In this document: positions 1 to 64,000 of the stretch, piece after piece
Layout: every line of letters begins with the position of its first letter
How positions within the stretch are numbered: position 1 is the stretch's first letter
DNA from: Pontibacter kalidii
GTDB taxonomy: Bacteria > Bacteroidota > Bacteroidia > Cytophagales > Hymenobacteraceae
Assembly (NCBI RefSeq): GCF_026278245.1
Contig: NZ_CP111079.1
Coordinates: 4,584,501-4,648,500, forward strand
Direction: 5' to 3'
Length of the DNA: 64,000 bases
Position numbers and translations under genes: made by a program
Notes under the pieces: model-generated
Database searches by the model: none
What the model saw: the letters and a program-made list of their open reading frames with translations, nothing else
Told to the model about the DNA's origin: nothing

Positions 1-1031
1 ACCTGCTTGGGGTTGTAGGTGGTGTAGCGCCCGGCAATCTCCCAGTCAGACGTAAACAGGTAGCCAGCCTGTATATTAAAGGCATCGCCTGTCACAAACG
101 TCTCATCTACCTGACCTTGCTCGGTTCTGGCCACTACAGGGCCGTCCGGTGTGGTGCGGCGGGCATATTCCGCCATCGTAGAGAAGCCCCTGTACTTGAA
201 CATGGCATCCACAAAAACGGTGTGCAGGTCGCGTTGGGCGCTCAGGAAATCACCGAGCTGCCCTTGGGAGCGGTTGGTGTTATCGTTATAGTTATAGGCG
301 GCGGCTATGGCCAGCTTGGGGCTCTCCTCGCGGTAAATGTCGCTGCCTATATACGCCCCGTCGCCCTCAAACGCACCCAGCGGAAACGCCTCTACTCTGC
401 CGGTGTAGCTGTAGCCGCCGGCATTGTTCACGGTAACGTTGCGGCCCTCGCCCATAGAGATGGCAACGCTCTCGCGAAACTCCATCTGGCCCACCTTGTG
501 GGAGTGGCGTAGCTGCAGGCCAGCATCACGGTCCAGGTTAAAGCGCGAGTTCAGCAGGCTTCGGTCCACAAACTGCATCTTTTGGGAGGATACAAGGCGC
601 TCGCGGTTGCCGGGCAACTTGGCTTGCCCCACCCACAGTTCCAGGTTTGGTGTCATATGCCACATGGCAACGGCGTCAAGTACGATGCTACTTGCGTTGT
701 CAAACATTTCCGGCTCATCGTTGCCGATGTCGTTGTTGCTCAGGCCGAGCTCAATCTTGTACTCCAGTTTTGGCGTGTAGGCAAAGCCATCAAACTTTAG
801 GCGGGCCCTGCGGATCAGGAAGCGGTCTTCCCAATCACCCGTCCCACCTGTAGTGGAGCCTTGGTAAAGCGTCTGGAAACGGGTGCCAAACTTGAGGCTG
901 AAGGAGGAATCGGCGGCTATGAACTGCAAGCCTTTGCCGAACTTGGAATCATTAATGCTCTGTGCCTGAGTTGTGCCTAAGCCGAGGCACCCCAAGGCCA
1001 CAATAAATGCGCTTGTTAACTTTTTGTACAC
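1..1031 (-). CDS. Phosphate-selective porin O/P family protein (partial, C-terminus off the left edge)
   Basis: About 343 codons read on the minus strand. The first ~22 residues form a signal peptide ending near TTQAQ. The mature part begins with FGKGLQFIAADSSFSLKFGTRFQ, then DRFLIRRARLKFDG, and later LWVGQAKLPGNRERL and QKMQFVDRSLLN. These blocks are typical of the Porin_O_P family, outer-membrane beta-barrels first known as phosphate- or polyphosphate-selective channels. The start is taken as GTG at 1031 because it directly precedes the signal peptide and I see no ATG in frame upstream. The 3' end lies outside the window. Substrate is unknown here; the family name does not prove phosphate specificity. 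Confidence 0.85.
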   Translation of the reverse strand, partial: MYKKLTSAFIVALGCLGLGTTQAQSINDSKFGKGLQFIAADSSFSLKFGTRFQTLYQGSTTGGTGDWEDRFLIRRARLKFDGFAYTPKLEYKIELGLSNNDIGNDEPEMFDNASSIVLDAVAMWHMTPNLELWVGQAKLPGNRERLVSSQKMQFVDRSLLNSRFNLDRDAGLQLRHSHKVGQMEFRESVAISMGEGRNVTVNNAGGYSYTGRVEAFPLGAFEGDGAYIGSDIYREESPKLAIAAAYNYNDNTNRSQGQLGDFLSAQRDLHTVFVDAMFKYRGFSTMAEYARRTTPDGPVVARTEQGQVDETFVTGDAFNIQAGYLFTSDWEIAGRYTTYNPKQ

Positions 1032-1614
1032 GATACTTTCAGTTGGGTGAGAAATAAAACCTATTCGTAGTACTGATTTACTCTTTCAGCATACTTGAAT
1101 ACCAAATATGCTGATGAATTCTAAAGAAAATCCGTAGCAGCAGCTGGTGCGCAAGCGGCGCTGGTAGTTAGTCAGGCTACCGGTCTTCCGCGCTGCGTTG
1201 GTCTTCGCCCTAGTCAGGAGCGACACCTACTACTGTTACGACGCTGCAAAATAAGTGTATTAATATTATTGCCGCTTTACCGCAATGTTATGCTAATGTT
1301 AAGCTTTATGCCAAGGAACTTTTTATCCCCCCTGAAAGTCTTTGATCCGCCTGGGCAGAGTGGTGCAAAGTATAAAAAGCATGCCCTCTGGCTTTGCGGC
1401 CAAGGGTTTGCCGCAGTTTGGTTAGTTTTCAGTTGAGAATGTAGGAAAGCTAGACCAACACGTGCATGTTGTCATTGGCCTCCGGCCTACTGTCGGTTTT
1501 CCTTTCAAGCACGCCGCTGCCCCACACCATGCTGCACATCGCCTTTCGCGCTCGGGGCAGGGTAGCTAGCCGTTCTCGGGGTACAAAGTAGCAGTCCAGC
1601 TCATACCTAGGCAC
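1032..1614. other. Long intergenic region, no gene seen
   Basis: About 580 bp between the porin start and the terminator of the beta-helix lipoprotein gene. No convincing reading frame, tRNA or structured RNA was recognised. One AGTATA word occurs near 1369. The part next to 1031 should hold the porin promoter, but I found no exact TAnnTTTG match. Confidence 0.5.
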
Positions 1615-1652
1615 AAAAAAAGGCTGTCACAAATATAAATTTGTGACAGCCT
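1615..1652 (-). terminator. Rho-independent terminator of the beta-helix lipoprotein gene
   Basis: A perfect 14-bp stem (1621-1634 with 1639-1652; arm AGGCTGTCACAAAT) has a 4-base loop and, read on the minus strand, is followed by a run of T residues. It lies 23 bp after the stop codon of the gene ending at 1675. Confidence 0.9.
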
Positions 1653-1674
1653 CCAGTACATTTTGGAATTTAAG

Positions 1675-2802
1675 TTAGAATTTGTAGCCAGTCCAGCCAA
1701 ACACTGAAGTATTGGCGCCTGTAGCAGCACTGTTCTTAGTGATATCAGCGTTGTCAGGATTTTTAACTTCCTGGCCTTTGATCACCACATCGGCAAAGTT
1801 ATAGTCGATAACAGTACCAGCATTTCCATTGCCCTTGCCGTCTGTCAGGTCGATCAAGTCTGTGGTGGAACCGCCTTTAACAAGGAGGTTGGAGATAGTA
1901 GCTTTAGCGCCTCTGCGCACTTTTACGGCATCTTGCATCTCGAAATCTGATTCATTCACAATAGTGATGTTCTTTAAAATGAAATCAGATTGGTTAACAT
2001 CGCCAGGGGTATTACCATCCAGGTTACCGTCAAGTTCAGCACCACGTGGGTCGCCTTCCGTACTTGTGTATCCGCTCTTCCAAACACCATAGGCGTTATC
2101 CAATGTGCCAGTCCAGCCCTGCGTTACATCAAACATGTCATCGTCAGAATCAACTACCAACAGGTTCTTTACATTTACTGAACCTCCAAACCATTCTACA
2201 GCGTCATCAGATCCGTAGGGGATGTAGATATTTTCGATTTTGGTGCCGCTTCCTACGCCATTCAGTGTCAAGCCATTGTGCTCGATGTCGGCTGAAGATT
2301 TTGCTCCGGTATACTCCAAAATGAGATACTCTAATACGCCTGAGTTGTCGCTATCATTGTCGCCGCCATAGATAACAGAGGGATTGATTTCTGTAGTGCC
2401 GGTGGTAACTTTGCCAGCTGGGCCGGAAAGTCTCGCTTTACCGTTAATAATCAAACCACCCCAGTCGCCTTGCTTAGGATTTGCCTCTGCAGAGGTTATT
2501 TTAACTGGCTTATCGGCTGTACCGTTAACAAAGATCTGGCCACCTTGCTCAACAAGAATGTACTTATTGAAACCCTTCTCAGCTTTAATAACTGTGCCCG
2601 CAGGAATGCGCAGTTTTCCGCCCTCCACTACAAGCAATGATCCTGTTAATTTGTATTCGATGTTTGGATCAAGTGTTACTTCAGTGGAAATATCACCGCT
2701 TAGTTCATTTTTTACATCAGGAGTTGGAGTTGACTCATCATCATCTTTGCATGAGAATAACCCGAACGGAATCAGTAGTAGGTAAAGGATTGTCTTTTTC
2801 AT
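1675..2802 (-). CDS. Secreted lipoprotein with right-handed beta-helix-like repeats
   Basis: 375 residues. The N-terminus MKKTILYLLLIPFGLFSCKDDD is a lipoprotein signal with the lipid-bearing Cys at 18, followed by acidic residues. From about residue 35 on there are repeated short strands such as EGGKLRIPAGTVIKAE, KPVKITSAE, DWGGLIINGKA and NGLTLNGVGSGTKIENIYI, typical of parallel beta-helix surface proteins. It follows the TonB-dependent receptor by 69 bp with no terminator between, so the two are probably co-transcribed and act together at the outer membrane. The ligand cannot be read from the sequence. Base composition is AT-richer than the genes at 6-27 kb. Confidence 0.8.
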   Translation of the reverse strand: MKKTILYLLLIPFGLFSCKDDDESTPTPDVKNELSGDISTEVTLDPNIEYKLTGSLLVVEGGKLRIPAGTVIKAEKGFNKYILVEQGGQIFVNGTADKPVKITSAEANPKQGDWGGLIINGKARLSGPAGKVTTGTTEINPSVIYGGDNDSDNSGVLEYLILEYTGAKSSADIEHNGLTLNGVGSGTKIENIYIPYGSDDAVEWFGGSVNVKNLLVVDSDDDMFDVTQGWTGTLDNAYGVWKSGYTSTEGDPRGAELDGNLDGNTPGDVNQSDFILKNITIVNESDFEMQDAVKVRRGAKATISNLLVKGGSTTDLIDLTDGKGNGNAGTVIDYNFADVVIKGQEVKNPDNADITKNSAATGANTSVFGWTGYKF

Positions 2803-2871
2803 TTTTTTGATTGTTTATACAATATTAGGAATGAGAAATCAACTGAATATGAATGGAATATTAACTAATTG

Positions 2872-5595
2872 TTAAAACTGGTAGGACACGCCGAAGTCAA
2901 ATTGAACGCCTCTTTTATAGCTGCCGATTGTAATGCTTTGAGCGTTTGTATCTGAGCCAGCACCTTCTCTGGTGAGCTTATAGGCAGGGTTTAAGAGGTT
3001 TTTAGCTTTTAAGCTGAGTTTAAGGTGCTCGTTCAGGCCCATTGAGGTGACAAAGTCCAAGGTTGTGATGCTTTCCTCAATCAGGTTGTTATAGCCTCGA
3101 GTACCTATGGTGTGCACTTTGTCGCTTAGGTAGTTCAACACCAGTGCTGACGTTACATTAACATCTTTGTCGGTTACCAGATTATAAGTCAGGTCCGCAT
3201 TAAGTATGTAGGGTGCGGCGCCTTCCAGGGTAGAGGAGGTGGCAGTAAAGAAGACTGGGAGATTTACTCTCGTGTAGATGTAGGACGCATTCAGGCCGGC
3301 ATTCAAACGGTGTTTCTCGGCAAGGTTCATCAGCGATTTCCTTACTTCTAACTCAACACCCGTGGCCACTGCATGATCCGAAACATTGTCATAGGTTGCC
3401 AAGCCTGCTGAGTTGCCCTGGTCTACCCGCGCAATTGGTCTGAGTATATGTTTGTAAAAAGCATTCACCGATACCTGGTCGCCCGCGGATGGATAGTAGT
3501 CCCATTTCAGGTCGAAGTTGTAATTGGTGGATGGTTTCAGGTTAGGATTACCATTTTCATTTCCGAAGATTCCCTGGTAAATGAAGGGCGATACCTCTTT
3601 ATCCTGAGGCAGGGTATAGGTGCGGCTGATGCCTGTTCTTAAATGGTTTTTATCGTCGAGCTCATATTTGGCGTTAAAGCTGGGCGATAGAAAGAATTCA
3701 TCTATTGTATTAGACCCTACATTAGCACCACGGTTAACTTTATAGTTAATCTTCATGTTAATGTCATCTGCCCTTAAGCCTGCATTTAGAGTAAGCTTGT
3801 TTCCAACCTGATGCACCATGTCAACATAGGCGCCATGGTTATCCCATTTAACATCGTACATGTCATTGAAGTGTTCAACCCTGAAATCGCCGTTAGCTAA
3901 ACTCTCCTGATTAAAGTATGGGTCGAGGCGGATATCATCTAATCTGAAAGTAGGGAGACTGCTCTGCCCCCCAGCCCAGATGAGGTTGTAAATGGGAGCT
4001 GAGAAGTCTTTGGAGCTTACCTTGCCATCATAGCCGACTTCGATGTAAGATAGTTTTTCCGGGTCTGCCGAAAGCGCGTATTGCAGATTGGCTTTAGGGA
4101 TGACAGCAGTTTCTGTTATTTTACTGTTAAAGCGTTGGTTTCTTCCTTCCCCCATACCCAGTTCCACCATGCCGTTTCCGATAGATGGCAACATGAAGAT
4201 TCTGCGGTCAGGCTCCTGTCCAATCACATGGTTTACCGCAGCACCTACATTATATTTTATCCTGTCCGATAAGTTTCCATCCCAGATGAGCTGGTTTATA
4301 AAAACTGAGTTGTCGTTGACCTGCAAGCGCCTGGTGTGCCCTTCGGAATTATAATCCTCTGCTTTCTGGAATATTTCTGTTTCCTTGCCGTAGAAACTTG
4401 TTGCGGCTGCTGTGGTGGTATGCAGGTATAGGGAATTGAAATTGAGTTGGCTGTTGTTCAGGTTAAACTCCAGATTGCCCGCCAGCATGTGAGAGGCGCT
4501 GCGCATGGATTGCTGGTAGTCAAAATCGCGGAAAGGGTTCTCTGGGTTGGTTGCCGTAATCATTCTGCTAACACCTTCCCGGTAATGGTATTTGTTATCC
4601 ATGGAGCCCATCACAAAAAAGCGGTGTTTTTCCATGAACTTCTTGCCGCCAGAAAAGGAAACTCCGCTGTTGAGGAGAGGTTTTTTTTGTATTGGGTCAA
4701 GCGAATTGTTAAAGGAGTGATTTGTTATAAACTCTTCGCCGTTCTGGCTTGCCGGTATGCCAGATGCCGTGGCATAGCCAAATTTACTCATGCCATCGGG
4801 CAGATAAAAGTTGCTGCCTGCCACCTGGCTGTTGATCCCGGTTGAGATTCCGATTTGAAAGGCATTGTCATCAACAAGTTCTTTTGAGTTGATGTTAATT
4901 AGTGCACCCCCAGCATCCCCATTCATAGACGCGGAGAATACCTTGTTCACATCCACCGATTGAATCATGTCGCTCGTGAAGAAATCGAGTGATATATTCT
5001 TGAATTCAGGGTCTTCGGAAGGTATGGCGAACCCATTCAGGGTGGTCGTGTTGTAGCGGTCGCCCAACCCGCGGACGAACACGTTCTTTACGCCATCACG
5101 CTTCGAAACGCCCGAGATCTTAGCAACCGCGCCCTCGGCATCACTAACGCCTTTCCTGGAGAGTTCTTGGGCTCCAATAGCCTGGGTAGCTATAACAGCT
5201 TTTTTCTGGTCTAATAATAAGATTTGCTCGGTCTCCCTATTTCCTTTTGCAGTTATCGTTACTTCCGACAACTGCGCCGTGCTCTGTTCCATCGCCACGT
5301 TTACGGTGGTGGTTTTGCCTGCCGTAACGGTTATATTGGTGAGAGTCTTCGGCATATACGAAAGGCTGTTCACTTCTAAGGTATAGGTACCTTCCTTCAC
5401 GTTGTCGATCCGGAAATTACCGAAGGCATCCGAAGGGGCTCCCTGCCCCGTCCCCTGCACTCTGATGATAGCGCCGATCAACTCTTCGCCGTTTTTAGCG
5501 TCCTTGATGGCTCCCTGTATGCTGCCAGTCTGCGCATGCACCGATATGAAAGCGGATAACAGGAAAAATAGAACTGTGGTGAGATTCTGTCGCAT
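2872..5595 (-). CDS. TonB-dependent outer-membrane receptor with N-terminal carboxypeptidase-like domain
   Basis: 907 residues. A signal peptide (1-21, ending SVHAQ) is followed by a carboxypeptidase-regulatory-like beta-sandwich (about 25-110, GSIQGAIKDAKNGEELIGAIIRV) and a plug domain (about 120-240) with FVRGLGDRYNTTTLNGFAIP and GDAGGALININSKE. The rest is a beta-barrel ending in a terminal aromatic residue (VSYQF). Receptors of this type import large or scarce ligands using TonB energy. A full TTG-N17-TACTTTTG promoter lies just upstream, and the beta-helix lipoprotein follows. Ligand unknown; the nearby porin could hint at phosphate or an organic phosphate, but that is speculative. Confidence 0.92.
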   Translation of the reverse strand: MRQNLTTVLFFLLSAFISVHAQTGSIQGAIKDAKNGEELIGAIIRVQGTGQGAPSDAFGNFRIDNVKEGTYTLEVNSLSYMPKTLTNITVTAGKTTTVNVAMEQSTAQLSEVTITAKGNRETEQILLLDQKKAVIATQAIGAQELSRKGVSDAEGAVAKISGVSKRDGVKNVFVRGLGDRYNTTTLNGFAIPSEDPEFKNISLDFFTSDMIQSVDVNKVFSASMNGDAGGALININSKELVDDNAFQIGISTGINSQVAGSNFYLPDGMSKFGYATASGIPASQNGEEFITNHSFNNSLDPIQKKPLLNSGVSFSGGKKFMEKHRFFVMGSMDNKYHYREGVSRMITATNPENPFRDFDYQQSMRSASHMLAGNLEFNLNNSQLNFNSLYLHTTTAAATSFYGKETEIFQKAEDYNSEGHTRRLQVNDNSVFINQLIWDGNLSDRIKYNVGAAVNHVIGQEPDRRIFMLPSIGNGMVELGMGEGRNQRFNSKITETAVIPKANLQYALSADPEKLSYIEVGYDGKVSSKDFSAPIYNLIWAGGQSSLPTFRLDDIRLDPYFNQESLANGDFRVEHFNDMYDVKWDNHGAYVDMVHQVGNKLTLNAGLRADDINMKINYKVNRGANVGSNTIDEFFLSPSFNAKYELDDKNHLRTGISRTYTLPQDKEVSPFIYQGIFGNENGNPNLKPSTNYNFDLKWDYYPSAGDQVSVNAFYKHILRPIARVDQGNSAGLATYDNVSDHAVATGVELEVRKSLMNLAEKHRLNAGLNASYIYTRVNLPVFFTATSSTLEGAAPYILNADLTYNLVTDKDVNVTSALVLNYLSDKVHTIGTRGYNNLIEESITTLDFVTSMGLNEHLKLSLKAKNLLNPAYKLTREGAGSDTNAQSITIGSYKRGVQFDFGVSYQF

Positions 5596-5620
5596 TTTAT
5601 TTGTAGTCTTATTGCTGCGA

Positions 5621-5648
5621 CAAAAGTAGAAGGACTGTATTACCTCAA
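5621..5648 (-). promoter_or_regulatory. Bacteroidota-type promoter of the TonB-dependent receptor
   Basis: On the minus strand TTG (5646-5648) is followed after 17 bases by TACTTTTG (5621-5628), an exact match to the consensus TTG-N17-23-TAnnTTTG. The -7 element ends 25 bp before the start codon at 5595. Confidence 0.8.
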
Positions 5649-5838
5649 TATTAATAGGGGGTTAAGCTTCTATTAACTAAAGACGAGAATCTGTTTGTAA
5701 CCTGCTGATATATAGGGGTTGGTGTGATGGCCTTAGCTGCGGAGGGAGGTCTCTGTTTTTGAGAGTACCAGATAGCTAACTGGATGGACATTAACAAAAT
5801 AGTAACCGTGTAATAATCTACAGCTAATATTACGGGTA

Positions 5839-5846
5839 TAGCTTTG
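5839..5846 (+). promoter_or_regulatory. Predicted -7 element of a small plus-strand transcript
   Basis: TAGCTTTG is an exact match to the Bacteroidota TAnnTTTG -7 element. No TTG lies at the expected distance upstream. It is 27 bp before the small ORF at 5874 and is the only exact match close to it. Confidence 0.55.
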
Positions 5847-5873
5847 TTCCATCAATTCTGCCACCAAAAAGAA

Positions 5874-5918
5874 ATGAGTTGCACATGTATGGGTGAGAAA
5901 CATCGTTGCAATCTCTAG
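5874..5918 (+). CDS. Putative 14-residue Cys-rich micropeptide or leader peptide
   Basis: Reads MSCTCMGEKHRCNL then TAG: three Cys and one His in 14 residues. It begins about 22 nt after the estimated transcription start and stops exactly at the first hairpin, the usual position of a translated leader whose stalling controls RNA folding. The Cys content would suit sensing of sulfur or cysteine supply or of metal or redox state; this is inference. Translation is not shown by the sequence alone. Confidence 0.4.
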   Translation: MSCTCMGEKHRCNL

Positions 5919-5946
5919 CTGGGCGGCTTAGTCACCCGCCCAGCGA

Positions 5947-5976
5947 AAACCCGCCTTATGGCGGGTTTCTTTTTTT
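5947..5976 (+). terminator. Rho-independent terminator of the small transcript
   Basis: A 9-bp stem (5947-5955 with 5960-5968; arm AAACCCGCC), TTAT loop, then C and seven T residues on the plus strand. On the minus strand the stem also lies just behind the 58-residue protein gene but lacks a good T run. Confidence 0.85.
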
Positions 5977-5978
5977 GC

Positions 5979-6155
5979 CTAGTAGGCAGACGTGGGCGCA
6001 TCGCCGCCGCAGGAACGCAGCAACAGGAAAGCCGCCACAACCAGCACGATCAGGGCTAGGGAGCCAAGGCAGCCGCAGCCTCCCCGGTCACCGGTTCTGC
6101 CGCCTCTGCCCAGCAGCTTTCTCAGGAAGTATAGTTTCAACAGTCCTCTCCACAT
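5979..6155 (-). CDS. Small single-pass membrane protein, 58 residues, unknown function
   Basis: The sequence starts MWRGLLKLYFLRKLLGRGGR, continues with a Gly/Cys-rich stretch containing GGCGCLG (about 25-31), then a hydrophobic segment SLALIVLVVAAFLLL (32-46) and the short tail RSCGGDAPTSAY. The basic N-terminus suggests an N-in, C-out orientation. The spacer has no competing gene, the frame runs cleanly from ATG to TAG, and the composition is that of a real membrane protein. It lies between moxR and the small transcript. I do not recognise the family; three Cys flank the membrane segment. Confidence 0.6.
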   Translation of the reverse strand: MWRGLLKLYFLRKLLGRGGRTGDRGGCGCLGSLALIVLVVAAFLLLRSCGGDAPTSAY

Positions 6156-6179
6156 GGTTTTATCAAAGTATGGGATAAC

Positions 6180-6213
6180 AAAAAAACTCCCGCCGCCGCA
6201 AGGGCAACGGGAG
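6180..6213 (-). terminator. Rho-independent terminator after the MoxR gene
   Basis: Stem CTCCCG (6187-6192) with CGGGAG (6208-6213), extended by flanking G/C pairs, followed on the minus strand by a T run (6180-6186). Confidence 0.75.
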
Positions 6214-6256
6214 GTAAGTGGTACGGGAGACGCCTTGCCGGCGTTTACGGGCCGGC

Positions 6257-7216
6257 TTAGCTGATCGGCACTTTCCGAAGTATGGACTCAATGAAATCCT
6301 TGGTACGGATGCCGTCGGCCTCGGCCTCGTAGTTGAGGATGATGCGGTGGTTCATCACGTCATAAGCCACCTCCTTGATATCCTCGGGCAGCACGTAGTC
6401 GCGGTCATCGAAGTAGGCCACAGCCTTGGCGGCGCGGTTCAGGGCTATGCTTGCTCTGGGCGATACCCCGAACTGGATGTAGGGGGCGAACTCCAGCAGG
6501 TCATACTCGGCGGGGCGGCGGGAGGCAAACACCAGCTCAATGATGTACTTCTCCAGCGTCTCGGAAATCTGCACCTGGTTTATCTCGCTGCGGATGGCAA
6601 AAATATCCTCCTTGGAGAGTACTTTGGCCACCGTGTCGGTAAAGCTCATATTGGCCATGCGGCGCATGATCTCCAGCTCGTCCTCCTTCTTGGGGTAGTC
6701 GATGTATACCTTCATCATGAAGCGGTCTACCTGGGCCTCGGGTAGCGGGTAGGTGCCCTCGTGCTCTACAGGGTTCTGGGTGGCCAGCACCAGGAAGGGC
6801 AGGTCCAGCCTGTAGGTCGTCTCGCCGATGGTTACCTGCTTCTCCTGCATCGCCTCCAGCAGCGCCGACTGCACCTTGGCCGGGGAGCGGTTCACCTCGT
6901 CGGCCAGTATCAGGTTGGCAAAGATCGGCCCCTTCTTTACCTCAAACATGGAGGCGTTCTGGTTATAGATCATCGTTCCGATCAGGTCGGAGGGAAGCAG
7001 GTCGGGGGTAAACTGTATGCGCTGGAAATCGAGGTGCAGCGCCTTGGACAGCGAGTTGATGGTAAGCGTTTTGGCCAGGCCGGGCACGCCCTCCAGCAGA
7101 ATGTGGCCACCGGTAAAAAGGCCGATCAGCAGGCGGTTTACCATGTACGACTGGCCCACCACCACCTTGCTTACCTCGCTGAGTACCTGTTTTATTTTGA
7201 GTTGATATGTGTTCAC
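6257..7216 (-). CDS. MoxR-family AAA+ ATPase
   Basis: 319 residues, the usual MoxR length. It has GGHILLEGVPGLAKT (Walker A, about 37-51), LILADEVNRSPAKVQSALLEAMQE (Walker B with the family signature), and FLVLATQNPVEHEGTYPLPEAQVDRF (sensor 1 and arginine-finger area), then the lid domain. MoxR ATPases act as chaperones that assemble or activate metal- or VWA-containing partners. The start is GTG at 7216. Unlike the usual moxR-DUF58-VWA operon it stands alone, with a terminator directly behind and no co-directional gene close ahead, so its partners must be elsewhere. Confidence 0.93.
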   Translation of the reverse strand: MNTYQLKIKQVLSEVSKVVVGQSYMVNRLLIGLFTGGHILLEGVPGLAKTLTINSLSKALHLDFQRIQFTPDLLPSDLIGTMIYNQNASMFEVKKGPIFANLILADEVNRSPAKVQSALLEAMQEKQVTIGETTYRLDLPFLVLATQNPVEHEGTYPLPEAQVDRFMMKVYIDYPKKEDELEIMRRMANMSFTDTVAKVLSKEDIFAIRSEINQVQISETLEKYIIELVFASRRPAEYDLLEFAPYIQFGVSPRASIALNRAAKAVAYFDDRDYVLPEDIKEVAYDVMNHRIILNYEAEADGIRTKDFIESILRKVPIS

Positions 7217-7325
7217 GTTATCCGGATAAATCGAAGTGCCCCGCCACCTGCGGGAACAGTAAGGCGCCTAAATATAGGGATAATACGGTTGTAGCGCCAG
7301 TATATTGCCTGCGGCAGGCGTAAAA

Positions 7326-7351
7326 CAAAAAAAGCACCCGTTAAGGTGCTT
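7326..7351 (-). terminator. Rho-independent terminator after the PH-like membrane protein gene
   Basis: Stem AAGCACC/GGTGCTT (7332-7338 with 7345-7351), followed on the minus strand by an A/T-rich run with seven T residues (7326-7333). Confidence 0.8.
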
Positions 7352-7375
7352 CAGTGGTAGAGAGCGATAGGCCTG

Positions 7376-7858
7376 CTAAGCTGCTGCCATGGCGCTTGGT
7401 TCGGCCTGCACGGCAGCTTTGGCCTGATTGTACACAGGCTTTTGCAAGCCCAGCTTATCCAGGCGGTTTTGCTGTGCCTGCCTTACCATGTCTATCAGGC
7501 TGTTGATGTGCCTTTGCTCCACATCCAGCGGCAGCACCATAGACTCGCCCTGCGCGGTAAGCACATGCACTTTCTGGCTGCGGGTCATAAAGAAGAGGGC
7601 TATAAAAAAGCCGCTCAGCAGGAAGAAGGACTCATTAAAGTATACGAGCAAGGCCATGGCCATGCTAAGCCCTAAATATAGCTGTGAGCCGGTAGGTTTT
7701 ACCTCCCAGGCAGCTATATCCTCAAGCTTAACAGCCTTGTTGCTACGCCAGGATAGCGGGTGCCGCTGCTGTATCAGCCGGTGTGTGGTGAGGGCTAATC
7801 GCTTATCCACCGTCTGGATAAGGTATTGCTCTCCAGTTAGTAGCTTCGTTGTCGCCAT
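7376..7858 (-). CDS. Membrane protein with PH-like fold, unknown function
   Basis: About 160 residues from the preferred start MATTKLLTGEQYLIQTVDKR (ATG at 7858); an upstream ATG at 7927 would add 23 residues that look untranslated. The region after the start (ALTTHRLIQQRHPLSWRSNKAVKLEDIAAWEV) resembles a bacterial PH domain. Two hydrophobic segments follow (LYLGLSMAMALLVYF and SFFLLSGFFIALFFM), then a second strand-rich part and a short Ala-rich tail. This layout matches small PH-domain membrane proteins common in Bacteroidota. No function can be assigned. Confidence 0.7.
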   Translation of the reverse strand: MATTKLLTGEQYLIQTVDKRLALTTHRLIQQRHPLSWRSNKAVKLEDIAAWEVKPTGSQLYLGLSMAMALLVYFNESFFLLSGFFIALFFMTRSQKVHVLTAQGESMVLPLDVEQRHINSLIDMVRQAQQNRLDKLGLQKPVYNQAKAAVQAEPSAMAAA

Positions 7859-8129
7859 TCGCGCCGGAGTATTAAGTTTGTTAGTAGATAACGGGTTGCG
7901 TAGTAATGTCAGTATCACAGCTTTCAATTTTCAGTTTCGTACCAGTATGATTCCGAAAACCTTTAAAGGGTTGCATTAATATAACCGTGCAAATATATTA
8001 TTTTTTAATCTATGTATGGCTATGTATTGGACTATTATACGGATAAAGCAAAAAAGGATTCTTCTAAGTGTTTAGCAAGCAACTATATATAGTTGCATTT
8101 ATACTGTTGCGATTGTGGTATGGGGGTGT
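7859..8129. other. AT-rich intergenic region
   Basis: Contains the upstream region of the PH-like gene and then about 150 bp of AT-rich sequence. No gene, structured RNA or repeat was recognised. Confidence 0.4.
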
Positions 8130-8169
8130 AAAAAAACAGCCTGAATCATTTTAAAACAATTCAGGCTGT
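8130..8169 (-). terminator. Rho-independent terminator after the acidic protein gene
   Basis: An 11-bp perfect stem (8136-8146 with 8159-8169; arm ACAGCCTGAAT), 12-base loop, and a T run on the minus strand (8130-8136). Confidence 0.85.
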
Positions 8170-8192
8170 GGCAGTAAAATATTGCTGGCGGG

Positions 8193-8582
8193 TCAGTCCG
8201 TCAGGTATAGCTCGCCCTCGTAACCATGCGCGCGCTGGTTCTTAAAGCGGGCAATATCAGTTTGCATGTTGTCATAGATCTCCTGAACCTCCTCCGAGTC
8301 CTGGGTGAGGGGCTTAATGTGCTCGCTCAGCAATTTAGCCGCTAATGGGTAAAACTTGGAGTCGTCGGTATTCTTGGCGTTTACCTTAAACGCGCTGACG
8401 GCGCTCTCCAGCTTTTTCAGGGCCGGGTACTGGGCTTTGTATTCCTGAATGGTGTCGCGGAGCTTTTCCCGTATCATCAGGTATAAATCCTCCTCAAACG
8501 TCATTCCGAAGTCATCATCCTCATCCTCGTCGTCGAAATCGTTGTAGGCGAAGTCGTCATCGTAGTCAAAATCGTCTCTCAT
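8193..8582 (-). CDS. Hypothetical protein with a very acidic N-terminus
   Basis: 129 residues. Residues 1-31 are almost only Asp, Glu, Tyr and Phe (for example DDEDEDDDFG), followed by a helical, charged domain (EEDLYLMIREKLRDTIQEYKA and later KFYPLAAKLLSEHIKPL) and a short C-terminus GYEGELYLTD. No signal peptide or membrane segment is visible, so it is probably cytosolic. The gene has its own terminator and no close co-directional neighbour. I do not recognise the family. The acidic head could be a DNA- or RNA-mimicking or protein-binding tail, which is only a guess. Confidence 0.7.
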   Translation of the reverse strand: MRDDFDYDDDFAYNDFDDEDEDDDFGMTFEEDLYLMIREKLRDTIQEYKAQYPALKKLESAVSAFKVNAKNTDDSKFYPLAAKLLSEHIKPLTQDSEEVQEIYDNMQTDIARFKNQRAHGYEGELYLTD

Positions 8583-8843
8583 GGCTGATAATCAGGTTGC
8601 TTTTTAGTTGTTACGGGTTAAAACGCTGTTTGTGTCAGGTGGCAGTTACTTTTGCCCGGGCCCTGAACCCCGGGACAGGGGCCGAAAGCCGAAGCAGAAC
8701 ACAAAGCAAAGTGCATAATTAGTACTTCGCACCCTTATTTGCAATGCCTACGGGCGCACTTTTAGCCATGTTGCCTAAATTTTAACAGGCAGGGGTATGG
8801 GGGAGAACAGCAATCCGGGAGTACCGGGGGAAAATTGCCCGAA
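8583..8843. other. Intergenic region, no gene seen
   Basis: About 260 bp with some GC-rich inverted stretches near 8657-8690 (CCCGGG-type) but no convincing gene or motif. Confidence 0.4.
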
Positions 8844-8877
8844 AACAGTAGGAGCCGCTGTGTTGGCAGCGGCTCCT
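8844..8877 (-). terminator. Likely terminator after the 371-residue protein gene
   Basis: A perfect 11-bp stem (8850-8860 with 8867-8877; arm AGGAGCCGCTG). The following minus-strand sequence holds only a short T run, so termination may be weak. Confidence 0.55.
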
Positions 8878-8898
8878 GTTATATAATACGTTAGTGCC

Positions 8899-10014
8899 TT
8901 AGTCGAACTTGCGCTCTATCAGGCGGAGCAACTTGCTTACGTGATCCTGCTTCCTGCTCCAGTCATACTTGCCAGCCAGGGTGCCGGTTACGTACTGCGT
9001 TGCCGAGGCCACATCGCCAAAGCTATCCAGTGTCTGGATGGTCTGGTAATAAGTTAGGTTGTCGCCGTCGAACAGCTCGTTGATAAAGCTGAAGCGCTGG
9101 TTAATGGAAATGGAGTTCTTCAGGGAGTCGATTTTGCGGTTGCTGTGTGCGTCGGCCACAGAGGAGGGAGCTGTTTTCCGAAAGTTGTCGTTGAGGGTAG
9201 GGCGCACCTGGGCGGCGGCTTCCTCCAACTCGTCCTCCTCGTCCTTATACATGGCCGGGCGGGCTGCAGGGGCGGCCGCCTCGCGCTGGGCCGTGTGTAT
9301 CGGAGCCACCACATCCTTCTCCTGCACCGGAGCGACAGGGGCTGGCTTGGCGGCTGCAGCGGGCCTCTCCAGGAACGATGGCTTCTGCGCCTGCTGCTCC
9401 ATTATCTCTGCCTCTGTTACAGGCAGCAGCGCGTTAAACTGCTCCACCAGGTGGTGCAGGGGTGCGCGCTGGCCCTGGTTAGCGTTTACGTACAGTTTAA
9501 AGCGGCTCAGGATGTACTCGCGGTCGCGGCTGCTGGGCGAGAGCGTCTCGATGAAGCCGGCGAAGAGCTGTTTGTCCAGGTCAATGTACTTCAGGTTCTC
9601 CTGCAGCTTGGGCAGCGTGATCTCTTCCTGTATGCGCAGGAACTTCTCCTCGAAGGTGGTTACCGGGGCCAGGGCTACCAGGAACGTGTCGTAAACGGCC
9701 TTCTGCAGCAAGGGCTCAAAGGCATTGCGCTTCATCAGGATCTTGCGCGAGAGCACGTTCATGAAGTTCACCAGCGCCTCTTTCACCTCCTCATGCTCAT
9801 AGTCGAAGTATGGGCTGCGCAGGTTAGCCATCTCGTGGTGCCACTTCAGCAGCAGCTCCTTTATCACGAACAGGTTGATCTGCTTGATAGGGGTAAAACT
9901 GATCAGCTGCGGCCCGTTCAGGGTGTCGTGAGAGGCAAAGTGACGGTCGCAAAGAACATTTGCCAGCTCCTTGCTGTACCGTTCCAGGTGTAATTGATTA
10001 TATTTGTCTTCCAT
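8899..10014 (-). CDS. Conserved hypothetical protein, likely cytosolic
   Basis: 371 residues without signal peptide or membrane segment. The N-terminal half (about 1-200) is helical, with phrases such as QINLFVIKELLLKWHHEMANLRSPYFDYEHEEVKEAL. A low-complexity Pro/Ala linker (about 210-265) follows, then a compact C-terminal part with INQRFSFINELFDGDNLTYYQTIQTLDSF and a terminal KLLRLIERKFD. The overall design (folded domain, Pro/Ala linker, short helical module) suggests a scaffold. It is divergent from the ferredoxin gene with only 33 bp between start codons, so the two share a promoter region. I believe the protein is conserved in Bacteroidota but its function is unknown. Confidence 0.8.
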   Translation of the reverse strand: MEDKYNQLHLERYSKELANVLCDRHFASHDTLNGPQLISFTPIKQINLFVIKELLLKWHHEMANLRSPYFDYEHEEVKEALVNFMNVLSRKILMKRNAFEPLLQKAVYDTFLVALAPVTTFEEKFLRIQEEITLPKLQENLKYIDLDKQLFAGFIETLSPSSRDREYILSRFKLYVNANQGQRAPLHHLVEQFNALLPVTEAEIMEQQAQKPSFLERPAAAAKPAPVAPVQEKDVVAPIHTAQREAAAPAARPAMYKDEEDELEEAAAQVRPTLNDNFRKTAPSSVADAHSNRKIDSLKNSISINQRFSFINELFDGDNLTYYQTIQTLDSFGDVASATQYVTGTLAGKYDWSRKQDHVSKLLRLIERKFD

Positions 10015-10047
10015 TGCTGTCGCTTTCTCCTGTAAAGTTATAAAATT

Positions 10048-10371
10048 ATGCCGAAGTTAAAGGTGCAAAACCTGGCGAACCTTGAGGTAACGGTGGCCGA
10101 GGGGCAAACGCTGCTAAAGGCGCTGCAGGCTGCTGGCACCGACTGGATGCACGCCTGCGGGGGAAAGGGCCGTTGCACCACCTGCCGCATCATTGTTTTG
10201 CAGGGGATGGAGCACACCGGGTTGCTTACAGCCGCCGAGAACCGCTACCGCGACAGAGGCCGCCTGAAGGATAACGAAAGACTGACCTGCCAATGTACAT
10301 TAACCGGCGGCGAAATTACCGGAAAGGTGCCCGAGCAGACCAAGCTGCCGCACCTGAAGTATAGCAGTTAG
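10048..10371 (+). CDS. 2Fe-2S ferredoxin
   Basis: 107 residues. It has the plant-type ferredoxin cluster motif HACGGKGRCTTC (C-x5-C-x2-C, about 35-46) and a distal Cys in LTCQCTL near residue 79, giving the four ligands of a [2Fe-2S] centre. It would act as a soluble electron carrier; its partner reductase and acceptor are not in the window. The start codon is 33 bp from that of the divergent gene at 10014. The last two codons overlap a 16-bp tandem repeat. Confidence 0.88.
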   Translation: MPKLKVQNLANLEVTVAEGQTLLKALQAAGTDWMHACGGKGRCTTCRIIVLQGMEHTGLLTAAENRYRDRGRLKDNERLTCQCTLTGGEITGKVPEQTKLPHLKYSS

Positions 10372-10408
10372 AGAGTTTAGGAGTTAGAGAGTTTGGGAGT
10401 TAGAGAGC
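10366..10408 (+). repeat. 16-bp tandem repeat, 2.7 copies, overlapping the ferredoxin stop codon
   Basis: Units AGTTAGAGAGTTTAGG (10366-10381), AGTTAGAGAGTTTGGG (10382-10397) and a partial AGTTAGAGAGC (10398-10408). The ferredoxin stop TAG is bases 10369-10371 of the first unit. Related sequence occurs on the other strand near 35430-35472 and 21311-21330. Confidence 0.85.
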
Positions 10409-10478
10409 TTTAATCCTGCGCATCATCTTCTCATCATGATTCACTCATTCAAAAATTACCACATCAGCATATTAACGA

Positions 10479-11075
10479 ATGTTTATTGAACCACGCGTAG
10501 GTAACAAAAGCCACGTTAACAGAAAGGGTTGGGTTGAGGTGATCTGCGGGTCGATGTTCTCGGGCAAGACCGAGGAACTGATCAGGAGGCTGAACCGCGC
10601 CAAGATCGCCAGGCAGAAGATCGAGATTTTTAAACCTACCGTAGATAAGCGCTACCACGAGGAGGACGTGGTGTCGCACAATGCCAATGCCATACGTTCC
10701 ACGCCCATAGACTTTGCCCAGGACATGCTGCTGCTGGGCGGCAGCTGCGATGTGGTAGGCATAGACGAGGCCCAGTTTTTTGACGAAGGGCTGGCCGAAG
10801 TATGCGTAAAGCTGGCCAACAGCGGCGTGCGCGTGATTGCTGCCGGCCTGGACATGGATTTCCAGGGCAAGCCTTTCGGGCCGATGCCGGCGCTGATGGC
10901 CGTGGCTGAGTACGTGACCAAAGTACACGCCGTGTGTGTGCAGTGCGGCGATATTGCCAACTATTCCTTCCGCAACGTACCTGACGAGAAGCAGGTGCTG
11001 CTGGGCGAGACAGATTCTTACGAGGCCCGCTGCCGCCACTGCTTTACGGAGGGTATGAAGCAGAAAAAAAGCTAA
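10479..11075 (+). CDS. tdk: Thymidine kinase (type II)
   Basis: 198 residues. It has the P-loop GSMFSGKT (24-31), the DEAQFF motif (about 96-101) with the catalytic Glu, the lasso/substrate region [12 protein letters not shown], and zinc-binding pairs CVQC and CRHC. It phosphorylates thymidine with ATP in the salvage route to dTMP in the cytosol. Length and motifs are complete. It follows the ferredoxin after about 107 bp that hold the tandem repeat, so it may have its own promoter. Confidence 0.96.
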
Positions 11076-11132
11076 TTTTATACATTGGAAAGTATAAGTG
11101 CCGGCGCTGTCCAACGCTAAGGGCTAAATGCC

Positions 11133-11157
11133 TGCCGCGGGTTTTCAACTCGTGGCA
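11133..11157. repeat. Extragenic near-palindrome with GTTTTCAAC core
   Basis: Outer arms TGCC/GGCA pair around GGGTTTTCAACTC. Similar palindromes occur at 21127-21147 and 31706-31722, suggesting a dispersed repeat family. Confidence 0.5.
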
Positions 11158-11315
11158 CTTTATAAGGCCATTTTTCAACTGGCAGAAGTATAAAAGAGCA
11201 TCACACAAGCCGGGAACCTGCTATCATAGGTTCACATCATGTGGAAGGGATTTATACTTCGATAGGCAGGAAAGCGCGTAATTCAGGTTATCATAGTCTT
11301 TTGTCCTTTGTCAAG

Positions 11316-13646
11316 ATGTCCCTAGTCCGGAAAATCATACTTGCCCATCGCATCAAATGCCTGCCCTGCCTGCTGCTGGTGTGGCTGTGCTGGTGCAGTA
11401 CGGCCTTGGTAGCGCAGGCGCAAAGCCAGCTGCCGATAGGGGGCTGGCGGCTACACGTGCCCTACCACCAGGGCAAGGCCGTCGCCGTGGCCGGCGACAA
11501 GGTATACCTGGCCGCCGAGCGTGGCCTTTTCTTCTACGACACCGAGTTCAACACCACCGAAACCATCACGAAAGTAGATGGGCTGAGCGAGCAGCAGATC
11601 AATGACATTGCTTTTAGCGAGGGCGCCAATACACTTGTTATCGCCTACCACAACAGCAAAGTAGACCTGCTGCAAGGCAACGGCATTTACGCCATCAACG
11701 ACATCTTCCGGAAAAGCATCTCCGGGGAGAAGAAAATCAACCGCATTTATACTTATAACAAGCTGGCTTACCTGGCTACTACTTTCGGGGTGGTGGTGCT
11801 GGACCTGCAGAAGCGTGAGGTAAAAGATACCTACAGCAGCCTCGGCCCCAACGGCGAAAGTATAAATGCCACCGACGTAGCCATACTTGACAACAATATT
11901 TTACTGTCCACGAGCCTCGGTGTCCTTTCTGCGCCTCTCTCCGGTACTAACCTGCAGGATTTCAGGAATTGGAGCAACCAGAGCAGCGGTTTGCCTGAAC
12001 CTTCGGCTGTTACCAGTTTAGCTGCCTTTCAAGGGAAGTTGTTTGCGGGCACTGCTAGCGGCGTGTATACGTTGAGCGGCGAGAACTGGAGCGAAACCAC
12101 GCTGACCCCTGGGGCTGCGGTTAAAAGTCTAAATGCCACGGAGGCTCACCTAAGTATCGTTTCGTCAGGTGGAGTGCTGGTGCAGGAGGCCAGCGGCCGC
12201 ACTTATACTTTAATTCATACCTTGCTGTCGCAGCCGCAGGAGGCTATGGCCACCGCTGGCGGCGAAGTATGGCTAGCCGACAAAGCCAAAGGTTTGGTGA
12301 AGTTGAGCCTGAGCAATTCTGAAGCTGCGGCCTTTGCCCCCGGCGGCCCCTACGCCAGCGACAGCTTCCGGATCTATACGTACGGGGGCAAGATATACGT
12401 GCTGGGCGGCGGCTACACCGAAAGCTATGAGCCACAAAATAACCAGAGCGGCTTTTATACTTACGAAAAAGGCGAATGGCAAAACTATAACCGCGCCCTT
12501 TACCCGCAGCCTTCCTTTGTAGCGGGGCAGGACCTGGTCGGCGCTGTCTTTAACCCCGGCAACAACAAACTATACCTGGCCAGCTACGGCAGCGGGCTGA
12601 TAGCCTGGGAGGGGCCGGAGAAAGCCATACTCTATAACGAAGAAAACAGCCCGCTGCTGCGTACAGCGTCCACTTCTGAAGTACGCGTTACGGATGTGGC
12701 CCTGGATTACGAAGGCAACGTGTGGGTGGTGAACCCAAACAGGCAACCCGGAGCACCCGGCCTGCACAAGCTTACGCCGGATGGCAACTGGGAGTCTCAT
12801 CCGTTGAGCAATATTCCGGATGCCAGCAACCTGACTTTGCTGGTGATAGATGATTACGGTCAGAAATGGCTGTCTGTCGCCCGAAAGGGCAACACCCGCA
12901 GCGGACTAGTGGTGTACGATGAGCAGCAGGACCTGACACGAACCCTTGCCGTGGGCGAGGGCAACGGCGGCCTGCCAAGTGGTACCGTTTATAGTATGGC
13001 TAAAGACCTGAACGGCGATATTTGGGTAGGTACGGCCAATGGCGTGGGGATCTATTACAATACTGCGCTGGTTTTTGAGGCGGCCCGCTACGATGCGCGC
13101 ATTCCGATCATAAATGGCCGGCCTTTGCTGAACGGGCAGGTGGTGCGAAGTATAGCCGTGGACGGGGCCAACCGCAAGTGGATCGGCACGGATAACGGCC
13201 TCTGGCTTTTCGGCCCCGACGGCGATGAGCAGATCCATCATTTTACTACCCAAAACAGCCCGCTGCCTTCCGACAAAGTATACGCGGTAGGGGTGGAGCA
13301 TCAGTCGGGGGAGGTGTTTGTGGCCACTGATGCCGGCGTGGCCTCTTTCCGCTCCAATGCCACCATCACCGAGGGAAAACCTGAGTGCGCCATGGTGTTC
13401 CCAAACCCGGTGCGCCCGGAGTATACCGGTGAGGTAGGCATCTCGGGGTTGCCAAACAATGCCGATGTGCGTATTACAGATGTAGCGGGTACGTTGGTCT
13501 ATAAAGGCAAAGCCACGGGCGGCACCTTCGCCTGGAACGCCCGCGACTACAACGGCAACCGCGTAAGGGCCGGGGTGTACCTGGTGCTGGGTGCAAGCCC
13601 GGATGGCGCCCAAACCTGTATCAGTAAAATAGCCGTACTGGAGTAA
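11316..13646 (+). CDS. porZ: Type IX secretion system protein PorZ (beta-propeller)
   Basis: 776 residues from the preferred ATG at 11316; an ATG at 11241 would add 25 residues ahead of the signal peptide (LLLVWLCWCSTALVAQAQ). The mature start QLPIGGWRLHVPYHQGKAVA and VYLAAERGLFFYD, repeated as INDIAF, VWLADKAKGLVKL, IWVGTANGVGIYY and KWIGTDNGLWLF, are the blades of the two-component-regulator-type propeller found in PorZ. The last ~80 residues form a type A sorting domain (VFPNPVRPEYTGEVGISGL to the end). PorZ sits on the cell surface with PorU, PorV and PorQ in the attachment complex that links T9SS cargo to anionic lipopolysaccharide. recO follows without a gap. Confidence 0.85.
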   Translation: MSLVRKIILAHRIKCLPCLLLVWLCWCSTALVAQAQSQLPIGGWRLHVPYHQGKAVAVAGDKVYLAAERGLFFYDTEFNTTETITKVDGLSEQQINDIAFSEGANTLVIAYHNSKVDLLQGNGIYAINDIFRKSISGEKKINRIYTYNKLAYLATTFGVVVLDLQKREVKDTYSSLGPNGESINATDVAILDNNILLSTSLGVLSAPLSGTNLQDFRNWSNQSSGLPEPSAVTSLAAFQGKLFAGTASGVYTLSGENWSETTLTPGAAVKSLNATEAHLSIVSSGGVLVQEASGRTYTLIHTLLSQPQEAMATAGGEVWLADKAKGLVKLSLSNSEAAAFAPGGPYASDSFRIYTYGGKIYVLGGGYTESYEPQNNQSGFYTYEKGEWQNYNRALYPQPSFVAGQDLVGAVFNPGNNKLYLASYGSGLIAWEGPEKAILYNEENSPLLRTASTSEVRVTDVALDYEGNVWVVNPNRQPGAPGLHKLTPDGNWESHPLSNIPDASNLTLLVIDDYGQKWLSVARKGNTRSGLVVYDEQQDLTRTLAVGEGNGGLPSGTVYSMAKDLNGDIWVGTANGVGIYYNTALVFEAARYDARIPIINGRPLLNGQVVRSIAVDGANRKWIGTDNGLWLFGPDGDEQIHHFTTQNSPLPSDKVYAVGVEHQSGEVFVATDAGVASFRSNATITEGKPECAMVFPNPVRPEYTGEVGISGLPNNADVRITDVAGTLVYKGKATGGTFAWNARDYNGNRVRAGVYLVLGASPDGAQTCISKIAVLE

Positions 13647-14360
13647 ATGTTAGTCAAAACAAGGGGGATCGTACTCAGCAACATCAAGTATAGGGAGACG
13701 TCCATCATCACCAAAATCTATACCGAGGCGCTGGGGGTGCAGTCGTACATCGTGAACGGCGTGCGCAAGAAGGGCAACGGCTCGCGCGTGGCGCTGTTCC
13801 AGCCGTTCACACTGCTGGAGATGGTGGTCTACACCTCGCACCGGGGCGGCCTCTCGCGCATCTCCGAGTTCAAAACCGACTACTCCCTTGTTTCCATCCC
13901 GTTCGATATCCGCAAGAGCAGCATCGTTTTGTTTCTGTCGGAAGTAGTGTCGCGCACGGTGAAGGAGGAGGAGGAGAACCTGCCGCTGTTCCATTTCCTG
14001 TACAGCGCCATCACCACCTTTGATGAGATGGACAGTGGCTTCGAGAACTTCCATCTGGTGTTCCTGCTGCAGCTGAGCTCCCACCTAGGCTTTGGCCCAA
14101 GCTCGGGGACCGAGGTGGTGGAGCAGGTGGCTTTCTCACCCAATGCGCAGTCGGCTACCTCAGCGCCTACCGTACTGGCCATGCAGGTGCACGAGAAGTA
14201 CTTCGATGAACTGCTGCAGGAGCCGGATTATGCCTCCATTCCCAACGGCCGGGTGCGCCGCGAGCTGCTCGACATCCTTATTCGCTACTACCAGCTGCAC
14301 GTAGACAGGCTGGGCGACATCAAATCACTGGCCATACTTTCGGAGGTGCTGGCGGAGTAG
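13647..14360 (+). CDS. recO: DNA repair protein RecO
   Basis: 237 residues beginning MLVKTRGIVLSNIKYRETSIITKIYTE, the OB-fold start typical of RecO, with the conserved block GVRKKGNGSRVALFQPFTLLEMV, followed by the helical C-terminal domain. RecO works with RecR to load RecA on SSB-coated single-stranded DNA in gap repair. Its ATG directly follows the TAA of porZ, so the two are translationally coupled. No zinc-finger Cys cluster is visible in the C-terminal half, as in many Bacteroidota RecO proteins. Confidence 0.92.
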   Translation: MLVKTRGIVLSNIKYRETSIITKIYTEALGVQSYIVNGVRKKGNGSRVALFQPFTLLEMVVYTSHRGGLSRISEFKTDYSLVSIPFDIRKSSIVLFLSEVVSRTVKEEEENLPLFHFLYSAITTFDEMDSGFENFHLVFLLQLSSHLGFGPSSGTEVVEQVAFSPNAQSATSAPTVLAMQVHEKYFDELLQEPDYASIPNGRVRRELLDILIRYYQLHVDRLGDIKSLAILSEVLAE

Positions 14361-14731
14361 GGGGATTGCGTAGCATGACACACGTATCATGTATCACGAC
14401 AAAGGCACTATCAGCCTATTTAATGAAGGATGCTTTTCATTCTACCCACAAAGACTCTAAACCATCTGCCATACTGTGAAGGAACCTGGTAGAAAAAGCG
14501 GCCCCCTACCCCCGGGAGGTTAAGCCTCTGCGACTTGCTACCAAGATCCTTTCAGGATGACAAAATAAAAGTATGAAGCGCGTTATCCCTGGCAGGAGAA
14601 TCAAGTTATACTTATCGGAATCTCCTTCTCTGGAGTGGGTTCGTTAACTACCCCTTAGGTTAAAGTATAAAAGTATGGAAAGCGGAGGAGTGAAAGTATA
14701 GAAGCATACTCTTTGAAGAATGCGGAAGTAT
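14361..14731. other. Intergenic region rich in AGTATA words, no gene seen
   Basis: About 370 bp between recO and a bidirectional terminator. At least four AGTATA/TATACT words occur between 14600 and 14731 along with AAGTATG variants. No coding frame is convincing. Confidence 0.5.
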
Positions 14732-14770
14732 AAAAAAAAGCCGCCGGGAAGTATAACCCCGGCGGCTTTT
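14732..14770. terminator. Bidirectional terminator with AAGTATAA in the loop
   Basis: Stem AAAAGCCGCCGGG (14736-14748) with CCCGGCGGCTTTT (14758-14770); the loop contains AAGTATAA. An A run on the left serves the minus-strand FKBP gene; four T residues on the right could serve plus-strand transcripts. Confidence 0.85.
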
Positions 14771-14793
14771 GTGTTTCTATGTGTGAAGTATGG

Positions 14794-15303
14794 TTACGGC
14801 AAAATATCCAGCACCTCTATCTCAAAAACTAAAGGAGAGTTTGCAGGGATAGGTCCGGAGCTTTGCCTGCCATACCCCAAGTGGGAGGGAATAAATAATC
14901 TGGCTTTCTCGCCTTCTCTCATGTAAGGCAAGCCTTCATCCCAGCCGGCAATAACTCCGCCAACTCCAACTTTAAACTCGAAAGGCTTTCCTCTGTCAAT
15001 GCTGGAGTCGAATTTGGTGCCGTTCAGCAAAGTGCCGGTATAATGTACAGACACGACATCACCCGGAAACACCTTGTCGCCGGTGCCTGCTTCCAGTTGT
15101 TGGTAGTATAAACCGCTGCTAGTTTTGGTAACGGTGGCAGGGTCGATGTTATTGGCCTTGAAATATTGCTGGATCTGCTTGTCGTCCTTCTCTTTCTGAG
15201 GCGTATTGTCCTTCTTGCAGGCAGCAAAGCTAAAGGTAACAAGAACCAGCAGAAGCGCCTGCAGCAGGCGGCTTCCGTGGTTGCTCTTAAGTATAGAAAT
15301 CAT
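14794..15303 (-). CDS. FKBP-type peptidyl-prolyl isomerase, lipoprotein
   Basis: 169 residues. A lipoprotein signal (LLLVLVTFSFAACKKD, Cys at 29) leads into a single FKBP domain (about 60-169) with VSVHYTGTLLNGTKFDSS, VIAGWDEGLPYMREGEKARLFIP and SHLGYG, the conserved active-site blocks. It would catalyse proline isomerisation during folding of exported proteins. It follows the two-domain FKBP lipoprotein by 9 bp, so they form an operon with it and the DHH gene. Membrane-bound FKBPs of this type (GldI-like) are needed for gliding/T9SS function in flavobacteria; that role is inferred here. Confidence 0.92.
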   Translation of the reverse strand: MISILKSNHGSRLLQALLLVLVTFSFAACKKDNTPQKEKDDKQIQQYFKANNIDPATVTKTSSGLYYQQLEAGTGDKVFPGDVVSVHYTGTLLNGTKFDSSIDRGKPFEFKVGVGGVIAGWDEGLPYMREGEKARLFIPSHLGYGRQSSGPIPANSPLVFEIEVLDILP

Positions 15304-15312
15304 ACGTTATAC

Positions 15313-16290
15313 TTACTGTTTTGCCTGTTTCTCGACGTCTACCAGCTCCACGTCGAAGCGCAGGATGCTGTTGGCCGGGATGTCCGGGCTTGGCGCCTGC
15401 TCTCCGTAAGCCAGCGGCGAGGGGATCAGCAGGATGGCCTTGCTGCCTTCGTTCAGCTGCGCAATCGCGTCGTCCCAACCCTGAATCACACGGCCCTGGC
15501 CCAGCGGGAAACGGATCGGCTCGCCACCAGACATCGGGTTATTGTAAGAGGAGTCGAACTCCTTGCCGTCCAGGCGGGTGCCTTTGTAATGCACGGCCAC
15601 CACGTCGCCGGCAGTTGGCTTCTCGCCATTGCCCTGCTCCGTTACCACGTAGTAAACACCGGACTCGGTTTTCTGCACGTTCTCCAGGTTCTGCTCCTTC
15701 ACATACTTCTGGATCGCCTCATCGTCTATCTTGATCTGCTTCTCGGCACGCACCTTAGACTCCTCCATGTAGCGCTGCATCAGCTCCTGCTGGTAGGTCT
15801 CGGCCTCGGCCTGGTTCATTACGCGCTCGGCCTTAATGCGGAAGGTGATCTCTGAGCCCGGCTTCACGAAAGGCGGAAGCGGCTGACCGAACGTTTTAGC
15901 GAAAAGGGTGTCGGCATTCACCTTAAACACGCCGCTGTCGCCGGCAGAGAGCATCATGAACGCGTTCTCCAGGCCACCTTTCATGGTCGGCTCCATTACC
16001 GGAATAATGCGGGGCAAGCCCGGAACCTGCTCGCGGGTGTCTACAAACACCGAGTCCTCGGAGTTAACCATCTGCCAGTGAAAGGCAACGAACTCGCCGA
16101 TCTTGGCTCCTGTTGAGTCTTCGGGGGCTACTTTGCCCTTGTTCTCATACTCGCCTTTGCCGTTGTTTTCAAAGATTTTATAAGTCAGGCCATCAGCCGT
16201 CGTATAAAATTCGTCGTTGTTCTTGTTGCATCCCTGCAACACCAGTGCCCCGGCCAATACCGGCAGCAAAAATTTAGTTTTAGATAACAT
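15313..16290 (-). CDS. Two-domain FKBP-type peptidyl-prolyl isomerase, lipoprotein (GldI-like)
   Basis: 325 residues with lipoprotein signal (LLPVLAGALVLQGCNKNN, Cys 21). The N-terminal half (about 30-155) is a degenerate FKBP-like domain (FVAFHWQMVNSEDSVFVDT, MKGGLENAFMMLSAGD). A charged helix (about 155-210) leads to a canonical FKBP domain (VVAVHYKGTRLDGKEFDSS, VIQGWDDAIAQLNEGSKAILLIPSPLAYG). It probably acts as a periplasmic folding chaperone and isomerase. It lies 25 bp after the DHH phosphoesterase gene and 9 bp before the second FKBP gene. Confidence 0.9.
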   Translation of the reverse strand: MLSKTKFLLPVLAGALVLQGCNKNNDEFYTTADGLTYKIFENNGKGEYENKGKVAPEDSTGAKIGEFVAFHWQMVNSEDSVFVDTREQVPGLPRIIPVMEPTMKGGLENAFMMLSAGDSGVFKVNADTLFAKTFGQPLPPFVKPGSEITFRIKAERVMNQAEAETYQQELMQRYMEESKVRAEKQIKIDDEAIQKYVKEQNLENVQKTESGVYYVVTEQGNGEKPTAGDVVAVHYKGTRLDGKEFDSSYNNPMSGGEPIRFPLGQGRVIQGWDDAIAQLNEGSKAILLIPSPLAYGEQAPSPDIPANSILRFDVELVDVEKQAKQ

Positions 16291-16315
16291 CTAGGTATAG
16301 TTTGATATAAGGTTA

Positions 16316-17338
16316 CTATCTGTTTATGGCGTGCTGGAGCTGCTCTTTGTACTGTGGCAGCAGGCTCTCGAACTTGGCCACGGTGTTCTCCAGCGTGTCC
16401 ATAGACATGCCGCCGGCTGCGTTTTTGTGGCCGCCTCCGTTAAAGTGCGCCCGGGCAAATTCGTTCACTGAGAAATCGCCCACCGAGCGAAACGACATCT
16501 TCACAGCCTGGGTGCGGTCGATGATAAGTGCTGCAAAAACAATGCCTTCGATAGAGAGCGCATAATTTACCAAGCCCTCGGTATCGCCGGTTTTGGAGTC
16601 GTAGGCCTTCAGCTCGTCGGCCGTAATGGCAAAGTAGGCGGTGTTATACTCGCGCAGCACCACCAGCTTGTCTTTCAGGGCATAACCCAGGAAGCGTAGG
16701 CGTAGCTCCGTGGAGCTGTCGTAGATCAGGCGGTGAATGTTTGAGGTGTTGACGCCGATATGCAGCAGATCTGCAATAATAAGGTGCACGTTCTGCGAGG
16801 TGCTCGGGTGGCGGAAAGAACCCGTGTCGGTCATGATGCCGGCATAGAGGCACTCGCCAATGCCGGTGTCGATCAGGTTGCCGTCGCCCATGGCCTTGAT
16901 CAGGTCATACACGATCTCGGCGGTGGCAGCGGCGCCGGTGTTGGCGAAGTCCAGGTCTGCAAAATCCTCCGGCTGCAGGTGGTGGTCCACCAAAACTTTC
17001 GTGCCGGATGCCTGGCGTATGTATTCCCCCATCTCGTTGATGCGCGAGAGGCTATTGAAATCAAGGCAAAAGATCACCTGCGACTCCTTAGTGATACGCT
17101 GCACCAGGGCATCGTTCTTCTCCGAGTACACGATCACATCATCGTTGCCCTCCATCCAGTTCAGGAAGTTGGGGTAATCAGACGGCGTGATGACGGTAAC
17201 GCGGTGCCCCTTCTTTTTAAGATAGCCGGCCAGGCCCAGCGAGGAGCCCAGCGCATCCGCGTCCGGTTTGTGATGTGTGGTGATCATCACCTCTTTAGGC
17301 TCTTTCAGAAGCTCTTTCAGAGCGTTGATATCATGCAT
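16316..17338 (-). CDS. DHH-family phosphoesterase (NrnA-like)
   Basis: 340 residues. It carries THHKPDADALGSSLGL (about 21-36), the FCLDFN motif, the DHH signature VDHHLQ (about 117-122) and, near the C-terminus, the DHHA1 motif HFNGGGHKNAAGG. This is the set of NrnA-type enzymes that degrade nanoRNA oligonucleotides and/or dephosphorylate pAp. Length fits the family. It is the first gene of a minus-strand cluster with two FKBP lipoproteins and is divergent from ndk. Which substrate it prefers cannot be read from sequence. Confidence 0.92.
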   Translation of the reverse strand: MHDINALKELLKEPKEVMITTHHKPDADALGSSLGLAGYLKKKGHRVTVITPSDYPNFLNWMEGNDDVIVYSEKNDALVQRITKESQVIFCLDFNSLSRINEMGEYIRQASGTKVLVDHHLQPEDFADLDFANTGAAATAEIVYDLIKAMGDGNLIDTGIGECLYAGIMTDTGSFRHPSTSQNVHLIIADLLHIGVNTSNIHRLIYDSSTELRLRFLGYALKDKLVVLREYNTAYFAITADELKAYDSKTGDTEGLVNYALSIEGIVFAALIIDRTQAVKMSFRSVGDFSVNEFARAHFNGGGHKNAAGGMSMDTLENTVAKFESLLPQYKEQLQHAINR

Positions 17339-17507
17339 AGGGTACGTTTAAATCCTCTGATTAATAAGGATATAAGGCGCGAATTTCTGAATAAAATACG
17401 TCTAAAACAACAGTAGACATGTTTACAGGCACTGCAGCACTCGCAGCGCAGCGCGGGATATTCACGAAAGATAGCGGAAAAATATACCAATATTGCCCGA
17501 AATGCGC

Positions 17508-17515
17508 TAGTTTTG
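17508..17515 (+). promoter_or_regulatory. Predicted -7 element of ndk
   Basis: TAGTTTTG matches TAnnTTTG exactly and ends 43 bp before the ndk start. No TTG at the expected spacing upstream. Confidence 0.55.
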
Positions 17516-17558
17516 CATACCAAAGAAGACATTTTTAACGATAAAGTAAAAAGACAAC

Positions 17559-17978
17559 ATGGCCGGAAACAAGACATTCACCATGATTAAGCCTGATGCG
17601 GTAGCAGAAAACCATATTGGCGGCATTACCCAAATGATCGAGGAAGGCGGCTTCCGTATTGTGGCGATGAAAAAGACCAGACTGACAGAAGAGCGCGCAG
17701 GCAAGTTTTACGAGGTGCACAAAGAGCGTCCGTTCTACGGCGACCTGGTAAAGTATATGTCTTCCGGCCCGATCGTGGCGATGATCCTGGAGAAAGACAA
17801 CGCGGTGGAGGATTTCCGCAAGCTGATCGGCGCTACCAACCCGGCTCAGGCGGAGGAAGGCACCATCCGCAAGAAGTACGCGAAGTCTATCGAGGCAAAT
17901 GCCGTGCACGGCTCTGACTCTGACGAGAACGCGCAGATAGAAGGCGACTTCTTCTTCGCTGCCGACGAGCGCTTCTAA
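17559..17978 (+). CDS. ndk: Nucleoside diphosphate kinase
   Basis: 139 residues, the normal length. It starts [15 protein letters not shown] with the conserved TMIKPDAV block and has the catalytic His 117 in NAVHGSDS. It transfers phosphate between nucleoside tri- and diphosphates through a phospho-histidine, keeping NTP and dNTP pools balanced. It is monocistronic, with a -7 element upstream and a strong terminator behind. Confidence 0.97.
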
Positions 17979-18005
17979 GCCCGCAAAGTATACTTATTGA
18001 TTGAG

Positions 18006-18036
18006 AAGCCCGCCAGGTGTCATACCTGGTGGGCTT
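18006..18036 (+). terminator. Rho-independent terminator of ndk
   Basis: A 13-bp stem (18006-18018 with 18024-18036; arm AAGCCCGCCAGGT) with one G-U pair and a GTCAT loop, followed by T residues to 18040. Confidence 0.9.
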
Positions 18037-18065
18037 TTTTGTTTTGTTGGATATGGTGTACAACC

Positions 18066-18212
18066 ACCCCTGTCCCTCCATCACCCCACCCCAGCCCTCC
18101 CCTAAGAACAGGGGAGGGAGCCTGTGACAGCTCTAGCTAATGTGTAAGTTTCGTAGTTGCTAATAGCATCAGTACAAGTATAAACCCACCCCTAAGCCCC
18201 TCCAAGGAGGGG
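18066..18212. repeat. C-rich extragenic inverted repeats (CCACCCCT/CCCCTCC family)
   Basis: Two members: one with CCCTCCCC (18095-18102) opposite GGGGAGGG (18111-18118), the other with CCCCTCC (18197-18203) opposite GGAGGGG (18206-18212). Both are preceded by CCACCCCT-like sequence. A perfect long copy lies at 22175-22230 and a degenerate one near 21180-21206. Confidence 0.6.
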
Positions 18213-18649
18213 AATTGCTCGTGAACGATTATCATTCCCTACCCCTCCCGGAACAAGTCCAGGATCCGAGACTTCAAAGGGGGACTTTAGTTTACGTTGC
18301 AAAAGCAGGAGCTATCAAAATGATACCCAGTCTTTCCGTTGAGCGCCTTGTAGATTTGCGGTTTCGCTTTAGCGAAATTGCGGAGACCGCAGGTCAAGCA
18401 AAGGAAATGTACACAGCGCGATGCGGAAAGACGAGCCCTCCCGGGCTAGAGGGAGCCAAAGTATGAAGTGCAATGGTAGGCTTGTGGGAACTACAGGATC
18501 AGCGGCAGCTAGAAAGGATAGCTTGTTTCAAGTGCCGTGAAGCAGCGGCTAGCAAGTATGGCCAAAGTATAAAAAGGCACCGGCTGCAAGCCCGCGCCAA
18601 CGATTGCATAAAGTATAGCTGGCAAGTATAAAAGTATAACCCAAGTATA
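18213..18649. other. Non-coding region with repeat debris and an AGTATA cluster
   Basis: A short open frame at 18215-18466 is judged spurious: it begins in the C-rich repeat and overlaps small palindromes (TTCGCTTTAGCGAA near 18364-18377). Five AGTATA words lie within about 100 bp between 18555 and 18655. Confidence 0.5.
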
Positions 18650-18684
18650 AAAACAAACAACCAACCCCAGAAAGGGGGCTGGCT
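18650..18684 (-). terminator. Rho-independent terminator of the LysM protein gene
   Basis: On the minus strand AACAGCCAGCCCC pairs, with several G-U pairs, with GGGGTTGGTTGTT and is followed by TTTGTTTTTA. Confidence 0.6.
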
Positions 18685-18712
18685 GTTCTACCTTCAACAC
18701 AAACAGGTATCT

Positions 18713-19081
18713 TTAGTCTCTCGGAATCGCCAGGCGCTGGCCCGGACGGATCAGGTCCGGATTATCGCCGATCTTGTCTTTGTTGGCGTTATAGATCTTC
18801 TTCCAGTCGTTGGCATTGCCGTAGTGCTTCTGAGCAATCTTGGAGAGCGAGTCGCCACTCTGCACAGTGTACACGTCTTGATTAGGCCCCGGATCAGTTG
18901 TTTGGCTCTTGTCGCTGTTGCTGTAGAAGCCCTGCTCCGGGTGGCCCGGTGCACGCGTGGCACTGCCCTGGCTGACAGGTTGTGTGCCTGGTGGCGTCTT
19001 TACGTTCTTGGATGAGGATATATTGCTCGAGGGCTTGGCGGGCTCCTTCTTTCCCTTCTTAAAAAAATCTGACAGTCCCAT
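18713..19081 (-). CDS. LysM-domain protein
   Basis: 122 residues from the preferred start MGLSDFFKKGKKEPAKP (ATG at 19081); an upstream ATG at 19171 would add 30 residues without a signal-peptide pattern. The first ~70 residues are polar and low in complexity (Ser, Lys, Pro, Gly, Gln). The C-terminal ~50 form one LysM domain (VYTVQSGDSLSKIAQKHYGNANDWKKIYNANKDKIGDNPDLIRPGQRLAIP), which binds peptidoglycan-type sugars. No export signal is visible, so like other small LysM/YgaU-type proteins it may stay cytosolic or be exported by an unknown route. Confidence 0.85.
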   Translation of the reverse strand: MGLSDFFKKGKKEPAKPSSNISSSKNVKTPPGTQPVSQGSATRAPGHPEQGFYSNSDKSQTTDPGPNQDVYTVQSGDSLSKIAQKHYGNANDWKKIYNANKDKIGDNPDLIRPGQRLAIPRD

Positions 19082-19247
19082 ATAGTTGTCTTTTAAATCA
19101 AACTTGCTTTCATCGTGGAGGCTGCACCTAGCCGTGCGCCATATACAGATAAGATACGCCGTGAAAGCCACTTAGTTGTGCTGCCTTCCGCAACGACAAA
19201 GCGATACAGGCCGTATGCAACATTCACAACAACAATAAGATAAAACG

Positions 19248-19661
19248 ATGGATAAGTTGAAGAACAGCTGGCACAGCCTGTTGGCCCTATTGCTGGCAAT
19301 TACTATAACAAGCTGTGGCGGGAACAAAGAAGAGGTAGGCTCAGAAAGCATGATCGCCGGAACGAGCAGCAAGACCTGGGTAGCCGATAAGGAGAGGAAC
19401 GCCGCCGGAGACAAGGAGAAACTCACGGACGCTGAGCAGGACCAGACCATGCAGTTTTATGCCGATGGCCGTTTCGCGCTGGGAGCAGGCTCCTCCCTGC
19501 AAACCGGCACCTGGACATACGACCAGGCAGGTAAGCGCCTGTCGCTGCAGTTTGAGGGTGCCGACATGACGGAGAACTTTGAGGTGATGAAGCTCGACGA
19601 TGACGAGATGGACCTACGGGCCTCGGACGGTACCGTGATGGAAATGGAGCTGCAGGACTAA
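19248..19661 (+). CDS. Small lipoprotein, lipocalin-like
   Basis: 137 residues. The N-terminus SLLALLLAITITSCGGNKEE is a lipoprotein signal with Cys 23. The rest has alternating strands (KTWVADKERNAAGD, TMQFYADGRFALG, QTGTWTYDQAGKRLSLQFEG, DDDEMDLRASDG) resembling the lipocalin-like DUF4923/DUF5004-type lipoproteins of Bacteroidota. It probably sits in the periplasm or on the inner leaflet of the outer membrane. Ligand unknown. Confidence 0.78.
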   Translation: MDKLKNSWHSLLALLLAITITSCGGNKEEVGSESMIAGTSSKTWVADKERNAAGDKEKLTDAEQDQTMQFYADGRFALGAGSSLQTGTWTYDQAGKRLSLQFEGADMTENFEVMKLDDDEMDLRASDGTVMEMELQD

Positions 19662-19705
19662 CTATTTAGCCTGATTTAAAGTATAGATAAAGGTTTCGAT
19701 TTTAG

Positions 19706-19739
19706 CGGCAGCCTGCAGTACGCGGGCTGCCGTTTTTTA
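19706..19739 (+). terminator. Rho-independent terminator after the lipocalin-like gene
   Basis: Stem CGGCAGCC(T)GC with GC(G)GGCTGCCG followed by six T residues. It lies between two convergent genes. Confidence 0.8.
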
Positions 19740-20918
19740 TTTGCGCAGCAGTGGGCGCATGGAGAGCAGGCCTGCCAAAGGCCCGATAGCCAGGAGTATG
19801 AATACCCACTGCACGGGTATCACTGTAAGTAAATAACCGGTTAGCTGTATGCTGATGATGGTGATGGCAAAGCCGATGGAGGTAACCACCGTAAGCGCCG
19901 TGCCCACCAGTTGCGGTGGGGCAGCACGGGCTGTGAGCGCGGAGAACTGGGGAGAGTCGCCAGCCACTACCACACCCCAGAACAGCAGGAAGGGCAGGAG
20001 CAACGGAGGCATCTGCAGCACCCACACGCTTGCTACACAGCACAGCCCCGACAGTAGCAACTGCACAAACGCCACCCGCTCACTTCCCCAGCGCCGGGAA
20101 AGGTACCCGCCCAGGATACACCCCACAGCCCCGGCGGCAATCACCATAAAACTGTAAACTGACACTTGCGCCGGCTGCCACCCCGGAAAGGCATAGGCAA
20201 GTATAAGCGGTACGAAAGCCCATAGCGTATAAAGCTCCCACATATGCCCAAAATACCCAAAGGCCGCCGCCCGCAGCTCCCGCCCCCGGAACACCCGCAG
20301 CATGTTGTTAACCTCAAACCTAGCACCTTTGGTTAGGTAGGGCCCATCGGGCACGAGCAGGTACATCAGCAGGCCACCGGCGGCAGCCAGTAAGCTTACC
20401 GCCAGCAGCATGGTTTGCCAGGGCAGGCCAGCGCCCAGGCCGCGCAGCAGGTGCGGAAAAGCCGTGCCCAACACCAGCGCCCCCACCAGGTAGCCGATGG
20501 CCTTGCCCAACCGGCCACTGTACCAGCCGGCCGCTATCTTCATGCCTACCGGGTAAACGCCCGCCAGCAGAAAGCCTGTGGCGCCGCGCAGCAACAGCAC
20601 ACCCGTTATACTTGTGGCAGAGAACAGTACCAGCGCATTTGCCACCGCCCCCAGTAGTGCACACAGCAGAAACAGCAACCGCGGCGAAACCCTGTCGGCC
20701 AGCGAGAAGAAGGCGAAGCAGAGCGTGCCAAGTATAAAACCCAGCTGCACCGACGAGGTAAGCCAACCCAAGGCCTCCTGCCGCAGCCCTAGCGATGCCT
20801 GCAGTTCCGGCAGCACTGCATTTCCCGCGAACCAAAGCGAGGTGCCTGCAAACTGCGAGAACACAATGGCCGGCAAGATTCTGGCGGGAGTAGGCGCAAG
20901 GGTGGAGGCGTATGACAT
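19737..20918 (-). CDS. MFS-family transporter
   Basis: 393 residues from the preferred start MSYASTLAPTPARILPAIVF (ATG at 20918); the open frame extends 74 codons upstream to 21140 but that part has no transporter character. Twelve hydrophobic segments are visible, with a cytoplasmic loop motif between segments 2 and 3 (SLADRVSPRLLF, the D-R-x-x-x-R/K pattern) and RLGKAIGYLVGALVLG. This is a major facilitator of the small-solute/drug type. The substrate is unknown. Confidence 0.85.
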   Translation of the reverse strand: MSYASTLAPTPARILPAIVFSQFAGTSLWFAGNAVLPELQASLGLRQEALGWLTSSVQLGFILGTLCFAFFSLADRVSPRLLFLLCALLGAVANALVLFSATSITGVLLLRGATGFLLAGVYPVGMKIAAGWYSGRLGKAIGYLVGALVLGTAFPHLLRGLGAGLPWQTMLLAVSLLAAAGGLLMYLLVPDGPYLTKGARFEVNNMLRVFRGRELRAAAFGYFGHMWELYTLWAFVPLILAYAFPGWQPAQVSVYSFMVIAAGAVGCILGGYLSRRWGSERVAFVQLLLSGLCCVASVWVLQMPPLLLPFLLFWGVVVAGDSPQFSALTARAAPPQLVGTALTVVTSIGFAITIISIQLTGYLLTVIPVQWVFILLAIGPLAGLLSMRPLLRK

Positions 20919-21335
20919 AAGCAGCTGCTGGTGAAGTATAAAGATACGTGTTGCTGTTAAAGTATGAACATCGCCCACCGGGTGGCAGGCTAAAAAGTAT
21001 ACCTGTGCCTGCGTGTTACAGGCAGCACAGCGTATGCGACAGAAGCGTTTTGAGAAATCTGGTGGTTTGAGAACCAGTGAGTTGAAAGCGGCAAGTTTAG
21101 CTAGTGCGTAAATGTGGCCGCCATACATGCAAGTTATCAACCTGCATTCTGCGTGGACAGAGAAGATAATCTGGCAGGAAACCCCTCCCTTGGTAGGAGT
21201 GGGGCTATACGTTATACTACGCCAGAATATAAAGTATAGCCCCAGACAACCATAGCCTCGCTTTCCACAGCGAAGCGGTTAAAAGCCTGCACGAAGCCCT
21301 ATTTTCTACCTTTCTAACTCCCCAACTCTCAGCCC
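20919..21335. other. Intergenic region with repeat fragments, no gene seen
   Basis: Contains several AGTATA/TATACT words, a palindrome ATGCAAGTTATCAACCTGCAT (21127-21147, a GTTTTCAAC-type relative), a degenerate C-rich inverted repeat (ACCCCTCCC to GGAGTGGGG, about 21182-21205) and a fragment of the 16-bp repeat family (about 21311-21330). Confidence 0.5.
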
Positions 21336-22109
21336 TCATCCAAAAATGGTCTCAGCAAATTTCTCAATGGCTTTGCGGGTCTCGTAGGGGCGCTCGAACA
21401 TGCCCATGTGACCGGTTTTCTCCAGGAAGTAGACCATGCTGTTGCCGGGCAGGTGGCACTGCTCCAGCGCCTTCTCCAGCGGCACGGCCCCATCCTCCTT
21501 GCCAAAAATGAACAGCACCGGGAATTTAGCCTCACGCAGCACAAGGGTGCGGTCGGGGCGGTCGCGCATGGCAGCCAGGGCGCCGATTATACTTTCCTGT
21601 GGAGTGGCTTTGCCAATATTTTTCATCAGCTCGATCTCCTGCTGTAGCCGCTCTCGGTTGCCCTGGTAGAAGAGCGGCTCCGTGAAGGGGTTGATAAAGT
21701 TATCCACGCCGTGGCGCTCCACAAAGTCTATACTTTTATCGCGCTGCTCCTTCTTCTCGTCGGTGTCGGGGAGGGCGGAGGAGTGAAAGAGGCAGAGGCC
21801 CTGCAGCATGCTGCCGAACTTTTCGGCAAAGGCCATACTTACGTACCCGCCCATGGAGTGGCCAATGAGAATGCATTTCTTCAAGCCCAGCTTCTCCAGC
21901 TTTTGCTTCACGTAGTCAGCCATACTTTCCATGCTGAAGTTACGGATGCCTTGCGTGTTGTCGCCAAAGCCCGGCAGGTCGAGGGCGATGATGCGGAACT
22001 TCTGCTGCAGCGGCTCGGTGAACTCCGCCCACACGTCTTTGCTCTCGCAGAAGCCGTGCAGGAAAACCAACGTGTCGCCGGAGCCGTGGTCGGTGTAGGT
22101 GTTTTTCAT
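21336..22109 (-). CDS. Alpha/beta hydrolase
   Basis: 257 residues. Oxyanion-hole motif LVFLHGFCESKDVW (about 14-27), nucleophile elbow GHSMGG (Ser about 86), acid residue in FIFGKEDGAVP and catalytic His in KTGHMGMFERP. No signal peptide, so it is probably a cytosolic esterase- or lipase-like enzyme. A -7 element TATCTTTG lies upstream. Substrate unknown. Confidence 0.92.
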   Translation of the reverse strand: MKNTYTDHGSGDTLVFLHGFCESKDVWAEFTEPLQQKFRIIALDLPGFGDNTQGIRNFSMESMADYVKQKLEKLGLKKCILIGHSMGGYVSMAFAEKFGSMLQGLCLFHSSALPDTDEKKEQRDKSIDFVERHGVDNFINPFTEPLFYQGNRERLQQEIELMKNIGKATPQESIIGALAAMRDRPDRTLVLREAKFPVLFIFGKEDGAVPLEKALEQCHLPGNSMVYFLEKTGHMGMFERPYETRKAIEKFAETIFG

Positions 22110-22141
22110 TTTTGTCTGAATCAGGATTTTGTGGTTAGTAG

Positions 22142-22149
22142 CAAAGATA
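22142..22149 (-). promoter_or_regulatory. Predicted -7 element of the hydrolase gene
   Basis: TATCTTTG on the minus strand matches TAnnTTTG exactly, 32 bp before the start at 22109. No TTG at the right distance; the expected upstream region borders the inverted repeat at 22175. Confidence 0.5.
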
Positions 22150-22174
22150 GTGAATACGTAACAGCCGAATTATT

Positions 22175-22230
22175 GGGTCCAACCACCCCTACCCCTCCTT
22201 AGATAAGGAGGGGTAGGGGTGGTTGGACCC
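22175..22230. repeat. Perfect 27-bp inverted repeat with 2-base loop
   Basis: Left arm 22175-22201 (begins GGGTCCAACCACCCCTACCC) and right arm 22204-22230 are exact reverse complements, separated by GA. There is no T tract on either side, so it is not an ordinary terminator. It is the longest member of the C-rich repeats also seen at 18066-18212 and 21182-21205. Confidence 0.9.
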
Positions 22231-22324
22231 AGTACTGCAGATTCAACTTCAGCATCAGGCTCGGTTTGCAGGTTCATGCCTGCAGAGGTTGTAACGTATG
22301 ACGTTTCTATAAATCCTGATTCAG

Positions 22325-22363
22325 ACAAAAACAAAAGCCCCGCAGGTTTTACACTGCGAGGCT
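22325..22363 (-). terminator. Rho-independent terminator of dxs
   Basis: Stem AGCCCCGCAG (22336-22345) with CTGCGAGGCT (22354-22363), followed on the minus strand by TTTGTTTTT. Confidence 0.85.
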
Positions 22364-22391
22364 CTGCTCTAGGTTCTTGTTTCCGCTGAGT

Positions 22392-24308
22392 TTATACTTT
22401 CACCGGCACGCCGGCCAGCTCGCGCACCGTGTTTTCGATATCGACTGGGGCAAAGCCAGCCTCGTGCTGCAGCTGCAGCTGTGAGCCGTGCTCGAAAATT
22501 GCATCCGGAATGCCGAGGCGCTTTACCTGCGACGTATAGCCGTTGTCCACCATAAACTCCAGCACCGCGCTTCCGAAGCCGCCCTGCAGGCAGCCGTCCT
22601 CTACGGTTATCACTTTTTCATACTTGGTGAAGATGTGGTGCAGCAGCTCGGCGTCCAGCGGTTTGGCGTAGCGCATATCATAGTGGCCCGGGTGGATGCC
22701 TTCCAGAGCCAGTTTCTGGCATACTTCCACTGCGTAGTTGCCCACGTGTCCGAAGGTAAGTATAGCTACCTCTTCGCCTTCCTGAATGGTGCGCCCTTTG
22801 CCTACCTGCTGCAACTCCAGCGGCGTGCGCCACTGTGGCATCACGCCTTCGCCACGCGGGTAGCGGATCGTGAACGGCCCCATATCTTCCTGGGAGGCAG
22901 TATACATCATGTTGCGCAGCTCCTGCTCGTTCATCGGAGCGGCCACTACCATGTTCGGGATGCAGCGCATGTAGGCAATGTCGTAAGCACCGTGGTGGGT
23001 AGGGCCGTCAGCACCGGCAAACCCGGCACGGTCGAGGCAGAAAACCACGTTCAGGTTTTGCAGGCACACGTCGTGTATCACCTGGTCGTAGCCGCGCTGC
23101 ATAAAGGAGCTGTAGATGTTGCAGAACGGAACCAGGCCCTGCGTGGCCAGGCCAGCCGAGAAGGTAACCGCATGCTGCTCGGCAATGCCTACATCAAAGG
23201 CGCGGTCCGGCATGGCCGCCATCATAATGTTGAGTGAGCAGCCCGACGGCATGGCAGGCGTAATGCCCATGATCTTGGGATTCTGCTCCGCCAGTTCCAC
23301 AATCGTATGGCCGAACACATCCTGGTATTTGGGAGGCTGCGGTTTGTCAGGAACTGTCTTATAGATCTCACCGGTGATCTTATCGAATAGGCCGGGTGCG
23401 TGCCACTTGGTCTGGTCTTTCTCGGCAAGGGCAAAGCCCTTGCCCTTGGTGGTAAGGCAGTGCAGGATCTTCGGACCCGGGATATGCTTCAGGTCCTCCA
23501 TCACCGACACCAGGTGGTTGATGTCGTGGCCGTCTATCGGGCCGAAGTAGCGGAAGTTAAGCCCCTCAAACAGGTTGCTCTGCTTCAGGATGGCCGCTTT
23601 TACGCCGTTCTCGATCTTGGAAACGATCGTGCGGGCATCCGGGCCAAACTTGCTGATCTTGCCCAGTATTTTCCATACCTCGTCGCGCATCTTGTTGTAG
23701 GTGCGCGAGGTGGTGATGTCGGTTAAATATTCTTTGAGTGCGCCCACGTTCGGGTCGATGCTCATGCAGTTGTCGTTGAGCACCACCAGCAGGTTGGCGT
23801 TGGCCACGCCGCCGTGGTTCAGGGCCTCAAAGGCCATCCCGCCTGTCATGGCGCCATCGCCGATCACGGCGATGTGCTGGCGCTTGTCCTCGCCTTTATA
23901 CTTGGAGGCTACGGCCATGCCCAGTGCCGCCGAGATGGAGGTGCTGGAGTGGCCCACGCCAAAGGTATCGTATTCGCTTTCTTTTCTTTTCGGGAATCCG
24001 GAGATGCCACCATACTTGCGGTTAGTATGAAATATGTCGCGGCGGCCGGTCAGGATCTTGTGCCCGTAGGCTTGGTGGCCCACATCCCACACCAGTTGGT
24101 CATAAGGAGTGTTGAACACATAATGCAGCGCCGTGGTAAGCTCCACCACACCCAGACTGGCACCAAAATGGCCGCCATGAATCGATACGACATCAATGAT
24201 ATACTGCCTCAGCTCCTGGGTCACCTGCAAAAGTTGCTCCGGCTTCAGGTTCCGCAGGTCGGCAGGCGAGTTGATGGAGGCAAGCAGCTCTCCGGGTTTG
24301 ATTATCAT
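22392..24308 (-). CDS. dxs: 1-deoxy-D-xylulose-5-phosphate synthase
   Basis: 638 residues, full length. The thiamine-diphosphate motif GDGAMTGGMAFEALNHGG ends in NDN; HGGHFGASLG at the N-terminus, the DRAGFAGADGPTHHG block and the C-terminal transketolase domain are all present. It joins pyruvate and glyceraldehyde 3-phosphate in the first step of the MEP route to isoprenoids and also supplies precursors for thiamine and pyridoxal. Monocistronic with its own terminator; divergent from scpA. Confidence 0.97.
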   Translation of the reverse strand: MIIKPGELLASINSPADLRNLKPEQLLQVTQELRQYIIDVVSIHGGHFGASLGVVELTTALHYVFNTPYDQLVWDVGHQAYGHKILTGRRDIFHTNRKYGGISGFPKRKESEYDTFGVGHSSTSISAALGMAVASKYKGEDKRQHIAVIGDGAMTGGMAFEALNHGGVANANLLVVLNDNCMSIDPNVGALKEYLTDITTSRTYNKMRDEVWKILGKISKFGPDARTIVSKIENGVKAAILKQSNLFEGLNFRYFGPIDGHDINHLVSVMEDLKHIPGPKILHCLTTKGKGFALAEKDQTKWHAPGLFDKITGEIYKTVPDKPQPPKYQDVFGHTIVELAEQNPKIMGITPAMPSGCSLNIMMAAMPDRAFDVGIAEQHAVTFSAGLATQGLVPFCNIYSSFMQRGYDQVIHDVCLQNLNVVFCLDRAGFAGADGPTHHGAYDIAYMRCIPNMVVAAPMNEQELRNMMYTASQEDMGPFTIRYPRGEGVMPQWRTPLELQQVGKGRTIQEGEEVAILTFGHVGNYAVEVCQKLALEGIHPGHYDMRYAKPLDAELLHHIFTKYEKVITVEDGCLQGGFGSAVLEFMVDNGYTSQVKRLGIPDAIFEHGSQLQLQHEAGFAPVDIENTVRELAGVPVKV

Positions 24309-24601
24309 AGAATTGTCCTTATAGACCCTTAAAACAAAAAAATCGGGTTAAAGTTTAAAAAGCACGTGCCGTGCCTTTTCTTCCAAAGCGTAAAGTTAAT
24401 AAATATAAAAACACATGCCGCCACTTAATTCGTGGCAAGCGGGCATAGTAATTATATATGAAAAATTGTATACCTTCCTGAATCCGGCTGAGGCATAAGC
24501 ATTCTGCTATATACATGAACGGGGTAAAATAGTTGTGAACCATGCCTCGCCTGTTTAGGTTGAAGCAGAGAGGCGGTCGTTCAGGTTCCGCCTAAAATGA
24601 T
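24309..24601. other. Divergent intergenic region between dxs and scpA
   Basis: About 290 bp, AT-rich near dxs. It should hold both promoters; only the scpA -7 element matches exactly. No gene seen. Confidence 0.4.
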
Positions 24602-24609
24602 TATTTTTG
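24602..24609 (+). promoter_or_regulatory. Predicted -7 element of scpA
   Basis: TATTTTTG matches TAnnTTTG exactly, 40 bp before the GTG start at 24650. An ATG-AGT-TGA triplet at 24638-24646 forms a two-codon mini-ORF just ahead of scpA. Confidence 0.5.
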
Positions 24610-24649
24610 CCACCTGCGCAGCCACACGCGCCCCAAAATGAGTTGATAA

Positions 24650-25420
24650 GTGAGTTTCGAGATAAGATTACCGCTGTTTGAGGGTCCGTTCGACCTGTTG
24701 CTGTTCTTTATCGAGCGCGATGAGCTCGACATACACGACATCCCGATCTTCCGGATCACGACTGAGTTTGTGGGCTACCTGCAGCAGCTGGAGCAGCTGA
24801 ACATTGAGGTAGCCAGCGATTTTATACTTACCGCCGCCACCCTGATGCGCATCAAGGCTAAAATGCTGCTGCCACGCGTGGAGAAGGACGAGGAGGGCAA
24901 CGAGATAGACCCGCGTGAGGAACTGGTGCAGCACCTGCTGGAGTACAAGAAGTATAAAAGCGCCGTGCCGGACCTTTCGTATATGGAGGACCAGCGCATG
25001 GCCCAGGAGAACCGCGGCAACATACATCAGGAGCTGCAGCAGATCGCCAATGCCAACCACTTCGAGTACGAGCTGCAGGACCTGAGCCTCTACAAGATCA
25101 TGCGCGTGTTCGAGAAGGTGATGACGCGCTTTGAGGAGGAGCAGAATAAGCCGAAGCATACCGTTATCCAGTATCCGTATACCATCGAGGGCCAGCGCGA
25201 TATTATCCTGGGCATGGTGCAGCAGCGTAACCGCGTGGCCTTCTCCAGGCTGATCGAGGAGTTCCCGGACAAGATCGGTATGATCTTCAATTTCCTGGCT
25301 ATTCTGGATATGCTGCAGCTCAACCTGATCGGGCTGGAGGTAGGTGAGGGCTTCAACGATTTTTTCATTACCGAGGCTGTAGGACAGGCTACCCAGGTAA
25401 CGCAGCTGCTGGTAGAGTAG
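24650..25420 (+). CDS. scpA: Segregation and condensation protein A
   Basis: 256 residues starting at GTG (MSFEIRLPLFEGPFDLLLFFIERDELDIHDIPI), the classic N-terminal kleisin block of ScpA. A helical middle and a C-terminal winged-helix part (VAFSRLIEEFPDKIGMIFNFLAILDMLQLNLI) follow. ScpA bridges the SMC dimer and ScpB in the condensin complex that compacts and separates chromosomes. scpB is not in the window. Confidence 0.95.
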   Translation: MSFEIRLPLFEGPFDLLLFFIERDELDIHDIPIFRITTEFVGYLQQLEQLNIEVASDFILTAATLMRIKAKMLLPRVEKDEEGNEIDPREELVQHLLEYKKYKSAVPDLSYMEDQRMAQENRGNIHQELQQIANANHFEYELQDLSLYKIMRVFEKVMTRFEEEQNKPKHTVIQYPYTIEGQRDIILGMVQQRNRVAFSRLIEEFPDKIGMIFNFLAILDMLQLNLIGLEVGEGFNDFFITEAVGQATQVTQLLVE

Positions 25421-25524
25421 CAGTTGGGCCACCAACTCCGCCTGGTTTTGGGCGTATTCCTAATTGTTCATAGCTTTACGCGCGCCTTGGCCCAGAGCCG
25501 TTTCAGGGCCAATTACCACGTCAG

Positions 25525-26601
25525 ATGGATCAGAACAAGAAAACCATACTTAAAAGCTTTAGCCCGGTAAAGGTGCTGATCCCGGTGTTGCTGGGCCTGG
25601 CCGCCACTGCCTGGCTTTTTATAAAGGACGACAAGGTAAGCGAGCTGAAAGGTATAGCCCAGGCCAATATCTGGTGGCTGCTGGCGGCGCTGGTAGTGCT
25701 GGTTGTCCGCGATGCCGGCTATATGTACCGGATACGATCGCTGACCGATAAATTCCTGACCTGGCGCAACAGCCTGGATGTGATCATGCTCTGGGAGTTC
25801 GCCTCGGCCGTAACACCCTCCGTGGTGGGCGGTACCACGGTGGCCACTATCATCCTGAACAAAGAAGGCATCCCGCTGGGCAAGTCGCTGGCGTATGTGA
25901 TGCTGACGGCGGTGCTGGATAACATGTTCTTTATCGTGGTGGCGCCCATTGCGCTGCTGCTCACGCAAGGCGCCGTGTTCCCCACCTTCAACCTCGACCC
26001 ATCGGACGTGGCCAAGCTGCAGTCTGCCTTCTATATCAGCTACAGCCTGATTGCGGTGTATACCTTTATCATGATCTACGCGCTGTTCGTGCGCCCGCGT
26101 GCCTTTAAGTGGCTGCTGCTCAAGATCACCTCCATCGGGTTTCTGCGCAAGTGGCGCGTAAACGCCTTTCAGCATGGCAACGAGATTGTGTGGGCGTCGG
26201 AGCAGCTGAGAGGTAAAGACTTTAACTACTGGGCGCGCGCCATCCTTGCCACCATATTTGTCTGGAGTGCCCGTTACTTCCTGCTCAATTGCCTCATCGC
26301 GGCCTTTGTGGATGTCTCTTTCAGCGAGCATCTGCTGATCCTCTCCCGCAACCTGATCTTCTGGATCGTGATGCTGATTGCCATTACGCCGGGCGGTGCG
26401 GGTATCGTGGAGATGGCCTTCCCGAGCTTCTTCGGCCTGTTCCTGGGAGGCTTCGCCAGTGTCGTGGTAGTGCTCTACCGCCTCATCACCTATTATCCGT
26501 ACCTGATCCTGGGGTCCATCTTCCTGCCTAAATGGGTAGCCAAGGTGTTTGGCCGGCAAGCGCAGGAGCAAGAGGAGCTGGCCGAGGAGTATAAACGCTA
26601 G
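25525..26601 (+). CDS. Flippase-like integral membrane protein (LPG synthase TM-domain family, UPF0104)
   Basis: 358 residues with about eight hydrophobic segments. The family marks are WEFASAVTPSVVGGTTVATIILNKEGIPLGKSLAYVMLTAVLDN in the first half and FWIVMLIAITPGGAGIVEMAFPSFF in the second. These proteins match the membrane half of lysylphosphatidylglycerol synthases without the aminoacyl-transferase domain and are thought to flip lipids. It follows scpA by about 100 bp in the same direction. Substrate unknown. Confidence 0.88.
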   Translation: MDQNKKTILKSFSPVKVLIPVLLGLAATAWLFIKDDKVSELKGIAQANIWWLLAALVVLVVRDAGYMYRIRSLTDKFLTWRNSLDVIMLWEFASAVTPSVVGGTTVATIILNKEGIPLGKSLAYVMLTAVLDNMFFIVVAPIALLLTQGAVFPTFNLDPSDVAKLQSAFYISYSLIAVYTFIMIYALFVRPRAFKWLLLKITSIGFLRKWRVNAFQHGNEIVWASEQLRGKDFNYWARAILATIFVWSARYFLLNCLIAAFVDVSFSEHLLILSRNLIFWIVMLIAITPGGAGIVEMAFPSFFGLFLGGFASVVVVLYRLITYYPYLILGSIFLPKWVAKVFGRQAQEQEELAEEYKR

Positions 26602-26692
26602 CGGCAAAGAAAGTATAACGGCGCCGCCGCGTTTGTGAGGTATGGCCGAAAGCCGTACCTTCATCTGTCCAAAGTATAAAGTATACCCTTTG

Positions 26693-27208
26693 ATGAAACG
26701 ATCCATCTGGCCACTGCTTGCCCTGCTTCTACTGGCAGGCTGCAATGGCAGCAACACCGCCCTGAACGAGAAACTGAAAGCCGCCGTAACCCAGGGGGAA
26801 GTTGGCCCGGAAGGCTACAAAACTATCCGCATGGCCGAGCTGACCGATTTTGACTGGGACTTGATGTACTTCTTCCAGCCAAACGAAGACAAAAAATCCA
26901 TCAGTGACGTGATCGGGTTTAAGTGGGAGGGAGACCCTGTGCCTGATAACCACCGCCGCCTGCTGTTTGTGAAGGACGGGGAAGTGGTTTCTTATGTGGA
27001 TTACTACTACAACGACCTGCCTTTATTCGTGTATGGCTGCGAGGCCGACAAATGGATTTACCCGAAAGGTCGCTCCGAGTTTGCCAGCTTTAAGTATTGC
27101 AGCGGGGAGAAGGAGGTCTACACGTTTATACCTGTGCCCTGTGTGGAGAACATCCGGCTGCTGATGGATAACAAGTGCCCTGAGGGAGAGGCTCCTGTGG
27201 CGGAGTAG
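26693..27208 (+). CDS. Lipoprotein of unknown function
   Basis: 171 residues from ATG 26693 (MKRSIWPLLALLLLAGCNGSNT, lipid Cys at 17); an upstream start at 26642 would bury the signal. The body has a pattern of strands and a few Cys (YGCEADKWIYPKG, FKYCSGEKEVYTFIPVPCVEN, NKCPEGEAP). It lies about 90 bp after the flippase-like gene and is followed by a terminator. I do not recognise the family. Confidence 0.75.
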   Translation: MKRSIWPLLALLLLAGCNGSNTALNEKLKAAVTQGEVGPEGYKTIRMAELTDFDWDLMYFFQPNEDKKSISDVIGFKWEGDPVPDNHRRLLFVKDGEVVSYVDYYYNDLPLFVYGCEADKWIYPKGRSEFASFKYCSGEKEVYTFIPVPCVENIRLLMDNKCPEGEAPVAE

Positions 27209-27214
27209 GTATAG

Positions 27215-27239
27215 AAGTCGGCCCATGCCGGCTTTTTTT
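27215..27239 (+). terminator. Rho-independent terminator of the lipoprotein gene
   Basis: Stem AAGTCGGC with GCCGGCTT (one G-U pair), CCAT loop, then a T run to 27239. Confidence 0.75.
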
Positions 27240-27403
27240 ATGTGGCTGTATGCCCTTTAATTGCTCCGGTAATCTAAGGCTGCAAAGCAAGCAACATGCG
27301 TAAAAAGAGTAGCAAGGCCTTGCCCGTGCAGTACCTGTAAGTATAGCGTCGGGGGGCAGTTTATAAAACTTATTGTGTCAACGTCTATCAAACTACTAGC
27401 CAC

Positions 27404-28546
27404 ATGAAAGCCATTGTGATAGGAGGAGGAATCGGAGGCTTGTGCGCGGCCCTTGCCCTTCAGAAAGCGGGCATGGAAACAACCGTTTACGAAGCGGCGC
27501 CCAGGATTATGGGGCTTGGAGCAGGAGTGGGGCTGGCAGCCAACGCCATACAGGGCCTTGCCCGCCTGGGCTTAGCCGATGAGGTAATTGCGCGCGGCAA
27601 GCAGCTGGAGGCGCTCGTAATTTTTGATGAGCATGGCAGCGTGATCAGCAACATGGATACCCGGCCCCTGAGCAACAAGTACGGCATCAACAACTTTGTG
27701 ATCCACCGCGCCGACCTGCACGAGGTGCTCTGCAATCACCTGCATCCCGGCTCACTGGTGCTGGGCAAACGCTGTGAGGAGGTTATGCAGGAAGGTGAGC
27801 AGGTGCGGGTCATGTTTACGGATGGAAGTTATGCCACTGCCGATCTGCTTATTGCCGCCGATGGCATCAGTTCGGTGGTGCGCCAGCAACTGGTGCCGCA
27901 AAGTATCCCACGTTACGCCGGTTATACTTGCTGGCGCGCCGTGATCGACAACCCCGGAGTGGCCATCAACACCATGATCTCGGCAGAGACCTGGGCTCCC
28001 GAAGGCCGGGTAGGGATTGCCCCATTGCAGGGCGATAAGATATACTGGTATGCCTGCATCAACGCCCCGCAGCGCGACGAAAAAATGCGCCGCATGACAC
28101 CTGAGAAGCTGGCCCGCCACTTTGAAAACGTACATTCGCCGGTAGAGATGGTGCTGGCGTCAACCGCTCCGGAGCAGCTTATCTGGAACGACATTGCAGA
28201 TTTAAAACCGCTAAAGCATTTTGTGTATGGCCGTGTGGTGCTGTTAGGTGATGCCGCCCATGCTACTACGCCCAACATGGGGCAAGGGGCTTGCCAGGCG
28301 ATAGAAGACGCCGTGGTGCTGGCGCAATGCCTGCAACAGGAGCCGGTGCTGGCAAAGGCCCTTAAAAAGTATGAGAAGCGCCGAATGCCCAGAACCGCCA
28401 AAGTAATCGCACTGTCGAGGAGGCTGGGGGAGGTAGCACACTGGCGTCACCCATTGCTGGGCCGCATCCGCAACACGCTGTTTCGCGCCATGCCAAAGTT
28501 CATCACCCAGCGGCAGATGGAGGACTTGTATAAGGTTGACTTCTGA
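27404..28546 (+). CDS. FAD-dependent monooxygenase (UbiH/salicylate-hydroxylase-like)
   Basis: 380 residues. N-terminal FAD-binding fold MKAIVIGGGIGGLCAALALQKAGMETTVYEA, a middle DG motif (ADLLIAADGISSVVRQQL) and the second FAD motif VVLLGDAAHATTPNMGQGACQAIEDA. These group A flavoprotein hydroxylases use NAD(P)H and oxygen to hydroxylate aromatic or cyclic substrates; the nearest functional relatives cannot be fixed from motifs alone. No signal peptide. It stands alone before the chrA promoter. Confidence 0.9.
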   Translation: MKAIVIGGGIGGLCAALALQKAGMETTVYEAAPRIMGLGAGVGLAANAIQGLARLGLADEVIARGKQLEALVIFDEHGSVISNMDTRPLSNKYGINNFVIHRADLHEVLCNHLHPGSLVLGKRCEEVMQEGEQVRVMFTDGSYATADLLIAADGISSVVRQQLVPQSIPRYAGYTCWRAVIDNPGVAINTMISAETWAPEGRVGIAPLQGDKIYWYACINAPQRDEKMRRMTPEKLARHFENVHSPVEMVLASTAPEQLIWNDIADLKPLKHFVYGRVVLLGDAAHATTPNMGQGACQAIEDAVVLAQCLQQEPVLAKALKKYEKRRMPRTAKVIALSRRLGEVAHWRHPLLGRIRNTLFRAMPKFITQRQMEDLYKVDF

Positions 28547-28566
28547 ATCAGGTATCAAAGGTAACA

Positions 28567-28594
28567 TTGAGGTTAAAGCAGGTTTATATCTTTG
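28567..28594 (+). promoter_or_regulatory. Bacteroidota-type promoter of chrA
   Basis: TTG (28567-28569), 17 bases, TATCTTTG (28587-28594): an exact TTG-N17-TAnnTTTG match, 78 bp before the chrA start. Confidence 0.75.
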
Positions 28595-28672
28595 CTGCTG
28601 GTGCAGGCTATTCAATACCACAGGCGTTAAGGGGCTGCAGCCGTTAATCAGTTACGAGCTAATTTCTTACCT

Positions 28673-30031
28673 ATGCAAGCCGCCGACACAAGCGCCACCA
28701 CTACCTTGGCTAATCAGAAGCCCAGTTTTAGAGAAGCCTTCTTCTTTTGGCTGAAGTTAGGCTTTATCAGCTTCGGCGGGCCGGCCGGTCAGATCGGCAT
28801 TATGCATGCGTTTGTTGTGGATCAGAAGAAATGGGTATCAGACTCCAGGTTTCTGCATGCGCTCAACTACTGTATGCTGCTGCCAGGACCGGAGGCGCAA
28901 CAACTGGCTACCTACATCGGGTGGTTGCTGCATGGGGTGAGAGGAGGTTTAACGGCAGGGATCCTGTTCGTGCTGCCCTCGGTGTTCATCCTGCTGGCAT
29001 TGAGCATCGTGTATGTTACCTATGGCAGTATACCTTGGGTGGCGGCACTATTTTATGGGCTAAAGCCTGCCGTAGTAGCTATAGTAGCCCTGGCTTTGAT
29101 TAAGATTGGTAAGAAAGCGCTGGTCAACTGGCTGCACTACGTGCTGGCCCTTCTGAGCTTTGTCCTGATCTTTTTCCTGGACGTGCCATTTCCGCTCATC
29201 ATCCTGGGCGCAATTGTGGTGGCTGTCCTTATGCTGAAGGTGTTCCCGGCTGCCCTGCAACGGCGTGGGGGAGAAGAGCAGAAAATAACCGACGAGTCGG
29301 GCTACTACATTAATGCCGCGACAGTGCTGCCTGATACCGTATTCAGCTGGAAGAGGGTCAGTAAACAGTTGGCTGTCGCCGCCTTGCTTTGGGTAATCCC
29401 TTTCCTGTTGTTTTACCTCCTGCTGCAGGATAGCAGCTTCTGGAGCAATCTTTCCCTGTTCTTCACCAAAGCTGCTTTGGTGACCTTTGGCGGTGCCTAT
29501 GCCGTGCTGCCTTATGTGGCGCAGGTAGCAGTAGAAAAGCTCAACTGGCTCAACAATTATCAGATGATCGATGGCCTGGCGTTGGGCGAAACCACTCCGG
29601 GACCTCTCATTATGGTACTGGCCTTTGTGGGGTTTATGGCAGGCTACAACCACTTTGCCGGCTCCCTGCTGATGGGCACAATCGGACTGGCAGTCACTAC
29701 CTACTATACCTTCCTGCCTTGCTTCCTGTTCATACTGGTAGGTGCCCCGATTGTAGAAAGGACACAAAGCAACACCTCTATCAAGGCCATTTTAAGTATA
29801 GTGACGGCTGCTGTCGTGGGTGTTATTCTGAACCTGACAGTTTACTTTGGGCAGGCGGTAGTGCTCAGGAAAGGAGCTGGAGCGTTGGCAATAGACTACT
29901 TTAGCCTTGGCTGGATCGTTGTCTCTATACTGGCCATGTACCGGCTTAAAGTAGGTATGATTCCCTGGATAGCAGTCAGTGCACTGGCGGGTTTGGTGAT
30001 GTACCTGTTAGGTTACTTTCAGCCCATCTAA
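28673..30031 (+). CDS. chrA: Chromate transporter ChrA (CHR superfamily, fused long form)
   Basis: 452 residues made of two homologous CHR halves. The first has FFFWLKLGFISFGGPAGQIGIMH and LLPGPEAQQLATYIGWLLHGVRGG (about 25-90). The second repeats the pattern as FFTKAALVTFGGAYAVLPYVAQ and GLALGETTPGPLIMVLAFVGFMAG (about 260-325). About ten to twelve membrane segments are visible. ChrA exports chromate, giving Cr(VI) resistance, although many family members have untested substrates. The DUF1259 gene follows closely, and a full promoter lies upstream. Confidence 0.92.
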   Translation: MQAADTSATTTLANQKPSFREAFFFWLKLGFISFGGPAGQIGIMHAFVVDQKKWVSDSRFLHALNYCMLLPGPEAQQLATYIGWLLHGVRGGLTAGILFVLPSVFILLALSIVYVTYGSIPWVAALFYGLKPAVVAIVALALIKIGKKALVNWLHYVLALLSFVLIFFLDVPFPLIILGAIVVAVLMLKVFPAALQRRGGEEQKITDESGYYINAATVLPDTVFSWKRVSKQLAVAALLWVIPFLLFYLLLQDSSFWSNLSLFFTKAALVTFGGAYAVLPYVAQVAVEKLNWLNNYQMIDGLALGETTPGPLIMVLAFVGFMAGYNHFAGSLLMGTIGLAVTTYYTFLPCFLFILVGAPIVERTQSNTSIKAILSIVTAAVVGVILNLTVYFGQAVVLRKGAGALAIDYFSLGWIVVSILAMYRLKVGMIPWIAVSALAGLVMYLLGYFQPI

Positions 30032-30113
30032 ATAAACACGATCTTAGTGACTCCAAAGAGATTAATTAGCAGTGATTTATCGTAAAAGGGAGCATGCCTA
30101 TACCTTTTACACG

Positions 30114-30992
30114 ATGACTATGAAAAGAATAACCGCTTCCCTGATCCTGTACCTCTGGCTTGTATCTGTTGCTATGGGCCAGCACGCTGCTGTGAATCAG
30201 CAGGCAAAGAAATTAAATATAGCCGCAATCGAGCAGGTGCTCGGCCTGAAGGGACAGGAAAACAATGGGGAGTATAAGGTAACCGTGCCGCAGCATGATG
30301 TGCAGGTGGAAGTAGATGGCTTTAAGATCATTCCGGCGATGGGTATGGGAAGCTGGGCTGCCTTTAGTCCTGCGCCGAATGGTGCTATGGTGATGGGGGG
30401 TGTTGTGCTGAAAGAGGAGGAGGTCGCGCCTGTGCAGCAGGTGGTTATCGGCAATGGCTTAACCACTACAGGTTTGCACAACCATTTTGTGCGGGAGAAG
30501 CCCGACATCATGTACATGCACATCGGGGGTAGCGGAACAGAGGAAGTTTTGGCAAAGGGAGTGAAAGCCGTATTGGATAAGATAACAGCGTTAAGAGGCG
30601 GAGACCCCGGTAAGGCAAAAGCGGAGCAGGTTCAGAACTCGCTGGATGTGCAGCAGATTGCCTCTATACTTGGCCACGAGGGAGAAAGGAGCAGCGGTGT
30701 TTATAAAGTTACAATAGGCCGGCCCGATGTAAAGCTGCAGGAGCATGGGCAAAAAGTAAGCCCTTTTATGGGCTTCAACACCTGGGCCGCCTGGCAGGGT
30801 ACACCGGAACGTGCTGCTGTGGCCGGCGACTTTGCCATGCTGGAGGATGAGATGGCACCTGTGATCAAAGCCTTGGTAGAAAATGGAATAGAAGTAGTAG
30901 CCGTGCATAACCACATGGTACACGAAAAGCCACGTATCTTCTTCCTGCACTACTGGGGCGTGGGACCTGTTGAAAATTGGCAACGGGCTTGA
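30114..30992 (+). CDS. Secreted tandem DUF1259 protein, probably frameshifted near its end
   Basis: Signal peptide MKRITASLILYLWLVSVAMGQ follows ATG 30114/30120; the open frame itself begins at 30072. Two DUF1259 (LppY/LpqO) domains follow, each with the same His-rich block: LHNHFVREKPDIMYMHIGG and VHNHMVHEKPRIFFLHYWG, likely metal sites. The frame ends in VENWQRA. Adding one base to the A run at 30973-30976 restores VEKLATGLKAALDQTGKSESNSHQ, ending at 31042, which matches the end of domain 1 (EEVLAKGVKAVLDKITALRGG). So either a real one-base deletion or a sequencing error shortens the protein by about 15 residues. It sits behind chrA, probably in one operon. Confidence 0.85.
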   Translation: MTMKRITASLILYLWLVSVAMGQHAAVNQQAKKLNIAAIEQVLGLKGQENNGEYKVTVPQHDVQVEVDGFKIIPAMGMGSWAAFSPAPNGAMVMGGVVLKEEEVAPVQQVVIGNGLTTTGLHNHFVREKPDIMYMHIGGSGTEEVLAKGVKAVLDKITALRGGDPGKAKAEQVQNSLDVQQIASILGHEGERSSGVYKVTIGRPDVKLQEHGQKVSPFMGFNTWAAWQGTPERAAVAGDFAMLEDEMAPVIKALVENGIEVVAVHNHMVHEKPRIFFLHYWGVGPVENWQRA

Positions 30993-31065
30993 AAGCTGCG
31001 CTGGATCAGACGGGCAAATCTGAAAGCAACAGCCATCAGTAAATTTACACCTGCTATTGCGGGCT

Positions 31066-31602
31066 TTATCTTAAGTTATTGTTGTCTGCTTGTCTACTGA
31101 TCAGTCGCCAGTAGATCATCTCATCATCTCTGACGGTTTCCTGCATGCCTAACTTTTCCAGCAGCCGGATCGAAGCCGTGTTTTCCAGAAGGCAATTTGC
31201 TGTAACAACTTTCACCTGAGGGTGGCGAAAGGCCCATTCCACAAGGGCCCTGGCCGTTTCAAGCCCGTAACCTTTCTGCTGCTCCTGCTCGATAATAGAA
31301 TAGCCAATGTCTACAACCCCTTCCTGATTCGGTGCCCCTTTAAAACCAGCATCTCCAATAACAGTGGCATTATGTTGCAGCACGATCATCCACGATTCAA
31401 ACCCTGTTGGCTCCGGCAGTTGCTCCAGCCGTTTAATGATCCGGGGCAAGCTGTCCATGCTTTCCTGATCAGGCCAGAAGCGGGTAGGCTGCAGGCCGAT
31501 CCCGGCTAGTATATTTGTGTTAAAGGCTAAAAGCGCCCGCGCCACCGGAAGCGTGAAAGGGACAAGTACGAGTCTGTTGGTATAAATGGGTTTGATAGAC
31601 AT
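31066..31602 (-). CDS. GNAT-family N-acetyltransferase (RimJ/RimL-like)
   Basis: 178 residues. Starts IYTNRLVLVPFTLPVARALL, with the acetyl-CoA-binding block IGYSIIEQEQQKGYGLETARALVEWAF (Q/R-x-x-G-x-G/A type) and VVTANCLLENTASIRLLEKLGM near the end. Enzymes of this group acetylate ribosomal protein N-termini, other proteins or small molecules. It is convergent with the DUF1259 gene. Substrate unknown. Confidence 0.9.
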   Translation of the reverse strand: MSIKPIYTNRLVLVPFTLPVARALLAFNTNILAGIGLQPTRFWPDQESMDSLPRIIKRLEQLPEPTGFESWMIVLQHNATVIGDAGFKGAPNQEGVVDIGYSIIEQEQQKGYGLETARALVEWAFRHPQVKVVTANCLLENTASIRLLEKLGMQETVRDDEMIYWRLISRQADNNNLR

Positions 31603-31956
31603 AATATGGAAGTTTTGCTGTTGGCGAACTAACAGCGCAAGAAGACTCCTGCTCTACATTCCTGCCGCAAGCTTAGCGGTAGCGTAACTAGCGGCTGTGC
31701 ATGATGCAAGTTTTCAACTTGCTTTATGCGGCAGCAGAAAAGCATACGTTCGCAGAAGTATACTCTGGGAATGCCACTAAAGTATAAGCTATACTTCTAT
31801 AGGAACAGCTATTTCTATCCTTGCTTCTACAAAGCAGTCACAAACTGCTGCTAAGTTTAACCACAAGTTACGCTGGCGCTAAACTTGCGGTAGGAGGGTT
31901 TGAAAACAAGGCGAATTATCTTCTGTGCCGCAAGTTTAATTCTATCACTCGCTGTT
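31603..31956. repeat. Intergenic region with a GTTTTCAAC palindrome and AGTATA words
   Basis: Holds the palindrome GCAAGTTTTCAACTTGC (31706-31722) and several AGTATA/TATACT words (about 31758-31797). No gene seen. Confidence 0.5.
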
Positions 31957-32077
31957 TCGGATTTGTAATCCGGAACTCTTGTACTTGCGGAGTTGCAATC
32001 CGCATGCCTGCCTGTGGCTACTGCCTTTGCTATGGCGGATTACAAATCCGCGGCTAAGCTGCCTTCGGATTGCAAAT
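31957..32077. repeat. Cluster of four extragenic palindromes (CGGATT-TGTA-AATCCG family)
   Basis: CGGATTTGTAATCCG (31958-31972), GCGGAGTTGCAATCCGC (31987-32003), GCGGATTACAAATCCGC (32035-32051) and CTTCGGATTGCAAAT (from 32063). The last is completed by CCGAAG at 33348-33353 beyond the IS element. Spacing is about 28-48 bp. Confidence 0.75.
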
Positions 32078-32093
32078 TAGGAGTGTTCGGAAG
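32078..32093. repeat. Left terminal inverted repeat of the IS
   Basis: TAGGAGTGTTCGGAAG, preceded by the target duplication ATTGCAAAT. Confidence 0.92.
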
Positions 32094-32097
32094 TTGT

Positions 32098-33282
32098 TTA
32101 CGTTTTCATATTGGCAAAGACAATCTCTGGTTTTCCTCCTGCTATGACGATAAGCAAGGCCGTGATACGTTCATCAAGCTCCATGGCAAATCTTCTTTTG
32201 GCGGTTTTGTATCCCAGCTCATTTACTTTCCTGTAGACCAACAGCATCATGGCCAGTATCAGCGTCATGTAAAGGATGATTTTGATACCGTTGAGGCTGA
32301 CCGTGAGCAGATGGGAGAGGTTGAGCTCCTGCTTGAGAAAGCGGAAGAAGACCTCTATGTCCCAGCGCCTGCGGTAGAGCCTGGCAATGGCCTTAGCCGA
32401 TACGTCAAAGCGGTTGGTGAGCAAGGGAATCACTTTGCCTTTGTCGGTCACAGCTTTGATGAGGCGAAAAGGCACCTCGACCTGCTTGCCATGGGAGTAG
32501 AGCCAACACAACTCATCGCTGAGGATGCGCACGTTGCCTACCCGCTCTCCAGCCGCCGTCGAGAAACAAGTGCCGGTTTGGCAGCGGGCATTCTTCTTGA
32601 GCCGGGTGATAAACCAAAGCTGCTTTGCATCTATCCGGCAAAAGCTCCTGCGCTGCTGCACGCCCCTGTCGAAGACAACCACGTTGTCCTCGGCTGCTAC
32701 CTGGCCCAGGATAAGCCTGGCAATGGTCTTGTCCTCGCTCAACTCGGATTGTTTGGAAAACAGCTCCACGGAGGAGGGAAACAGGTCCTGCAGGGCCAGC
32801 GTGTACTTGATCTGTTTTTTGCCGTCCTTCTTGCGCCCCACACGCATACCGGCCTCCAATTTGTTGGCCTGCTCGCAAACCATGGTCGAGTCAACCCGGG
32901 TAATGGAGTGGCCTGCTGCCTGCTGCTCCCCGTAGTGGCGCGAGAAGAGGTGATAGACCTGCTGATAGGCCTGCTCAAAAAAGCTCACTGGCATGGTGGC
33001 CAGCCTGTCGGAGAGGGAGCTGTGGCTGATCTGGGAAGAGGCATCGAGCTTGGCAAACGCCCGGAACTTGGCTGTGTTGAAATAATCTGCTAGGCTCCGC
33101 TGCCCTATTCTCTCATCACTTATCAGACCGTAGAGCAGCAGGTAAAACATGCTGCGCCCATACAACTTATGCACCTTGTAATCAACTCTCGTCTGATGGG
33201 CAAGAGCAGAAAAGCTCTCCTCGGGAATATACTGCAGTAAGGATTCCACACTTACTTTGGTAGAGGATATAATAGCGGCCAT
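32098..33282 (-). CDS. IS4-family DDE transposase
   Basis: 394 residues. An N-terminal DUF4372-like DNA-binding part (about 1-75) precedes the catalytic DDE domain: D131 in RVDSTMV, D205 in VVFDRGV and E310 in the IS4 signature Y303-x2-R306-x3-E310-x6-K317 (YRRRWDIEVFFRFLK). The reading frame is intact and fills the element from 4 bp inside the left end to 56 bp from the right end. It cuts and pastes the element by DDE chemistry. Confidence 0.97.
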   Translation of the reverse strand: MAAIISSTKVSVESLLQYIPEESFSALAHQTRVDYKVHKLYGRSMFYLLLYGLISDERIGQRSLADYFNTAKFRAFAKLDASSQISHSSLSDRLATMPVSFFEQAYQQVYHLFSRHYGEQQAAGHSITRVDSTMVCEQANKLEAGMRVGRKKDGKKQIKYTLALQDLFPSSVELFSKQSELSEDKTIARLILGQVAAEDNVVVFDRGVQQRRSFCRIDAKQLWFITRLKKNARCQTGTCFSTAAGERVGNVRILSDELCWLYSHGKQVEVPFRLIKAVTDKGKVIPLLTNRFDVSAKAIARLYRRRWDIEVFFRFLKQELNLSHLLTVSLNGIKIILYMTLILAMMLLVYRKVNELGYKTAKRRFAMELDERITALLIVIAGGKPEIVFANMKT

Positions 33283-33322
33283 AACTTTTATGCATTATCC
33301 TTTCTTTTACGATTCCATAACT

Positions 33323-33338
33323 CTTCCGAACACTCCTA
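33323..33338. repeat. Right terminal inverted repeat of the IS
   Basis: CTTCCGAACACTCCTA, followed by the second copy of the 9-bp target duplication. Confidence 0.92.
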
Positions 33339-33415
33339 ATTGCAAATCCGAAGAAGCGGGGTTTAGTGCAGCCCAACTTGTGACATGTGGGGAGTCATAC
33401 TTTCGGGTGATGTTT

Positions 33416-34090
33416 TTACGTGCAGCTATAGTAAGTTAATACAGTGCGCTTACCTTCTTTTCTGATTTTAACATCCTGTACAGCATCCGCACCTACCATC
33501 ATGCGATTAATAAGCCAGTATACGTCATTGAACGGGATGTCAAAGGTATAAGTCAGGTCATGGCAGCCATCAAAAAAAGTATATTCCACGACGATACCTT
33601 TGGGATGGGTTGTGATCACCGTTTCAGAATCTGCTTTGTGGCCTTCAACCACTTTGCTCTTCTGGATCGTTTCCTTGCGAGGTTTGCCAAAGGTGTCAGC
33701 AAAATAAGCCTCTTCCTGATAGTTGTTGAGCTCTAATCCCTTCACGCTGGAGAGCATTCCATCAAAAACATAACCTGTTATCCTGCCTGATTTTACTTTA
33801 ACCCAATGCCCCTGCAAAGTCATAAAGCCTTCATTAAAATCTTTCACCCTTACCTGGAGCGGTTCGGCAGGAAGTGAATCCGCTGCAACAGTTACAGCAG
33901 TGTTATAGTTGAGTTTTGCAAGAATAGGAGCCTGTAAAGAAGGCCTGGACCGTATGTTTATACCAGCAGTTGGCGCTACATAGAGCTTGTCCCCGACTTT
34001 GTAGTTGTCCGCCGCAAAGGTTGGTTGATATAGCAGCGCAGTAACGACAAAGAGAAGAGCTAAAAATGTTTTTGAATAGAGCTTATACAT
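33416..34090 (-). CDS. Exported SH3-domain protein, unknown function
   Basis: 224 residues from ATG 34090 (MYKLYSKTFLALLFVVTALLYQPTFAAD, a signal peptide); a start at 34120 is also open. Residues about 30-120 look like a bacterial SH3 domain (GDKLYVAPTAGINIRSRPSLQAPILAKLNYNTAV, GHWVKVKSGRITGYVFDGML). The C-terminal part (EYTFFDGCHDLTYTFDIPFNDVYWLINRMM) is unfamiliar. Probably periplasmic or surface-attached. It lies just right of the IS with no sign of disruption. Confidence 0.78.
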   Translation of the reverse strand: MYKLYSKTFLALLFVVTALLYQPTFAADNYKVGDKLYVAPTAGINIRSRPSLQAPILAKLNYNTAVTVAADSLPAEPLQVRVKDFNEGFMTLQGHWVKVKSGRITGYVFDGMLSSVKGLELNNYQEEAYFADTFGKPRKETIQKSKVVEGHKADSETVITTHPKGIVVEYTFFDGCHDLTYTFDIPFNDVYWLINRMMVGADAVQDVKIRKEGKRTVLTYYSCT

Positions 34091-34217
34091 GGAGCTAACT
34101 ACTATAGGATGAGGCATCAATATGCTATATAAATTTATACTATTTCTTATATAATTGGAAGCGTTTCTTAATAACTCCGCAGTTTCAGATATCTATATCC
34201 GCGTAACCCGGTCCAAA

Positions 34218-34245
34218 TAAAAAATGGGGACTCGGAAGTCCCCAT
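34218..34245 (-). terminator. Rho-independent terminator of asd
   Basis: Perfect 9-bp stem ATGGGGACT/AGTCCCCAT (34224-34232 with 34237-34245) and a T run on the minus strand. It lies about 88 bp after the asd stop. Confidence 0.8.
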
Positions 34246-34332
34246 CAGTTAGCTTCCAGACTAGGAAGTCCGGTATAAGAGCAATTCATACTTACACTTT
34301 ATCGTGCTACTTGATACGTGCTACGAGATACG

Positions 34333-35322
34333 TTAAACTAGCTCGTGCTTCACCAGGTATTCGGCAATCTGCACGGCGTTGGTCGCAGCACCTTTTCGCA
34401 GGTTATCCGCCACAATCCACATGTTCACGGTGCGGGGCTGCGTTTCGTCCAGACGTACGCGACCTACCAGTACCTCGTCTTTGCCGTGCGCGTCTTTCGG
34501 CATCGGGTACTGCAGGTTCTTCACATCGTCTACTACCACCACACCTTCTGTTTCACCGAGAATGCGGTATACTTCGTCCAGCGTAAAGTCCTTCTCAAAC
34601 TCCACATTCACCGACTCGGAGTGGCCGCCCATTACAGGTATACGCACTGCTGTTGCTGTCACGCGGATAGAGTCGTCGCCCATGATCTTCTTCGTTTCCA
34701 GGATCATCTTCATCTCCTCTTTGGTATAACCGTTGTCCTGGAACACGTCGATGTGCGGCAGCACGTTCAGGTCGATTGGGTATGGGTAAGCCTTCTCGCC
34801 GTCTTTTCCGGCGCGCTCGTTCATCAGTTGCTCCACCGCCTTCACGCCTGTTCCGGTCACAGACTGATACGTGCTCACCACAATGCGCTTGGCCTTCAGC
34901 TCCTCGTGCAGCTTGTTCAGAGCCACCACCATTTGTATGGTAGAGCAGTTCGGGTTGGCAATGATCTTATCTTCTTTCGTCAGTTCTTTCGCGTTGATCT
35001 CCGGCACCACCAGTTTTTTGGTAGGGTCCATGCGCCAGGCCGAGGAGTTGTCTACTACCACGATGCCTGCTTCGGCGAACTTCGGGGCCCACTCGGTAGA
35101 GGTGCTGCCACCGGCAGAGAAAATAGCAATGTGCGGGGCAGCCGCAATCGCGTCCTGCATCCCGATAACCTTTATCTGTTTACCCTTAAACTCCACCTGT
35201 TTACCAACAGATCTCTCAGAAGCAACCAACAATAATTCCGTTACCGGGAAGTCGCGCTCCGCCAGTACTTTCAAAATTTCGCTGCCTACCAAACCGGTAG
35301 CGCCTACTACTGCTACTTTCAT
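34333..35322 (-). CDS. asd: Aspartate-semialdehyde dehydrogenase
   Basis: 329 residues. NADP-binding start MKVAVVGATGLVGSEILKVL, active-site Cys 126 in IANPNCSTIQ and catalytic His 234 in PVMGGHSES. It makes aspartate semialdehyde from aspartyl phosphate, the branch point to lysine/diaminopimelate (cell wall), threonine and methionine. Full length and monocistronic. Confidence 0.97.
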   Translation of the reverse strand: MKVAVVGATGLVGSEILKVLAERDFPVTELLLVASERSVGKQVEFKGKQIKVIGMQDAIAAAPHIAIFSAGGSTSTEWAPKFAEAGIVVVDNSSAWRMDPTKKLVVPEINAKELTKEDKIIANPNCSTIQMVVALNKLHEELKAKRIVVSTYQSVTGTGVKAVEQLMNERAGKDGEKAYPYPIDLNVLPHIDVFQDNGYTKEEMKMILETKKIMGDDSIRVTATAVRIPVMGGHSESVNVEFEKDFTLDEVYRILGETEGVVVVDDVKNLQYPMPKDAHGKDEVLVGRVRLDETQPRTVNMWIVADNLRKGAATNAVQIAEYLVKHELV

Positions 35323-35429
35323 TTAGGGTATATATTTAATTGTTTAAGGATTAAGTGTTAGGTCCTTAGCTCAGGACTTGCAGGCTGGAGGGGTGTAGAG
35401 GATACAGCTTCACTCAACCGCTCCTTCAG

Positions 35430-35472
35430 AACTCTCTAGCTCTTAAACTCTCCAACTTTCTAACTTCCAACT
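35430..35472 (-). repeat. Relative of the 16-bp AGTTAGAGAGTTTGG repeat
   Basis: On the plus strand the region reads AACTCTCTAGCTCTTAAACT, then TCTCCAACTTTCTAACTTCC; its complement is similar to the tandem repeat at 10366-10408. It lies in the 286-bp spacer between asd and the lamin-tail protein gene, where I see no gene. Confidence 0.5.
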
Positions 35473-35608
35473 AACGCCCCGGCCTCCCGTAATAGTCTAA
35501 AATTACAACTGCGGCCGCGTTTACTCCAAACCTTAAAGTTCCCGGGGATATTCCGCAAGCGTTTCATCTGGTCTGCAAAATACGCAAGATTTTAACATAA
35601 TTCTGCGC

Positions 35609-38293
35609 ATGAAACAAACTTTACCAGAAGTACTTACCAAAAAAATAATGGCTTTTGTTTACAGAGCAGGTAAAAGCTATCGTTGCCTAAAGCCCCCTCC
35701 TGTTGTCTGGAGTGGGCTGAGGGGAGGTCTTCTGTTACTGCTACTTCCGTTTGTGGCTGCTGCACAACTACAGGAAAATTTCGCTGACGGCAACTTTACC
35801 CAGAATCCCACCTGGACGGGCGATGAGGGCAGCTTTACAGTAAATGCGCAGGGCCAGCTGCAAAGCAGCGGCCCCGCTGTAACAGGCACTATACTGCAGC
35901 TTACCACACCATCGCAGGCGGCCGTGGGTGTCGCTTGGGAGTTCTGGGCGAACCTGCGCCTGGCCACCTCCTCCAGCAACTATGCCGATGTATGGCTCAT
36001 CTCCGACTCCGAAAACCTGAAAGATACCAACACCAGCGGCTATTTTGTGCGCATCGGCGGTACGCCCGACGAGGTGAGCCTGTTCCGGCAAGACGCCGGC
36101 AAAACGGCAGTAAAGATTATCGACGGGCAGGACAAGACCGTGGCCACCAGCAACAATGTGGTGCGCGTGCGGGTAACCCGAAGTATAAACCATGCATGGG
36201 AGCTACGTATAGACGTGACCGGCACCGGCGAGCACTATGCTAGCCAGGGCACCGCCACCGACGCCACCTACACCCGCTCGGCATACTTTGGGGTGCTGCT
36301 AAGGTACAGTTCGGCCAACAGTCAGAAATTCTTCTTCGATGATTTTACCGTTGCTGATACCCAGGCGCCGGTGCTGCAGGAGCTGCAAACCGTAAACCCT
36401 CAGGAGCTGACGCTGCAGTTCAGCGAGCCACTGCAACCGGAAGAGGCGCAGCGTATCGGCAACTATACGTTGAGTGGAAGTATAAACCCGCTCCTTGCAG
36501 AGCTGGTGGAGCCGGGGCGGGTGCGGCTGGTGTTCAGCCAGAGTTTCAGGGGCGGCAGGAACGAGCTAAGTATACAATACCTGCAGGACCTGTTCGGCAA
36601 CAGGATTGCCGAACCTATACTTTCCAGCTTCAGCTTTATGCCTCCAGCCGTGCTGCCCGGTTACAACGAGCTGTTGATAACCGAAATTATGGCCGATGAA
36701 AACCCAACGGTAGGGCTGCCGGCGCAGGAATATATCGAGCTGTTTAACCCCACTGACAAGGTGCTGAAGCTACAAGGCATTAAGTATTCCGACGCTACTT
36801 CCACCGCCACGTTCCCGGATGTGCAGCTGCTGCCGCAGGAATATGCCGTGGTGGTGCCCAACAGCCAGGTGCAGCATTTCAGCGAGTATGGCAAGGTAAT
36901 CGGGATCAGCAATTTCCCCAGCCTGAACAACAGCGGGGAATTGCTGCAGCTGCGCCAGCCCGGTGGCAAACTCATCTATGCCATAAACTACTCCGACAGC
37001 TGGTATAAGAACCCGAGCAAGCGCGAAGGGGGCTGGAGCCTGGAGATGATCGACGTGCACAACCCCTGCGCCGGCGTAGAGAATTGGACAGCCTCCGAAG
37101 ACCTGCGTGGCGGCACACCGGCACAGGCCAATTCGGTAGCCACTTCTAACCCGGATAACACACCGCCTGCTTTAGCAGATGCCACTGCCACTGCACCAGA
37201 CAAAGTGCTGCTTCGCTTCAGTGAGCGGCTGGACAGCGCACAGGCGACACGTATAGCCAACTACAGCCTTAGCCCAGGTATACCTATAAATCAGGCGCAG
37301 GTGCAGGGTCCGCTGTTCTCCGAAGTTATGCTTGTGCTTGGCAGCCAGCTGCAGGAGCGGCAGGGGTATACCTTAACCGCCACAAGTATAACCGACTGCG
37401 CCGGCAACACGAGTACGAGTCCTTTAACGTATACTTTTGCTTTGCCCTCAGCACCCGCGCCCGGCGATGTGGTCATCAACGAGATCCTGTTTAACTCACG
37501 CACAGGCGGCGCTGATTTTGTGGAGTTGGTAAACCGCAGCGATAAGTACCTTAACCTTAAAGACTGGAAGCTGGCCAACACCTCCGGCGACACCATCAGC
37601 AACCTTAAAAGTATAACCACAGCCAATTATGTGCTGGCGCCGGGGCAATACGTGGTGCTCAGCTCCAACCCGGACAATATCATGCAGAACTACCCACTGG
37701 CAAGGCAGGAAACCTTTATCAGGATGAGTAGCCTGCCCAGCTACCCCGACGAGGCCGGAACCGTAGTGGTGGTGCAGCCGAATGGCGAGGTAGCGGATAG
37801 GTTCAGTTATGATGCAAAAATGCATTTTGAACTGCTCGATGATGTAAACGGCGTGTCGCTGGAGCGGGTGCGGCTGGAGGGGCCAAGTATGGCCAGCAAC
37901 TTCCACTCGGCGGCTACCACGGTTTTTGCCACGCCGGGGTATAAAAACTCGCAGGCGCAGGCAGGGGTGCAGGCGCAGCGGGTGTTCGAGGTCTCGCCCA
38001 AGGTTTTCTCTCCGGATGGGGACGGCTACGAAGACTTTGCCACCATCAACTACCGCACCGACAAAACCGGCCTAGTAGCCAACATTACGGTGTATGATGC
38101 ACAGGGGCGGGAGATACGCAAACTGGTGCGCAACGAGTTGCTGGAGGCAAACGGCTTCTTCCGCTGGGATGGCCTGCGGGAGAACGGTGCCAAAGCCAAT
38201 ATAGGCTATTACCTGTTCCACATCGAGCTGTTTGGCCTGAATGGGGAGAAAAGTGAGTTTAAAGAGAAAGTAGTGGTAGGCGGCAGGTTCTGA
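35609..38293 (+). CDS. Large secreted lamin-tail-domain protein with T9SS/gliding-type C-terminus
   Basis: 894 residues (start at 35609 or 35645). A hydrophobic signal (LLLLLPFVAAAQ, about 38-50) is followed by a jelly-roll-like domain (about 50-250). Next come an SbsA/Big_5-type Ig domain (LQELQTVNPQELTLQFSEPLQPEEA), a lamin-tail domain (LLITEIMADENPTVGLPAQEYIELFNPT), a second Ig domain (KVLLRFSERLDSAQATRIANYSL) and a second lamin-tail domain (DVVINEILFNSRTGGADFVELVN). The last ~100 residues (VFSPDGDGYEDFATINY to ELFGLNGEKSEFKEKVVV) resemble the FlgD-like/gliding-associated C-terminal domain. Probably exported by T9SS to the surface; ligand unknown. Confidence 0.87.
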   Translation: MKQTLPEVLTKKIMAFVYRAGKSYRCLKPPPVVWSGLRGGLLLLLLPFVAAAQLQENFADGNFTQNPTWTGDEGSFTVNAQGQLQSSGPAVTGTILQLTTPSQAAVGVAWEFWANLRLATSSSNYADVWLISDSENLKDTNTSGYFVRIGGTPDEVSLFRQDAGKTAVKIIDGQDKTVATSNNVVRVRVTRSINHAWELRIDVTGTGEHYASQGTATDATYTRSAYFGVLLRYSSANSQKFFFDDFTVADTQAPVLQELQTVNPQELTLQFSEPLQPEEAQRIGNYTLSGSINPLLAELVEPGRVRLVFSQSFRGGRNELSIQYLQDLFGNRIAEPILSSFSFMPPAVLPGYNELLITEIMADENPTVGLPAQEYIELFNPTDKVLKLQGIKYSDATSTATFPDVQLLPQEYAVVVPNSQVQHFSEYGKVIGISNFPSLNNSGELLQLRQPGGKLIYAINYSDSWYKNPSKREGGWSLEMIDVHNPCAGVENWTASEDLRGGTPAQANSVATSNPDNTPPALADATATAPDKVLLRFSERLDSAQATRIANYSLSPGIPINQAQVQGPLFSEVMLVLGSQLQERQGYTLTATSITDCAGNTSTSPLTYTFALPSAPAPGDVVINEILFNSRTGGADFVELVNRSDKYLNLKDWKLANTSGDTISNLKSITTANYVLAPGQYVVLSSNPDNIMQNYPLARQETFIRMSSLPSYPDEAGTVVVVQPNGEVADRFSYDAKMHFELLDDVNGVSLERVRLEGPSMASNFHSAATTVFATPGYKNSQAQAGVQAQRVFEVSPKVFSPDGDGYEDFATINYRTDKTGLVANITVYDAQGREIRKLVRNELLEANGFFRWDGLRENGAKANIGYYLFHIELFGLNGEKSEFKEKVVVGGRF

Positions 38294-38396
38294 TTATACT
38301 TTCTTTAGCAGGATGAGCTAAAATATTTAGAGGGGCAGCTAAAAATGTTAGCAACTTTGTGGAAAAGCGATGTTATCCACATTTCGGGCAGCTGTA

Positions 38397-38440
38397 AAAA
38401 AGAAACGGCTGGTACCAACCCGTACCAGCCGTTTCTTTTT
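38397..38440. terminator. Bidirectional terminator, perfect 19-bp stem
   Basis: Left arm 38397-38415 (AAAAAGAAACGGCTGGTAC) and right arm 38422-38440 are exact complements with a CAACCC loop. It serves two convergent genes; the stop codon of the lipase-like gene overlaps its last two bases. Confidence 0.92.
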
Positions 38441-39692
38441 AAAATTCCTGCAGCCAGGGCAGTAGCGACTGTAGCATGGGCTCAAAAGCATTTCCGTGGC
38501 CTTTGCCCTGGATAGGTATAAATTCTAACTGCCTGGCGCCGCCCGCTACAAAGCGGTCATAGGTCCGCTTTGAGTTGCTGAAGGGTACGACATCATCAGC
38601 GGTGCCGTGGTAAAGGCGCGTCGGGCTTTGCGGCACCCAGTCGTAGAAGCTGTTGGCCTGTAGCGCTTTCTTCAAGGGCAACTCCTGTTGGTCATCCTGC
38701 AGAGCCGCGAAAAAAGCCGGGTTAAAGAGCGCCTTCGGGTCTTTGGCTAGTTCTCTGTTAATGGCGCTGCCGCTCTTGCTGCCATCGAAAAGCTCGGACA
38801 TTTTAGAGGCGTAGGGCTCCTGGAAGAAATCCGACATAGGTCGCTTCCACTCGTTGGTGTTGTTGTAGGCCTGCAGCACGTAGGCCAGGTAGGCAGGGTA
38901 GGAGTAGGCCTTACCTGATCTTACGAGGCTCAGCATCTCCACCAGGTCGTAACCGCCAGCACCTGCCGCCGAGGCTGTTACCTTCAGGCCGTGCACCGGG
39001 TTGGTCTCAATTTCCTTCTGCGCAGCCAGCGTTACGTAACCGCCCTCCGAGTAGCCCACCAGAAAAAGCTTGTCGCTTACAGGCACCTCTTTCTCCTTGT
39101 AGAGTGTTTTGGCTGCCTTTACCATGTCCACCACGGCGAGGGCCGAGTGCTTCTGGTCGTAGTACGGGTGCAGAATATCCTTAGACGCACCGAAGCCGAT
39201 GTAGTCTGGTATAAGCATCACATAGCCGGCAGCGGCAAAAAGCTCGAAGCCGGACAGGCCCTCGAAGTTAGACGGGGCATCGCGGTGCGCAAAGTTGGTG
39301 CCGTGCTGGGCGCTGATAACCGGGGCCGGTGTGCTCATGTTCTGAGGCAGGCAAACCAGGCCCGATGCCTGTATCTGGCGGCCCAGGTAAGTGGTGTTAT
39401 ACACGAGCTTGTAAACCGAGATGCCATACGCTATCTCAGGGCCATAGGTGCCATACCCTTGTGAGGTGGCAAGCTGCTGCAGCATTTCCTTCGGCACGCT
39501 CAGCAGCAGCTCCGACGACACGTAGTACAGGTCCTCCCCGGCTACGGGTGGCTCCGTAGCAGGCGTCTCTACCACAGCGGGCGCTGCTGCAGTGGCTTCT
39601 TTTTCGCAGGAAGTATGGCTCAGCAACGTGCCGAGCAGCAACGTGTAAATAAAGAGTTTCTTGATCACAGGAGATATCCTTTTGATGTGCAA
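38439..39692 (-). CDS. Secretory-lipase-like alpha/beta hydrolase, lipoprotein
   Basis: 417 residues. Lipoprotein signal LFIYTLLLGTLLSHTSCEKE (Cys about 30), a Pro/Ala linker, then an alpha/beta hydrolase with LFLVGYSEGGYVTLAAQ (nucleophile Ser in GYSEGG), an acid residue in YHGTADDVVP and His in GKGHGNAF. The lid region resembles fungal secretory lipases (LIP family) and their bacterial relatives. Anchored in the envelope, it probably cleaves esters in the periplasm or outside the cell. Substrate unknown. Confidence 0.87.
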   Translation of the reverse strand: MHIKRISPVIKKLFIYTLLLGTLLSHTSCEKEATAAAPAVVETPATEPPVAGEDLYYVSSELLLSVPKEMLQQLATSQGYGTYGPEIAYGISVYKLVYNTTYLGRQIQASGLVCLPQNMSTPAPVISAQHGTNFAHRDAPSNFEGLSGFELFAAAGYVMLIPDYIGFGASKDILHPYYDQKHSALAVVDMVKAAKTLYKEKEVPVSDKLFLVGYSEGGYVTLAAQKEIETNPVHGLKVTASAAGAGGYDLVEMLSLVRSGKAYSYPAYLAYVLQAYNNTNEWKRPMSDFFQEPYASKMSELFDGSKSGSAINRELAKDPKALFNPAFFAALQDDQQELPLKKALQANSFYDWVPQSPTRLYHGTADDVVPFSNSKRTYDRFVAGGARQLEFIPIQGKGHGNAFEPMLQSLLPWLQEF

Positions 39693-39825
39693 GAGAGCAA
39701 CACTGCTGAGGCCGCAGAAGTGCCATCAGGCTTGCTTAAAATCAACTGAAAGTTTTTAGGGCAGGGGAGAATCAGGTAAGTGAGCTGTGCCGTAACTTGC
39801 GCCACTTTTTATACTTTATACTTTA

Positions 39826-40647
39826 GTGGAAGAGATCATTTACCTGTGCCTGTTCGCCTTTATGGCAGGCTTTATCGATTCGGTGGTGGGTGGCGGCGGA
39901 CTGATACAGGTGCCGGCCCTGCTGGTGTTTCTGCCCGGCGTGCCGCTGCCCACCGTGTTTGGTACAGGCAAGTTTGCGGGCATCGCGGGCACTACGGCGG
40001 CGATGGTCAAGTATGTGCGCAGCGTCAGGATCAACTACCTGGCCATACTTCCGGCAGCCGCGGCGGCTTTTGTATGCTCTTTCCTGGGAGCCCGTGCCCT
40101 GAGCCATTTGGATGCCAGCTTACTGAAGCCATTTATACTGGTGCTGCTGGTGCTGGTGGCGGTATACACCTTCATCAAAAAAGACTTTGGCTCCCTGCAT
40201 GCGCCCAAACTCACAGCGCTGAAAGAGCGGCTGTATGGCTTGCTGGTCGGTGCGGCGATTGGCTTTTACGACGGCTTCTTCGGCCCCGGCACGGGCAGTT
40301 TCCTCATCTTTATCTTCATTGGGCTGTTCGGCTTTAACTTCCTGGCGGCCTCGGCGGCGGCAAAAGTGGTGAACGTGGCCACTAACCTATCGGCGCTGCT
40401 ATACTTTGCCTGGAACGGATATGTGCTCTACGAGGTGGCGGTGCCGATGGCTGTCTGCAGTATACTAGGTTCGCAACTGGGCACGCGCACCGCTTTAAAG
40501 CGGGGTGTCGGCTTTGTGCGGGTGCTGTTCCTGGTGGTGGTGAGCGGCATTATCCTCAAATTTGCCTACGACACCTATGGCACCGGCGGCAGCGATTTTG
40601 CTCATGTAGCTGCTACTGTGCAGCAGTGGATCGGCAGAAAAGGGTAA
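39826..40647 (+). CDS. TSUP-family permease (TauE/SafE, DUF81)
   Basis: 273 residues from GTG 39826. About eight hydrophobic segments. The two family repeats are visible as FAFMAGFIDSVVGGGGLIQVPALLVF (about 8-33) and GAAIGFYDGFFGPGTGSFLIFIFIGLFGFNFLAASAAAKVVN (about 140-182). TSUP proteins carry sulfite, sulfonates or other small anions. No sulfur-metabolism neighbours help to choose a substrate. Confidence 0.92.
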   Translation: MEEIIYLCLFAFMAGFIDSVVGGGGLIQVPALLVFLPGVPLPTVFGTGKFAGIAGTTAAMVKYVRSVRINYLAILPAAAAAFVCSFLGARALSHLDASLLKPFILVLLVLVAVYTFIKKDFGSLHAPKLTALKERLYGLLVGAAIGFYDGFFGPGTGSFLIFIFIGLFGFNFLAASAAAKVVNVATNLSALLYFAWNGYVLYEVAVPMAVCSILGSQLGTRTALKRGVGFVRVLFLVVVSGIILKFAYDTYGTGGSDFAHVAATVQQWIGRKG

Positions 40648-40730
40648 CCTACTCGGTGCTTACCGGGTGGTTAAGTAGCTGTGGTATTAACAGCGGGTGT
40701 GGACAAACAGCAACTAACAACAAATAACCG

Positions 40731-40738
40731 TACCTTTG
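40731..40738 (+). promoter_or_regulatory. Predicted -7 element of the DEAD-box helicase gene
   Basis: TACCTTTG matches TAnnTTTG exactly, 53 bp before the start at 40792. No TTG at the expected spacing. Confidence 0.5.
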
Positions 40739-40791
40739 CACACTGTCTCTACCGTACGTATAGGCAGTAACCAGGTATAACACCCATCACC

Positions 40792-42057
40792 ATGAAGTTT
40801 GAAGATTACCGCATCTCCGACGAGATAAAGAAAAGCCTGAGCAAGCTGGGCTTTAAAAAGCCGACCGACATTCAGTTTAAGGCCATTCCGCCCATTATGA
40901 AAGGGGAGGATGTGCTGGCCATTGCCCAGACTGGTACGGGTAAAACAGCTGCTTTCGCCATTCCGGTGCTCGACAGGCTGCAGTTCAGCAAGAACCGCAA
41001 GCGTGGCGACGGTATTAAGTGCATCGTGATGGTGCCTACCCGCGAGCTGGCGCTGCAGATAACGGAGGTGTTCAACGAGATTGGCCGCGGCACCCGCGTC
41101 ACCACGTTCTGCGTGTTCGGCGGCGTGGAGCAGGGGCCGCAGATCGCGAAGCTGGAGGACGGCATTGATATACTGGTGGCCACGCCCGGCCGCCTGTTCG
41201 ACCTCGTGAGCCAGGGCCACATACACCTGCACCGCGTGGAGGTGCTGGTGCTGGATGAGGCCGACCACATGCTGGACCTGGGCTTTATACACGATATCCG
41301 CCACCTGATCACCAAGTTGCCGCGCCAGCGCCAGACGCTGTTTTTCTCGGCCACCATCAACGAGAAAATTAAGGAACTGGCCTACTCGCTCGTGAACAAG
41401 CCCGTACGTATCCAGATTTCCCCGAAAGACCCGGTTTCCAAAAACGTGGACCACTCGGTGATGTTCGTGGACATGGATGATAAGCGCTTTTTCCTGGAGC
41501 GGGTGGTGAACCAGAACCCGGACAAAAAGATACTGGCCTTTGTACGCACCAAGATACGCGCCGAGCGTGTGGTGGCCGCCATGGAGCGCGTGGGCATTCA
41601 GGCGATAAGTATACACGGTGGCAAAGAGCAGAAGGATCGTCTGGATGTGATGCGCCAATTTAAGAAGGGCGAGGTGAAGCTGCTGATCGCTACGGATGTG
41701 AGCGCCCGCGGCATTGACATCCCGAGCGTGGAGTACGTGGTGAACTATGACCTGCCGGAGCAGCCCGAGAACTATGTGCACCGCGTGGGCCGTACGGGCC
41801 GGGGCACCGAGAAGGGCATTGCCGTAAGTTTCTGCGCCCCCGAAGAGAAACCCATCCTTGACGAGATTCAGAAATACCTGACCAAGGACATTAAGGTGCT
41901 GGAGGTAGAGAAGGAGGATTATGAAGCCACCATCGATTTCAGCGCCGACGCCAAGTATGACTGGAAAGCCCTGCTGAAAGAGGCCGAGCAAACGGATGAA
42001 AAAGTAAAGGCGGCCAAGTCAAAGAAAGCAAAATCGAAGGCTAAGAAAAAAAAATAA
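40792..42057 (+). CDS. rhlE: DEAD-box RNA helicase, RhlE type
   Basis: 421 residues with all core motifs: Q motif (FKKPTDIQFKAIP), AQTGTGKT (motif I), PTRELALQ (Ia), DEAD (II) in VLDEADHMLDLGF, SAT (III) and HRVGRTGRG (VI). The C-terminal tail is rich in Lys (KAAKSKKAKSKAKKKK), a typical RNA-tethering end. It unwinds RNA in ribosome assembly or mRNA decay. Assignment to RhlE rather than another DEAD subgroup rests on overall similarity. Confidence 0.93.
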   Translation: MKFEDYRISDEIKKSLSKLGFKKPTDIQFKAIPPIMKGEDVLAIAQTGTGKTAAFAIPVLDRLQFSKNRKRGDGIKCIVMVPTRELALQITEVFNEIGRGTRVTTFCVFGGVEQGPQIAKLEDGIDILVATPGRLFDLVSQGHIHLHRVEVLVLDEADHMLDLGFIHDIRHLITKLPRQRQTLFFSATINEKIKELAYSLVNKPVRIQISPKDPVSKNVDHSVMFVDMDDKRFFLERVVNQNPDKKILAFVRTKIRAERVVAAMERVGIQAISIHGGKEQKDRLDVMRQFKKGEVKLLIATDVSARGIDIPSVEYVVNYDLPEQPENYVHRVGRTGRGTEKGIAVSFCAPEEKPILDEIQKYLTKDIKVLEVEKEDYEATIDFSADAKYDWKALLKEAEQTDEKVKAAKSKKAKSKAKKKK

Positions 42058-42075
42058 GCGGAAGCGCACCAACGT

Positions 42076-42117
42076 AACAAAGGCCTGCACGGATTTACCT
42101 CTGCGCAGGCCTTTGTT
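42076..42117 (+). terminator. Rho-independent terminator of the helicase gene
   Basis: Perfect 13-bp stem AACAAAGGCCTGC (42076-42088) with its complement (42105-42117); weak T run after it. Confidence 0.75.
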
Positions 42118-42120
42118 ATT

Positions 42121-42391
42121 GTACAGATATTATATGCCTGTTTGTAGATAGTATGCTCACGTTAGTCGGGTTTAGCTAACATATGTTCGTTAGAAAGTGT
42201 TCTGGTGGCGTGCCTGCTGCACTTTCGAGTAATTGTCGGTTGTGCTGTTGCGACTAAAAAATTGTATTAAAATGTTTCCCCTTTGCGTCTTTATAAGTGT
42301 GAATTTCGTATAATAAATTGTAAATGGCCTTTAGAGGATAACAGCATTTATACGGTTTGATATTTAACTTAGTAAGAAAGGAGCGTGTGAG
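42121..42391. other. AT-rich intergenic region, no gene seen
   Basis: About 270 bp ahead of the 77-residue ORF. TATACGGTTTGA near 42350-42361 is close to a -7 element but has a three-base spacer instead of two. Confidence 0.4.
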
Positions 42392-42625
42392 ATGAGAAGA
42401 CACAGAAGATATGGAGGGCTGGGAATCTCCGACACCTGGAATTATACTTTAAGTGCAATAAGTGACAGCCTGGGCTTCACCAGGGATTACACCGACAGGG
42501 TAAGTCCGGAGATGATAGACAACGAGCGCATAGCCCGCAAGCATCGGCTCGAAAGAGAGCAAAAGCAGGACGAGGAGCAGACGTACCCAAGCTGCCCCCT
42601 CAATGATAGACCGGAAGAAGTGTGA
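42392..42625 (+). CDS. Small hypothetical protein, 77 residues
   Basis: MRRHRRYGGLGISDTWNYTL then SDSLGFTRDYTDRVSPEMID and a charged C-terminus (NERIARKHRLEREQKQDEEQ). No signal peptide or membrane segment. It is the only sizeable frame between the helicase and the reductase genes that does not shadow another gene, and its composition is protein-like. Family not recognised; it could still be spurious. Confidence 0.5.
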   Translation: MRRHRRYGGLGISDTWNYTLSAISDSLGFTRDYTDRVSPEMIDNERIARKHRLEREQKQDEEQTYPSCPLNDRPEEV

Positions 42626-42723
42626 GGCGCAAAAAGACGCAGGCAAGAGAATAAACGATCACCCAAAAAGCTCAGCAGCAGCGGCCACGTAAATCATGCA
42701 GTGGAAGCTGCTGCTTTCCTATT

Positions 42724-43254
42724 TCAGCTTGGTTGCAGCCATAGCTGCACGAAGCCATTCCGGTAGCTTTTGCTCTCCAGTGCCTGCAGTTGCCGCTCCT
42801 GCGCGCCTGCGGCAAACAAAGGTATACCGCTGCCAAGTATGATGGGAATGTAGGTAAGTATGAATTCGTCTATCAGGCCGGCATTTAGCAGCAGCGTGTT
42901 GATCTGCCCGCCGCCGATGAGCCAGATGCCCTTACCCGGCTGCTGCTTCAACTCCTTTACAAATTCCGCCGCATCCTGCTGCACAAACTGCACCTGCTTG
43001 GTATCCGGGTGGCTGGAGCGGCTAAAGACATAGTTCGCTTTAGCAGGAAAAGGGGAGGGCTCCTTAAACCCAAGTACCACCTTGTAAGTATTGTGGCCCA
43101 TCAGGGTGGTGTCTATACTTTGGAGGAAGGTGCTGTAGCCGTAATCCTCGCCTTCTAACATATACCTTTTGTCGTGGAGCCAACTGGTGTCGCCGTCGGG
43201 CCGGGCTATGTACCCGTCGAGGCTAGCCGCAATATAAAGTATAATTTTGCGCAT
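42724..43254 (-). CDS. Dihydrofolate-reductase-like protein (RibD C-terminal family)
   Basis: 176 residues. MRKIILYIAASLDGYIARPDGDTSWL is the standard start of the RibD_C/YwjB-type reductases, with LMGHNTYKVVLGF, GIWLIGGGQINTLLLNAGLIDEFILTYIPIILGSGIPLF later. These NADPH-binding proteins resemble dihydrofolate reductase, but their substrate is mostly unknown. It precedes no related folate or riboflavin gene here. Complete length. Confidence 0.9.
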   Translation of the reverse strand: MRKIILYIAASLDGYIARPDGDTSWLHDKRYMLEGEDYGYSTFLQSIDTTLMGHNTYKVVLGFKEPSPFPAKANYVFSRSSHPDTKQVQFVQQDAAEFVKELKQQPGKGIWLIGGGQINTLLLNAGLIDEFILTYIPIILGSGIPLFAAGAQERQLQALESKSYRNGFVQLWLQPS

Positions 43255-43289
43255 GGTATGAGTGGTTTAGCCTCCTGCTGTGTACTTCC

Positions 43290-43682
43290 TCAGGCATCCT
43301 TTCTGATAACCAGCCTGGTGAGCTTATAGAAAAAATCACGGTTATCAGCCACCAGGCGGTAGCCAGCCTCAGCCACTGTGCCCGCCAGCGGCACGCGGTG
43401 ATAAAGCCAGTGCCAGGTGCTGTGGCCGCTTAGCTGCAGCAGCGCAGCTACCGCCCTGGCCCCGTGCAGGGGCTGCCCATACGTAGTAATAAGGTATACC
43501 GACCTTCGGAACTGCGCGTGGGAAATGCCATGAAAACCATCGGGCACCTCCTGGTAGGGCACATACGTTACCCTGGCTCCGGTTTTGCGGCGCCACCTGT
43601 TTACCCAGAACTTACAGAAACTACAGTCGCCATCGTATACCAGCACAGGCTCCTGCAGCGCTGTGGCGGCGCTATTTGCCAT
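43290..43682 (-). CDS. DCC-family thiol-disulfide oxidoreductase (DUF393)
   Basis: 130 residues with the family signature VLVYDGDCSFCKFWVNRW: D-G-D-C-x-x-C (about 15-22). The C-terminal half (HGARAVAALLQLSGHSTWHWLYHRVPLAGTVAEAGYRLVADNRDFFYKL) also fits. Probably a thioredoxin-like redox protein. Its first codons overlap the last 11 bp of the DUF2892 gene, so they are translationally coupled. Confidence 0.9.
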   Translation of the reverse strand: MANSAATALQEPVLVYDGDCSFCKFWVNRWRRKTGARVTYVPYQEVPDGFHGISHAQFRRSVYLITTYGQPLHGARAVAALLQLSGHSTWHWLYHRVPLAGTVAEAGYRLVADNRDFFYKLTRLVIRKDA

Positions 43683-43878
43683 ACCAGGTACGCTCGTTTC
43701 TGCATCCGTCGTAGCCTACTGCGGCATTTATGGGGCACCAGCGCAGCATCCCGGTAAGTATAGGTATGATCCCAACCGCAGCCAGCGGCTTTGAGTTGTA
43801 ATAAGCACCAATGCCGATAAGTGCTAGCCCGGCCAGCACACGGGCCTTTTGCTCAACAATCCCTACGTTGCATTCCAT
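43672..43878 (-). CDS. DUF2892 small membrane protein (YgaP-like membrane domain)
   Basis: 68 residues: MECNVGIVEQKARVLAGLALIGIGAYY with two membrane segments and CPINAAVGYDGCRN at the end. Such domains form the membrane part of YgaP rhodanese; here it is a separate protein. The Cys-containing tail CPINAAVGYDGC is typical of the family. The gene overlaps the DCC gene by 11 bp, suggesting a joint thiol or sulfur-redox function. Confidence 0.88.
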   Translation of the reverse strand: MECNVGIVEQKARVLAGLALIGIGAYYNSKPLAAVGIIPILTGMLRWCPINAAVGYDGCRNERTWYGK

Positions 43879-44182
43879 AGCTTTCAGAGTTTAAAGTGTT
43901 GCTATTGGTTATACTTTGGGTGGGCGCTTTGGTTAGCATCCCAGCCAGGCGGTTTCTTTAAAATAACGGTTTCTGAAGAAAAACTTTGGAGACATCAGGT
44001 GTAGAAAAATTCCACAAGTTGTGGAGTTGAGGCACAGGTTGCTAATGGTATTCTACAACTTGTATAGTTAAAGGATGTGTCTTATCTGTCTGTTTATCAG
44101 GATAATGTGTGGTAGTTGTAGTTTGGCACGGTTCTGTTACTATAGGAAATAGATTACATTTTAAACCGACACAAAATAGAAC
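43879..44182. other. Divergent intergenic region between the DUF2892 and Gln-rich protein genes
   Basis: About 300 bp containing the operator-like palindromes listed separately. No gene seen and no exact TAnnTTTG element was found. Confidence 0.4.
44011..44067. promoter_or_regulatory. Paired operator-like palindromes
   Basis: TCCACAAGTTGTGGA (44011-44025) is a perfect 7-bp inverted repeat around G. About 26 bp further TTCTACAACTTGTATAG (44051-44067) carries a related ACAACTTGT core. The centres are about 40 bp apart, close to four helical turns, between two divergent genes. This fits a dimeric regulator site; the regulator is unknown. Confidence 0.4.
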
Positions 44183-44557
44183 ATGAAAAAAGCAACATTC
44201 TTTGCAGCAGCAATAGCGATATTAGGTTTCACCTCACTTGATGCCAACGCCCAAACCCAGGAGCAGACGCAAACTCAGGGCCAGACGCAAGGACAAACCC
44301 AGGGCCAGCAAACAGAGCAGGCACAGGGCAACCGAGAGCTAGTAACGCAGGACCAGTTGCCGGAGGCAGTGCAGAACGCCCTAAAGAGCGACGTGTACAA
44401 AGACTGGACGGTAGGGGAGATCCACAAAATTACTCCAGAGGAAGGTGCTGCCAACGCCGAAGTGGTGTACGAGGTTAAGTTAACCAATGCAGAAGGCCAG
44501 GAAGGTGTTGTGCGAATGAATGAGAAAGGCGGTGCCGCCGAATCTGAACAAGAATAA
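44183..44557 (+). CDS. Exported Gln-rich protein with PepSY-like C-terminus
   Basis: 124 residues. Signal peptide MKKATFFAAAIAILGFTSLDANA. Residues about 24-50 are a Gln/Thr/Gly repeat (units TQGQ, from the nucleotide repeat CAAGGACAAACC-like). The C-terminal ~70 residues (LPEAVQNALKSDVYKDWTVGEIHKITPEEGAANAEVVYEVKLTNAEGQEGVVRMNEKG) resemble the PepSY-like/putative beta-lactamase-inhibitor-like domains of Bacteroidota. Periplasmic or secreted. Function unknown. Confidence 0.78.
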   Translation: MKKATFFAAAIAILGFTSLDANAQTQEQTQTQGQTQGQTQGQQTEQAQGNRELVTQDQLPEAVQNALKSDVYKDWTVGEIHKITPEEGAANAEVVYEVKLTNAEGQEGVVRMNEKGGAAESEQE

Positions 44558-44582
44558 CTGTGAACGTCATATAGTAAGCTTA

Positions 44583-44612
44583 AAAAAGCTCCATTCTGTG
44601 GGGCTTTTTTTT
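44583..44612 (+). terminator. Rho-independent terminator after the Gln-rich protein gene
   Basis: Stem AAAAAGCTCC with GGGGCTTTTT (one G-U pair), followed by T residues. Confidence 0.85.
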
Positions 44613-44713
44613 ATGCCCTTATTTTTCAGAATAGCCGCCTTACTTTTTTGATTATCACAATTTTATACTACTTTAAATCCCAGTTCATAAGTGTAGAAAT
44701 ATAAAATGGGTAC

Positions 44714-45046
44714 ATGAGCCAACTCCCTATTGTCCGGAACTACTGGCAGCAGGCAAATACATGGGTGCCGCTGGAGGCACTGCTATGGCCGGTAGGGCTG
44801 GTCCTGCTGGCATCCATGGACCCGGCTGGAGTGCACCTGTTCAGCTTTTGCCCGTTTAGCTGGGTGCTGGAAAACGGTTGCCCGGGCTGCGGGCTGGGGC
44901 ATGGCATTGCTTACCTGGCGCGGGGCGAGTGGCAGGCAGCCTGGGCAGCGCACCCGCTGGCGGCACCGGCCGTGCTGCTGCTCTTATGGCGCTGCGGCAG
45001 TCTTTTATACTTCCACCGTACGCACAGCAACCATCTGAAACATTAA
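44714..45046 (+). CDS. DUF2752 membrane protein
   Basis: 110 residues with three hydrophobic segments. The family mark is FSFCPFSWVLENGCPGCGLGHGIAYLARGEWQAAWAAHPLA: CPGCGL followed by a region with His. DUF2752 proteins are small membrane proteins of unknown function, often beside TM2-domain genes, as here (the TM2 gene starts 11 bp after). The conserved Cys pair and His suggest a metal or redox site. Confidence 0.9.
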   Translation: MSQLPIVRNYWQQANTWVPLEALLWPVGLVLLASMDPAGVHLFSFCPFSWVLENGCPGCGLGHGIAYLARGEWQAAWAAHPLAAPAVLLLLWRCGSLLYFHRTHSNHLKH

Positions 45047-45057
45047 AATAAAACTAT

Positions 45058-45411
45058 ATGGCAAGTATACTACACCTGATGCCGGACTTGGAGCCCGACG
45101 AAATGGGCTACATTCAAACGCTGGTAAAACCGATGAACGAGGACGAGGCGCGGCAGTTTGCGAGCATTTACCGCTCCCGCCGGCGCGAGCCCATGTTGTT
45201 GCTGGTTACCACCATTGTGGGGTTCTTTGGCGTGGCCGGAATTCAGCGCTTCCTTACCGGGCAGATAGGCATGGGCCTGCTCTACTTCTTTACCGGTGGC
45301 CTCTGCCTCATCGGCACGATTATAGACCTGGTGAACCATAAGCGGCTGGCCTACGAGTATAACGTGAAGCAGGCAGACCAGGTGATCATGATGATGCGCC
45401 ACGGCCGCTAA
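45058..45411 (+). CDS. TM2-domain membrane protein
   Basis: 117 residues. The N-terminal ~45 residues are charged (DEMGYIQTLVKPMNEDEARQFASIYRSRRREP). The TM2 pair follows: LLLVTTIVGFFGVAGIQRFLTGQIGMGLLYFFTGGLCLIGTIIDLV. TM2 proteins span the membrane twice with a short Gly-rich hairpin. Co-transcribed with the DUF2752 gene 11 bp upstream. Function unknown. Confidence 0.9.
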   Translation: MASILHLMPDLEPDEMGYIQTLVKPMNEDEARQFASIYRSRRREPMLLLVTTIVGFFGVAGIQRFLTGQIGMGLLYFFTGGLCLIGTIIDLVNHKRLAYEYNVKQADQVIMMMRHGR

Positions 45412-45462
45412 ATTTTGCCTATGCTTACCGCACAAGCAAAATTTATACCTGTGCCGCTACAG

Positions 45463-45504
45463 AAAAAGGGTCAGGGGCAGCCTATGCAGCTCCTGACCCT
45501 TTTT
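45463..45504. terminator. Bidirectional terminator between TM2 and TraB/GumN genes
   Basis: Stem AAAAAGGGTCAGG (45463-45475) with CCTGACCCTTTTT (45492-45504), directly followed by ATACTT, so TATACTT straddles its right edge. Confidence 0.85.
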
Positions 45505-45524
45505 ATACTTTCAGGTTGGGTAAA

Positions 45525-46409
45525 CTACTTCTTTACCGGCGTTACCTTATAGCCTCGCCTGCGCAGCAGTTCTATCACACCCTGCTCACCGGTAAGGTGT
45601 GCGGCGCCTACCGCAAAAAAGGTCGGTTTCTCCTTGGCCATCCGCTCCATCACCGGAATCCAGTTCTTGTTGCGCTGCACCAGGAACACCTCCTGGAACT
45701 TCCTGTAGTCCTCCTCCGGGTAGTCGCGCTGCATCAGTTCCTGCAGCCCCTGCAGGTCCTGCGCCATGTATAGCTCCACCATCTCGCGGTAGTCGGCCCT
45801 GGATTTGGGCAGGTCGGTGGCCGTGCGTACCAGCATTTGCGCATACATCTCGTTTGGCAGCCTGTCTACGGCGGCCATTTGCTCCTGCACCGTCTCTATG
45901 CCTACCACCTCCTTCTGCTGGCCTTGGGCCAGTTCCATCAGCTTCTGCTCATACGACTCCGGGGTGCACTCCGTCATCACCGGGATTAGCATGGAGTAGA
46001 GCATGAACGGCTTCATGCTGTCGAGCATCTTCAGGTCCACGCCATAGCTGCCGGCGAAAAGCTCGGACAGGGCTTTGTACTCCTCCTCCTCAAACAGCTC
46101 CTTTAGCGACTGCCCCTCCGGCAGCGTAGCATACTGCATGACCTGGGCCATCATGTTCGGGTCGTCCATGTCCAGTTCCAGCGACAGCTGCTCTGTTTGC
46201 GTCACCGTTGCCAGCAGCGCCTCCGATAGCACTATTTTATCCGGGCAAACCGCATGGATGGTGCCGTAGAGGAAGGAGGGCTTTTTCAGGCCCTTTCCAG
46301 AGATCTTCCAGAGGAGCGCGTTGTCCTCCGTCCCGCTGCCCGCCTGCGCCGGCTGCAGCTGCGCCAGCATCAGTAGCAAGGCCAGCAGTACGTATAGTTT
46401 TTTGTTCAT
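45525..46409 (-). CDS. TraB/GumN-family protein, exported
   Basis: 294 residues. Signal peptide (LYVLLALLLMLAQLQPAQAG) followed by the TraB/GumN fold: LLWKISGKGLKKPSFLYGTIHAV with G-T-I-H, a helical middle, and the C-terminal FFAVGAAHLTGEQGVIELLRRRGYKVTPV with G-A-A-H-L. These conserved motifs fit the metalloprotease-like TraB/TIKI/PrgY superfamily. Probably periplasmic. Substrate unknown. Confidence 0.92.
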   Translation of the reverse strand: MNKKLYVLLALLLMLAQLQPAQAGSGTEDNALLWKISGKGLKKPSFLYGTIHAVCPDKIVLSEALLATVTQTEQLSLELDMDDPNMMAQVMQYATLPEGQSLKELFEEEEYKALSELFAGSYGVDLKMLDSMKPFMLYSMLIPVMTECTPESYEQKLMELAQGQQKEVVGIETVQEQMAAVDRLPNEMYAQMLVRTATDLPKSRADYREMVELYMAQDLQGLQELMQRDYPEEDYRKFQEVFLVQRNKNWIPVMERMAKEKPTFFAVGAAHLTGEQGVIELLRRRGYKVTPVKK

Positions 46410-46529
46410 GTATGGGTCTGTTGTAAATACTAATGCAAGGTAGCTAATTTTCAGGATGAGCTACGTAGCAAAATAACCATAGGCGAGACTAATAAAATTC
46501 CTATCTTAGATTGCGAAAAACTAAATCAG

Positions 46530-48203
46530 ATGAAAAACAGAACCATAGCACTTTTAGGCGCTGCCTGCTTTGTGTCGGGTGCGTTTGTGGCCAGGGTGGC
46601 AGATGATAAACTGTCGGTACGTATACTGCAGGATGCCCAGAAAGTGCTCGGGCTGCATTTTACGGCGGCCCAGCTCGACTCCACTGTCTCGGAGCTGGAG
46701 GAGCTCCGGGAGAGTTACGAGGTGATACGCCAGCAGAACCTGCCCAACAGTGTGCCGCCGGCGCTCCTATTCAACCCGATCCCGGTGGGCTATACTTTCC
46801 CGACAGGAAAATCAGCTTTTGAGGCCGAGCGGCCGCAGAACGTGAAGTTGCCCAAAAAGCGCGAGGAGCTGGCCTTTTATACCATCCCGCAGCTGGCGGA
46901 ACTGGTGCGCACGCAGCAGATCACCTCCGAGGAGCTCACCAAATTCTTCCTGGACCGCCTGAAGAAGTATGGCCCGACGCTGGAGGCGGTAACGACCTTA
47001 ACCGAGGAACTGGCGCTGCAGCAGGCTCGCCAGGCAGACCGGGAAATAAAAGCCGGAAAGTATAAAGGCATGCTGCACGGCATTCCGTTCGGGGTGAAGG
47101 ACCTGCTCTCCACGCGCAAGTATAAAACCACCTGGGGCGCCACGCCTTACAAAGACCAGGTGATAGACGAGGATGCCACCGTGGTGCAGCGCCTGCAGGA
47201 TGCCGGGGGTGTGCTGGTAGCAAAGCTCACCTTAGGCGCCCTGGCCATGGGTGATGTGTGGTACGGCGGCAAGACCCGCTCGCCATGGGATATCAGCAAA
47301 GGCTCCAGTGGCTCCTCGGCAGGTTCGGCGGCGGTCGTGGCGGCGGGCCTGCTTCCTTACGCCATCGGCACGGAAACACTGGGCTCTATCGTGTCGCCAT
47401 CCACGGCCACGGGCACCACCGGCCTGCGCCCCACCTATGGTCGCGTGAGCCGTTACGGGGCCATGGCCCTGAGCTGGTCGATGGATAAGATCGGCCCGAT
47501 AGCCCGTTCCGCTGAGGATTGCGCCATCGTGTTCAATGCCATTTACGGGCCCGACGGGAAGGATCAGTCGGTGTATGATGTACCGTTTAACTACAACCAA
47601 AGTATAAATCCGAAGAAGCTGCGCGTGGGTTTCCTGAAGGATGACTTTGCGAAGGAATATGGCTTTAAGCAAAACGATCAGGCGGCGCTGGATGCGCTGC
47701 AGAAGGCAGGTGTGGAGTTGGTGCCCCTCTCGCTGCCAGACCTGCCGGCAAGCGACCTGCTCCTGACCATATCCGTAGAGGGAGCGGCCGCTTTCGATGA
47801 GCTGACCCGCAGCGGGCGCGATAGCCTGCTGGTGGCGCAGCACAAGAACGCCTGGCCCAACATCTTCCGCACGGCCCGCTTTATACCTGCCGTGGAGTAC
47901 CTGCAGGCGCAGCGCGTGCGCACCCTGCTGGTGCAGCAGATGGAGGAGAAGCTAAAGGAGGTGGACGTGTACATCAGTCCCACGTTTGCCAGTAGCAACC
48001 TGGTGGTAACCAACCTTACGGGCCACCCGTGCGTGGTGGTGCCCACCGGCTTCCAGAAAAATGGCATGCCGACTACCATCACTTTTATGGGGAAACTGTT
48101 CGGGGAGGCGGAGCTGCTGCGCTTTGCCCAGTTCTACCAAAGTATAACGCCGCACGAGGAGCAGCACCCAAGTATGAATTTCAGCAAAAAGAAGAAATCC
48201 TGA
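46530..48203 (+). CDS. Amidase-signature-family enzyme, exported
   Basis: 557 residues with an N-terminal hydrophobic segment (about 5-24) that may be a signal or anchor, then ~100 residues ahead of the amidase fold. The catalytic Lys is in GIPFGVKDLLS (about 190) and the Ser-rich block is SKGSSGSSAGSAAVVAAGLLPYAIGTETLGSIVSP (about 255-290), holding the cis-Ser and nucleophile Ser. It is related to GatA and fatty-acid/peptide amidases but, being exported and alone, is not the tRNA amidotransferase. It hydrolyses an unknown amide in the envelope. The following spacer is full of AGTATA words. Confidence 0.9.
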   Translation: MKNRTIALLGAACFVSGAFVARVADDKLSVRILQDAQKVLGLHFTAAQLDSTVSELEELRESYEVIRQQNLPNSVPPALLFNPIPVGYTFPTGKSAFEAERPQNVKLPKKREELAFYTIPQLAELVRTQQITSEELTKFFLDRLKKYGPTLEAVTTLTEELALQQARQADREIKAGKYKGMLHGIPFGVKDLLSTRKYKTTWGATPYKDQVIDEDATVVQRLQDAGGVLVAKLTLGALAMGDVWYGGKTRSPWDISKGSSGSSAGSAAVVAAGLLPYAIGTETLGSIVSPSTATGTTGLRPTYGRVSRYGAMALSWSMDKIGPIARSAEDCAIVFNAIYGPDGKDQSVYDVPFNYNQSINPKKLRVGFLKDDFAKEYGFKQNDQAALDALQKAGVELVPLSLPDLPASDLLLTISVEGAAAFDELTRSGRDSLLVAQHKNAWPNIFRTARFIPAVEYLQAQRVRTLLVQQMEEKLKEVDVYISPTFASSNLVVTNLTGHPCVVVPTGFQKNGMPTTITFMGKLFGEAELLRFAQFYQSITPHEEQHPSMNFSKKKKS

Positions 48204-48648
48204 AGTATAAAAGTATACATCCGGCAGCCGCAAAGTATAGGGAGAGGAAAATTTATACTTGCTCATGCACCTGTATGCAGAATTTGAATGCCTCTGCTGC
48301 TGGTTTATACTTTGATTCTCCTGCGGTTTATACTTTGCGTTTGGCCGGCTAGGATTTTCTACAAAGTATAGGAGGGGCCGCTATACTTGCTGGTGAAAAC
48401 ACGCAAGCAAGGGCATCTGGTTTAGCTGCAACAAGCACGGAACAACCTCAAAGTATAAAATCTGCTTCTCAGGTTAAAGTATAAATACCCTGCTGCTGCA
48501 CTGTCGCTATACTTTGCGCGACCGGCGAAGTATGAAATAACCGTTCTGAGGCACAACTTCCTGCGGGCGGCTTTTTGTTAACTTCGTGTTTATACTTTAT
48601 TTTGAAGATCAAACCTTAACTAAACTACCTAAACCTAATAAACCAACC
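48204..48648. repeat. Cluster of AGTATA/TATACT words in a gene-free spacer
   Basis: Twelve copies of AGTATA or its complement lie between 48201 and 48600, mostly within AAAGTATA, TTTATACTT or TATACTTTG, in both orientations and at irregular spacing. There is no coding frame of note. It lies between the amidase and the S9 peptidase genes. Confidence 0.85.
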
Positions 48649-51054
48649 ATGCAACTGAAACGAAAAGTTGTGGCGTTTGCGGTATTGCTGCTGCTGGGCA
48701 GCGCCGATGTGCACGCGCAGAACGACAAAACAGAACTGAGCGTGGAGAAGATCATGCGCGACCCCAAATGGATCGGCACCTCTCCGAGCAACGTGTTCTG
48801 GTCTGAAGACGGAAAGAAGATCTACTTTAACTGGAACCCGGAAGGCAACCGCCAGGACTCGCTCTACAGTGTGAGCGCCGACGGTAGAAACCTGCAGAAG
48901 GTGAGCGCGCAGGAGCGCCGCAACCTGCCGGCCCAGCGTGGCGTGTACAACCGTGCCCAAACCAAGAAGGTGTACGAGAAGAACGGCGACATCTTTTTGT
49001 ATGATATAAAATCAGGAAAAGCGCAGCAGGTAACCAACACCGTGGAGCGCGAGAGTAGCCCAGCCTTTAGCCACAACGAGCAAAAGGTGGTGTATACCAA
49101 AGACAGCAACCTGTTTGCCTGGAACATCAGTAATGGGCAAACAGTACAACTCACAGATTTTAAAAAAGGCCGTAAGCCCGCAGAGGAAGGCAAGAACCCG
49201 CAGCGCGACTGGCTAAAGGAGCAGCAGCTGACGCTTCTACAGATCGTGCGCGAGCGCAAGGAAGACAAAGAAGCCGCCGAGAAGCAGCAGAAACTGGATA
49301 ACCCCACCCGTCCGAAGGAAATCTACGTGGAGGAGAAGATCGTGAGCAGCGTGACGCTGGGGCCGAACGAGCGCTTCATTACCTACCAACTCATCTCCCG
49401 TCCTAAAAACGCACAGGTGGCCATTGTGCCGGATTTTGTGACAGAATCAGGTTATACGGAGGATATAAAGACCAGAACCAAGGTAGGTGACGCGCAGAGC
49501 AGCTACGAATTCTTTGTGTACGACACGCAGCGCGACACCGCCTATGCCGTGCTGATGAACGATGTGGAGGGCATCTACGACCAGCCTGCTTACCTGCTGC
49601 AGCAGGAGGCAAAGGCCAGTGCCTCGACCAATGCGGCCGAGAGCAAGACTAAAAAGCCAGAGCCGCGCGCTGCCACCATCTATGGCACCTACTGGTCCGA
49701 CAATGGCAAGCATGCCGTGGTAGTAGCCCGTTCTGCCGATAACAAGGACCGCTGGATCATGAAGCTGGACCCGGCCACGTCCAAGCTCACCGTGCTGGAC
49801 CGCCAGCGCGACGAGGCCTGGATAAACGGCCCAGGCATTAGCTATGGCCCTGGCGCCATCGGCTGGATGCCGGATAACGAGCGTGTGTGGTTCCACTCCG
49901 AGGAAAGCGGCTACTCGCACCTGTATACCGTGAACGTGAACAGTGGCCAGAAGAAAGCCCTCACCAGTGGCAAGTTTGAGGTGTCGGATGCGCGTATATC
50001 CGATGATAAAAAGCACTTTTACTTTACGGCCAACAAAGTACACCCGGGCGAGAAGCATTTTTACCGCATGCCGGTAAACGGCGGTGAAATGGTGCAGCTG
50101 ACAAGTATGGCCGGTGCTCACGAGGTGGAGCTGTCGCCAGACGAGAAGAAGCTGGCCATCCGCTATTCTTACAGCAACAAGCCGTGGGAACTGTACGTGA
50201 TGGACAACAAGAAGAACGCGAAGCCAAAGCAAGTTACCAACTCCCTGACCGACGAGTTCAAGGCCTATGACTGGCGCGAGCCGGAGGTGATCACCTTTAA
50301 AGCAGAAGACGGTGCCGACGTATACGCCCGCCTGTACCGCCCGGAGAACCCACAGCAAAACGGACCGGCCGTGATATTTGTGCATGGTGCCGGTTACCTG
50401 CAGAACGCGCACAAGTGGTGGAGCTCCTACTTCCGCGAGTACATGTTCCACAACTTCCTGGTTGACCAGGGCTATACCGTGCTGGACATCGATTACCGCG
50501 GCAGCGCTGGCTACGGCCGCGACGTGCGCACGGGCATCTACCAGTTTATGGGTGGTAAAGACCTGAGTGACCATGTGGACGGTGCCAAACACCTGGTGGA
50601 GAAGTATAATGTGGACCCAAAGCGCATCGGTATTTACGGCGGCTCCTATGGCGGTTTCATTACGCTGATGGCCATGTTCACAGAGCCTGACGTGTTCGCG
50701 GCCGGTGCCGCCCTGCGCTCGGTGACCGACTGGGCACACTACAACCACGGCTATACTTCCAACATTCTTAACACACCATACACGGACAGTACAGCCTATG
50801 CCAAGAGTTCGCCCATCTACTACGCAGAGGGGCTGCAAGGCGCTTTATTGATCTGCCATGGCATGGTGGACACGAACGTGCATTTCCAGGACGTGGTGCG
50901 CCTGACGCAACGCCTGATAGAGCTGGGCAAGGAGAACTGGGAGCTGGCGGTATACCCTGTGGAGGATCATGGCTTCACGGAACCCGCCAGCTGGACCGAC
51001 GAGTACAAGCGTATCTTCAAGCTGTTTGAGGAAAATCTGAAAGAGAAGAAGTAA
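48649..51054 (+). CDS. S9-family prolyl oligopeptidase-like peptidase, exported
   Basis: 801 residues from ATG 48649 (MQLKRKVVAFAVLLLLGSADVHAQ, signal peptide); the frame extends upstream to 48586. The N-terminal ~550 residues form a beta-propeller of repeated strands (SPAFSHNEQKVVYTKDSNLF, VELSPDEKKLAIRYS). The C-terminal alpha/beta hydrolase has nucleophile Ser 666 in GGSYGGF, Asp 741 in GMVDTNV and His 774 in VEDHGF. It is close to the DPP4/acylaminoacyl-peptidase branch, which clips dipeptides or short peptides outside the cytoplasm. Nutrient peptide use is likely. Confidence 0.93.
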   Translation: MQLKRKVVAFAVLLLLGSADVHAQNDKTELSVEKIMRDPKWIGTSPSNVFWSEDGKKIYFNWNPEGNRQDSLYSVSADGRNLQKVSAQERRNLPAQRGVYNRAQTKKVYEKNGDIFLYDIKSGKAQQVTNTVERESSPAFSHNEQKVVYTKDSNLFAWNISNGQTVQLTDFKKGRKPAEEGKNPQRDWLKEQQLTLLQIVRERKEDKEAAEKQQKLDNPTRPKEIYVEEKIVSSVTLGPNERFITYQLISRPKNAQVAIVPDFVTESGYTEDIKTRTKVGDAQSSYEFFVYDTQRDTAYAVLMNDVEGIYDQPAYLLQQEAKASASTNAAESKTKKPEPRAATIYGTYWSDNGKHAVVVARSADNKDRWIMKLDPATSKLTVLDRQRDEAWINGPGISYGPGAIGWMPDNERVWFHSEESGYSHLYTVNVNSGQKKALTSGKFEVSDARISDDKKHFYFTANKVHPGEKHFYRMPVNGGEMVQLTSMAGAHEVELSPDEKKLAIRYSYSNKPWELYVMDNKKNAKPKQVTNSLTDEFKAYDWREPEVITFKAEDGADVYARLYRPENPQQNGPAVIFVHGAGYLQNAHKWWSSYFREYMFHNFLVDQGYTVLDIDYRGSAGYGRDVRTGIYQFMGGKDLSDHVDGAKHLVEKYNVDPKRIGIYGGSYGGFITLMAMFTEPDVFAAGAALRSVTDWAHYNHGYTSNILNTPYTDSTAYAKSSPIYYAEGLQGALLICHGMVDTNVHFQDVVRLTQRLIELGKENWELAVYPVEDHGFTEPASWTDEYKRIFKLFEENLKEKK

Positions 51055-51077
51055 TCCTTTACTTCTTTCTGCTAAGA

Positions 51078-51112
51078 AAGCGTGTGGTGCGAAAGCGTCA
51101 CACGCTTTTTTG
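51078..51112 (+). terminator. Rho-independent terminator of the S9 peptidase gene
   Basis: Stem AAGCGTGTG (51078-51086) with CACACGCTT (51099-51107), followed by T residues. Confidence 0.8.
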
Positions 51113-51443
51113 ATTCTACCACTCATTGGCAGGTGGAAGTATAGGGCAGGTAATATACATGAAAAATATAAAAGCCCCCGCTGCCTTGTGTTATAGATAT
51201 GGCTTGTATTAACGAATTGTTAATTACGATTAACTAATATATGGTTTCATCATTTAAGATATAAATGTGCGTGTTTTGACACCATAAATGAAAAATTATA
51301 TAAAAATTTAGTAGGTGTGCAAGGTGCTAAAAGCTAGTCTTTTATATATATCCGAAGGTCGCTTTTACGCAGGAAGGGGCCTCTGGTTTGGCTAAAGAAG
51401 GGGGAAAAATATGGGAAAGAAGTAAAATGTTGCAACATAGAGT
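51113..51443. other. AT-rich upstream region of the SusC gene
   Basis: About 330 bp, markedly AT-richer than flanking genes, with TATATATA-like stretches (about 51342-51350). No gene seen. It probably holds regulatory sites for the susCD operon; no regulator gene lies next to it. Confidence 0.5.
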
Positions 51444-51451
51444 TATATTTG
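51444..51451 (+). promoter_or_regulatory. Predicted -7 element of the susCD operon
   Basis: TATATTTG matches TAnnTTTG exactly, 45 bp before the SusC start. A TTG lies too close (11 bases), so only the -7 box fits. Confidence 0.5.
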
Positions 51452-51496
51452 GGAAACAACTAATAACTATTTTACCAATCAATCTAATCTAGCTTT

Positions 51497-54400
51497 ATGA
51501 GAAAAGTTCTATTATTTGGTTTGGTGATGTTCCTAACGCTTGTTAATCAGGCATGGGCGCAGAATCGAACCGTGACAGGAAGGGTAACGGATGCCAGTAA
51601 TGGTCAGCCATTACCAGGAGTAACAGTACTTGTTTCAGGTACTACAGTAGGTACCACTACTGGTGCTGAAGGTACCTACTCAATTAATGTGCCATCAGGC
51701 AGCAATGTTCTAACATTTAGATACTTAGGTTATGCTACTGTTGAGAGGCAAATCGATAATTCAGGTTCCATCAATGTTAAGTTAGAAATTGATGCAAAAC
51801 AACTTGGAGAAGTAGTAGTTGTGGGTGCCGGAGGTATTGAGCGTCAGCGAAAGGAGCAAGGCTATAACACAACAACAATAAATACTCAGGAGCTTACTCA
51901 GGGCAAATCTCCGAACATTGCTACAGGTTTAACAGGTAAAGTTGCCGGGTTACAGGTTAATGCTGTTGGAAGTGGTGTAAACCCAAATGTGCGTGTGGTG
52001 CTGAGAGGTAACCGCTCCATGACAGGTAATAACCAGGCGCTGATTGTGCTGGACAACGTAATTGTTCCCAGCGAAGTTCTAGGGAACCTAAACCCAGAAG
52101 ACGTTGAGTCTACTACCATACTTAATGGTGCAAACGCGGCAGCATTATATGGTTCAGATGCCTCTAACGGTGCTATAATCATTACAACTAAAAAAGGCAA
52201 AAAAGGTTCTACACAGATTAGAGTGGCCCACACAACAACTCTAGAGCAGGTTAGCTTTCAGCCAAAACTCCAAGAGAAGTTTGGTGCTGGCTCAGAGGCA
52301 GGCCAACAAGTGTACAATCCATTTGAGAACCAGCAGTATGGACCTGCCTTTGATGGCACATTAAGACCAATTGGCAAACCGTTAGCTGATGGATCCCAGC
52401 AAGAAGTGATTTATTCACCACGAGAAGACAAATATGATTTCTGGGAGACAGGCGTATCTAATCAAACGGATGTTTCCCTCTCTACAGGTAACGAGACAAC
52501 TTCATTTTATGTGTCAGGACAGCGGGTTAATACAATTGGGACAACCCCAGGCGATGAATATGATCGTACAAATGTGCGTTTAAATGCTAGCCATAAAGTA
52601 AGTGATAAGCTGAATGTGTCAGTTAACACGAGCTATACCCAAAACAAGTATGACATCACTACAGCGACAGCCGCTGTTTATGGTAACCTACTGAATACTC
52701 CTGCAAACATTCCCTTACTAGACTATAAGGACTGGCAAAATAATCCGTTTGCAAACCCTAACGGATATTACAATGAGTATTATGACAACCCATACTTTAC
52801 CATTGATAATAACAGACAAGATGCTGAGAATAACTACCTGATCGGTAATATTGAGGTAAAATACGCACCGCTTGACTGGCTGGACTTTACCTACCGAGCA
52901 GGTATTACAAATAGAAATAACCTCTATAAAAACTCTTACAGCTCATTTACATTCTCAGACTACACAAAGAGCATATCTGGTAGCAAAACGGATATACCTG
53001 GCGGTGTGGCCGACTACAGCTTGACAAGAAGACAGCTAAACTCGGACTTCCTGGTTCAGTTAACAAAGGATGTGAATGACTTCTCTTTCCGTGTTATTTT
53101 AGGTAACCAAGTCAGAGATAACTACTCCAAGGCTTTAGCCATTGAAGGTGTAGGGTTAGTGAACCCAGGCTTGTTCAATATCAGTAATAGAATCGGGGAG
53201 CCATTAGCAAGCGAAGGGAATTTCAATGCTCGCCAAATAGGTGTTTTCGGTGATGTTACCATCGGGTTTAGAGATTACCTTTTCTTGCATGCCACAGGCC
53301 GGAATGACTGGACATCAGTGTTAGCAAAAGAAAATAGATCATTCTTCTATCCATCTGCGGATATCTCCTTCACTGCGACAGAAGCTATTCCTGCCTTACA
53401 AAATAGTGATGTTATCAATAATCTGAAGTTGCGTGCGGGTGTCTCTAAAGTAGGTCAGGTTAACTTAGGTAGCAGCACGACCAGTACTTGGGGCGCTTAT
53501 AGCCTGTTGCCTGTATTTACACCGTCAGAGGGTTTCCCTTATGGTGACCAAACTGGTTATTCTGTTGGTAACCAACTTGTATCTCCAAACCTGAAGCCTG
53601 AAATGACTAAAGGTTATGAATTTGGTTTTGATGCTGTCTTGCTGAACAACTTAATTAATACCACATTTACCTACTATAGAACAAGAACAGAAAATCAAAC
53701 CGTAGCAACAGGTGTATCTTCTGCTTCCGGTTATTCTTCCTACCTGACAAACACCGGTGAAACACAAAACAGCGGTGTAGAAGCTGCGTTACATGTAACT
53801 CCGATCAATACTGATGCTTGGACTGTAACTGTAGGCGGTAACTATACTTATAATAAGGGTGAGGTACTTTCCATTTCTCAAGACTTAGAAAGATTAGCTT
53901 TATCATCAGGCGGGTATGCGCAAGTATATGCTGCTGCTGGAAATCTGTTCCCTGTATTGATTGGTACAGATTATAACCGTGACGACCAGGGAAGAATTAT
54001 TGTAGATCCTATTTCAGGCTACCCTAGTGCCGCAGCTGAGCCAGTTGTACTCGGTAATACTGAACCTCTACACCGTCTTGGCCTTGATCTTAATGTAAGA
54101 TTTAAGAACTTCCGATTCTCAACGCTATTCGAATACAGAGGGGATTTCTATAGATACCATAATGGTGGTTCTACTTATGACTTCTCTGGCTCTTCTGCCA
54201 GAAGTGCTCAATACAACCGTGACCGTTTTGTAATACCAAACTCCTCTTATCTGGATGCTGAAACTGGGCAATATGTTCCCAACACCAATATTACGGTTCG
54301 TGATGGTGGGGCTGGATTCTTTGCCAGCGGTAACTATAACATGAACGTTGCTTCTAACTATGTTACAAGAGGTGATTACTGGAGATGGCGTGAAGCTTCC

Positions 54401-54622
54401 CTGTCTTATGACGTGCCTCAGACGTGGTTGAGCAAGACTGGCTTTGTAAAAGGCGCTACTGTAAGTGTTCAAGGTCGAAACCTTGCTCTTTGGCTGCCAA
54501 AGTCGAATCAGTATACTGACCCAGACTACAACTTTACAGATACTAATGCTATTGGTATTACGACTCTGGGCCAGACTCCTCCAACACGTTACTATGGAGC
54601 AACTGTTTCAGTTACATTCTAA
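51497..54622 (+). CDS. SusC/RagA-family TonB-linked outer-membrane protein
   Basis: 1041 residues. Signal peptide (to WAQ, 22), a carboxypeptidase-like domain (RTVTGRVTDASNGQPLPGVTVLVSGTTVGTTTGAEGTYSINVPSG), then the plug with the SusC marks GKSPNIATGLTGKVAGLQV and VVLRGNRSMTGNNQALIVLDNVIV and GANAAALYGSDASNGAIIITTKKG. The long barrel ends with YYGATVSVTF. SusC proteins import oligosaccharides or peptides through a TonB-driven pore lidded by SusD. The SusD and DUF1735 genes follow at once. Base composition is AT-richer than neighbours. Confidence 0.96.
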   Translation: MRKVLLFGLVMFLTLVNQAWAQNRTVTGRVTDASNGQPLPGVTVLVSGTTVGTTTGAEGTYSINVPSGSNVLTFRYLGYATVERQIDNSGSINVKLEIDAKQLGEVVVVGAGGIERQRKEQGYNTTTINTQELTQGKSPNIATGLTGKVAGLQVNAVGSGVNPNVRVVLRGNRSMTGNNQALIVLDNVIVPSEVLGNLNPEDVESTTILNGANAAALYGSDASNGAIIITTKKGKKGSTQIRVAHTTTLEQVSFQPKLQEKFGAGSEAGQQVYNPFENQQYGPAFDGTLRPIGKPLADGSQQEVIYSPREDKYDFWETGVSNQTDVSLSTGNETTSFYVSGQRVNTIGTTPGDEYDRTNVRLNASHKVSDKLNVSVNTSYTQNKYDITTATAAVYGNLLNTPANIPLLDYKDWQNNPFANPNGYYNEYYDNPYFTIDNNRQDAENNYLIGNIEVKYAPLDWLDFTYRAGITNRNNLYKNSYSSFTFSDYTKSISGSKTDIPGGVADYSLTRRQLNSDFLVQLTKDVNDFSFRVILGNQVRDNYSKALAIEGVGLVNPGLFNISNRIGEPLASEGNFNARQIGVFGDVTIGFRDYLFLHATGRNDWTSVLAKENRSFFYPSADISFTATEAIPALQNSDVINNLKLRAGVSKVGQVNLGSSTTSTWGAYSLLPVFTPSEGFPYGDQTGYSVGNQLVSPNLKPEMTKGYEFGFDAVLLNNLINTTFTYYRTRTENQTVATGVSSASGYSSYLTNTGETQNSGVEAALHVTPINTDAWTVTVGGNYTYNKGEVLSISQDLERLALSSGGYAQVYAAAGNLFPVLIGTDYNRDDQGRIIVDPISGYPSAAAEPVVLGNTEPLHRLGLDLNVRFKNFRFSTLFEYRGDFYRYHNGGSTYDFSGSSARSAQYNRDRFVIPNSSYLDAETGQYVPNTNITVRDGGAGFFASGNYNMNVASNYVTRGDYWRWREASLSYDVPQTWLSKTGFVKGATVSVQGRNLALWLPKSNQYTDPDYNFTDTNAIGITTLGQTPPTRYYGATVSVTF

Positions 54623-54633
54623 TTAAAATTATC

Positions 54634-56184
54634 ATGAAGAAAATATCAAGTCTACTTGCACTAAGTATGATGGCTTTCTCTTTATTCTCATGTGAGAGCT
54701 ATCTGGATATAAATGAGAACCCCAATCAGGCCACATCATCATCTGCCCAGCAGGTATTGCCTAATGCCTTAACATCTACTGCAGCCACTATCGTTAGTTA
54801 TCATGATTATGGCGCACAGGTTGCAGGGTATCAGGCTAACGCCTATGGCTGGGGTGGACAAGGGCCAGAGCTAACCTATAACTACACAACTACGAACTGG
54901 ACAACGCTTTGGAGTAGAGCCTATGATAATCTTACGGATTATGACTACATAGAAAGAACTACTAAGGCCGATGAAGCAATGGCGTACTATAATGCTATCG
55001 CTAAAATCATGAAGGCGCATAATTTCCAGTTATTAGTAGATCAGTATGGCGATATTCCTTACAAAGAAGCCTTGAATGGAGGAGATAATATAACGCCTGC
55101 TTATGAAAAAGCAGAAAATATCTACCAGGACTTAGTTGTTCAGCTAGACTCAGCTGTGTACATCATTAATAACTCAGAGAATGCTAATGCTGTAGCCTCT
55201 GGCGATGTTATGTTTAAAGGTGATATGGATCAGTGGATAGCATTTGCAAACACATTGAAATTGAGAATGCTGTTGCGTATGTCTGGTGTGGCAGAGCTTT
55301 CTTCTTTTGTTAATGAGCGTTTTGCTACTTTTGGCTCTAATCCAGCCTTTCTTACTCAGGATGCTATAGTTCAGCCGGGATACACTACTAGCGGGAATAA
55401 GAAAAACCCGATGTGGATGATGTATCATACAGATGCTGCTGGATCAGCAGCTCAGAATGGGCGTGCTCGTATTGCTACAGATTTTATCCTGGATTTTTAT
55501 AATGGTAGAATCAGTGATACTTTCAGAGGAACAGTAACATATAATAGTTTCCCTAATACAGCGAGTAACCAGCTGGGTGTAACTGGTGAGGACATAGATG
55601 AGGCTCCAAGTGGTAGCGTTTGGTATACAAGTGCTAATGAAGCAGGAATACTTAAAAGTGCTACAATGGGGCAGCCAATTCTTCTTGCCTCAGAAAGCTA
55701 TTTTCTGCAAGCCGAAGCTTTCTTAAAAGGATACCTCGCAGGAAATGCTGAGGCAGCCTATGAAGAGGGAGTGGAGGAGTCTTTCACGTACCTTTATAAA
55801 AATGCAGCAGGAACTGTTATAGCCAGCCTTAACCCTGCAGCAGATGCAGCAAAGTATTTTGCAGCTAATGAGGGGAGCCGCCTTGTTGACTTTGAGGCTG
55901 CAGGTACTGAAACTGAAAAGTTGGAAGCTATCATCACTCAGAAGTATATAGCCTTAAACTTTATCCATGGTCATGAAGCATGGAGTGAATTTAGGAGAAC
56001 AGGATACCCTACTATAACATCTTCTTCTACATTTGCCTCTACTCAGTCAACTTCTACAAGACCAGACAGGCTGCCAGTAAGGTTACTCTATCCAAATACA
56101 GAGTATCAGTATAACCAAAACAATGTTCCAAGCGGAGGAAGTGTTAATCAGTTTACTACAAACATCTTCTGGGATCTAGATTAA
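54634..56184 (+). CDS. SusD/RagB-family lipoprotein (SusD-like_2 type)
   Basis: 516 residues. Lipoprotein signal MKKISSLLALSMMAFSLFSCESYLDINENPN with Cys 20 and the DINENPN start of the SusD-like_2 group. Helical TPR-type region with TTNWTTLWSRAYDNLTDYDYIE and FQLLVDQYGDIPYKEAL; C-terminal HEAWSEFRRTGYPTI with RLLYPNTEYQYNQNN. It is the surface lid that binds the ligand and hands it to SusC 11 bp upstream. This SusD subgroup is often linked to peptides or unknown ligands rather than starch. Confidence 0.94.
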   Translation: MKKISSLLALSMMAFSLFSCESYLDINENPNQATSSSAQQVLPNALTSTAATIVSYHDYGAQVAGYQANAYGWGGQGPELTYNYTTTNWTTLWSRAYDNLTDYDYIERTTKADEAMAYYNAIAKIMKAHNFQLLVDQYGDIPYKEALNGGDNITPAYEKAENIYQDLVVQLDSAVYIINNSENANAVASGDVMFKGDMDQWIAFANTLKLRMLLRMSGVAELSSFVNERFATFGSNPAFLTQDAIVQPGYTTSGNKKNPMWMMYHTDAAGSAAQNGRARIATDFILDFYNGRISDTFRGTVTYNSFPNTASNQLGVTGEDIDEAPSGSVWYTSANEAGILKSATMGQPILLASESYFLQAEAFLKGYLAGNAEAAYEEGVEESFTYLYKNAAGTVIASLNPAADAAKYFAANEGSRLVDFEAAGTETEKLEAIITQKYIALNFIHGHEAWSEFRRTGYPTITSSSTFASTQSTSTRPDRLPVRLLYPNTEYQYNQNNVPSGGSVNQFTTNIFWDLD

Positions 56185-56203
56185 CAGTATTAATTGTATA
56201 AAG

Positions 56204-57082
56204 ATGAAAAAGATATTAAACTATATTACTATACTGCTGGCTGTTACAGGGCTAACATCGTGTTTGGATGAAGATCCAATATTCAACCCGGATGACTCCA
56301 CTAATATCATTGAGATTAAAAGTGGAGGCGGCGCCATTCAGTCTCCTGTTACAGCGCCGAACCCTGTCTATATCAATACTTTTGTTAGCGACCTGCAAGA
56401 GGCAATCGTTCCTGTTACTATAAGCTATTCTGGTGCAGGCACTGCTCCGAAAGATATTACAGTAAATATTGCCATAGACCCGGAGGTGCTGGGCAGCTAC
56501 AATGCATGGTATAATGAGTCTGAGGATCCTAAAAATGAAGAGGAGGATCATGATCGTTACATAATGTTGCCTGAGGCTGTGTATGAGATACCCACTACGA
56601 CTGTTACTATTCCTGCTGGTCAGCGTGAGGTAATTCTTAATGTAAAAGTTAATCCGAGCCTTCTGGATTTTGATAATGAGTATGCTCTGCCTTTTAAAAT
56701 AGTAGAGTCAAACTATGGTGTAGTTAGCGGTAACTTCAACACAGCAGTTGTTGCAGTAGGGCTCAAGAACCCATGGGATGGTGTCTATACGAACACGTAT
56801 AGTGGGTCGCTCGGATCAGGTACTAATGAAATAGAACTAGTAACAACTGGACCATATTCCGTAAAAATGATACCTGGTTTAATAGGTGTTTATAGTAACG
56901 AATGGTTTATGAATGTTGACCCAAATACTAATAAAGTTACTATAGAGATGAATACTTTATTACCAGTTGCTACTGATCCATCGAGCTATTATGATCCTGA
57001 AACCAAAACATTTTATCTAAAGTGGACATCAAATGGTGGAGGGAGAACTTTCGAGCAAACACTTGTGAGAAAAGCTGACTAA
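56204..57082 (+). CDS. DUF1735-domain lipoprotein
   Basis: 292 residues. Lipoprotein signal MKKILNYITILLAVTGLTSCLDED (Cys 20). An Ig-like DUF1735 domain (about 55-190: VPVTISYSGAGTAPKDITVNIAID, IPAGQREVILNVKVNPSLLDFDNEYALPFKI) is followed by a beta-rich C-terminal part (NPWDGVYTNTYSG, AVGLKNPWDG). These proteins are accessory surface glycan- or ligand-binding lipoproteins of SusCD loci. It lies 19 bp after susD in the same operon. No glycosidase or peptidase is in the operon, so the substrate is open; the S9 peptidase upstream may be linked. Confidence 0.88.
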   Translation: MKKILNYITILLAVTGLTSCLDEDPIFNPDDSTNIIEIKSGGGAIQSPVTAPNPVYINTFVSDLQEAIVPVTISYSGAGTAPKDITVNIAIDPEVLGSYNAWYNESEDPKNEEEDHDRYIMLPEAVYEIPTTTVTIPAGQREVILNVKVNPSLLDFDNEYALPFKIVESNYGVVSGNFNTAVVAVGLKNPWDGVYTNTYSGSLGSGTNEIELVTTGPYSVKMIPGLIGVYSNEWFMNVDPNTNKVTIEMNTLLPVATDPSSYYDPETKTFYLKWTSNGGGRTFEQTLVRKAD

Positions 57083-57240
57083 CAAGTATGTTCTTAGAGT
57101 CCTTAAGAGCAAATGATGTTGAGCAATATTTATCAATATCATTAGGTAGCTATAACAAGAGATACTTTAAGAGCCTTATTAGTAAGTAATAGTGTATATC
57201 CCATAACTTATGATGGGTAACGTTACTTCTCCTATTGCAC

Positions 57241-57268
57241 AAAAGGCCACCCACTCGGGTGGCCTTTT
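57241..57268. terminator. Bidirectional terminator after the SusCD operon
   Basis: Perfect 12-bp stem AAAAGGCCACCC (57241-57252) with its complement (57257-57268), ACTC loop, T run on the right and an A-rich left side for the convergent PAP2 gene. Confidence 0.9.
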
Positions 57269-57282
57269 TTTGTGCAAGACAC

Positions 57283-58077
57283 TCAGAATCGATACACCAC
57301 CGCCATCCCATCATACCAACCATTGCTCTCCGGCACCAACGAGAAGCGGGAGTCAACCCTGTGCAGTTCCGGCACCAAAATGCCGATGCCTGTACCTATG
57401 GCGTAGCCAACAAGGTTGTCGCTTAGGAAATGCTTGCCGGCTTTGATGCGTAAGTAGCCCACGGTGGCTGGAACTGTGGCAGCAGCGGCCCAAATGTAGG
57501 GGCGGGCGGGGGAGTCAGGGTTAAAGTCGTGGTATACTTTGGCTATAAAGAACGTCGCAGCAGCGGTGGCGGCGGTGTGGCCCGCATAGAAGGAGTTGGT
57601 TGCCTGTTTGTCTGTCTTGGTCCCAACAGGCGCGTTGATGGCGTATACGTAAGGCCGTTTTCGTCTGGTAAGGCCAGCCGTCATGCTGTATATGCCTCCC
57701 GCTATAGATAGTGCCTGGCCGTAGAGCAGGTACACCTGTGGGGCATTCTGCTTCACGTCGTCATCCAGCAGCAACAGGAGCGGAGCCAGAAGGGAGCCGT
57801 AAAAGGGAAAGTCGCTTATGGTTTCGGCGCTGGCGCTGTAGTTGCCTGCCGCAAACCGGTCAAAGCCGTTCACATCATACTTGGATAGAGTAGCGACATC
57901 CGCAGGGGTAAGCCTTTCCTTTTTCTCAATAAGTATGTTTCCTGCCACTGTGGCTCCTATAGCCCCAACCGTGACACCGCCATCGCGAAGCCAGTCTGTT
58001 TTATAGGGAGAGCCGGTGGCGGCTTGGCCCCGGGCAAAGCAGGGCAACAGGACCAGGAGCCACAGCAGCAGTTTCAT
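57283..58077 (-). CDS. PAP2-family phosphatase, exported or membrane-bound
   Basis: 264 residues. N-terminal signal (LLLWLLVLLPCFARGQAA), then the three phosphatase motifs: RRKRPYVYA (motif 1), SFYAGHTAA (motif 2) and RIKAGKHFLSDNLVG (motif 3, R-x5-H-x3-D). PAP2 enzymes dephosphorylate lipid phosphates such as phosphatidic acid or undecaprenyl diphosphate. Motif 2 has YAGH in place of the usual PSGH. The gene begins 3 bp after the paralogue at 58081, so the two form one operon from a tandem duplication. Confidence 0.9.
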   Translation of the reverse strand: MKLLLWLLVLLPCFARGQAATGSPYKTDWLRDGGVTVGAIGATVAGNILIEKKERLTPADVATLSKYDVNGFDRFAAGNYSASAETISDFPFYGSLLAPLLLLLDDDVKQNAPQVYLLYGQALSIAGGIYSMTAGLTRRKRPYVYAINAPVGTKTDKQATNSFYAGHTAATAAATFFIAKVYHDFNPDSPARPYIWAAAATVPATVGYLRIKAGKHFLSDNLVGYAIGTGIGILVPELHRVDSRFSLVPESNGWYDGMAVVYRF

Positions 58078-58080
58078 GCC

Positions 58081-58884
58081 CTAGAAAGTATACGTCATCA
58101 GCGCCCCGTTAAAATACTTCCCGGAAACCGGCATCAGGCTGATGTTGCGCTTGTTCGTCTTTTTGTGCAGCTGCGGCACCAGGATGCCGGCGGCGGCGCC
58201 CATGCCATAGCCCAGCAAGTTATCGCTCAGGAAGTGCTTGCCGGCTTTCAGGCGCAGGTACCCGACAGCGGCCGGCACGGCGGCGGCGGCGGCCCATACA
58301 TAAGGTCGGGCGGGGGAGTCCGGGTTAAAGTCGTGGAAGATCTTGGCGGCGAAGAACGTGGCGCTGGCAGTGGCGGCAGTGTGGCCGGCGTAAAACGAAT
58401 TAAGTGCGTTCGCATCATTCTTGTCTGAGATATCCACCTCATTACTATAAACGAGCGGGCGCGCGCGCTCCACGTTGCCGTTCGTCATCGTGAAAAAGGC
58501 ACCTGTTACAGCCATTGTCTCCACATACAGCACCAGTACCTGGCCTGCTTTATTGCCCACGTTCTTGTTAAGCAGCATCAGGAATGGGGTTGCAAAAGAG
58601 CCATAAAATGGAAAATCGCTAATCTTTTTGGCGCTCTCTGAATCATAGCCTGCCGAAAAACGGTCAAAGCCGTTAACATCTTTTTTACTCAATGCCATAA
58701 TCTCTTCTTCGCTCATGCCGCTCTTGTCCTGCATCAGCGACAGGCCATAGGCGCTCAGGCCCATACCGGCAGCAATTATGGGGGCATCCACCTTGAAACT
58801 CGTTTTATAGGGGGAGTCGTCTTGTGCTGAGGCGCTGCCCGTTAGAAGGGTTAGTATGCAGAATACAGAAAGTATATGTTTCAT
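58081..58884 (-). CDS. PAP2-family phosphatase, tandem paralogue
   Basis: 267 residues. Signal peptide (ILSVFCILTLLTGSASAQ). Motifs RARPLVYS, SFYAGHTAA and RLKAGKHFLSDNLLGYG, and shared phrases GLSAYGLSLM and KKDVNGFDRFSAGY, match the downstream gene closely, also at DNA level (for example the GGCTGTGGCC-type GHTAATA blocks). Motif 2 again reads YAGH. It is the first gene of the pair. Roles in cell-wall carrier recycling or phospholipid turnover are possible; the pair suggests different substrates or dosage. Confidence 0.9.
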   Translation of the reverse strand: MKHILSVFCILTLLTGSASAQDDSPYKTSFKVDAPIIAAGMGLSAYGLSLMQDKSGMSEEEIMALSKKDVNGFDRFSAGYDSESAKKISDFPFYGSFATPFLMLLNKNVGNKAGQVLVLYVETMAVTGAFFTMTNGNVERARPLVYSNEVDISDKNDANALNSFYAGHTAATASATFFAAKIFHDFNPDSPARPYVWAAAAAVPAAVGYLRLKAGKHFLSDNLLGYGMGAAAGILVPQLHKKTNKRNISLMPVSGKYFNGALMTYTF

Positions 58885-59078
58885 AGAGGATTATTTCAAG
58901 TGTTTTATTTAGAGTAAATGAACGGGGCGCCATTTTAAAAGGTTGTGCCCCGGCTCCTGCTGCGCCACGGTTTGGTGGTGACGCCAAAGTATACTTTAGC
59001 CCGCAACCTTTTGCCTGTAAAACGTTACAAGCAACTGTGCAGGCCTGATATTCAGTTTCAAGTATGGCAGATTTGTCT

Positions 59079-59086
59079 TAGCTTTG
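59079..59086 (+). promoter_or_regulatory. Predicted -7 element of metK
   Basis: TAGCTTTG matches TAnnTTTG exactly, 57 bp before the start at 59144. A short hairpin (GCTGCC with GGCAGC, about 59093-59108) and a TATACTTTG word lie in the leader. I see no SAM riboswitch pattern. Confidence 0.5.
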
Positions 59087-59143
59087 TACCCGCTGCCAAA
59101 GGGGGCAGCCGGTTTATACTTTGTACCTAAACCCAAAGGAAAA

Positions 59144-60448
59144 ATGCCTTATTTATTTACATCTGAGTCTGTGTCAGAAGGACACCCGGATAAAGTGGCT
59201 GATCAGATTTCGGATGCTCTTCTGGATGAGTTCCTGAAGCAGGACCCGCAGTCTAAAGTTGCCTGTGAGACCTTGGTAACCACAGGCCTGGTGGTGCTGA
59301 GCGGAGAAGTGAAGACAGAAGCTTACGTAGACGTGCAGAAGGTCGCCCGCGAGGTGATCAAGCGTATTGGCTACACGAAATCAGAATATATGTTCGACGC
59401 GGATGCCTGCGGCGTTATCTCCGCCATCCACGAGCAGTCTGCCGATATTAACCAGGGCGTGGAGCGTGCCAATCCGGAAGACCAGGGTGCTGGTGACCAG
59501 GGGATGATGTTCGGCTATGCCACCGACGAGACAGATAACTATATGCCGCTTGCGCTGAGCATCTCGCACCTGCTGCTGCAGGAGCTCGCTGCCATCCGCA
59601 AAGAAGGCAAGGAGATGACCTACTTGCGTCCGGATGCCAAGTCTCAGGTAACGATCCGCTACAGCGATAACCACGTGCCTGAGAAGATCGATACGATCGT
59701 GATCTCAACGCAGCACGATGAATTTGTGCAGGCAGACGACAAGAGCACCGAAGCCAGGAACCAGGCAGAGCGCCAAATGGTGGAGAAGATCAAAGAGGAT
59801 GTGGACAGCATTCTAATCCCGCGCGTGCTCAAGCAACTGCCGGAGCGCATCCAGAAACTGTTCAACTCTGACATCATCTACCACATCAACCCAACCGGTA
59901 AATTTGTGATTGGTGGCCCGCACGGCGATACAGGCTTGACGGGTCGCAAGATCATTGTAGACACCTACGGCGGTAAGGGAGCGCACGGTGGTGGCGCCTT
60001 CTCGGGCAAGGATTCCTCTAAAGTGGATCGCTCGGCGGCCTATGCCGCACGCCACATCGCCAAGAACCTGGTAGCAGCCGGCGTGGCCAGCCAGGCGCTG
60101 GTGCAGGTGGCTTACGCCATCGGGGTAGCCAAACCGGTGGGCCTGTATGTTACCACCTATGGCTCCACCAAGGCGAAAGACGCCAGCGGAAACACCATGA
60201 GCGACGGCGAGATAGCTGAGAAGGTGAATAAGCTGTTTGATATGCGCCCTTATGCCATCGTACAGCGCTTTGGTTTGCAGAACCCGATCTTCTCCGAAAC
60301 GGCCGCTTACGGCCACATGGGCAGAACACCAGGAAAAAAATCGGTGGAAACCTCTGTGAAAGGCAAGAAAGAAACTAGAGAGTTCGAGACCTTTACCTGG
60401 GAGAAGCTTGATTACGTGGATAGGATCAAAGCAGAGTTTGGCCTGTAG
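59144..60448 (+). CDS. metK: S-adenosylmethionine synthetase
   Basis: 434 residues from ATG 59144 ([30 protein letters not shown]). The frame opens at 59084 but the family start is the one given. Signatures [17 protein letters not shown] and GGGAFSGKD are intact. It makes the methyl donor SAM from methionine and ATP in the cytosol. Slightly longer than the E. coli enzyme (about 384), as usual in Bacteroidota. Monocistronic; convergent with hpf. Confidence 0.97.
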
Positions 60449-60475
60449 CCAAGTCGTTTAGACCAGCTCTTACAT

Positions 60476-60520
60476 AAAAACAGCGGGGCCTGCTATACTT
60501 TAGCAGGCCCCGCTGTTTTT
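60476..60520. terminator. Bidirectional terminator with perfect 20-bp stem and TACTT loop
   Basis: Arms 60476-60495 and 60501-60520 are exact complements; loop TACTT, so TATACTT lies across the loop. A second TATACTT follows right after the stem. It serves metK and the hpf operon. Confidence 0.93.
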
Positions 60521-60537
60521 ATACTTTAGACGTTAGG

Positions 60538-60837
60538 CTAGTGAGCCATTTGCTTTTCCTTAAAGCGCTTTAGCTGGCGTCGCATGGCCTCTACGGCAGC
60601 ATCGGCGGCAGCTTCAAAGGACGGGGCATCCTCCTGGGAGAACAGCGTAGAGCCTGGAACAAACAGCTTGATCTCTACGGTCTTGTTGGCTATGCCTTCT
60701 TTGTTATTATGTTTAAGAAACACTTCGCCTTCCACAATGCGATCATAAAAAGTTTCGAGCTTGTCTACTTTCTGTTGAACGAAATCAGCAAGTTGCTGGT
60801 CTGCCTCGAAGTGGATGGAATGCATCTGTAGTTTCAT
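60538..60837 (-). CDS. hpf: Ribosome hibernation-promoting factor (short HPF/RaiA type)
   Basis: 99 residues. MKLQMHSIHFEADQQLADFVQQKVDKLETFYDRI, then GEVFLKHNN and KTVEIKLFVPGSTLFSQEDAPSFEAAADAAVEAMRRQLKRFKEK. This is the S30AE fold that binds the 30S decoding site and silences or dimerises ribosomes in stationary phase. It is the last gene of rpsU-xerC-hpf, 27 bp after xerC. Confidence 0.93.
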   Translation of the reverse strand: MKLQMHSIHFEADQQLADFVQQKVDKLETFYDRIVEGEVFLKHNNKEGIANKTVEIKLFVPGSTLFSQEDAPSFEAAADAAVEAMRRQLKRFKEKQMAH

Positions 60838-60864
60838 ATGCTTTACATTTAAAAGTTAAACTGA

Positions 60865-61743
60865 TTATGCTTTTGGGTGAGCCTTCTCAAAAATGGATTT
60901 GAGTTGCTCGATGGAATTGTGTGTGTAAACCTGAGTGGCCGCCAGGCTGGCATGCCCCAGTAGATCTTTGATCGCGTTAAGATCGGCTCCCTTGTTGAGT
61001 AAGTGAGTGGCGAAGGAGTGTCGCAGAACGTGTGGGCTGTTGTGTTCAGAGGTGGTGATCAAGCTGATATATTTTTTTACGACACGATAAACGAACTTCG
61101 GGTAAAGGGGCCTTGCTTTATTAGTAACGAGCAATTTTACCGAATTGTTATCACCAAAAAAATGACTTTTCTCAGTTTGGTAGGCATCCAGCGCCAGCAG
61201 CAGCGAGTCGTTCAGGGGCACAATTCGCTCCTTGTTGCCCTTGCCCAGAACGCGTACTGTTTTGGCGCCTAGGGTGATGTCAGCAGGCTCAATATTGATC
61301 AGCTCGGCAAGGCGTATGCCGGTGCCATAGAGGAACTCCAGGATGAGCCGGTCGCGCTGACCCTCAAAGGTATCCTCAAAGGTAAAGGTGTCGAGCAGGT
61401 TGTTGAATGGCTCCTCCTGCACAAAGGCGGGAAGCTTTTTGCTGGCCTTTGGCGCTTTGATGCGCAGCATGGGGTTGGCTTTGATGCGCTCCTGTGCCAG
61501 TAAAAACCTGTAGTAGGAGCGGAGGCAGGCAATCTTCCGGTTGATGGAGCGCGGCTTGATGTTGTTCTGCACCAGCGTCAGTATCCAGGAACGGATAATG
61601 GTGTGGTCGGCCTCGGCGGCATCGGTGATCTGGTATACTTCACGCAGGTAACCGGCGAATTGGCCCAGATCGGTGTGATAAGAGGTAAGGGTGTGCGGGC
61701 TGTACCGCTTTTCGTACTGCAGGTACTTGAAAAATAAATCCAT
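60865..61743 (-). CDS. xerC: Tyrosine recombinase XerC
   Basis: 292 residues. N-terminal SAM-like domain (MDLFFKYLQYEKRYSPHTL) and catalytic domain with R144 (GTGIRLAEL), K168 (GKGNKER), H238 and R241 (PHVLRHSFATHLL), H264 (LLGHASL) and nucleophile Y273 (QVYTH). XerC/XerD-type enzymes resolve chromosome dimers at dif; no dif-like site was identified here. It lies between rpsU and hpf, the usual order in Bacteroidota, which supports xerC over an integrase. Its start codon is buried in a 20-bp hairpin. Confidence 0.95.
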   Translation of the reverse strand: MDLFFKYLQYEKRYSPHTLTSYHTDLGQFAGYLREVYQITDAAEADHTIIRSWILTLVQNNIKPRSINRKIACLRSYYRFLLAQERIKANPMLRIKAPKASKKLPAFVQEEPFNNLLDTFTFEDTFEGQRDRLILEFLYGTGIRLAELINIEPADITLGAKTVRVLGKGNKERIVPLNDSLLLALDAYQTEKSHFFGDNNSVKLLVTNKARPLYPKFVYRVVKKYISLITTSEHNSPHVLRHSFATHLLNKGADLNAIKDLLGHASLAATQVYTHNSIEQLKSIFEKAHPKA

Positions 61744-61788
61744 ACATTCGTATACCCTGCTGGGTGAGGCAGGGTATACGAATGTATG
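61741..61788 (-). promoter_or_regulatory. Perfect 20-bp hairpin covering the xerC start codon
   Basis: Left arm CATACATTCGTATACCCTGC (61741-61760) and right arm 61769-61788 are exact complements with an 8-base loop. The xerC ATG is the first three bases of the left arm. On the minus strand the structure is followed by GATTTATTTTT, so it might also weaken transcription after rpsU. Confidence 0.85.
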
Positions 61789-61815
61789 GAAAAATAAAGT
61801 ATCTAGCTAGAGATA

Positions 61816-62010
61816 CTAGTAGTTTTGGTCTACAAACATTTGCTGCTTGTACACGGCTCTCTCCTTTTGCTTTCTCTTGGCAACAGAAGGCTTCTCGAAG
61901 TACGCTCTTGAGCGCAGTTCTTTCAAAACACCAGTTCTCTCAAATTTCTTCTTGAATCTCTTCAGAGCACGGTCTACAGACTCGTTATCTTTTACGTTTA
62001 CAATAATCAT
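61816..62010 (-). CDS. rpsU: 30S ribosomal protein S21
   Basis: 64 residues: [55 protein letters not shown], the full S21 pattern. It joins the small subunit near the platform and helps start translation. It heads the rpsU-xerC-hpf group, with a good promoter upstream. Confidence 0.97.
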
Positions 62011-62043
62011 ATTTTTCCTCGCTTCTCTTTGGATTTAGGGTTG

Positions 62044-62075
62044 CAAATTTAAACAATCTTATACTTAATAATCAA
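62044..62075 (-). promoter_or_regulatory. Bacteroidota-type promoter of the rpsU-xerC-hpf operon
   Basis: TTG (62073-62075), 21 bases, TAAATTTG (62044-62051) on the minus strand: exact consensus and spacing, 33 bp before the rpsU start. Confidence 0.75.
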
Positions 62076-62160
62076 CTTGTTTGCTAAATATTTATCAAAC
62101 AGCCTTGTTTTAGCCAGGAAAGCAGGGGAAAAGCCCTTAATTAGCCTCTCCCACGGCTTT

Positions 62161-63300
62161 TTACTTTAACATGGCCCTGGATATAACAAGCTTCTGTATC
62201 TCGCTGGTTCCTTCACCTATGGTGCAAAGCTTTGCGTCGCGGTAGTACTTCTCAGCCGGGTAGTCTTTGGTAAAGCCATAGCCGCCAAAGATCTGCACCG
62301 CCTCGTTGGCTACCCTTACCGATACTTCGGAGGCATACAGCTTGGCCATGGCCGATTCCTTGTTCACGTTCAGCCCACGGTTTTTCATGTCGGCGGCCTG
62401 GTAGGTGAGCAAAGAGGCCGCCTCTACCTCGGTGGCCATGTCGGCCAGCTTAAAGGCAATGCCCTGGAAGCTGGAGATAGGCTTGTTGAACTGGTGGCGC
62501 TCTTTCGAGTAAGCCAGCGCGGCATCCAATGCGCCCTGCGCAATGCCCAGCGAAAGTGCAGCAATCGAGATACGGCCGCCATCGAGCACCTTCATCGCCT
62601 GAACGAAGCCATCGCCCACCTCACCCAGGATCTGGTCTTTGTGCACGCGGCAGTCTTGGAAGATAAGCTCCGTGGTCTCAGAGGCACGCATGCCCAGTTT
62701 GTCTTCCTTGCGGCCGGCGCTAAAGCCCTCGGTGCCTTTCTCGATCACGAAAGCGGTCATGCCATGGGAGTCGCCTACCTCGCCAGTGCGCACGATCACC
62801 ACCGCCACATTGCCCGACTTGCCGTGCGTGATAAAGTTCTTGGCGCCGTTGATCACCCAGTAGTCGCCGTCCTGCACCGCCACGGTGCGCATGTTGCCCG
62901 CGTCTGAGCCCGTGTTTGGCTCCGTCAGGCCCCAGGCCCCGATCCACTCGGCGGTGGCTAGCTTAGGCAGGTACTTTCTTTTCTGCTCCTCGTTGCCGAA
63001 AGCCAGGATGTGGCCGGTGCAAAGCGAGTTATGCGCGGCCATAGAAAGGCCGATGGAGCCATCGATCTTGGAAAGTTCCGCGATGGCCGTAACGTACTCC
63101 AGGTAACCAAAGCCTGAGCCGCCATACTCTGCTGGCACGAGCACCCCCATCAGCCCCAGCTCTCCGAGTTTTTTAAATACCTCTACCGGAAACTCCTGAG
63201 ACTCGTCCCACTCCCGCATTTTAGGCTTGATGTGCTTGGCGCCAAAGTCACGGACCATGTCCGCAATCATGCGCTGGTTTTCTGTTGTTTTTAATTCCAT
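62161..63300 (-). CDS. Acyl-CoA dehydrogenase
   Basis: 379 residues, the usual length. N-terminal helical domain, the middle FAD domain with WGLTEPNTGSDAGNMRT and VINGAKNFITHGKSGNVAVV, the signature GMRASETTELIFQDCRV, and the C-terminal domain with IFGGYGFTKDYPAEKYYRDAKLCTIGEGTSEIQ, where the Glu after YPA aligns with the catalytic base of short-chain enzymes. It oxidises an acyl-CoA to the 2,3-enoyl form in fatty-acid or branched-amino-acid breakdown. Chain-length preference is not clear. Monocistronic. Confidence 0.95.
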   Translation of the reverse strand: MELKTTENQRMIADMVRDFGAKHIKPKMREWDESQEFPVEVFKKLGELGLMGVLVPAEYGGSGFGYLEYVTAIAELSKIDGSIGLSMAAHNSLCTGHILAFGNEEQKRKYLPKLATAEWIGAWGLTEPNTGSDAGNMRTVAVQDGDYWVINGAKNFITHGKSGNVAVVIVRTGEVGDSHGMTAFVIEKGTEGFSAGRKEDKLGMRASETTELIFQDCRVHKDQILGEVGDGFVQAMKVLDGGRISIAALSLGIAQGALDAALAYSKERHQFNKPISSFQGIAFKLADMATEVEAASLLTYQAADMKNRGLNVNKESAMAKLYASEVSVRVANEAVQIFGGYGFTKDYPAEKYYRDAKLCTIGEGTSEIQKLVISRAMLK

Positions 63301-63369
63301 GTATAGTTTTGGGTTGTTAATTAAGGTGATGCGTAGCTTGTATAACGGTTTTGCCCTATCCGTTGTTTA

Positions 63370-63397
63370 CAAAGCTATATAAATAAGGGCGGAGCAA
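63370..63397 (-). promoter_or_regulatory. Bacteroidota-type promoter of the acyl-CoA dehydrogenase gene
   Basis: TTG (63395-63397), 17 bases, TAGCTTTG (63370-63377) on the minus strand; a second TTG gives spacing 20. It lies 70 bp before the start codon. Confidence 0.75.
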
Positions 63398-63546
63398 CAA
63401 TCATCTATATAGATTTAATCGTATGTAATAGAGCCGACTGCATGGCGGTAGCTTTATTTTGACCGTGATTTTAATTTCTGTTATTTTGAGGATTGTTTTG
63501 CTGTGCTGCCCTTTGCAGCAGGGCCACAGGAATCGGTTTGGGTAAG

Positions 63547-64000
63547 ATGATACAGTTTTTGAAGAACCTGTTTGGAGGGAATGAGCCTGCGCTGGAGGTC
63601 TCGCTTGGCGAGCTTGGCGCGGATATGCATTCGCACATTCTTCCGGGCATAGACGACGGCTCCGAAAGCCTGGCGCAGTCGCTGGAACTCGTGCAGGGGA
63701 TGAAGGAGCTGGGCTACCGCAAACTGATCATGACGCCGCACATCATGAGCGACTTCTACAAAAACACGCCGGAGATTATTCGCGAGAAGCTGCAGCTGCT
63801 GCGGCAGGCGGTAAAAGAGGCGGGTATAGAGATAGAGCTGGACTGCGCGGCGGAGTATTACCTGGACGAGGGCCTGCTCGATAAGCTCGACAACGATGAG
63901 GAGCTGCTGACCTTCGGCAAGAACTATCTCTTGTTCGAGACATCGTTCCTGAATGAGCCCCTGAACCTGCGGGAGACGATCTTTAAGATGCGCTCCAAGG
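63547..64000 (+). CDS. CpsB/CapC-family tyrosine-protein phosphatase (partial, runs off the right edge)
   Basis: 151 codons visible: MIQFLKNLFGGNEPALEVSL, then GADMHSHILPGIDDGSESLAQSLELVQGMKELGYRKLIMTPHIMSD. H-S-H, P-G-I-D-D-G-S and T-P-H are the metal-binding marks of the PHP-fold phosphatases that control capsule and exopolysaccharide export by removing phosphate from the Wzc-type kinase. The C-terminus, and any polysaccharide genes, lie beyond the window. Confidence 0.92.
   Translation, partial: MIQFLKNLFGGNEPALEVSLGELGADMHSHILPGIDDGSESLAQSLELVQGMKELGYRKLIMTPHIMSDFYKNTPEIIREKLQLLRQAVKEAGIEIELDCAAEYYLDEGLLDKLDNDEELLTFGKNYLLFETSFLNEPLNLRETIFKMRSK

Follow-up and report, generated by a model that had tools for sequence, protein, structure and literature searches.

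A short DNA word with four dialects in Pontibacter: a possible uptake-sequence-like self-tag

A word repeated in spacers and genes

The 64,000 nt stretch of the Pontibacter kalidii genome analysed here (the window) carries the hexamer AGTATA/TATACT in so many places, between genes as well as inside them, that it raises the question of what put the word there and what keeps it. An earlier note on this DNA had proposed selection or biased repair acting on the word itself, of the HIP1 or uptake-sequence kind, or else a transcription-related role. The repetition that it described is borne out by counting: the hexamer occurs 142 times on the two strands of the window, where an order-2 Markov model predicts 34.4; for the longer AAGTATA the figures are 109 versus 9.5, and for AAAGTATAAA 18 versus 0.26. 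Of all hexamers in the window, AAGTAT/ATACTT is the most over-represented. Throughout the genome AAAGTATAAA is found in 1,372 copies (701 + 671), the reversed control word in 14 (10 + 4), and the 8-mer is enriched 32.6-fold. The full form in this genome is AAAGTATAA, a rigid AAGTAT core followed by A or G and then by A, G or C, and AAGTATGG is an enriched variant. The motif is sharp, 8-10 bases long, with flanks free of repeats; as it stops after about 10 bases, an origin in a repeat or mobile element was rejected.

Copies of AAGTATA extend from 1368 to 62066 (65 on the forward strand and 44 on the reverse, 1.70 per kb over the whole window). The three examples given earlier are in place: two on the forward strand in the gene named porZ by the earlier note, one in AAAGTATAAA context (11858..11864) and one in the form AAGTATAG (13148..13154), and one in recO (identified by TIGR00613) as the minus-strand variant AAAGTATGG (14334..14339). 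Words also crowd together, with five in the spacer after recO (14607..14755), five on the forward strand within 85 bases (18565..18649), and twelve, in both orientations, within 395 bases (48203..48597) comprising a spacer plus its edges, bounded by an amidase-like gene (46530-48203) and the open reading frame that follows (48586-51054). Close direct pairs, like the forward-strand tandem pair with its words 7 bases apart at 26672..26685, are found repeatedly across the genome. Inverted close pairs in +- order are mostly no more than 15 bases apart; the palindromic double word AAGTATACTT, present at 17986..17995, would fit this spacing, so that terminator hairpins need not be invoked. The idea that the ATA codon is otherwise uncommon and occurs mostly within the word did not survive: only 364 of the 2,462 ATA codons (15%) are part of a word, and even where no word is present, ATA accounts for 18% of the codons for Ile.

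Distribution within one genome

The distribution counts that follow are those of the window's genome. Coding DNA holds 687 words (1.09/kb) and intergenic DNA 674 (3.84/kb), versus means of 49.5 coding and 35.6 intergenic copies for 40 anagram control words. Composition, codon usage or mutation bias alone would be expected to favour an AT-rich word, and the word is indeed commoner in DNA under low constraint; however, anagram words and order-2 expectations lie far lower, the coding words occupy all six frame/strand states, and the window's word falls to near-control counts in other Pontibacter genomes. We find an explanation by such biases alone hardly credible.

The greater density of spacers could also be read as a transcription signal, either a promoter -7 box or a terminator. 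Convergent spacers are the densest (6.13/kb) and the words of codirectional spacers lie in gene sense 147 times versus 113, but divergent spacers, which hold promoters, are the poorest (3.78/kb), strong orientation is absent (57/56 in convergent and 41/53 in divergent spacers), and half of the words (687/1,378) are intragenic. The complement had been likened to the Bacteroidota -7 box TAnnTTTG, yet TATACTTTG does not contain that box, being one base out of register, and the words show no upstream concentration. A role in transcription, the second option of the earlier note, therefore appears very improbable.

Along the chromosome, 34 of 38 stretches carry 1.2-3.05 words/kb, and no trend in density is seen by eye. 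The word is scarce in a prophage stretch (0.35/kb) and in the rpoBC-fusA-ribosomal stretch (0.40/kb), and it is near background on the plasmid-like contig C2 (0.27/kb, 20 found versus 14.0 expected). Such a chromosome-wide signal, near background on the plasmid-like contig and with a small excess on the leading strand as defined by positive GC skew (738 of 1,378 words, 53.6%), might point to recombination or chromosome organisation, as do Chi-like and KOPS-like sites or the sites of a nucleoid protein. Chi and KOPS are clearly strand-biased, however, whereas these words are near-symmetric between strands and lack a strong replication orientation. The absence of a visible density trend also argues against such a site, and neither a 32.6-fold enrichment nor the mutual replacement of dialects within a genus (see below) is, to our knowledge, usual for sites of the Chi/KOPS type. 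We regard this explanation as distinctly unlikely.

Alternatively, the word could be a self-marker for another process, such as a defence system that leaves DNA with the word untouched, or a site bound by some protein. The poverty in words of prophage and plasmid-like DNA and the strong dialect specificity are what one would expect of a marker, but both kinds of DNA are maintained in this genome despite their few words; survival of DNA inside the cell thus does not require the word. This, too, seems improbable.

Dialects in the genus Pontibacter

We surveyed 150 genomes of the family for the first word and 50 Pontibacter genomes for dialects and genes. In the comparison with related genera that the earlier note had called for, the window's word is present in Pontibacter only among the 150 family genomes. 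With the same detector, no comparable word was found in other genera (one 20-kb stretch from each of 19 genomes, plus further loci); AACGCTA, seen in L232, and ATCAATA, seen in L052, offer no more than weak leads.

Other Pontibacter genomes carry different words, and a TATA core is common to all four dialects: D1 (the window's word, AAGTATAA), D2 (AACTATAG; 6,288-8,208 copies in five genomes), D3 (AGGTATAG; 2,823-5,222 copies in twelve genomes) and D4 (an ATATATA form). Words are borne by 40 of the 50 genomes, with two words in four genomes and none or a trace in the remaining ten. The strands are again nearly symmetric (3772/3717 and 4048/4160 for AACTATAG, 2562/2566 for AGGTATAG). In a phylogenetic tree that left out D4 and 16 further genomes, the five D2-dominated species form one clade and the four D3 species another, both with a support of 1.000. 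P. vulgaris (G043), which has D1 plus 907 D2 words, is placed outside the D2 clade, and D2 thus spans more than one clade.

Words are also conserved beyond expectation. In all 12 same-dialect species pairs words were kept above control words (41-76% versus 21-46%, roughly twofold; p < 0.005 in 11 pairs), an excess that was absent in 6 pairs involving word-poor species. At orthologous sites, words have been swapped in place between dialects: D1 sites aligned to D3 species are now D3 in 66 of 388 cases versus 43 of 1,556 for controls, and those aligned to D2 species are now D2 in 20 of 338 versus 1 of 275. The species pairs in these comparisons overlap and hence are not independent. The use of all six gene frames, the near strand symmetry, the conservation excess, the dialects and the scarcity in foreign DNA all point to selection or drive acting on the DNA word as such, and on this point the earlier note is well supported.

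Methylation or uptake?

Both kinds of system named in the note have to be weighed. HIPs, at about 1000-2000 per Mb in cyanobacteria, are described in PMC4390886 as very frequent 8-base words, low in some relatives and with alternates in some lineages that follow methyltransferases. By analogy, an orphan DNA methyltransferase would mark the Pontibacter word, a linked repair bias would make or maintain it, and the dialects would track methyltransferase changes. The palindromic cores of D2 (CTATAG) and D4 (TATATA) are in line with this, as is the presence in the window's genome of N6_N4_Mtase and MethyltransfD12 methyltransferases and of a type I one. However, D1 and D3 are not palindromes and no dialect is GC-rich (all have an AT-rich core, the words being AT-rich or half AT), unlike the HIPs of PMC4390886, which are palindromes linked to methyltransferases and are for the most part GC-rich. 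In addition, 10 of the 40 word-bearing genomes match neither N6_N4_Mtase (PF01555) nor MethyltransfD12 (PF02086), the two families that make up our genus-wide methyltransferase count (PF02384, PF07669 and PF00145 lie outside it). The genome G085, with 7,058 D2 words, is among those ten. In the window's genome, the PF01555/PF02086 genes lie at the edge of a word-poor region (2,429,001-2,449,000) and about 20 kb beyond. These two families were thus rejected as a universal requirement. A HIP1-like origin is weakened by this and we consider it unlikely.

An uptake sequence fits better than HIP1, since two dialects are non-palindromic, the cores are AT-rich and both methyltransferase families are dispensable. 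We think it moderately likely that the word is a self-tag of this kind, read by an uptake machine that works independently of a pilus. Within the natural-transformation machinery, a DNA-binding receptor located at the surface or in the periplasm would prefer the sequence of the word; DNA of the same species, being rich in tags, would be taken up and recombined preferentially; and the better-tagged alleles would spread, the word accumulating by molecular drive wherever the encoded protein tolerates it. Should the preference of the receptor shift, existing words would be rewritten where they stand and another dialect would supplant the old one; should the preference be lost, words would decay. 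More specifically, Pontibacter could possess an uptake-sequence system with a non-pilin receptor in a pilus-less Bacteroidota machine, in which a single genus went through three or more changes of word (giving four words), many sites were rewritten in place and some genomes stand between two dialects; the chances of this fuller account seem finely balanced.

The words resemble uptake sequences in their copy number; in their occurrence, within the window's genome, on both strands and in all frames, and their scarcity there in foreign and constrained DNA; and in having core-sharing dialects whose distribution matches phylogeny (with the exception of P. vulgaris), alongside the transformation core genes for ComEC and an HhH protein. 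They differ in that a search for the pilus ATPase gave no sign in Pontibacter of a type IV pilus whose minor pilin could read the word. As described for the Neisseriaceae by Frye et al. (2013, PMC3630211), the DUS is likewise a word of about 10 bases with thousands of copies, dialects sharing a core and word-less relatives, and Simonsiella muelleri has two dialects in one genome, as do four Pontibacter genomes. The reader of the DUS, however, is the type IV minor pilin ComP, whereas no full-length pilus ATPase was found in Pontibacter. The cores also differ (CTG in the DUS versus TATA), and preferential uptake in Pontibacter is presumptive. The USS of Pasteurellaceae is non-palindromic, has many copies and is longer than the Pontibacter word, with AT-rich flanks, unlike the Pontibacter motif, which ends where its 10 or so bases do. 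It is linked to the uptake of self-DNA in the account of PMC7811141.

Within the same phylum, Riemerella, which has ComEC and an HhH protein and no pilus, is described as naturally competent, with pilus-independent uptake (PMC8459023). R. columbina is reported to prefer its own DNA in competition, and the k-mer count in Table 3 of the same paper (PMC7965970) gives only A-rich words. We infer for Pontibacter a similar pilus independence, together with preferential uptake and a receptor for it. The open-access literature yielded no uptake experiment on Pontibacter, no report of an uptake sequence or genome-wide overrepresented motif in that genus, and no overrepresented DNA uptake sequence reported for Bacteroidetes.

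Uptake genes and receptor candidates

ComEC is present in 50 of 50 Pontibacter genomes, and a helix-hairpin-helix (HhH) ComEA-like protein of about 304-346 residues is whole in 49 and in pieces in G089. As both also occur in the ten word-less genomes, they do not explain the presence or absence of words. The comEC gene is abnormal in three genomes that bear words: in G046 (5,041 D3 words) it has stops, frame changes and some 165 consecutive residues that find no match; in G089 (480 D1 words) frame changes affect both comEC and the HhH gene; and in G121, with 8,208 copies the genome richest in D2 words, its open frame is 561 residues long versus about 700 elsewhere. Recent loss could explain these cases, which leave the correlation not clean.

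A search for the pilus motor with the PF00437 profile found no full-length PilB/PilT-type ATPase in the 50 genomes; all 50 gave weak matches (38-66 of 370 positions, best E 5.5e-6), three of them over the cut-off. The pilin route consequently looks unavailable. Uptake sequences are the clearest bacterial discrimination between self and foreign DNA, and their best-known reader is a pilin; in a genus that lacks pilus motor genes, such a word would mean that the trait has re-evolved on different machinery, and would provide a way to the DNA receptor that Bacteroidota use. Four dialects, with mixed and word-less species, also make this genus a natural experiment on how words originate, switch and decay, and the dialects predict barriers against gene exchange between species.

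Neighbourhoods were compared for comEC in 12 genomes and for the HhH gene in 18 (by eye, except for the gene c6). The c6 gene, of about 341 residues, adjoins comEC in 7 of 7 stretches from word-less or D4 genomes and in 0 of 5 from D1-D3 genomes. Across 30 short comEC loci, however, it also adjoins comEC in 6 D1 or D1+D2 genomes and is absent there in the word-less G097, and it was rejected as a word-linked gene.

The DUF5689 protein essential in Riemerella has no general counterpart in Pontibacter as judged by profile searches of the 50 genomes, 22 of which have matches. Ten matches are proteins of about 1,100-1,300 residues, the single annotated one being an extracellular nuclease in which a lamin-tail domain and an endonuclease domain are combined; the other twelve are lipoprotein-like and 413-450 residues long, and the window's genome lacks one. 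A profile built from five of the latter matched 20 of 50 genomes, at full length in the same twelve only. As neither size group follows the word across the 50 genomes, DUF5689 proteins were dismissed as its receptor. Of two loci annotated with Pfam, L118 has a TonB receptor next to its 413-450-residue protein and L111 has a SusD-like protein in that position.

Abundance and structure of the word

The most strongly over-represented hexamer of the window (positions 4,584,501 to 4,648,500 of contig 1, in a genome of 5.05 Mb) is AAGTAT/ATACTT. Under an order-2 Markov model, with both strands of the window counted, AAGTATA is found 109 times against 9.5 expected and AAAGTATAAA 18 times against 0.26. 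Genome-wide, 701 copies of AAAGTATAAA lie on the forward strand and 671 on the reverse (1,372 in all), against 10 and 4 (14) for the same word read backwards, confirming the over-representation of an AGTATA/TATACT-type word described in the earlier note. The densest cluster in the window's word list lies at 48203-48597 (12 words in 395 bases). The window's RecO protein shares 97% identity with its Pontibacter flavimaris counterpart, and the next 31 matches listed are all from Pontibacter or Botryobacter, which places the organism in Pontibacter.

When every AGTAT copy in 804 kb of the window's chromosome is aligned, the preceding base is A in 69%, the first base after it is A in 57% and G in 27%, and the second is A in 44% and G in 26%, giving a sharp motif with almost no signal past about 10 bases. 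AAGTATAA is itself 32.6-fold enriched, and only three of its single-base variants are strongly so (AAGTATAG 15.2-fold, AAGTATGA 9.2-fold and AAGTATAC 7.6-fold), variants at the first six bases reaching 1.0- to 4.5-fold. As all three differ at the last two positions, the recognised unit is about AAGTAT-R-V.

Location along the chromosome

In the same 804 kb (37 stretches of 20 kb plus the window, with genes called by a simple gene finder written for this analysis), AAGTATA occurs 1,378 times, at 1.09 per kb inside predicted genes (687 copies) and 3.84 per kb in intergenic DNA (674 copies), with 17 more copies across gene edges; 40 anagrams of AAGTATA average 49.5 genic and 35.6 intergenic copies. 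Genic copies occupy all six frame/strand states (72 to 155 per state), and therefore neither codons nor protein motifs account for the word. Only 364 of 2,462 ATA codons fall within it, so the initial impression that this codon occurs mostly as part of the word is not borne out.

The strands are nearly equal, the one with positive GC skew holding 738 of the 1,378 words (53.6%). Word orientation relative to genes is not strong, as shown by counts of 57/56, 147/113 and 41/53 in convergent, codirectional and divergent spacers, whose densities are 6.13, 4.13 and 3.78 words per kb, respectively. A role in transcription had been proposed from a resemblance to the TAnnTTTG -7 box; with divergent spacers the least dense, no strong orientation and TAnnTTTG absent from TATACTTTG, such a promoter role is unlikely.

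Of the 38 stretches, 34 carry between 1.2 and 3.05 words per kb. The four poor ones, in each of which some genes were annotated, carry a prophage with integrase-like and minor tail protein genes (0.35 per kb), rpoB-rpoC-fusA-ribosomal protein genes (0.40), a TonB-dependent receptor with a glycoside hydrolase (0.60), and a type I methylase with a secreted repeat protein (0.60). Also poor, with 20 copies against 14.0 expected, is the genome's plasmid-like contig C2 (L198-L201 of G000; 73,841 bases), which carries an RND metal efflux gene and of which one 20-kb piece matches plasmids of P. actiniarum over 18% and P. akesuensis over 9%, at 84% identity. Words are thus few in foreign DNA (the prophage and C2) and in the most constrained genes (the ribosomal stretch).

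Dialects within the genus

We counted AAAGTATAAA across the family in 150 genomes sampled from a larger group. It reaches at most 108 copies in the 100 genomes of other genera (the control in that genome being 60) and ranges from 28 to 2,253 in the 50 that belong to the genus of the window, a spread due to the use of other words by other species, as seen in named relatives. In whole-genome counts over these 50, five genomes have 6,288-8,208 copies of a second word (D2, AACTATAG), three more have 2,617, 2,002 and 907, and G131 has 476; a third word (D3, AGGTATAG) has 2,823-5,222 copies in 12 genomes and at most 833 in the remainder, reversed-word controls giving 65-264. ATATATA-type words (D4) mark one genome, G002, of which 40 kb was examined. 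By thresholds that we set, 19 of the 50 genomes use only the window's word (D1; 10-mer counts of 380 to 2,253), four combine D1 and D2 (G018, G033, G043, G058), four use D2, 12 D3 and one D4, and ten have no word or a trace (G013, G028, G075, G097, G111, G115, G117, G127, G129 and G131, the last with traces of D1 and D2). The dialects have TATA in common and differ in the bases before and just after it.

Pontibacter sp. E15-1 (G117; L018, L136) has 751 copies of AGGTATAG and a faint excess of CGGTATA/GGGTATA, suggesting a weak or decaying fifth dialect. In another Pontibacter genome (G073, contig C1, about 1,944,098-1,946,633), AGGTATAG recurs every ~66 bases across at least 2.5 kb, which could be a CRISPR array or another kind of tandem repeat with the D3 word inside its unit.

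In a tree built from six proteins, which covers the window with 32 named relatives and two outgroups, leaves 17 of the 50 genomes (among them G002) outside and has some weakly supported deeper nodes, the five D2-dominated species form one clade and the four D3 species another (support 1.000 each), with D1 distributed across several lineages. P. vulgaris (G043), which adds 907 D2 words to D1, falls outside the D2 clade. A clade without the D1 word, formed by P. diazotrophicus, sp. E15-1 and P. ummariensis (support 0.942), is sister (node support 0.993) to the D1 clade that holds the window.

Conservation and rewriting of sites

At orthologous sites, word retention exceeds that of control anagrams in all 12 same-dialect pairs (41-76% vs 21-46%; 11 pairs with a Fisher p under 0.005, one with 0.095), with no excess in six pairs with word-poor species (0-27% vs 10-19%; no p below 0.05). 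Where D1 sites are aligned to D3 species, 66 of 388 hold the exact D3 word and 16 an unchanged D1, whereas control words have undergone the same A-to-G change in 43 of 1,556 cases; aligned to D2 species, 20 of 338 are now D2 and 35 still D1 (control 1 of 275), these counts being descriptive since the 20 (D1-D3) and 15 (D1-D2) species pairs share loci, are therefore not independent, and come from one region of about 20 kb. These alignments show one word being exchanged for another at a higher rate than control words change, and passive mutation bias does not produce such rewriting. Were this region representative, the rewritten sites would number in the thousands.

Transformation genes

ComEC is found in all 50 genomes of the genus, and a helix-hairpin-helix (HhH) protein (304-346 residues) resembling an essential Riemerella protein is intact in 49 and fragmented in G089. 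Searches of the 50 genomes for the type IV pilus/secretion ATPase family gave weak matches only (38-66 of 370 positions), the pilus motor of known uptake systems being looked for and not found. Riemerella is an established case of natural transformation that needs no pili, and a transposon screen there finds ComEC, DprA, ComF, RecA, an HhH protein, a DUF1343 protein, a DUF5689 protein and a predicted outer-membrane protein with a carboxypeptidase-regulatory domain essential (PMC8459023). R. columbina's own DNA outperforms foreign DNA in competition, and a word search yields A-rich words only (PMC7965970). The DUF5689 protein was considered as word reader and rejected, its distribution in Pontibacter not tracking the word.

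The comEC gene is abnormal in three word-bearing genomes and the HhH gene in one. Aligned with a ComEC of G095, that of G046 (D3, 5,041 words) has frame changes, two stops and some 165 unmatched residues, and G089 (480 D1 words; with G046, L268-L270) has stops and frame changes in comEC and in the HhH gene. A lone stop carries little weight, since the aligned segment of a control, G038, also has one. In G121, richest in D2 words (L069/L132), the comEC frame spans 561 residues. Such defects could reflect either the loss of competence genes in nature or mistakes in the assemblies.

Comparison with known iterated words

DNA uptake sequences are scarce in foreign DNA and tolerated in genes, and the Pontibacter word is alike. 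Further likenesses to those sequences as described in PMC3630211 are word size, copy numbers and strand symmetry, as well as dialects that share a core, genomes of mixed dialect and word-less species; a difference is that known systems have a pilus motor, which was sought in Pontibacter and not found. The nearest alternative, a word like HIP1, the iterated palindrome of cyanobacteria, is weakened because D1 and D3 are non-palindromic and ten word-bearing genomes have neither of the two methyltransferase families tested. With these features matching and HIP1 weakened, we hold that the word probably works like an uptake sequence; of the two parallels drawn in the earlier note, uptake sequences fit better than HIP1.

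Possible words outside the genus

AACGCTA, found 18 times against 2.1 expected in 20 kb of another genus of the family (L232 of G001), may be another iterated word; it lies outside the top words of the one congener compared. In a Cytophagales MAG (L052), ATCAATA occurs 53 times against 10.6 expected, spread over 19 bins of 500 bases, and could be a repeat or another word.
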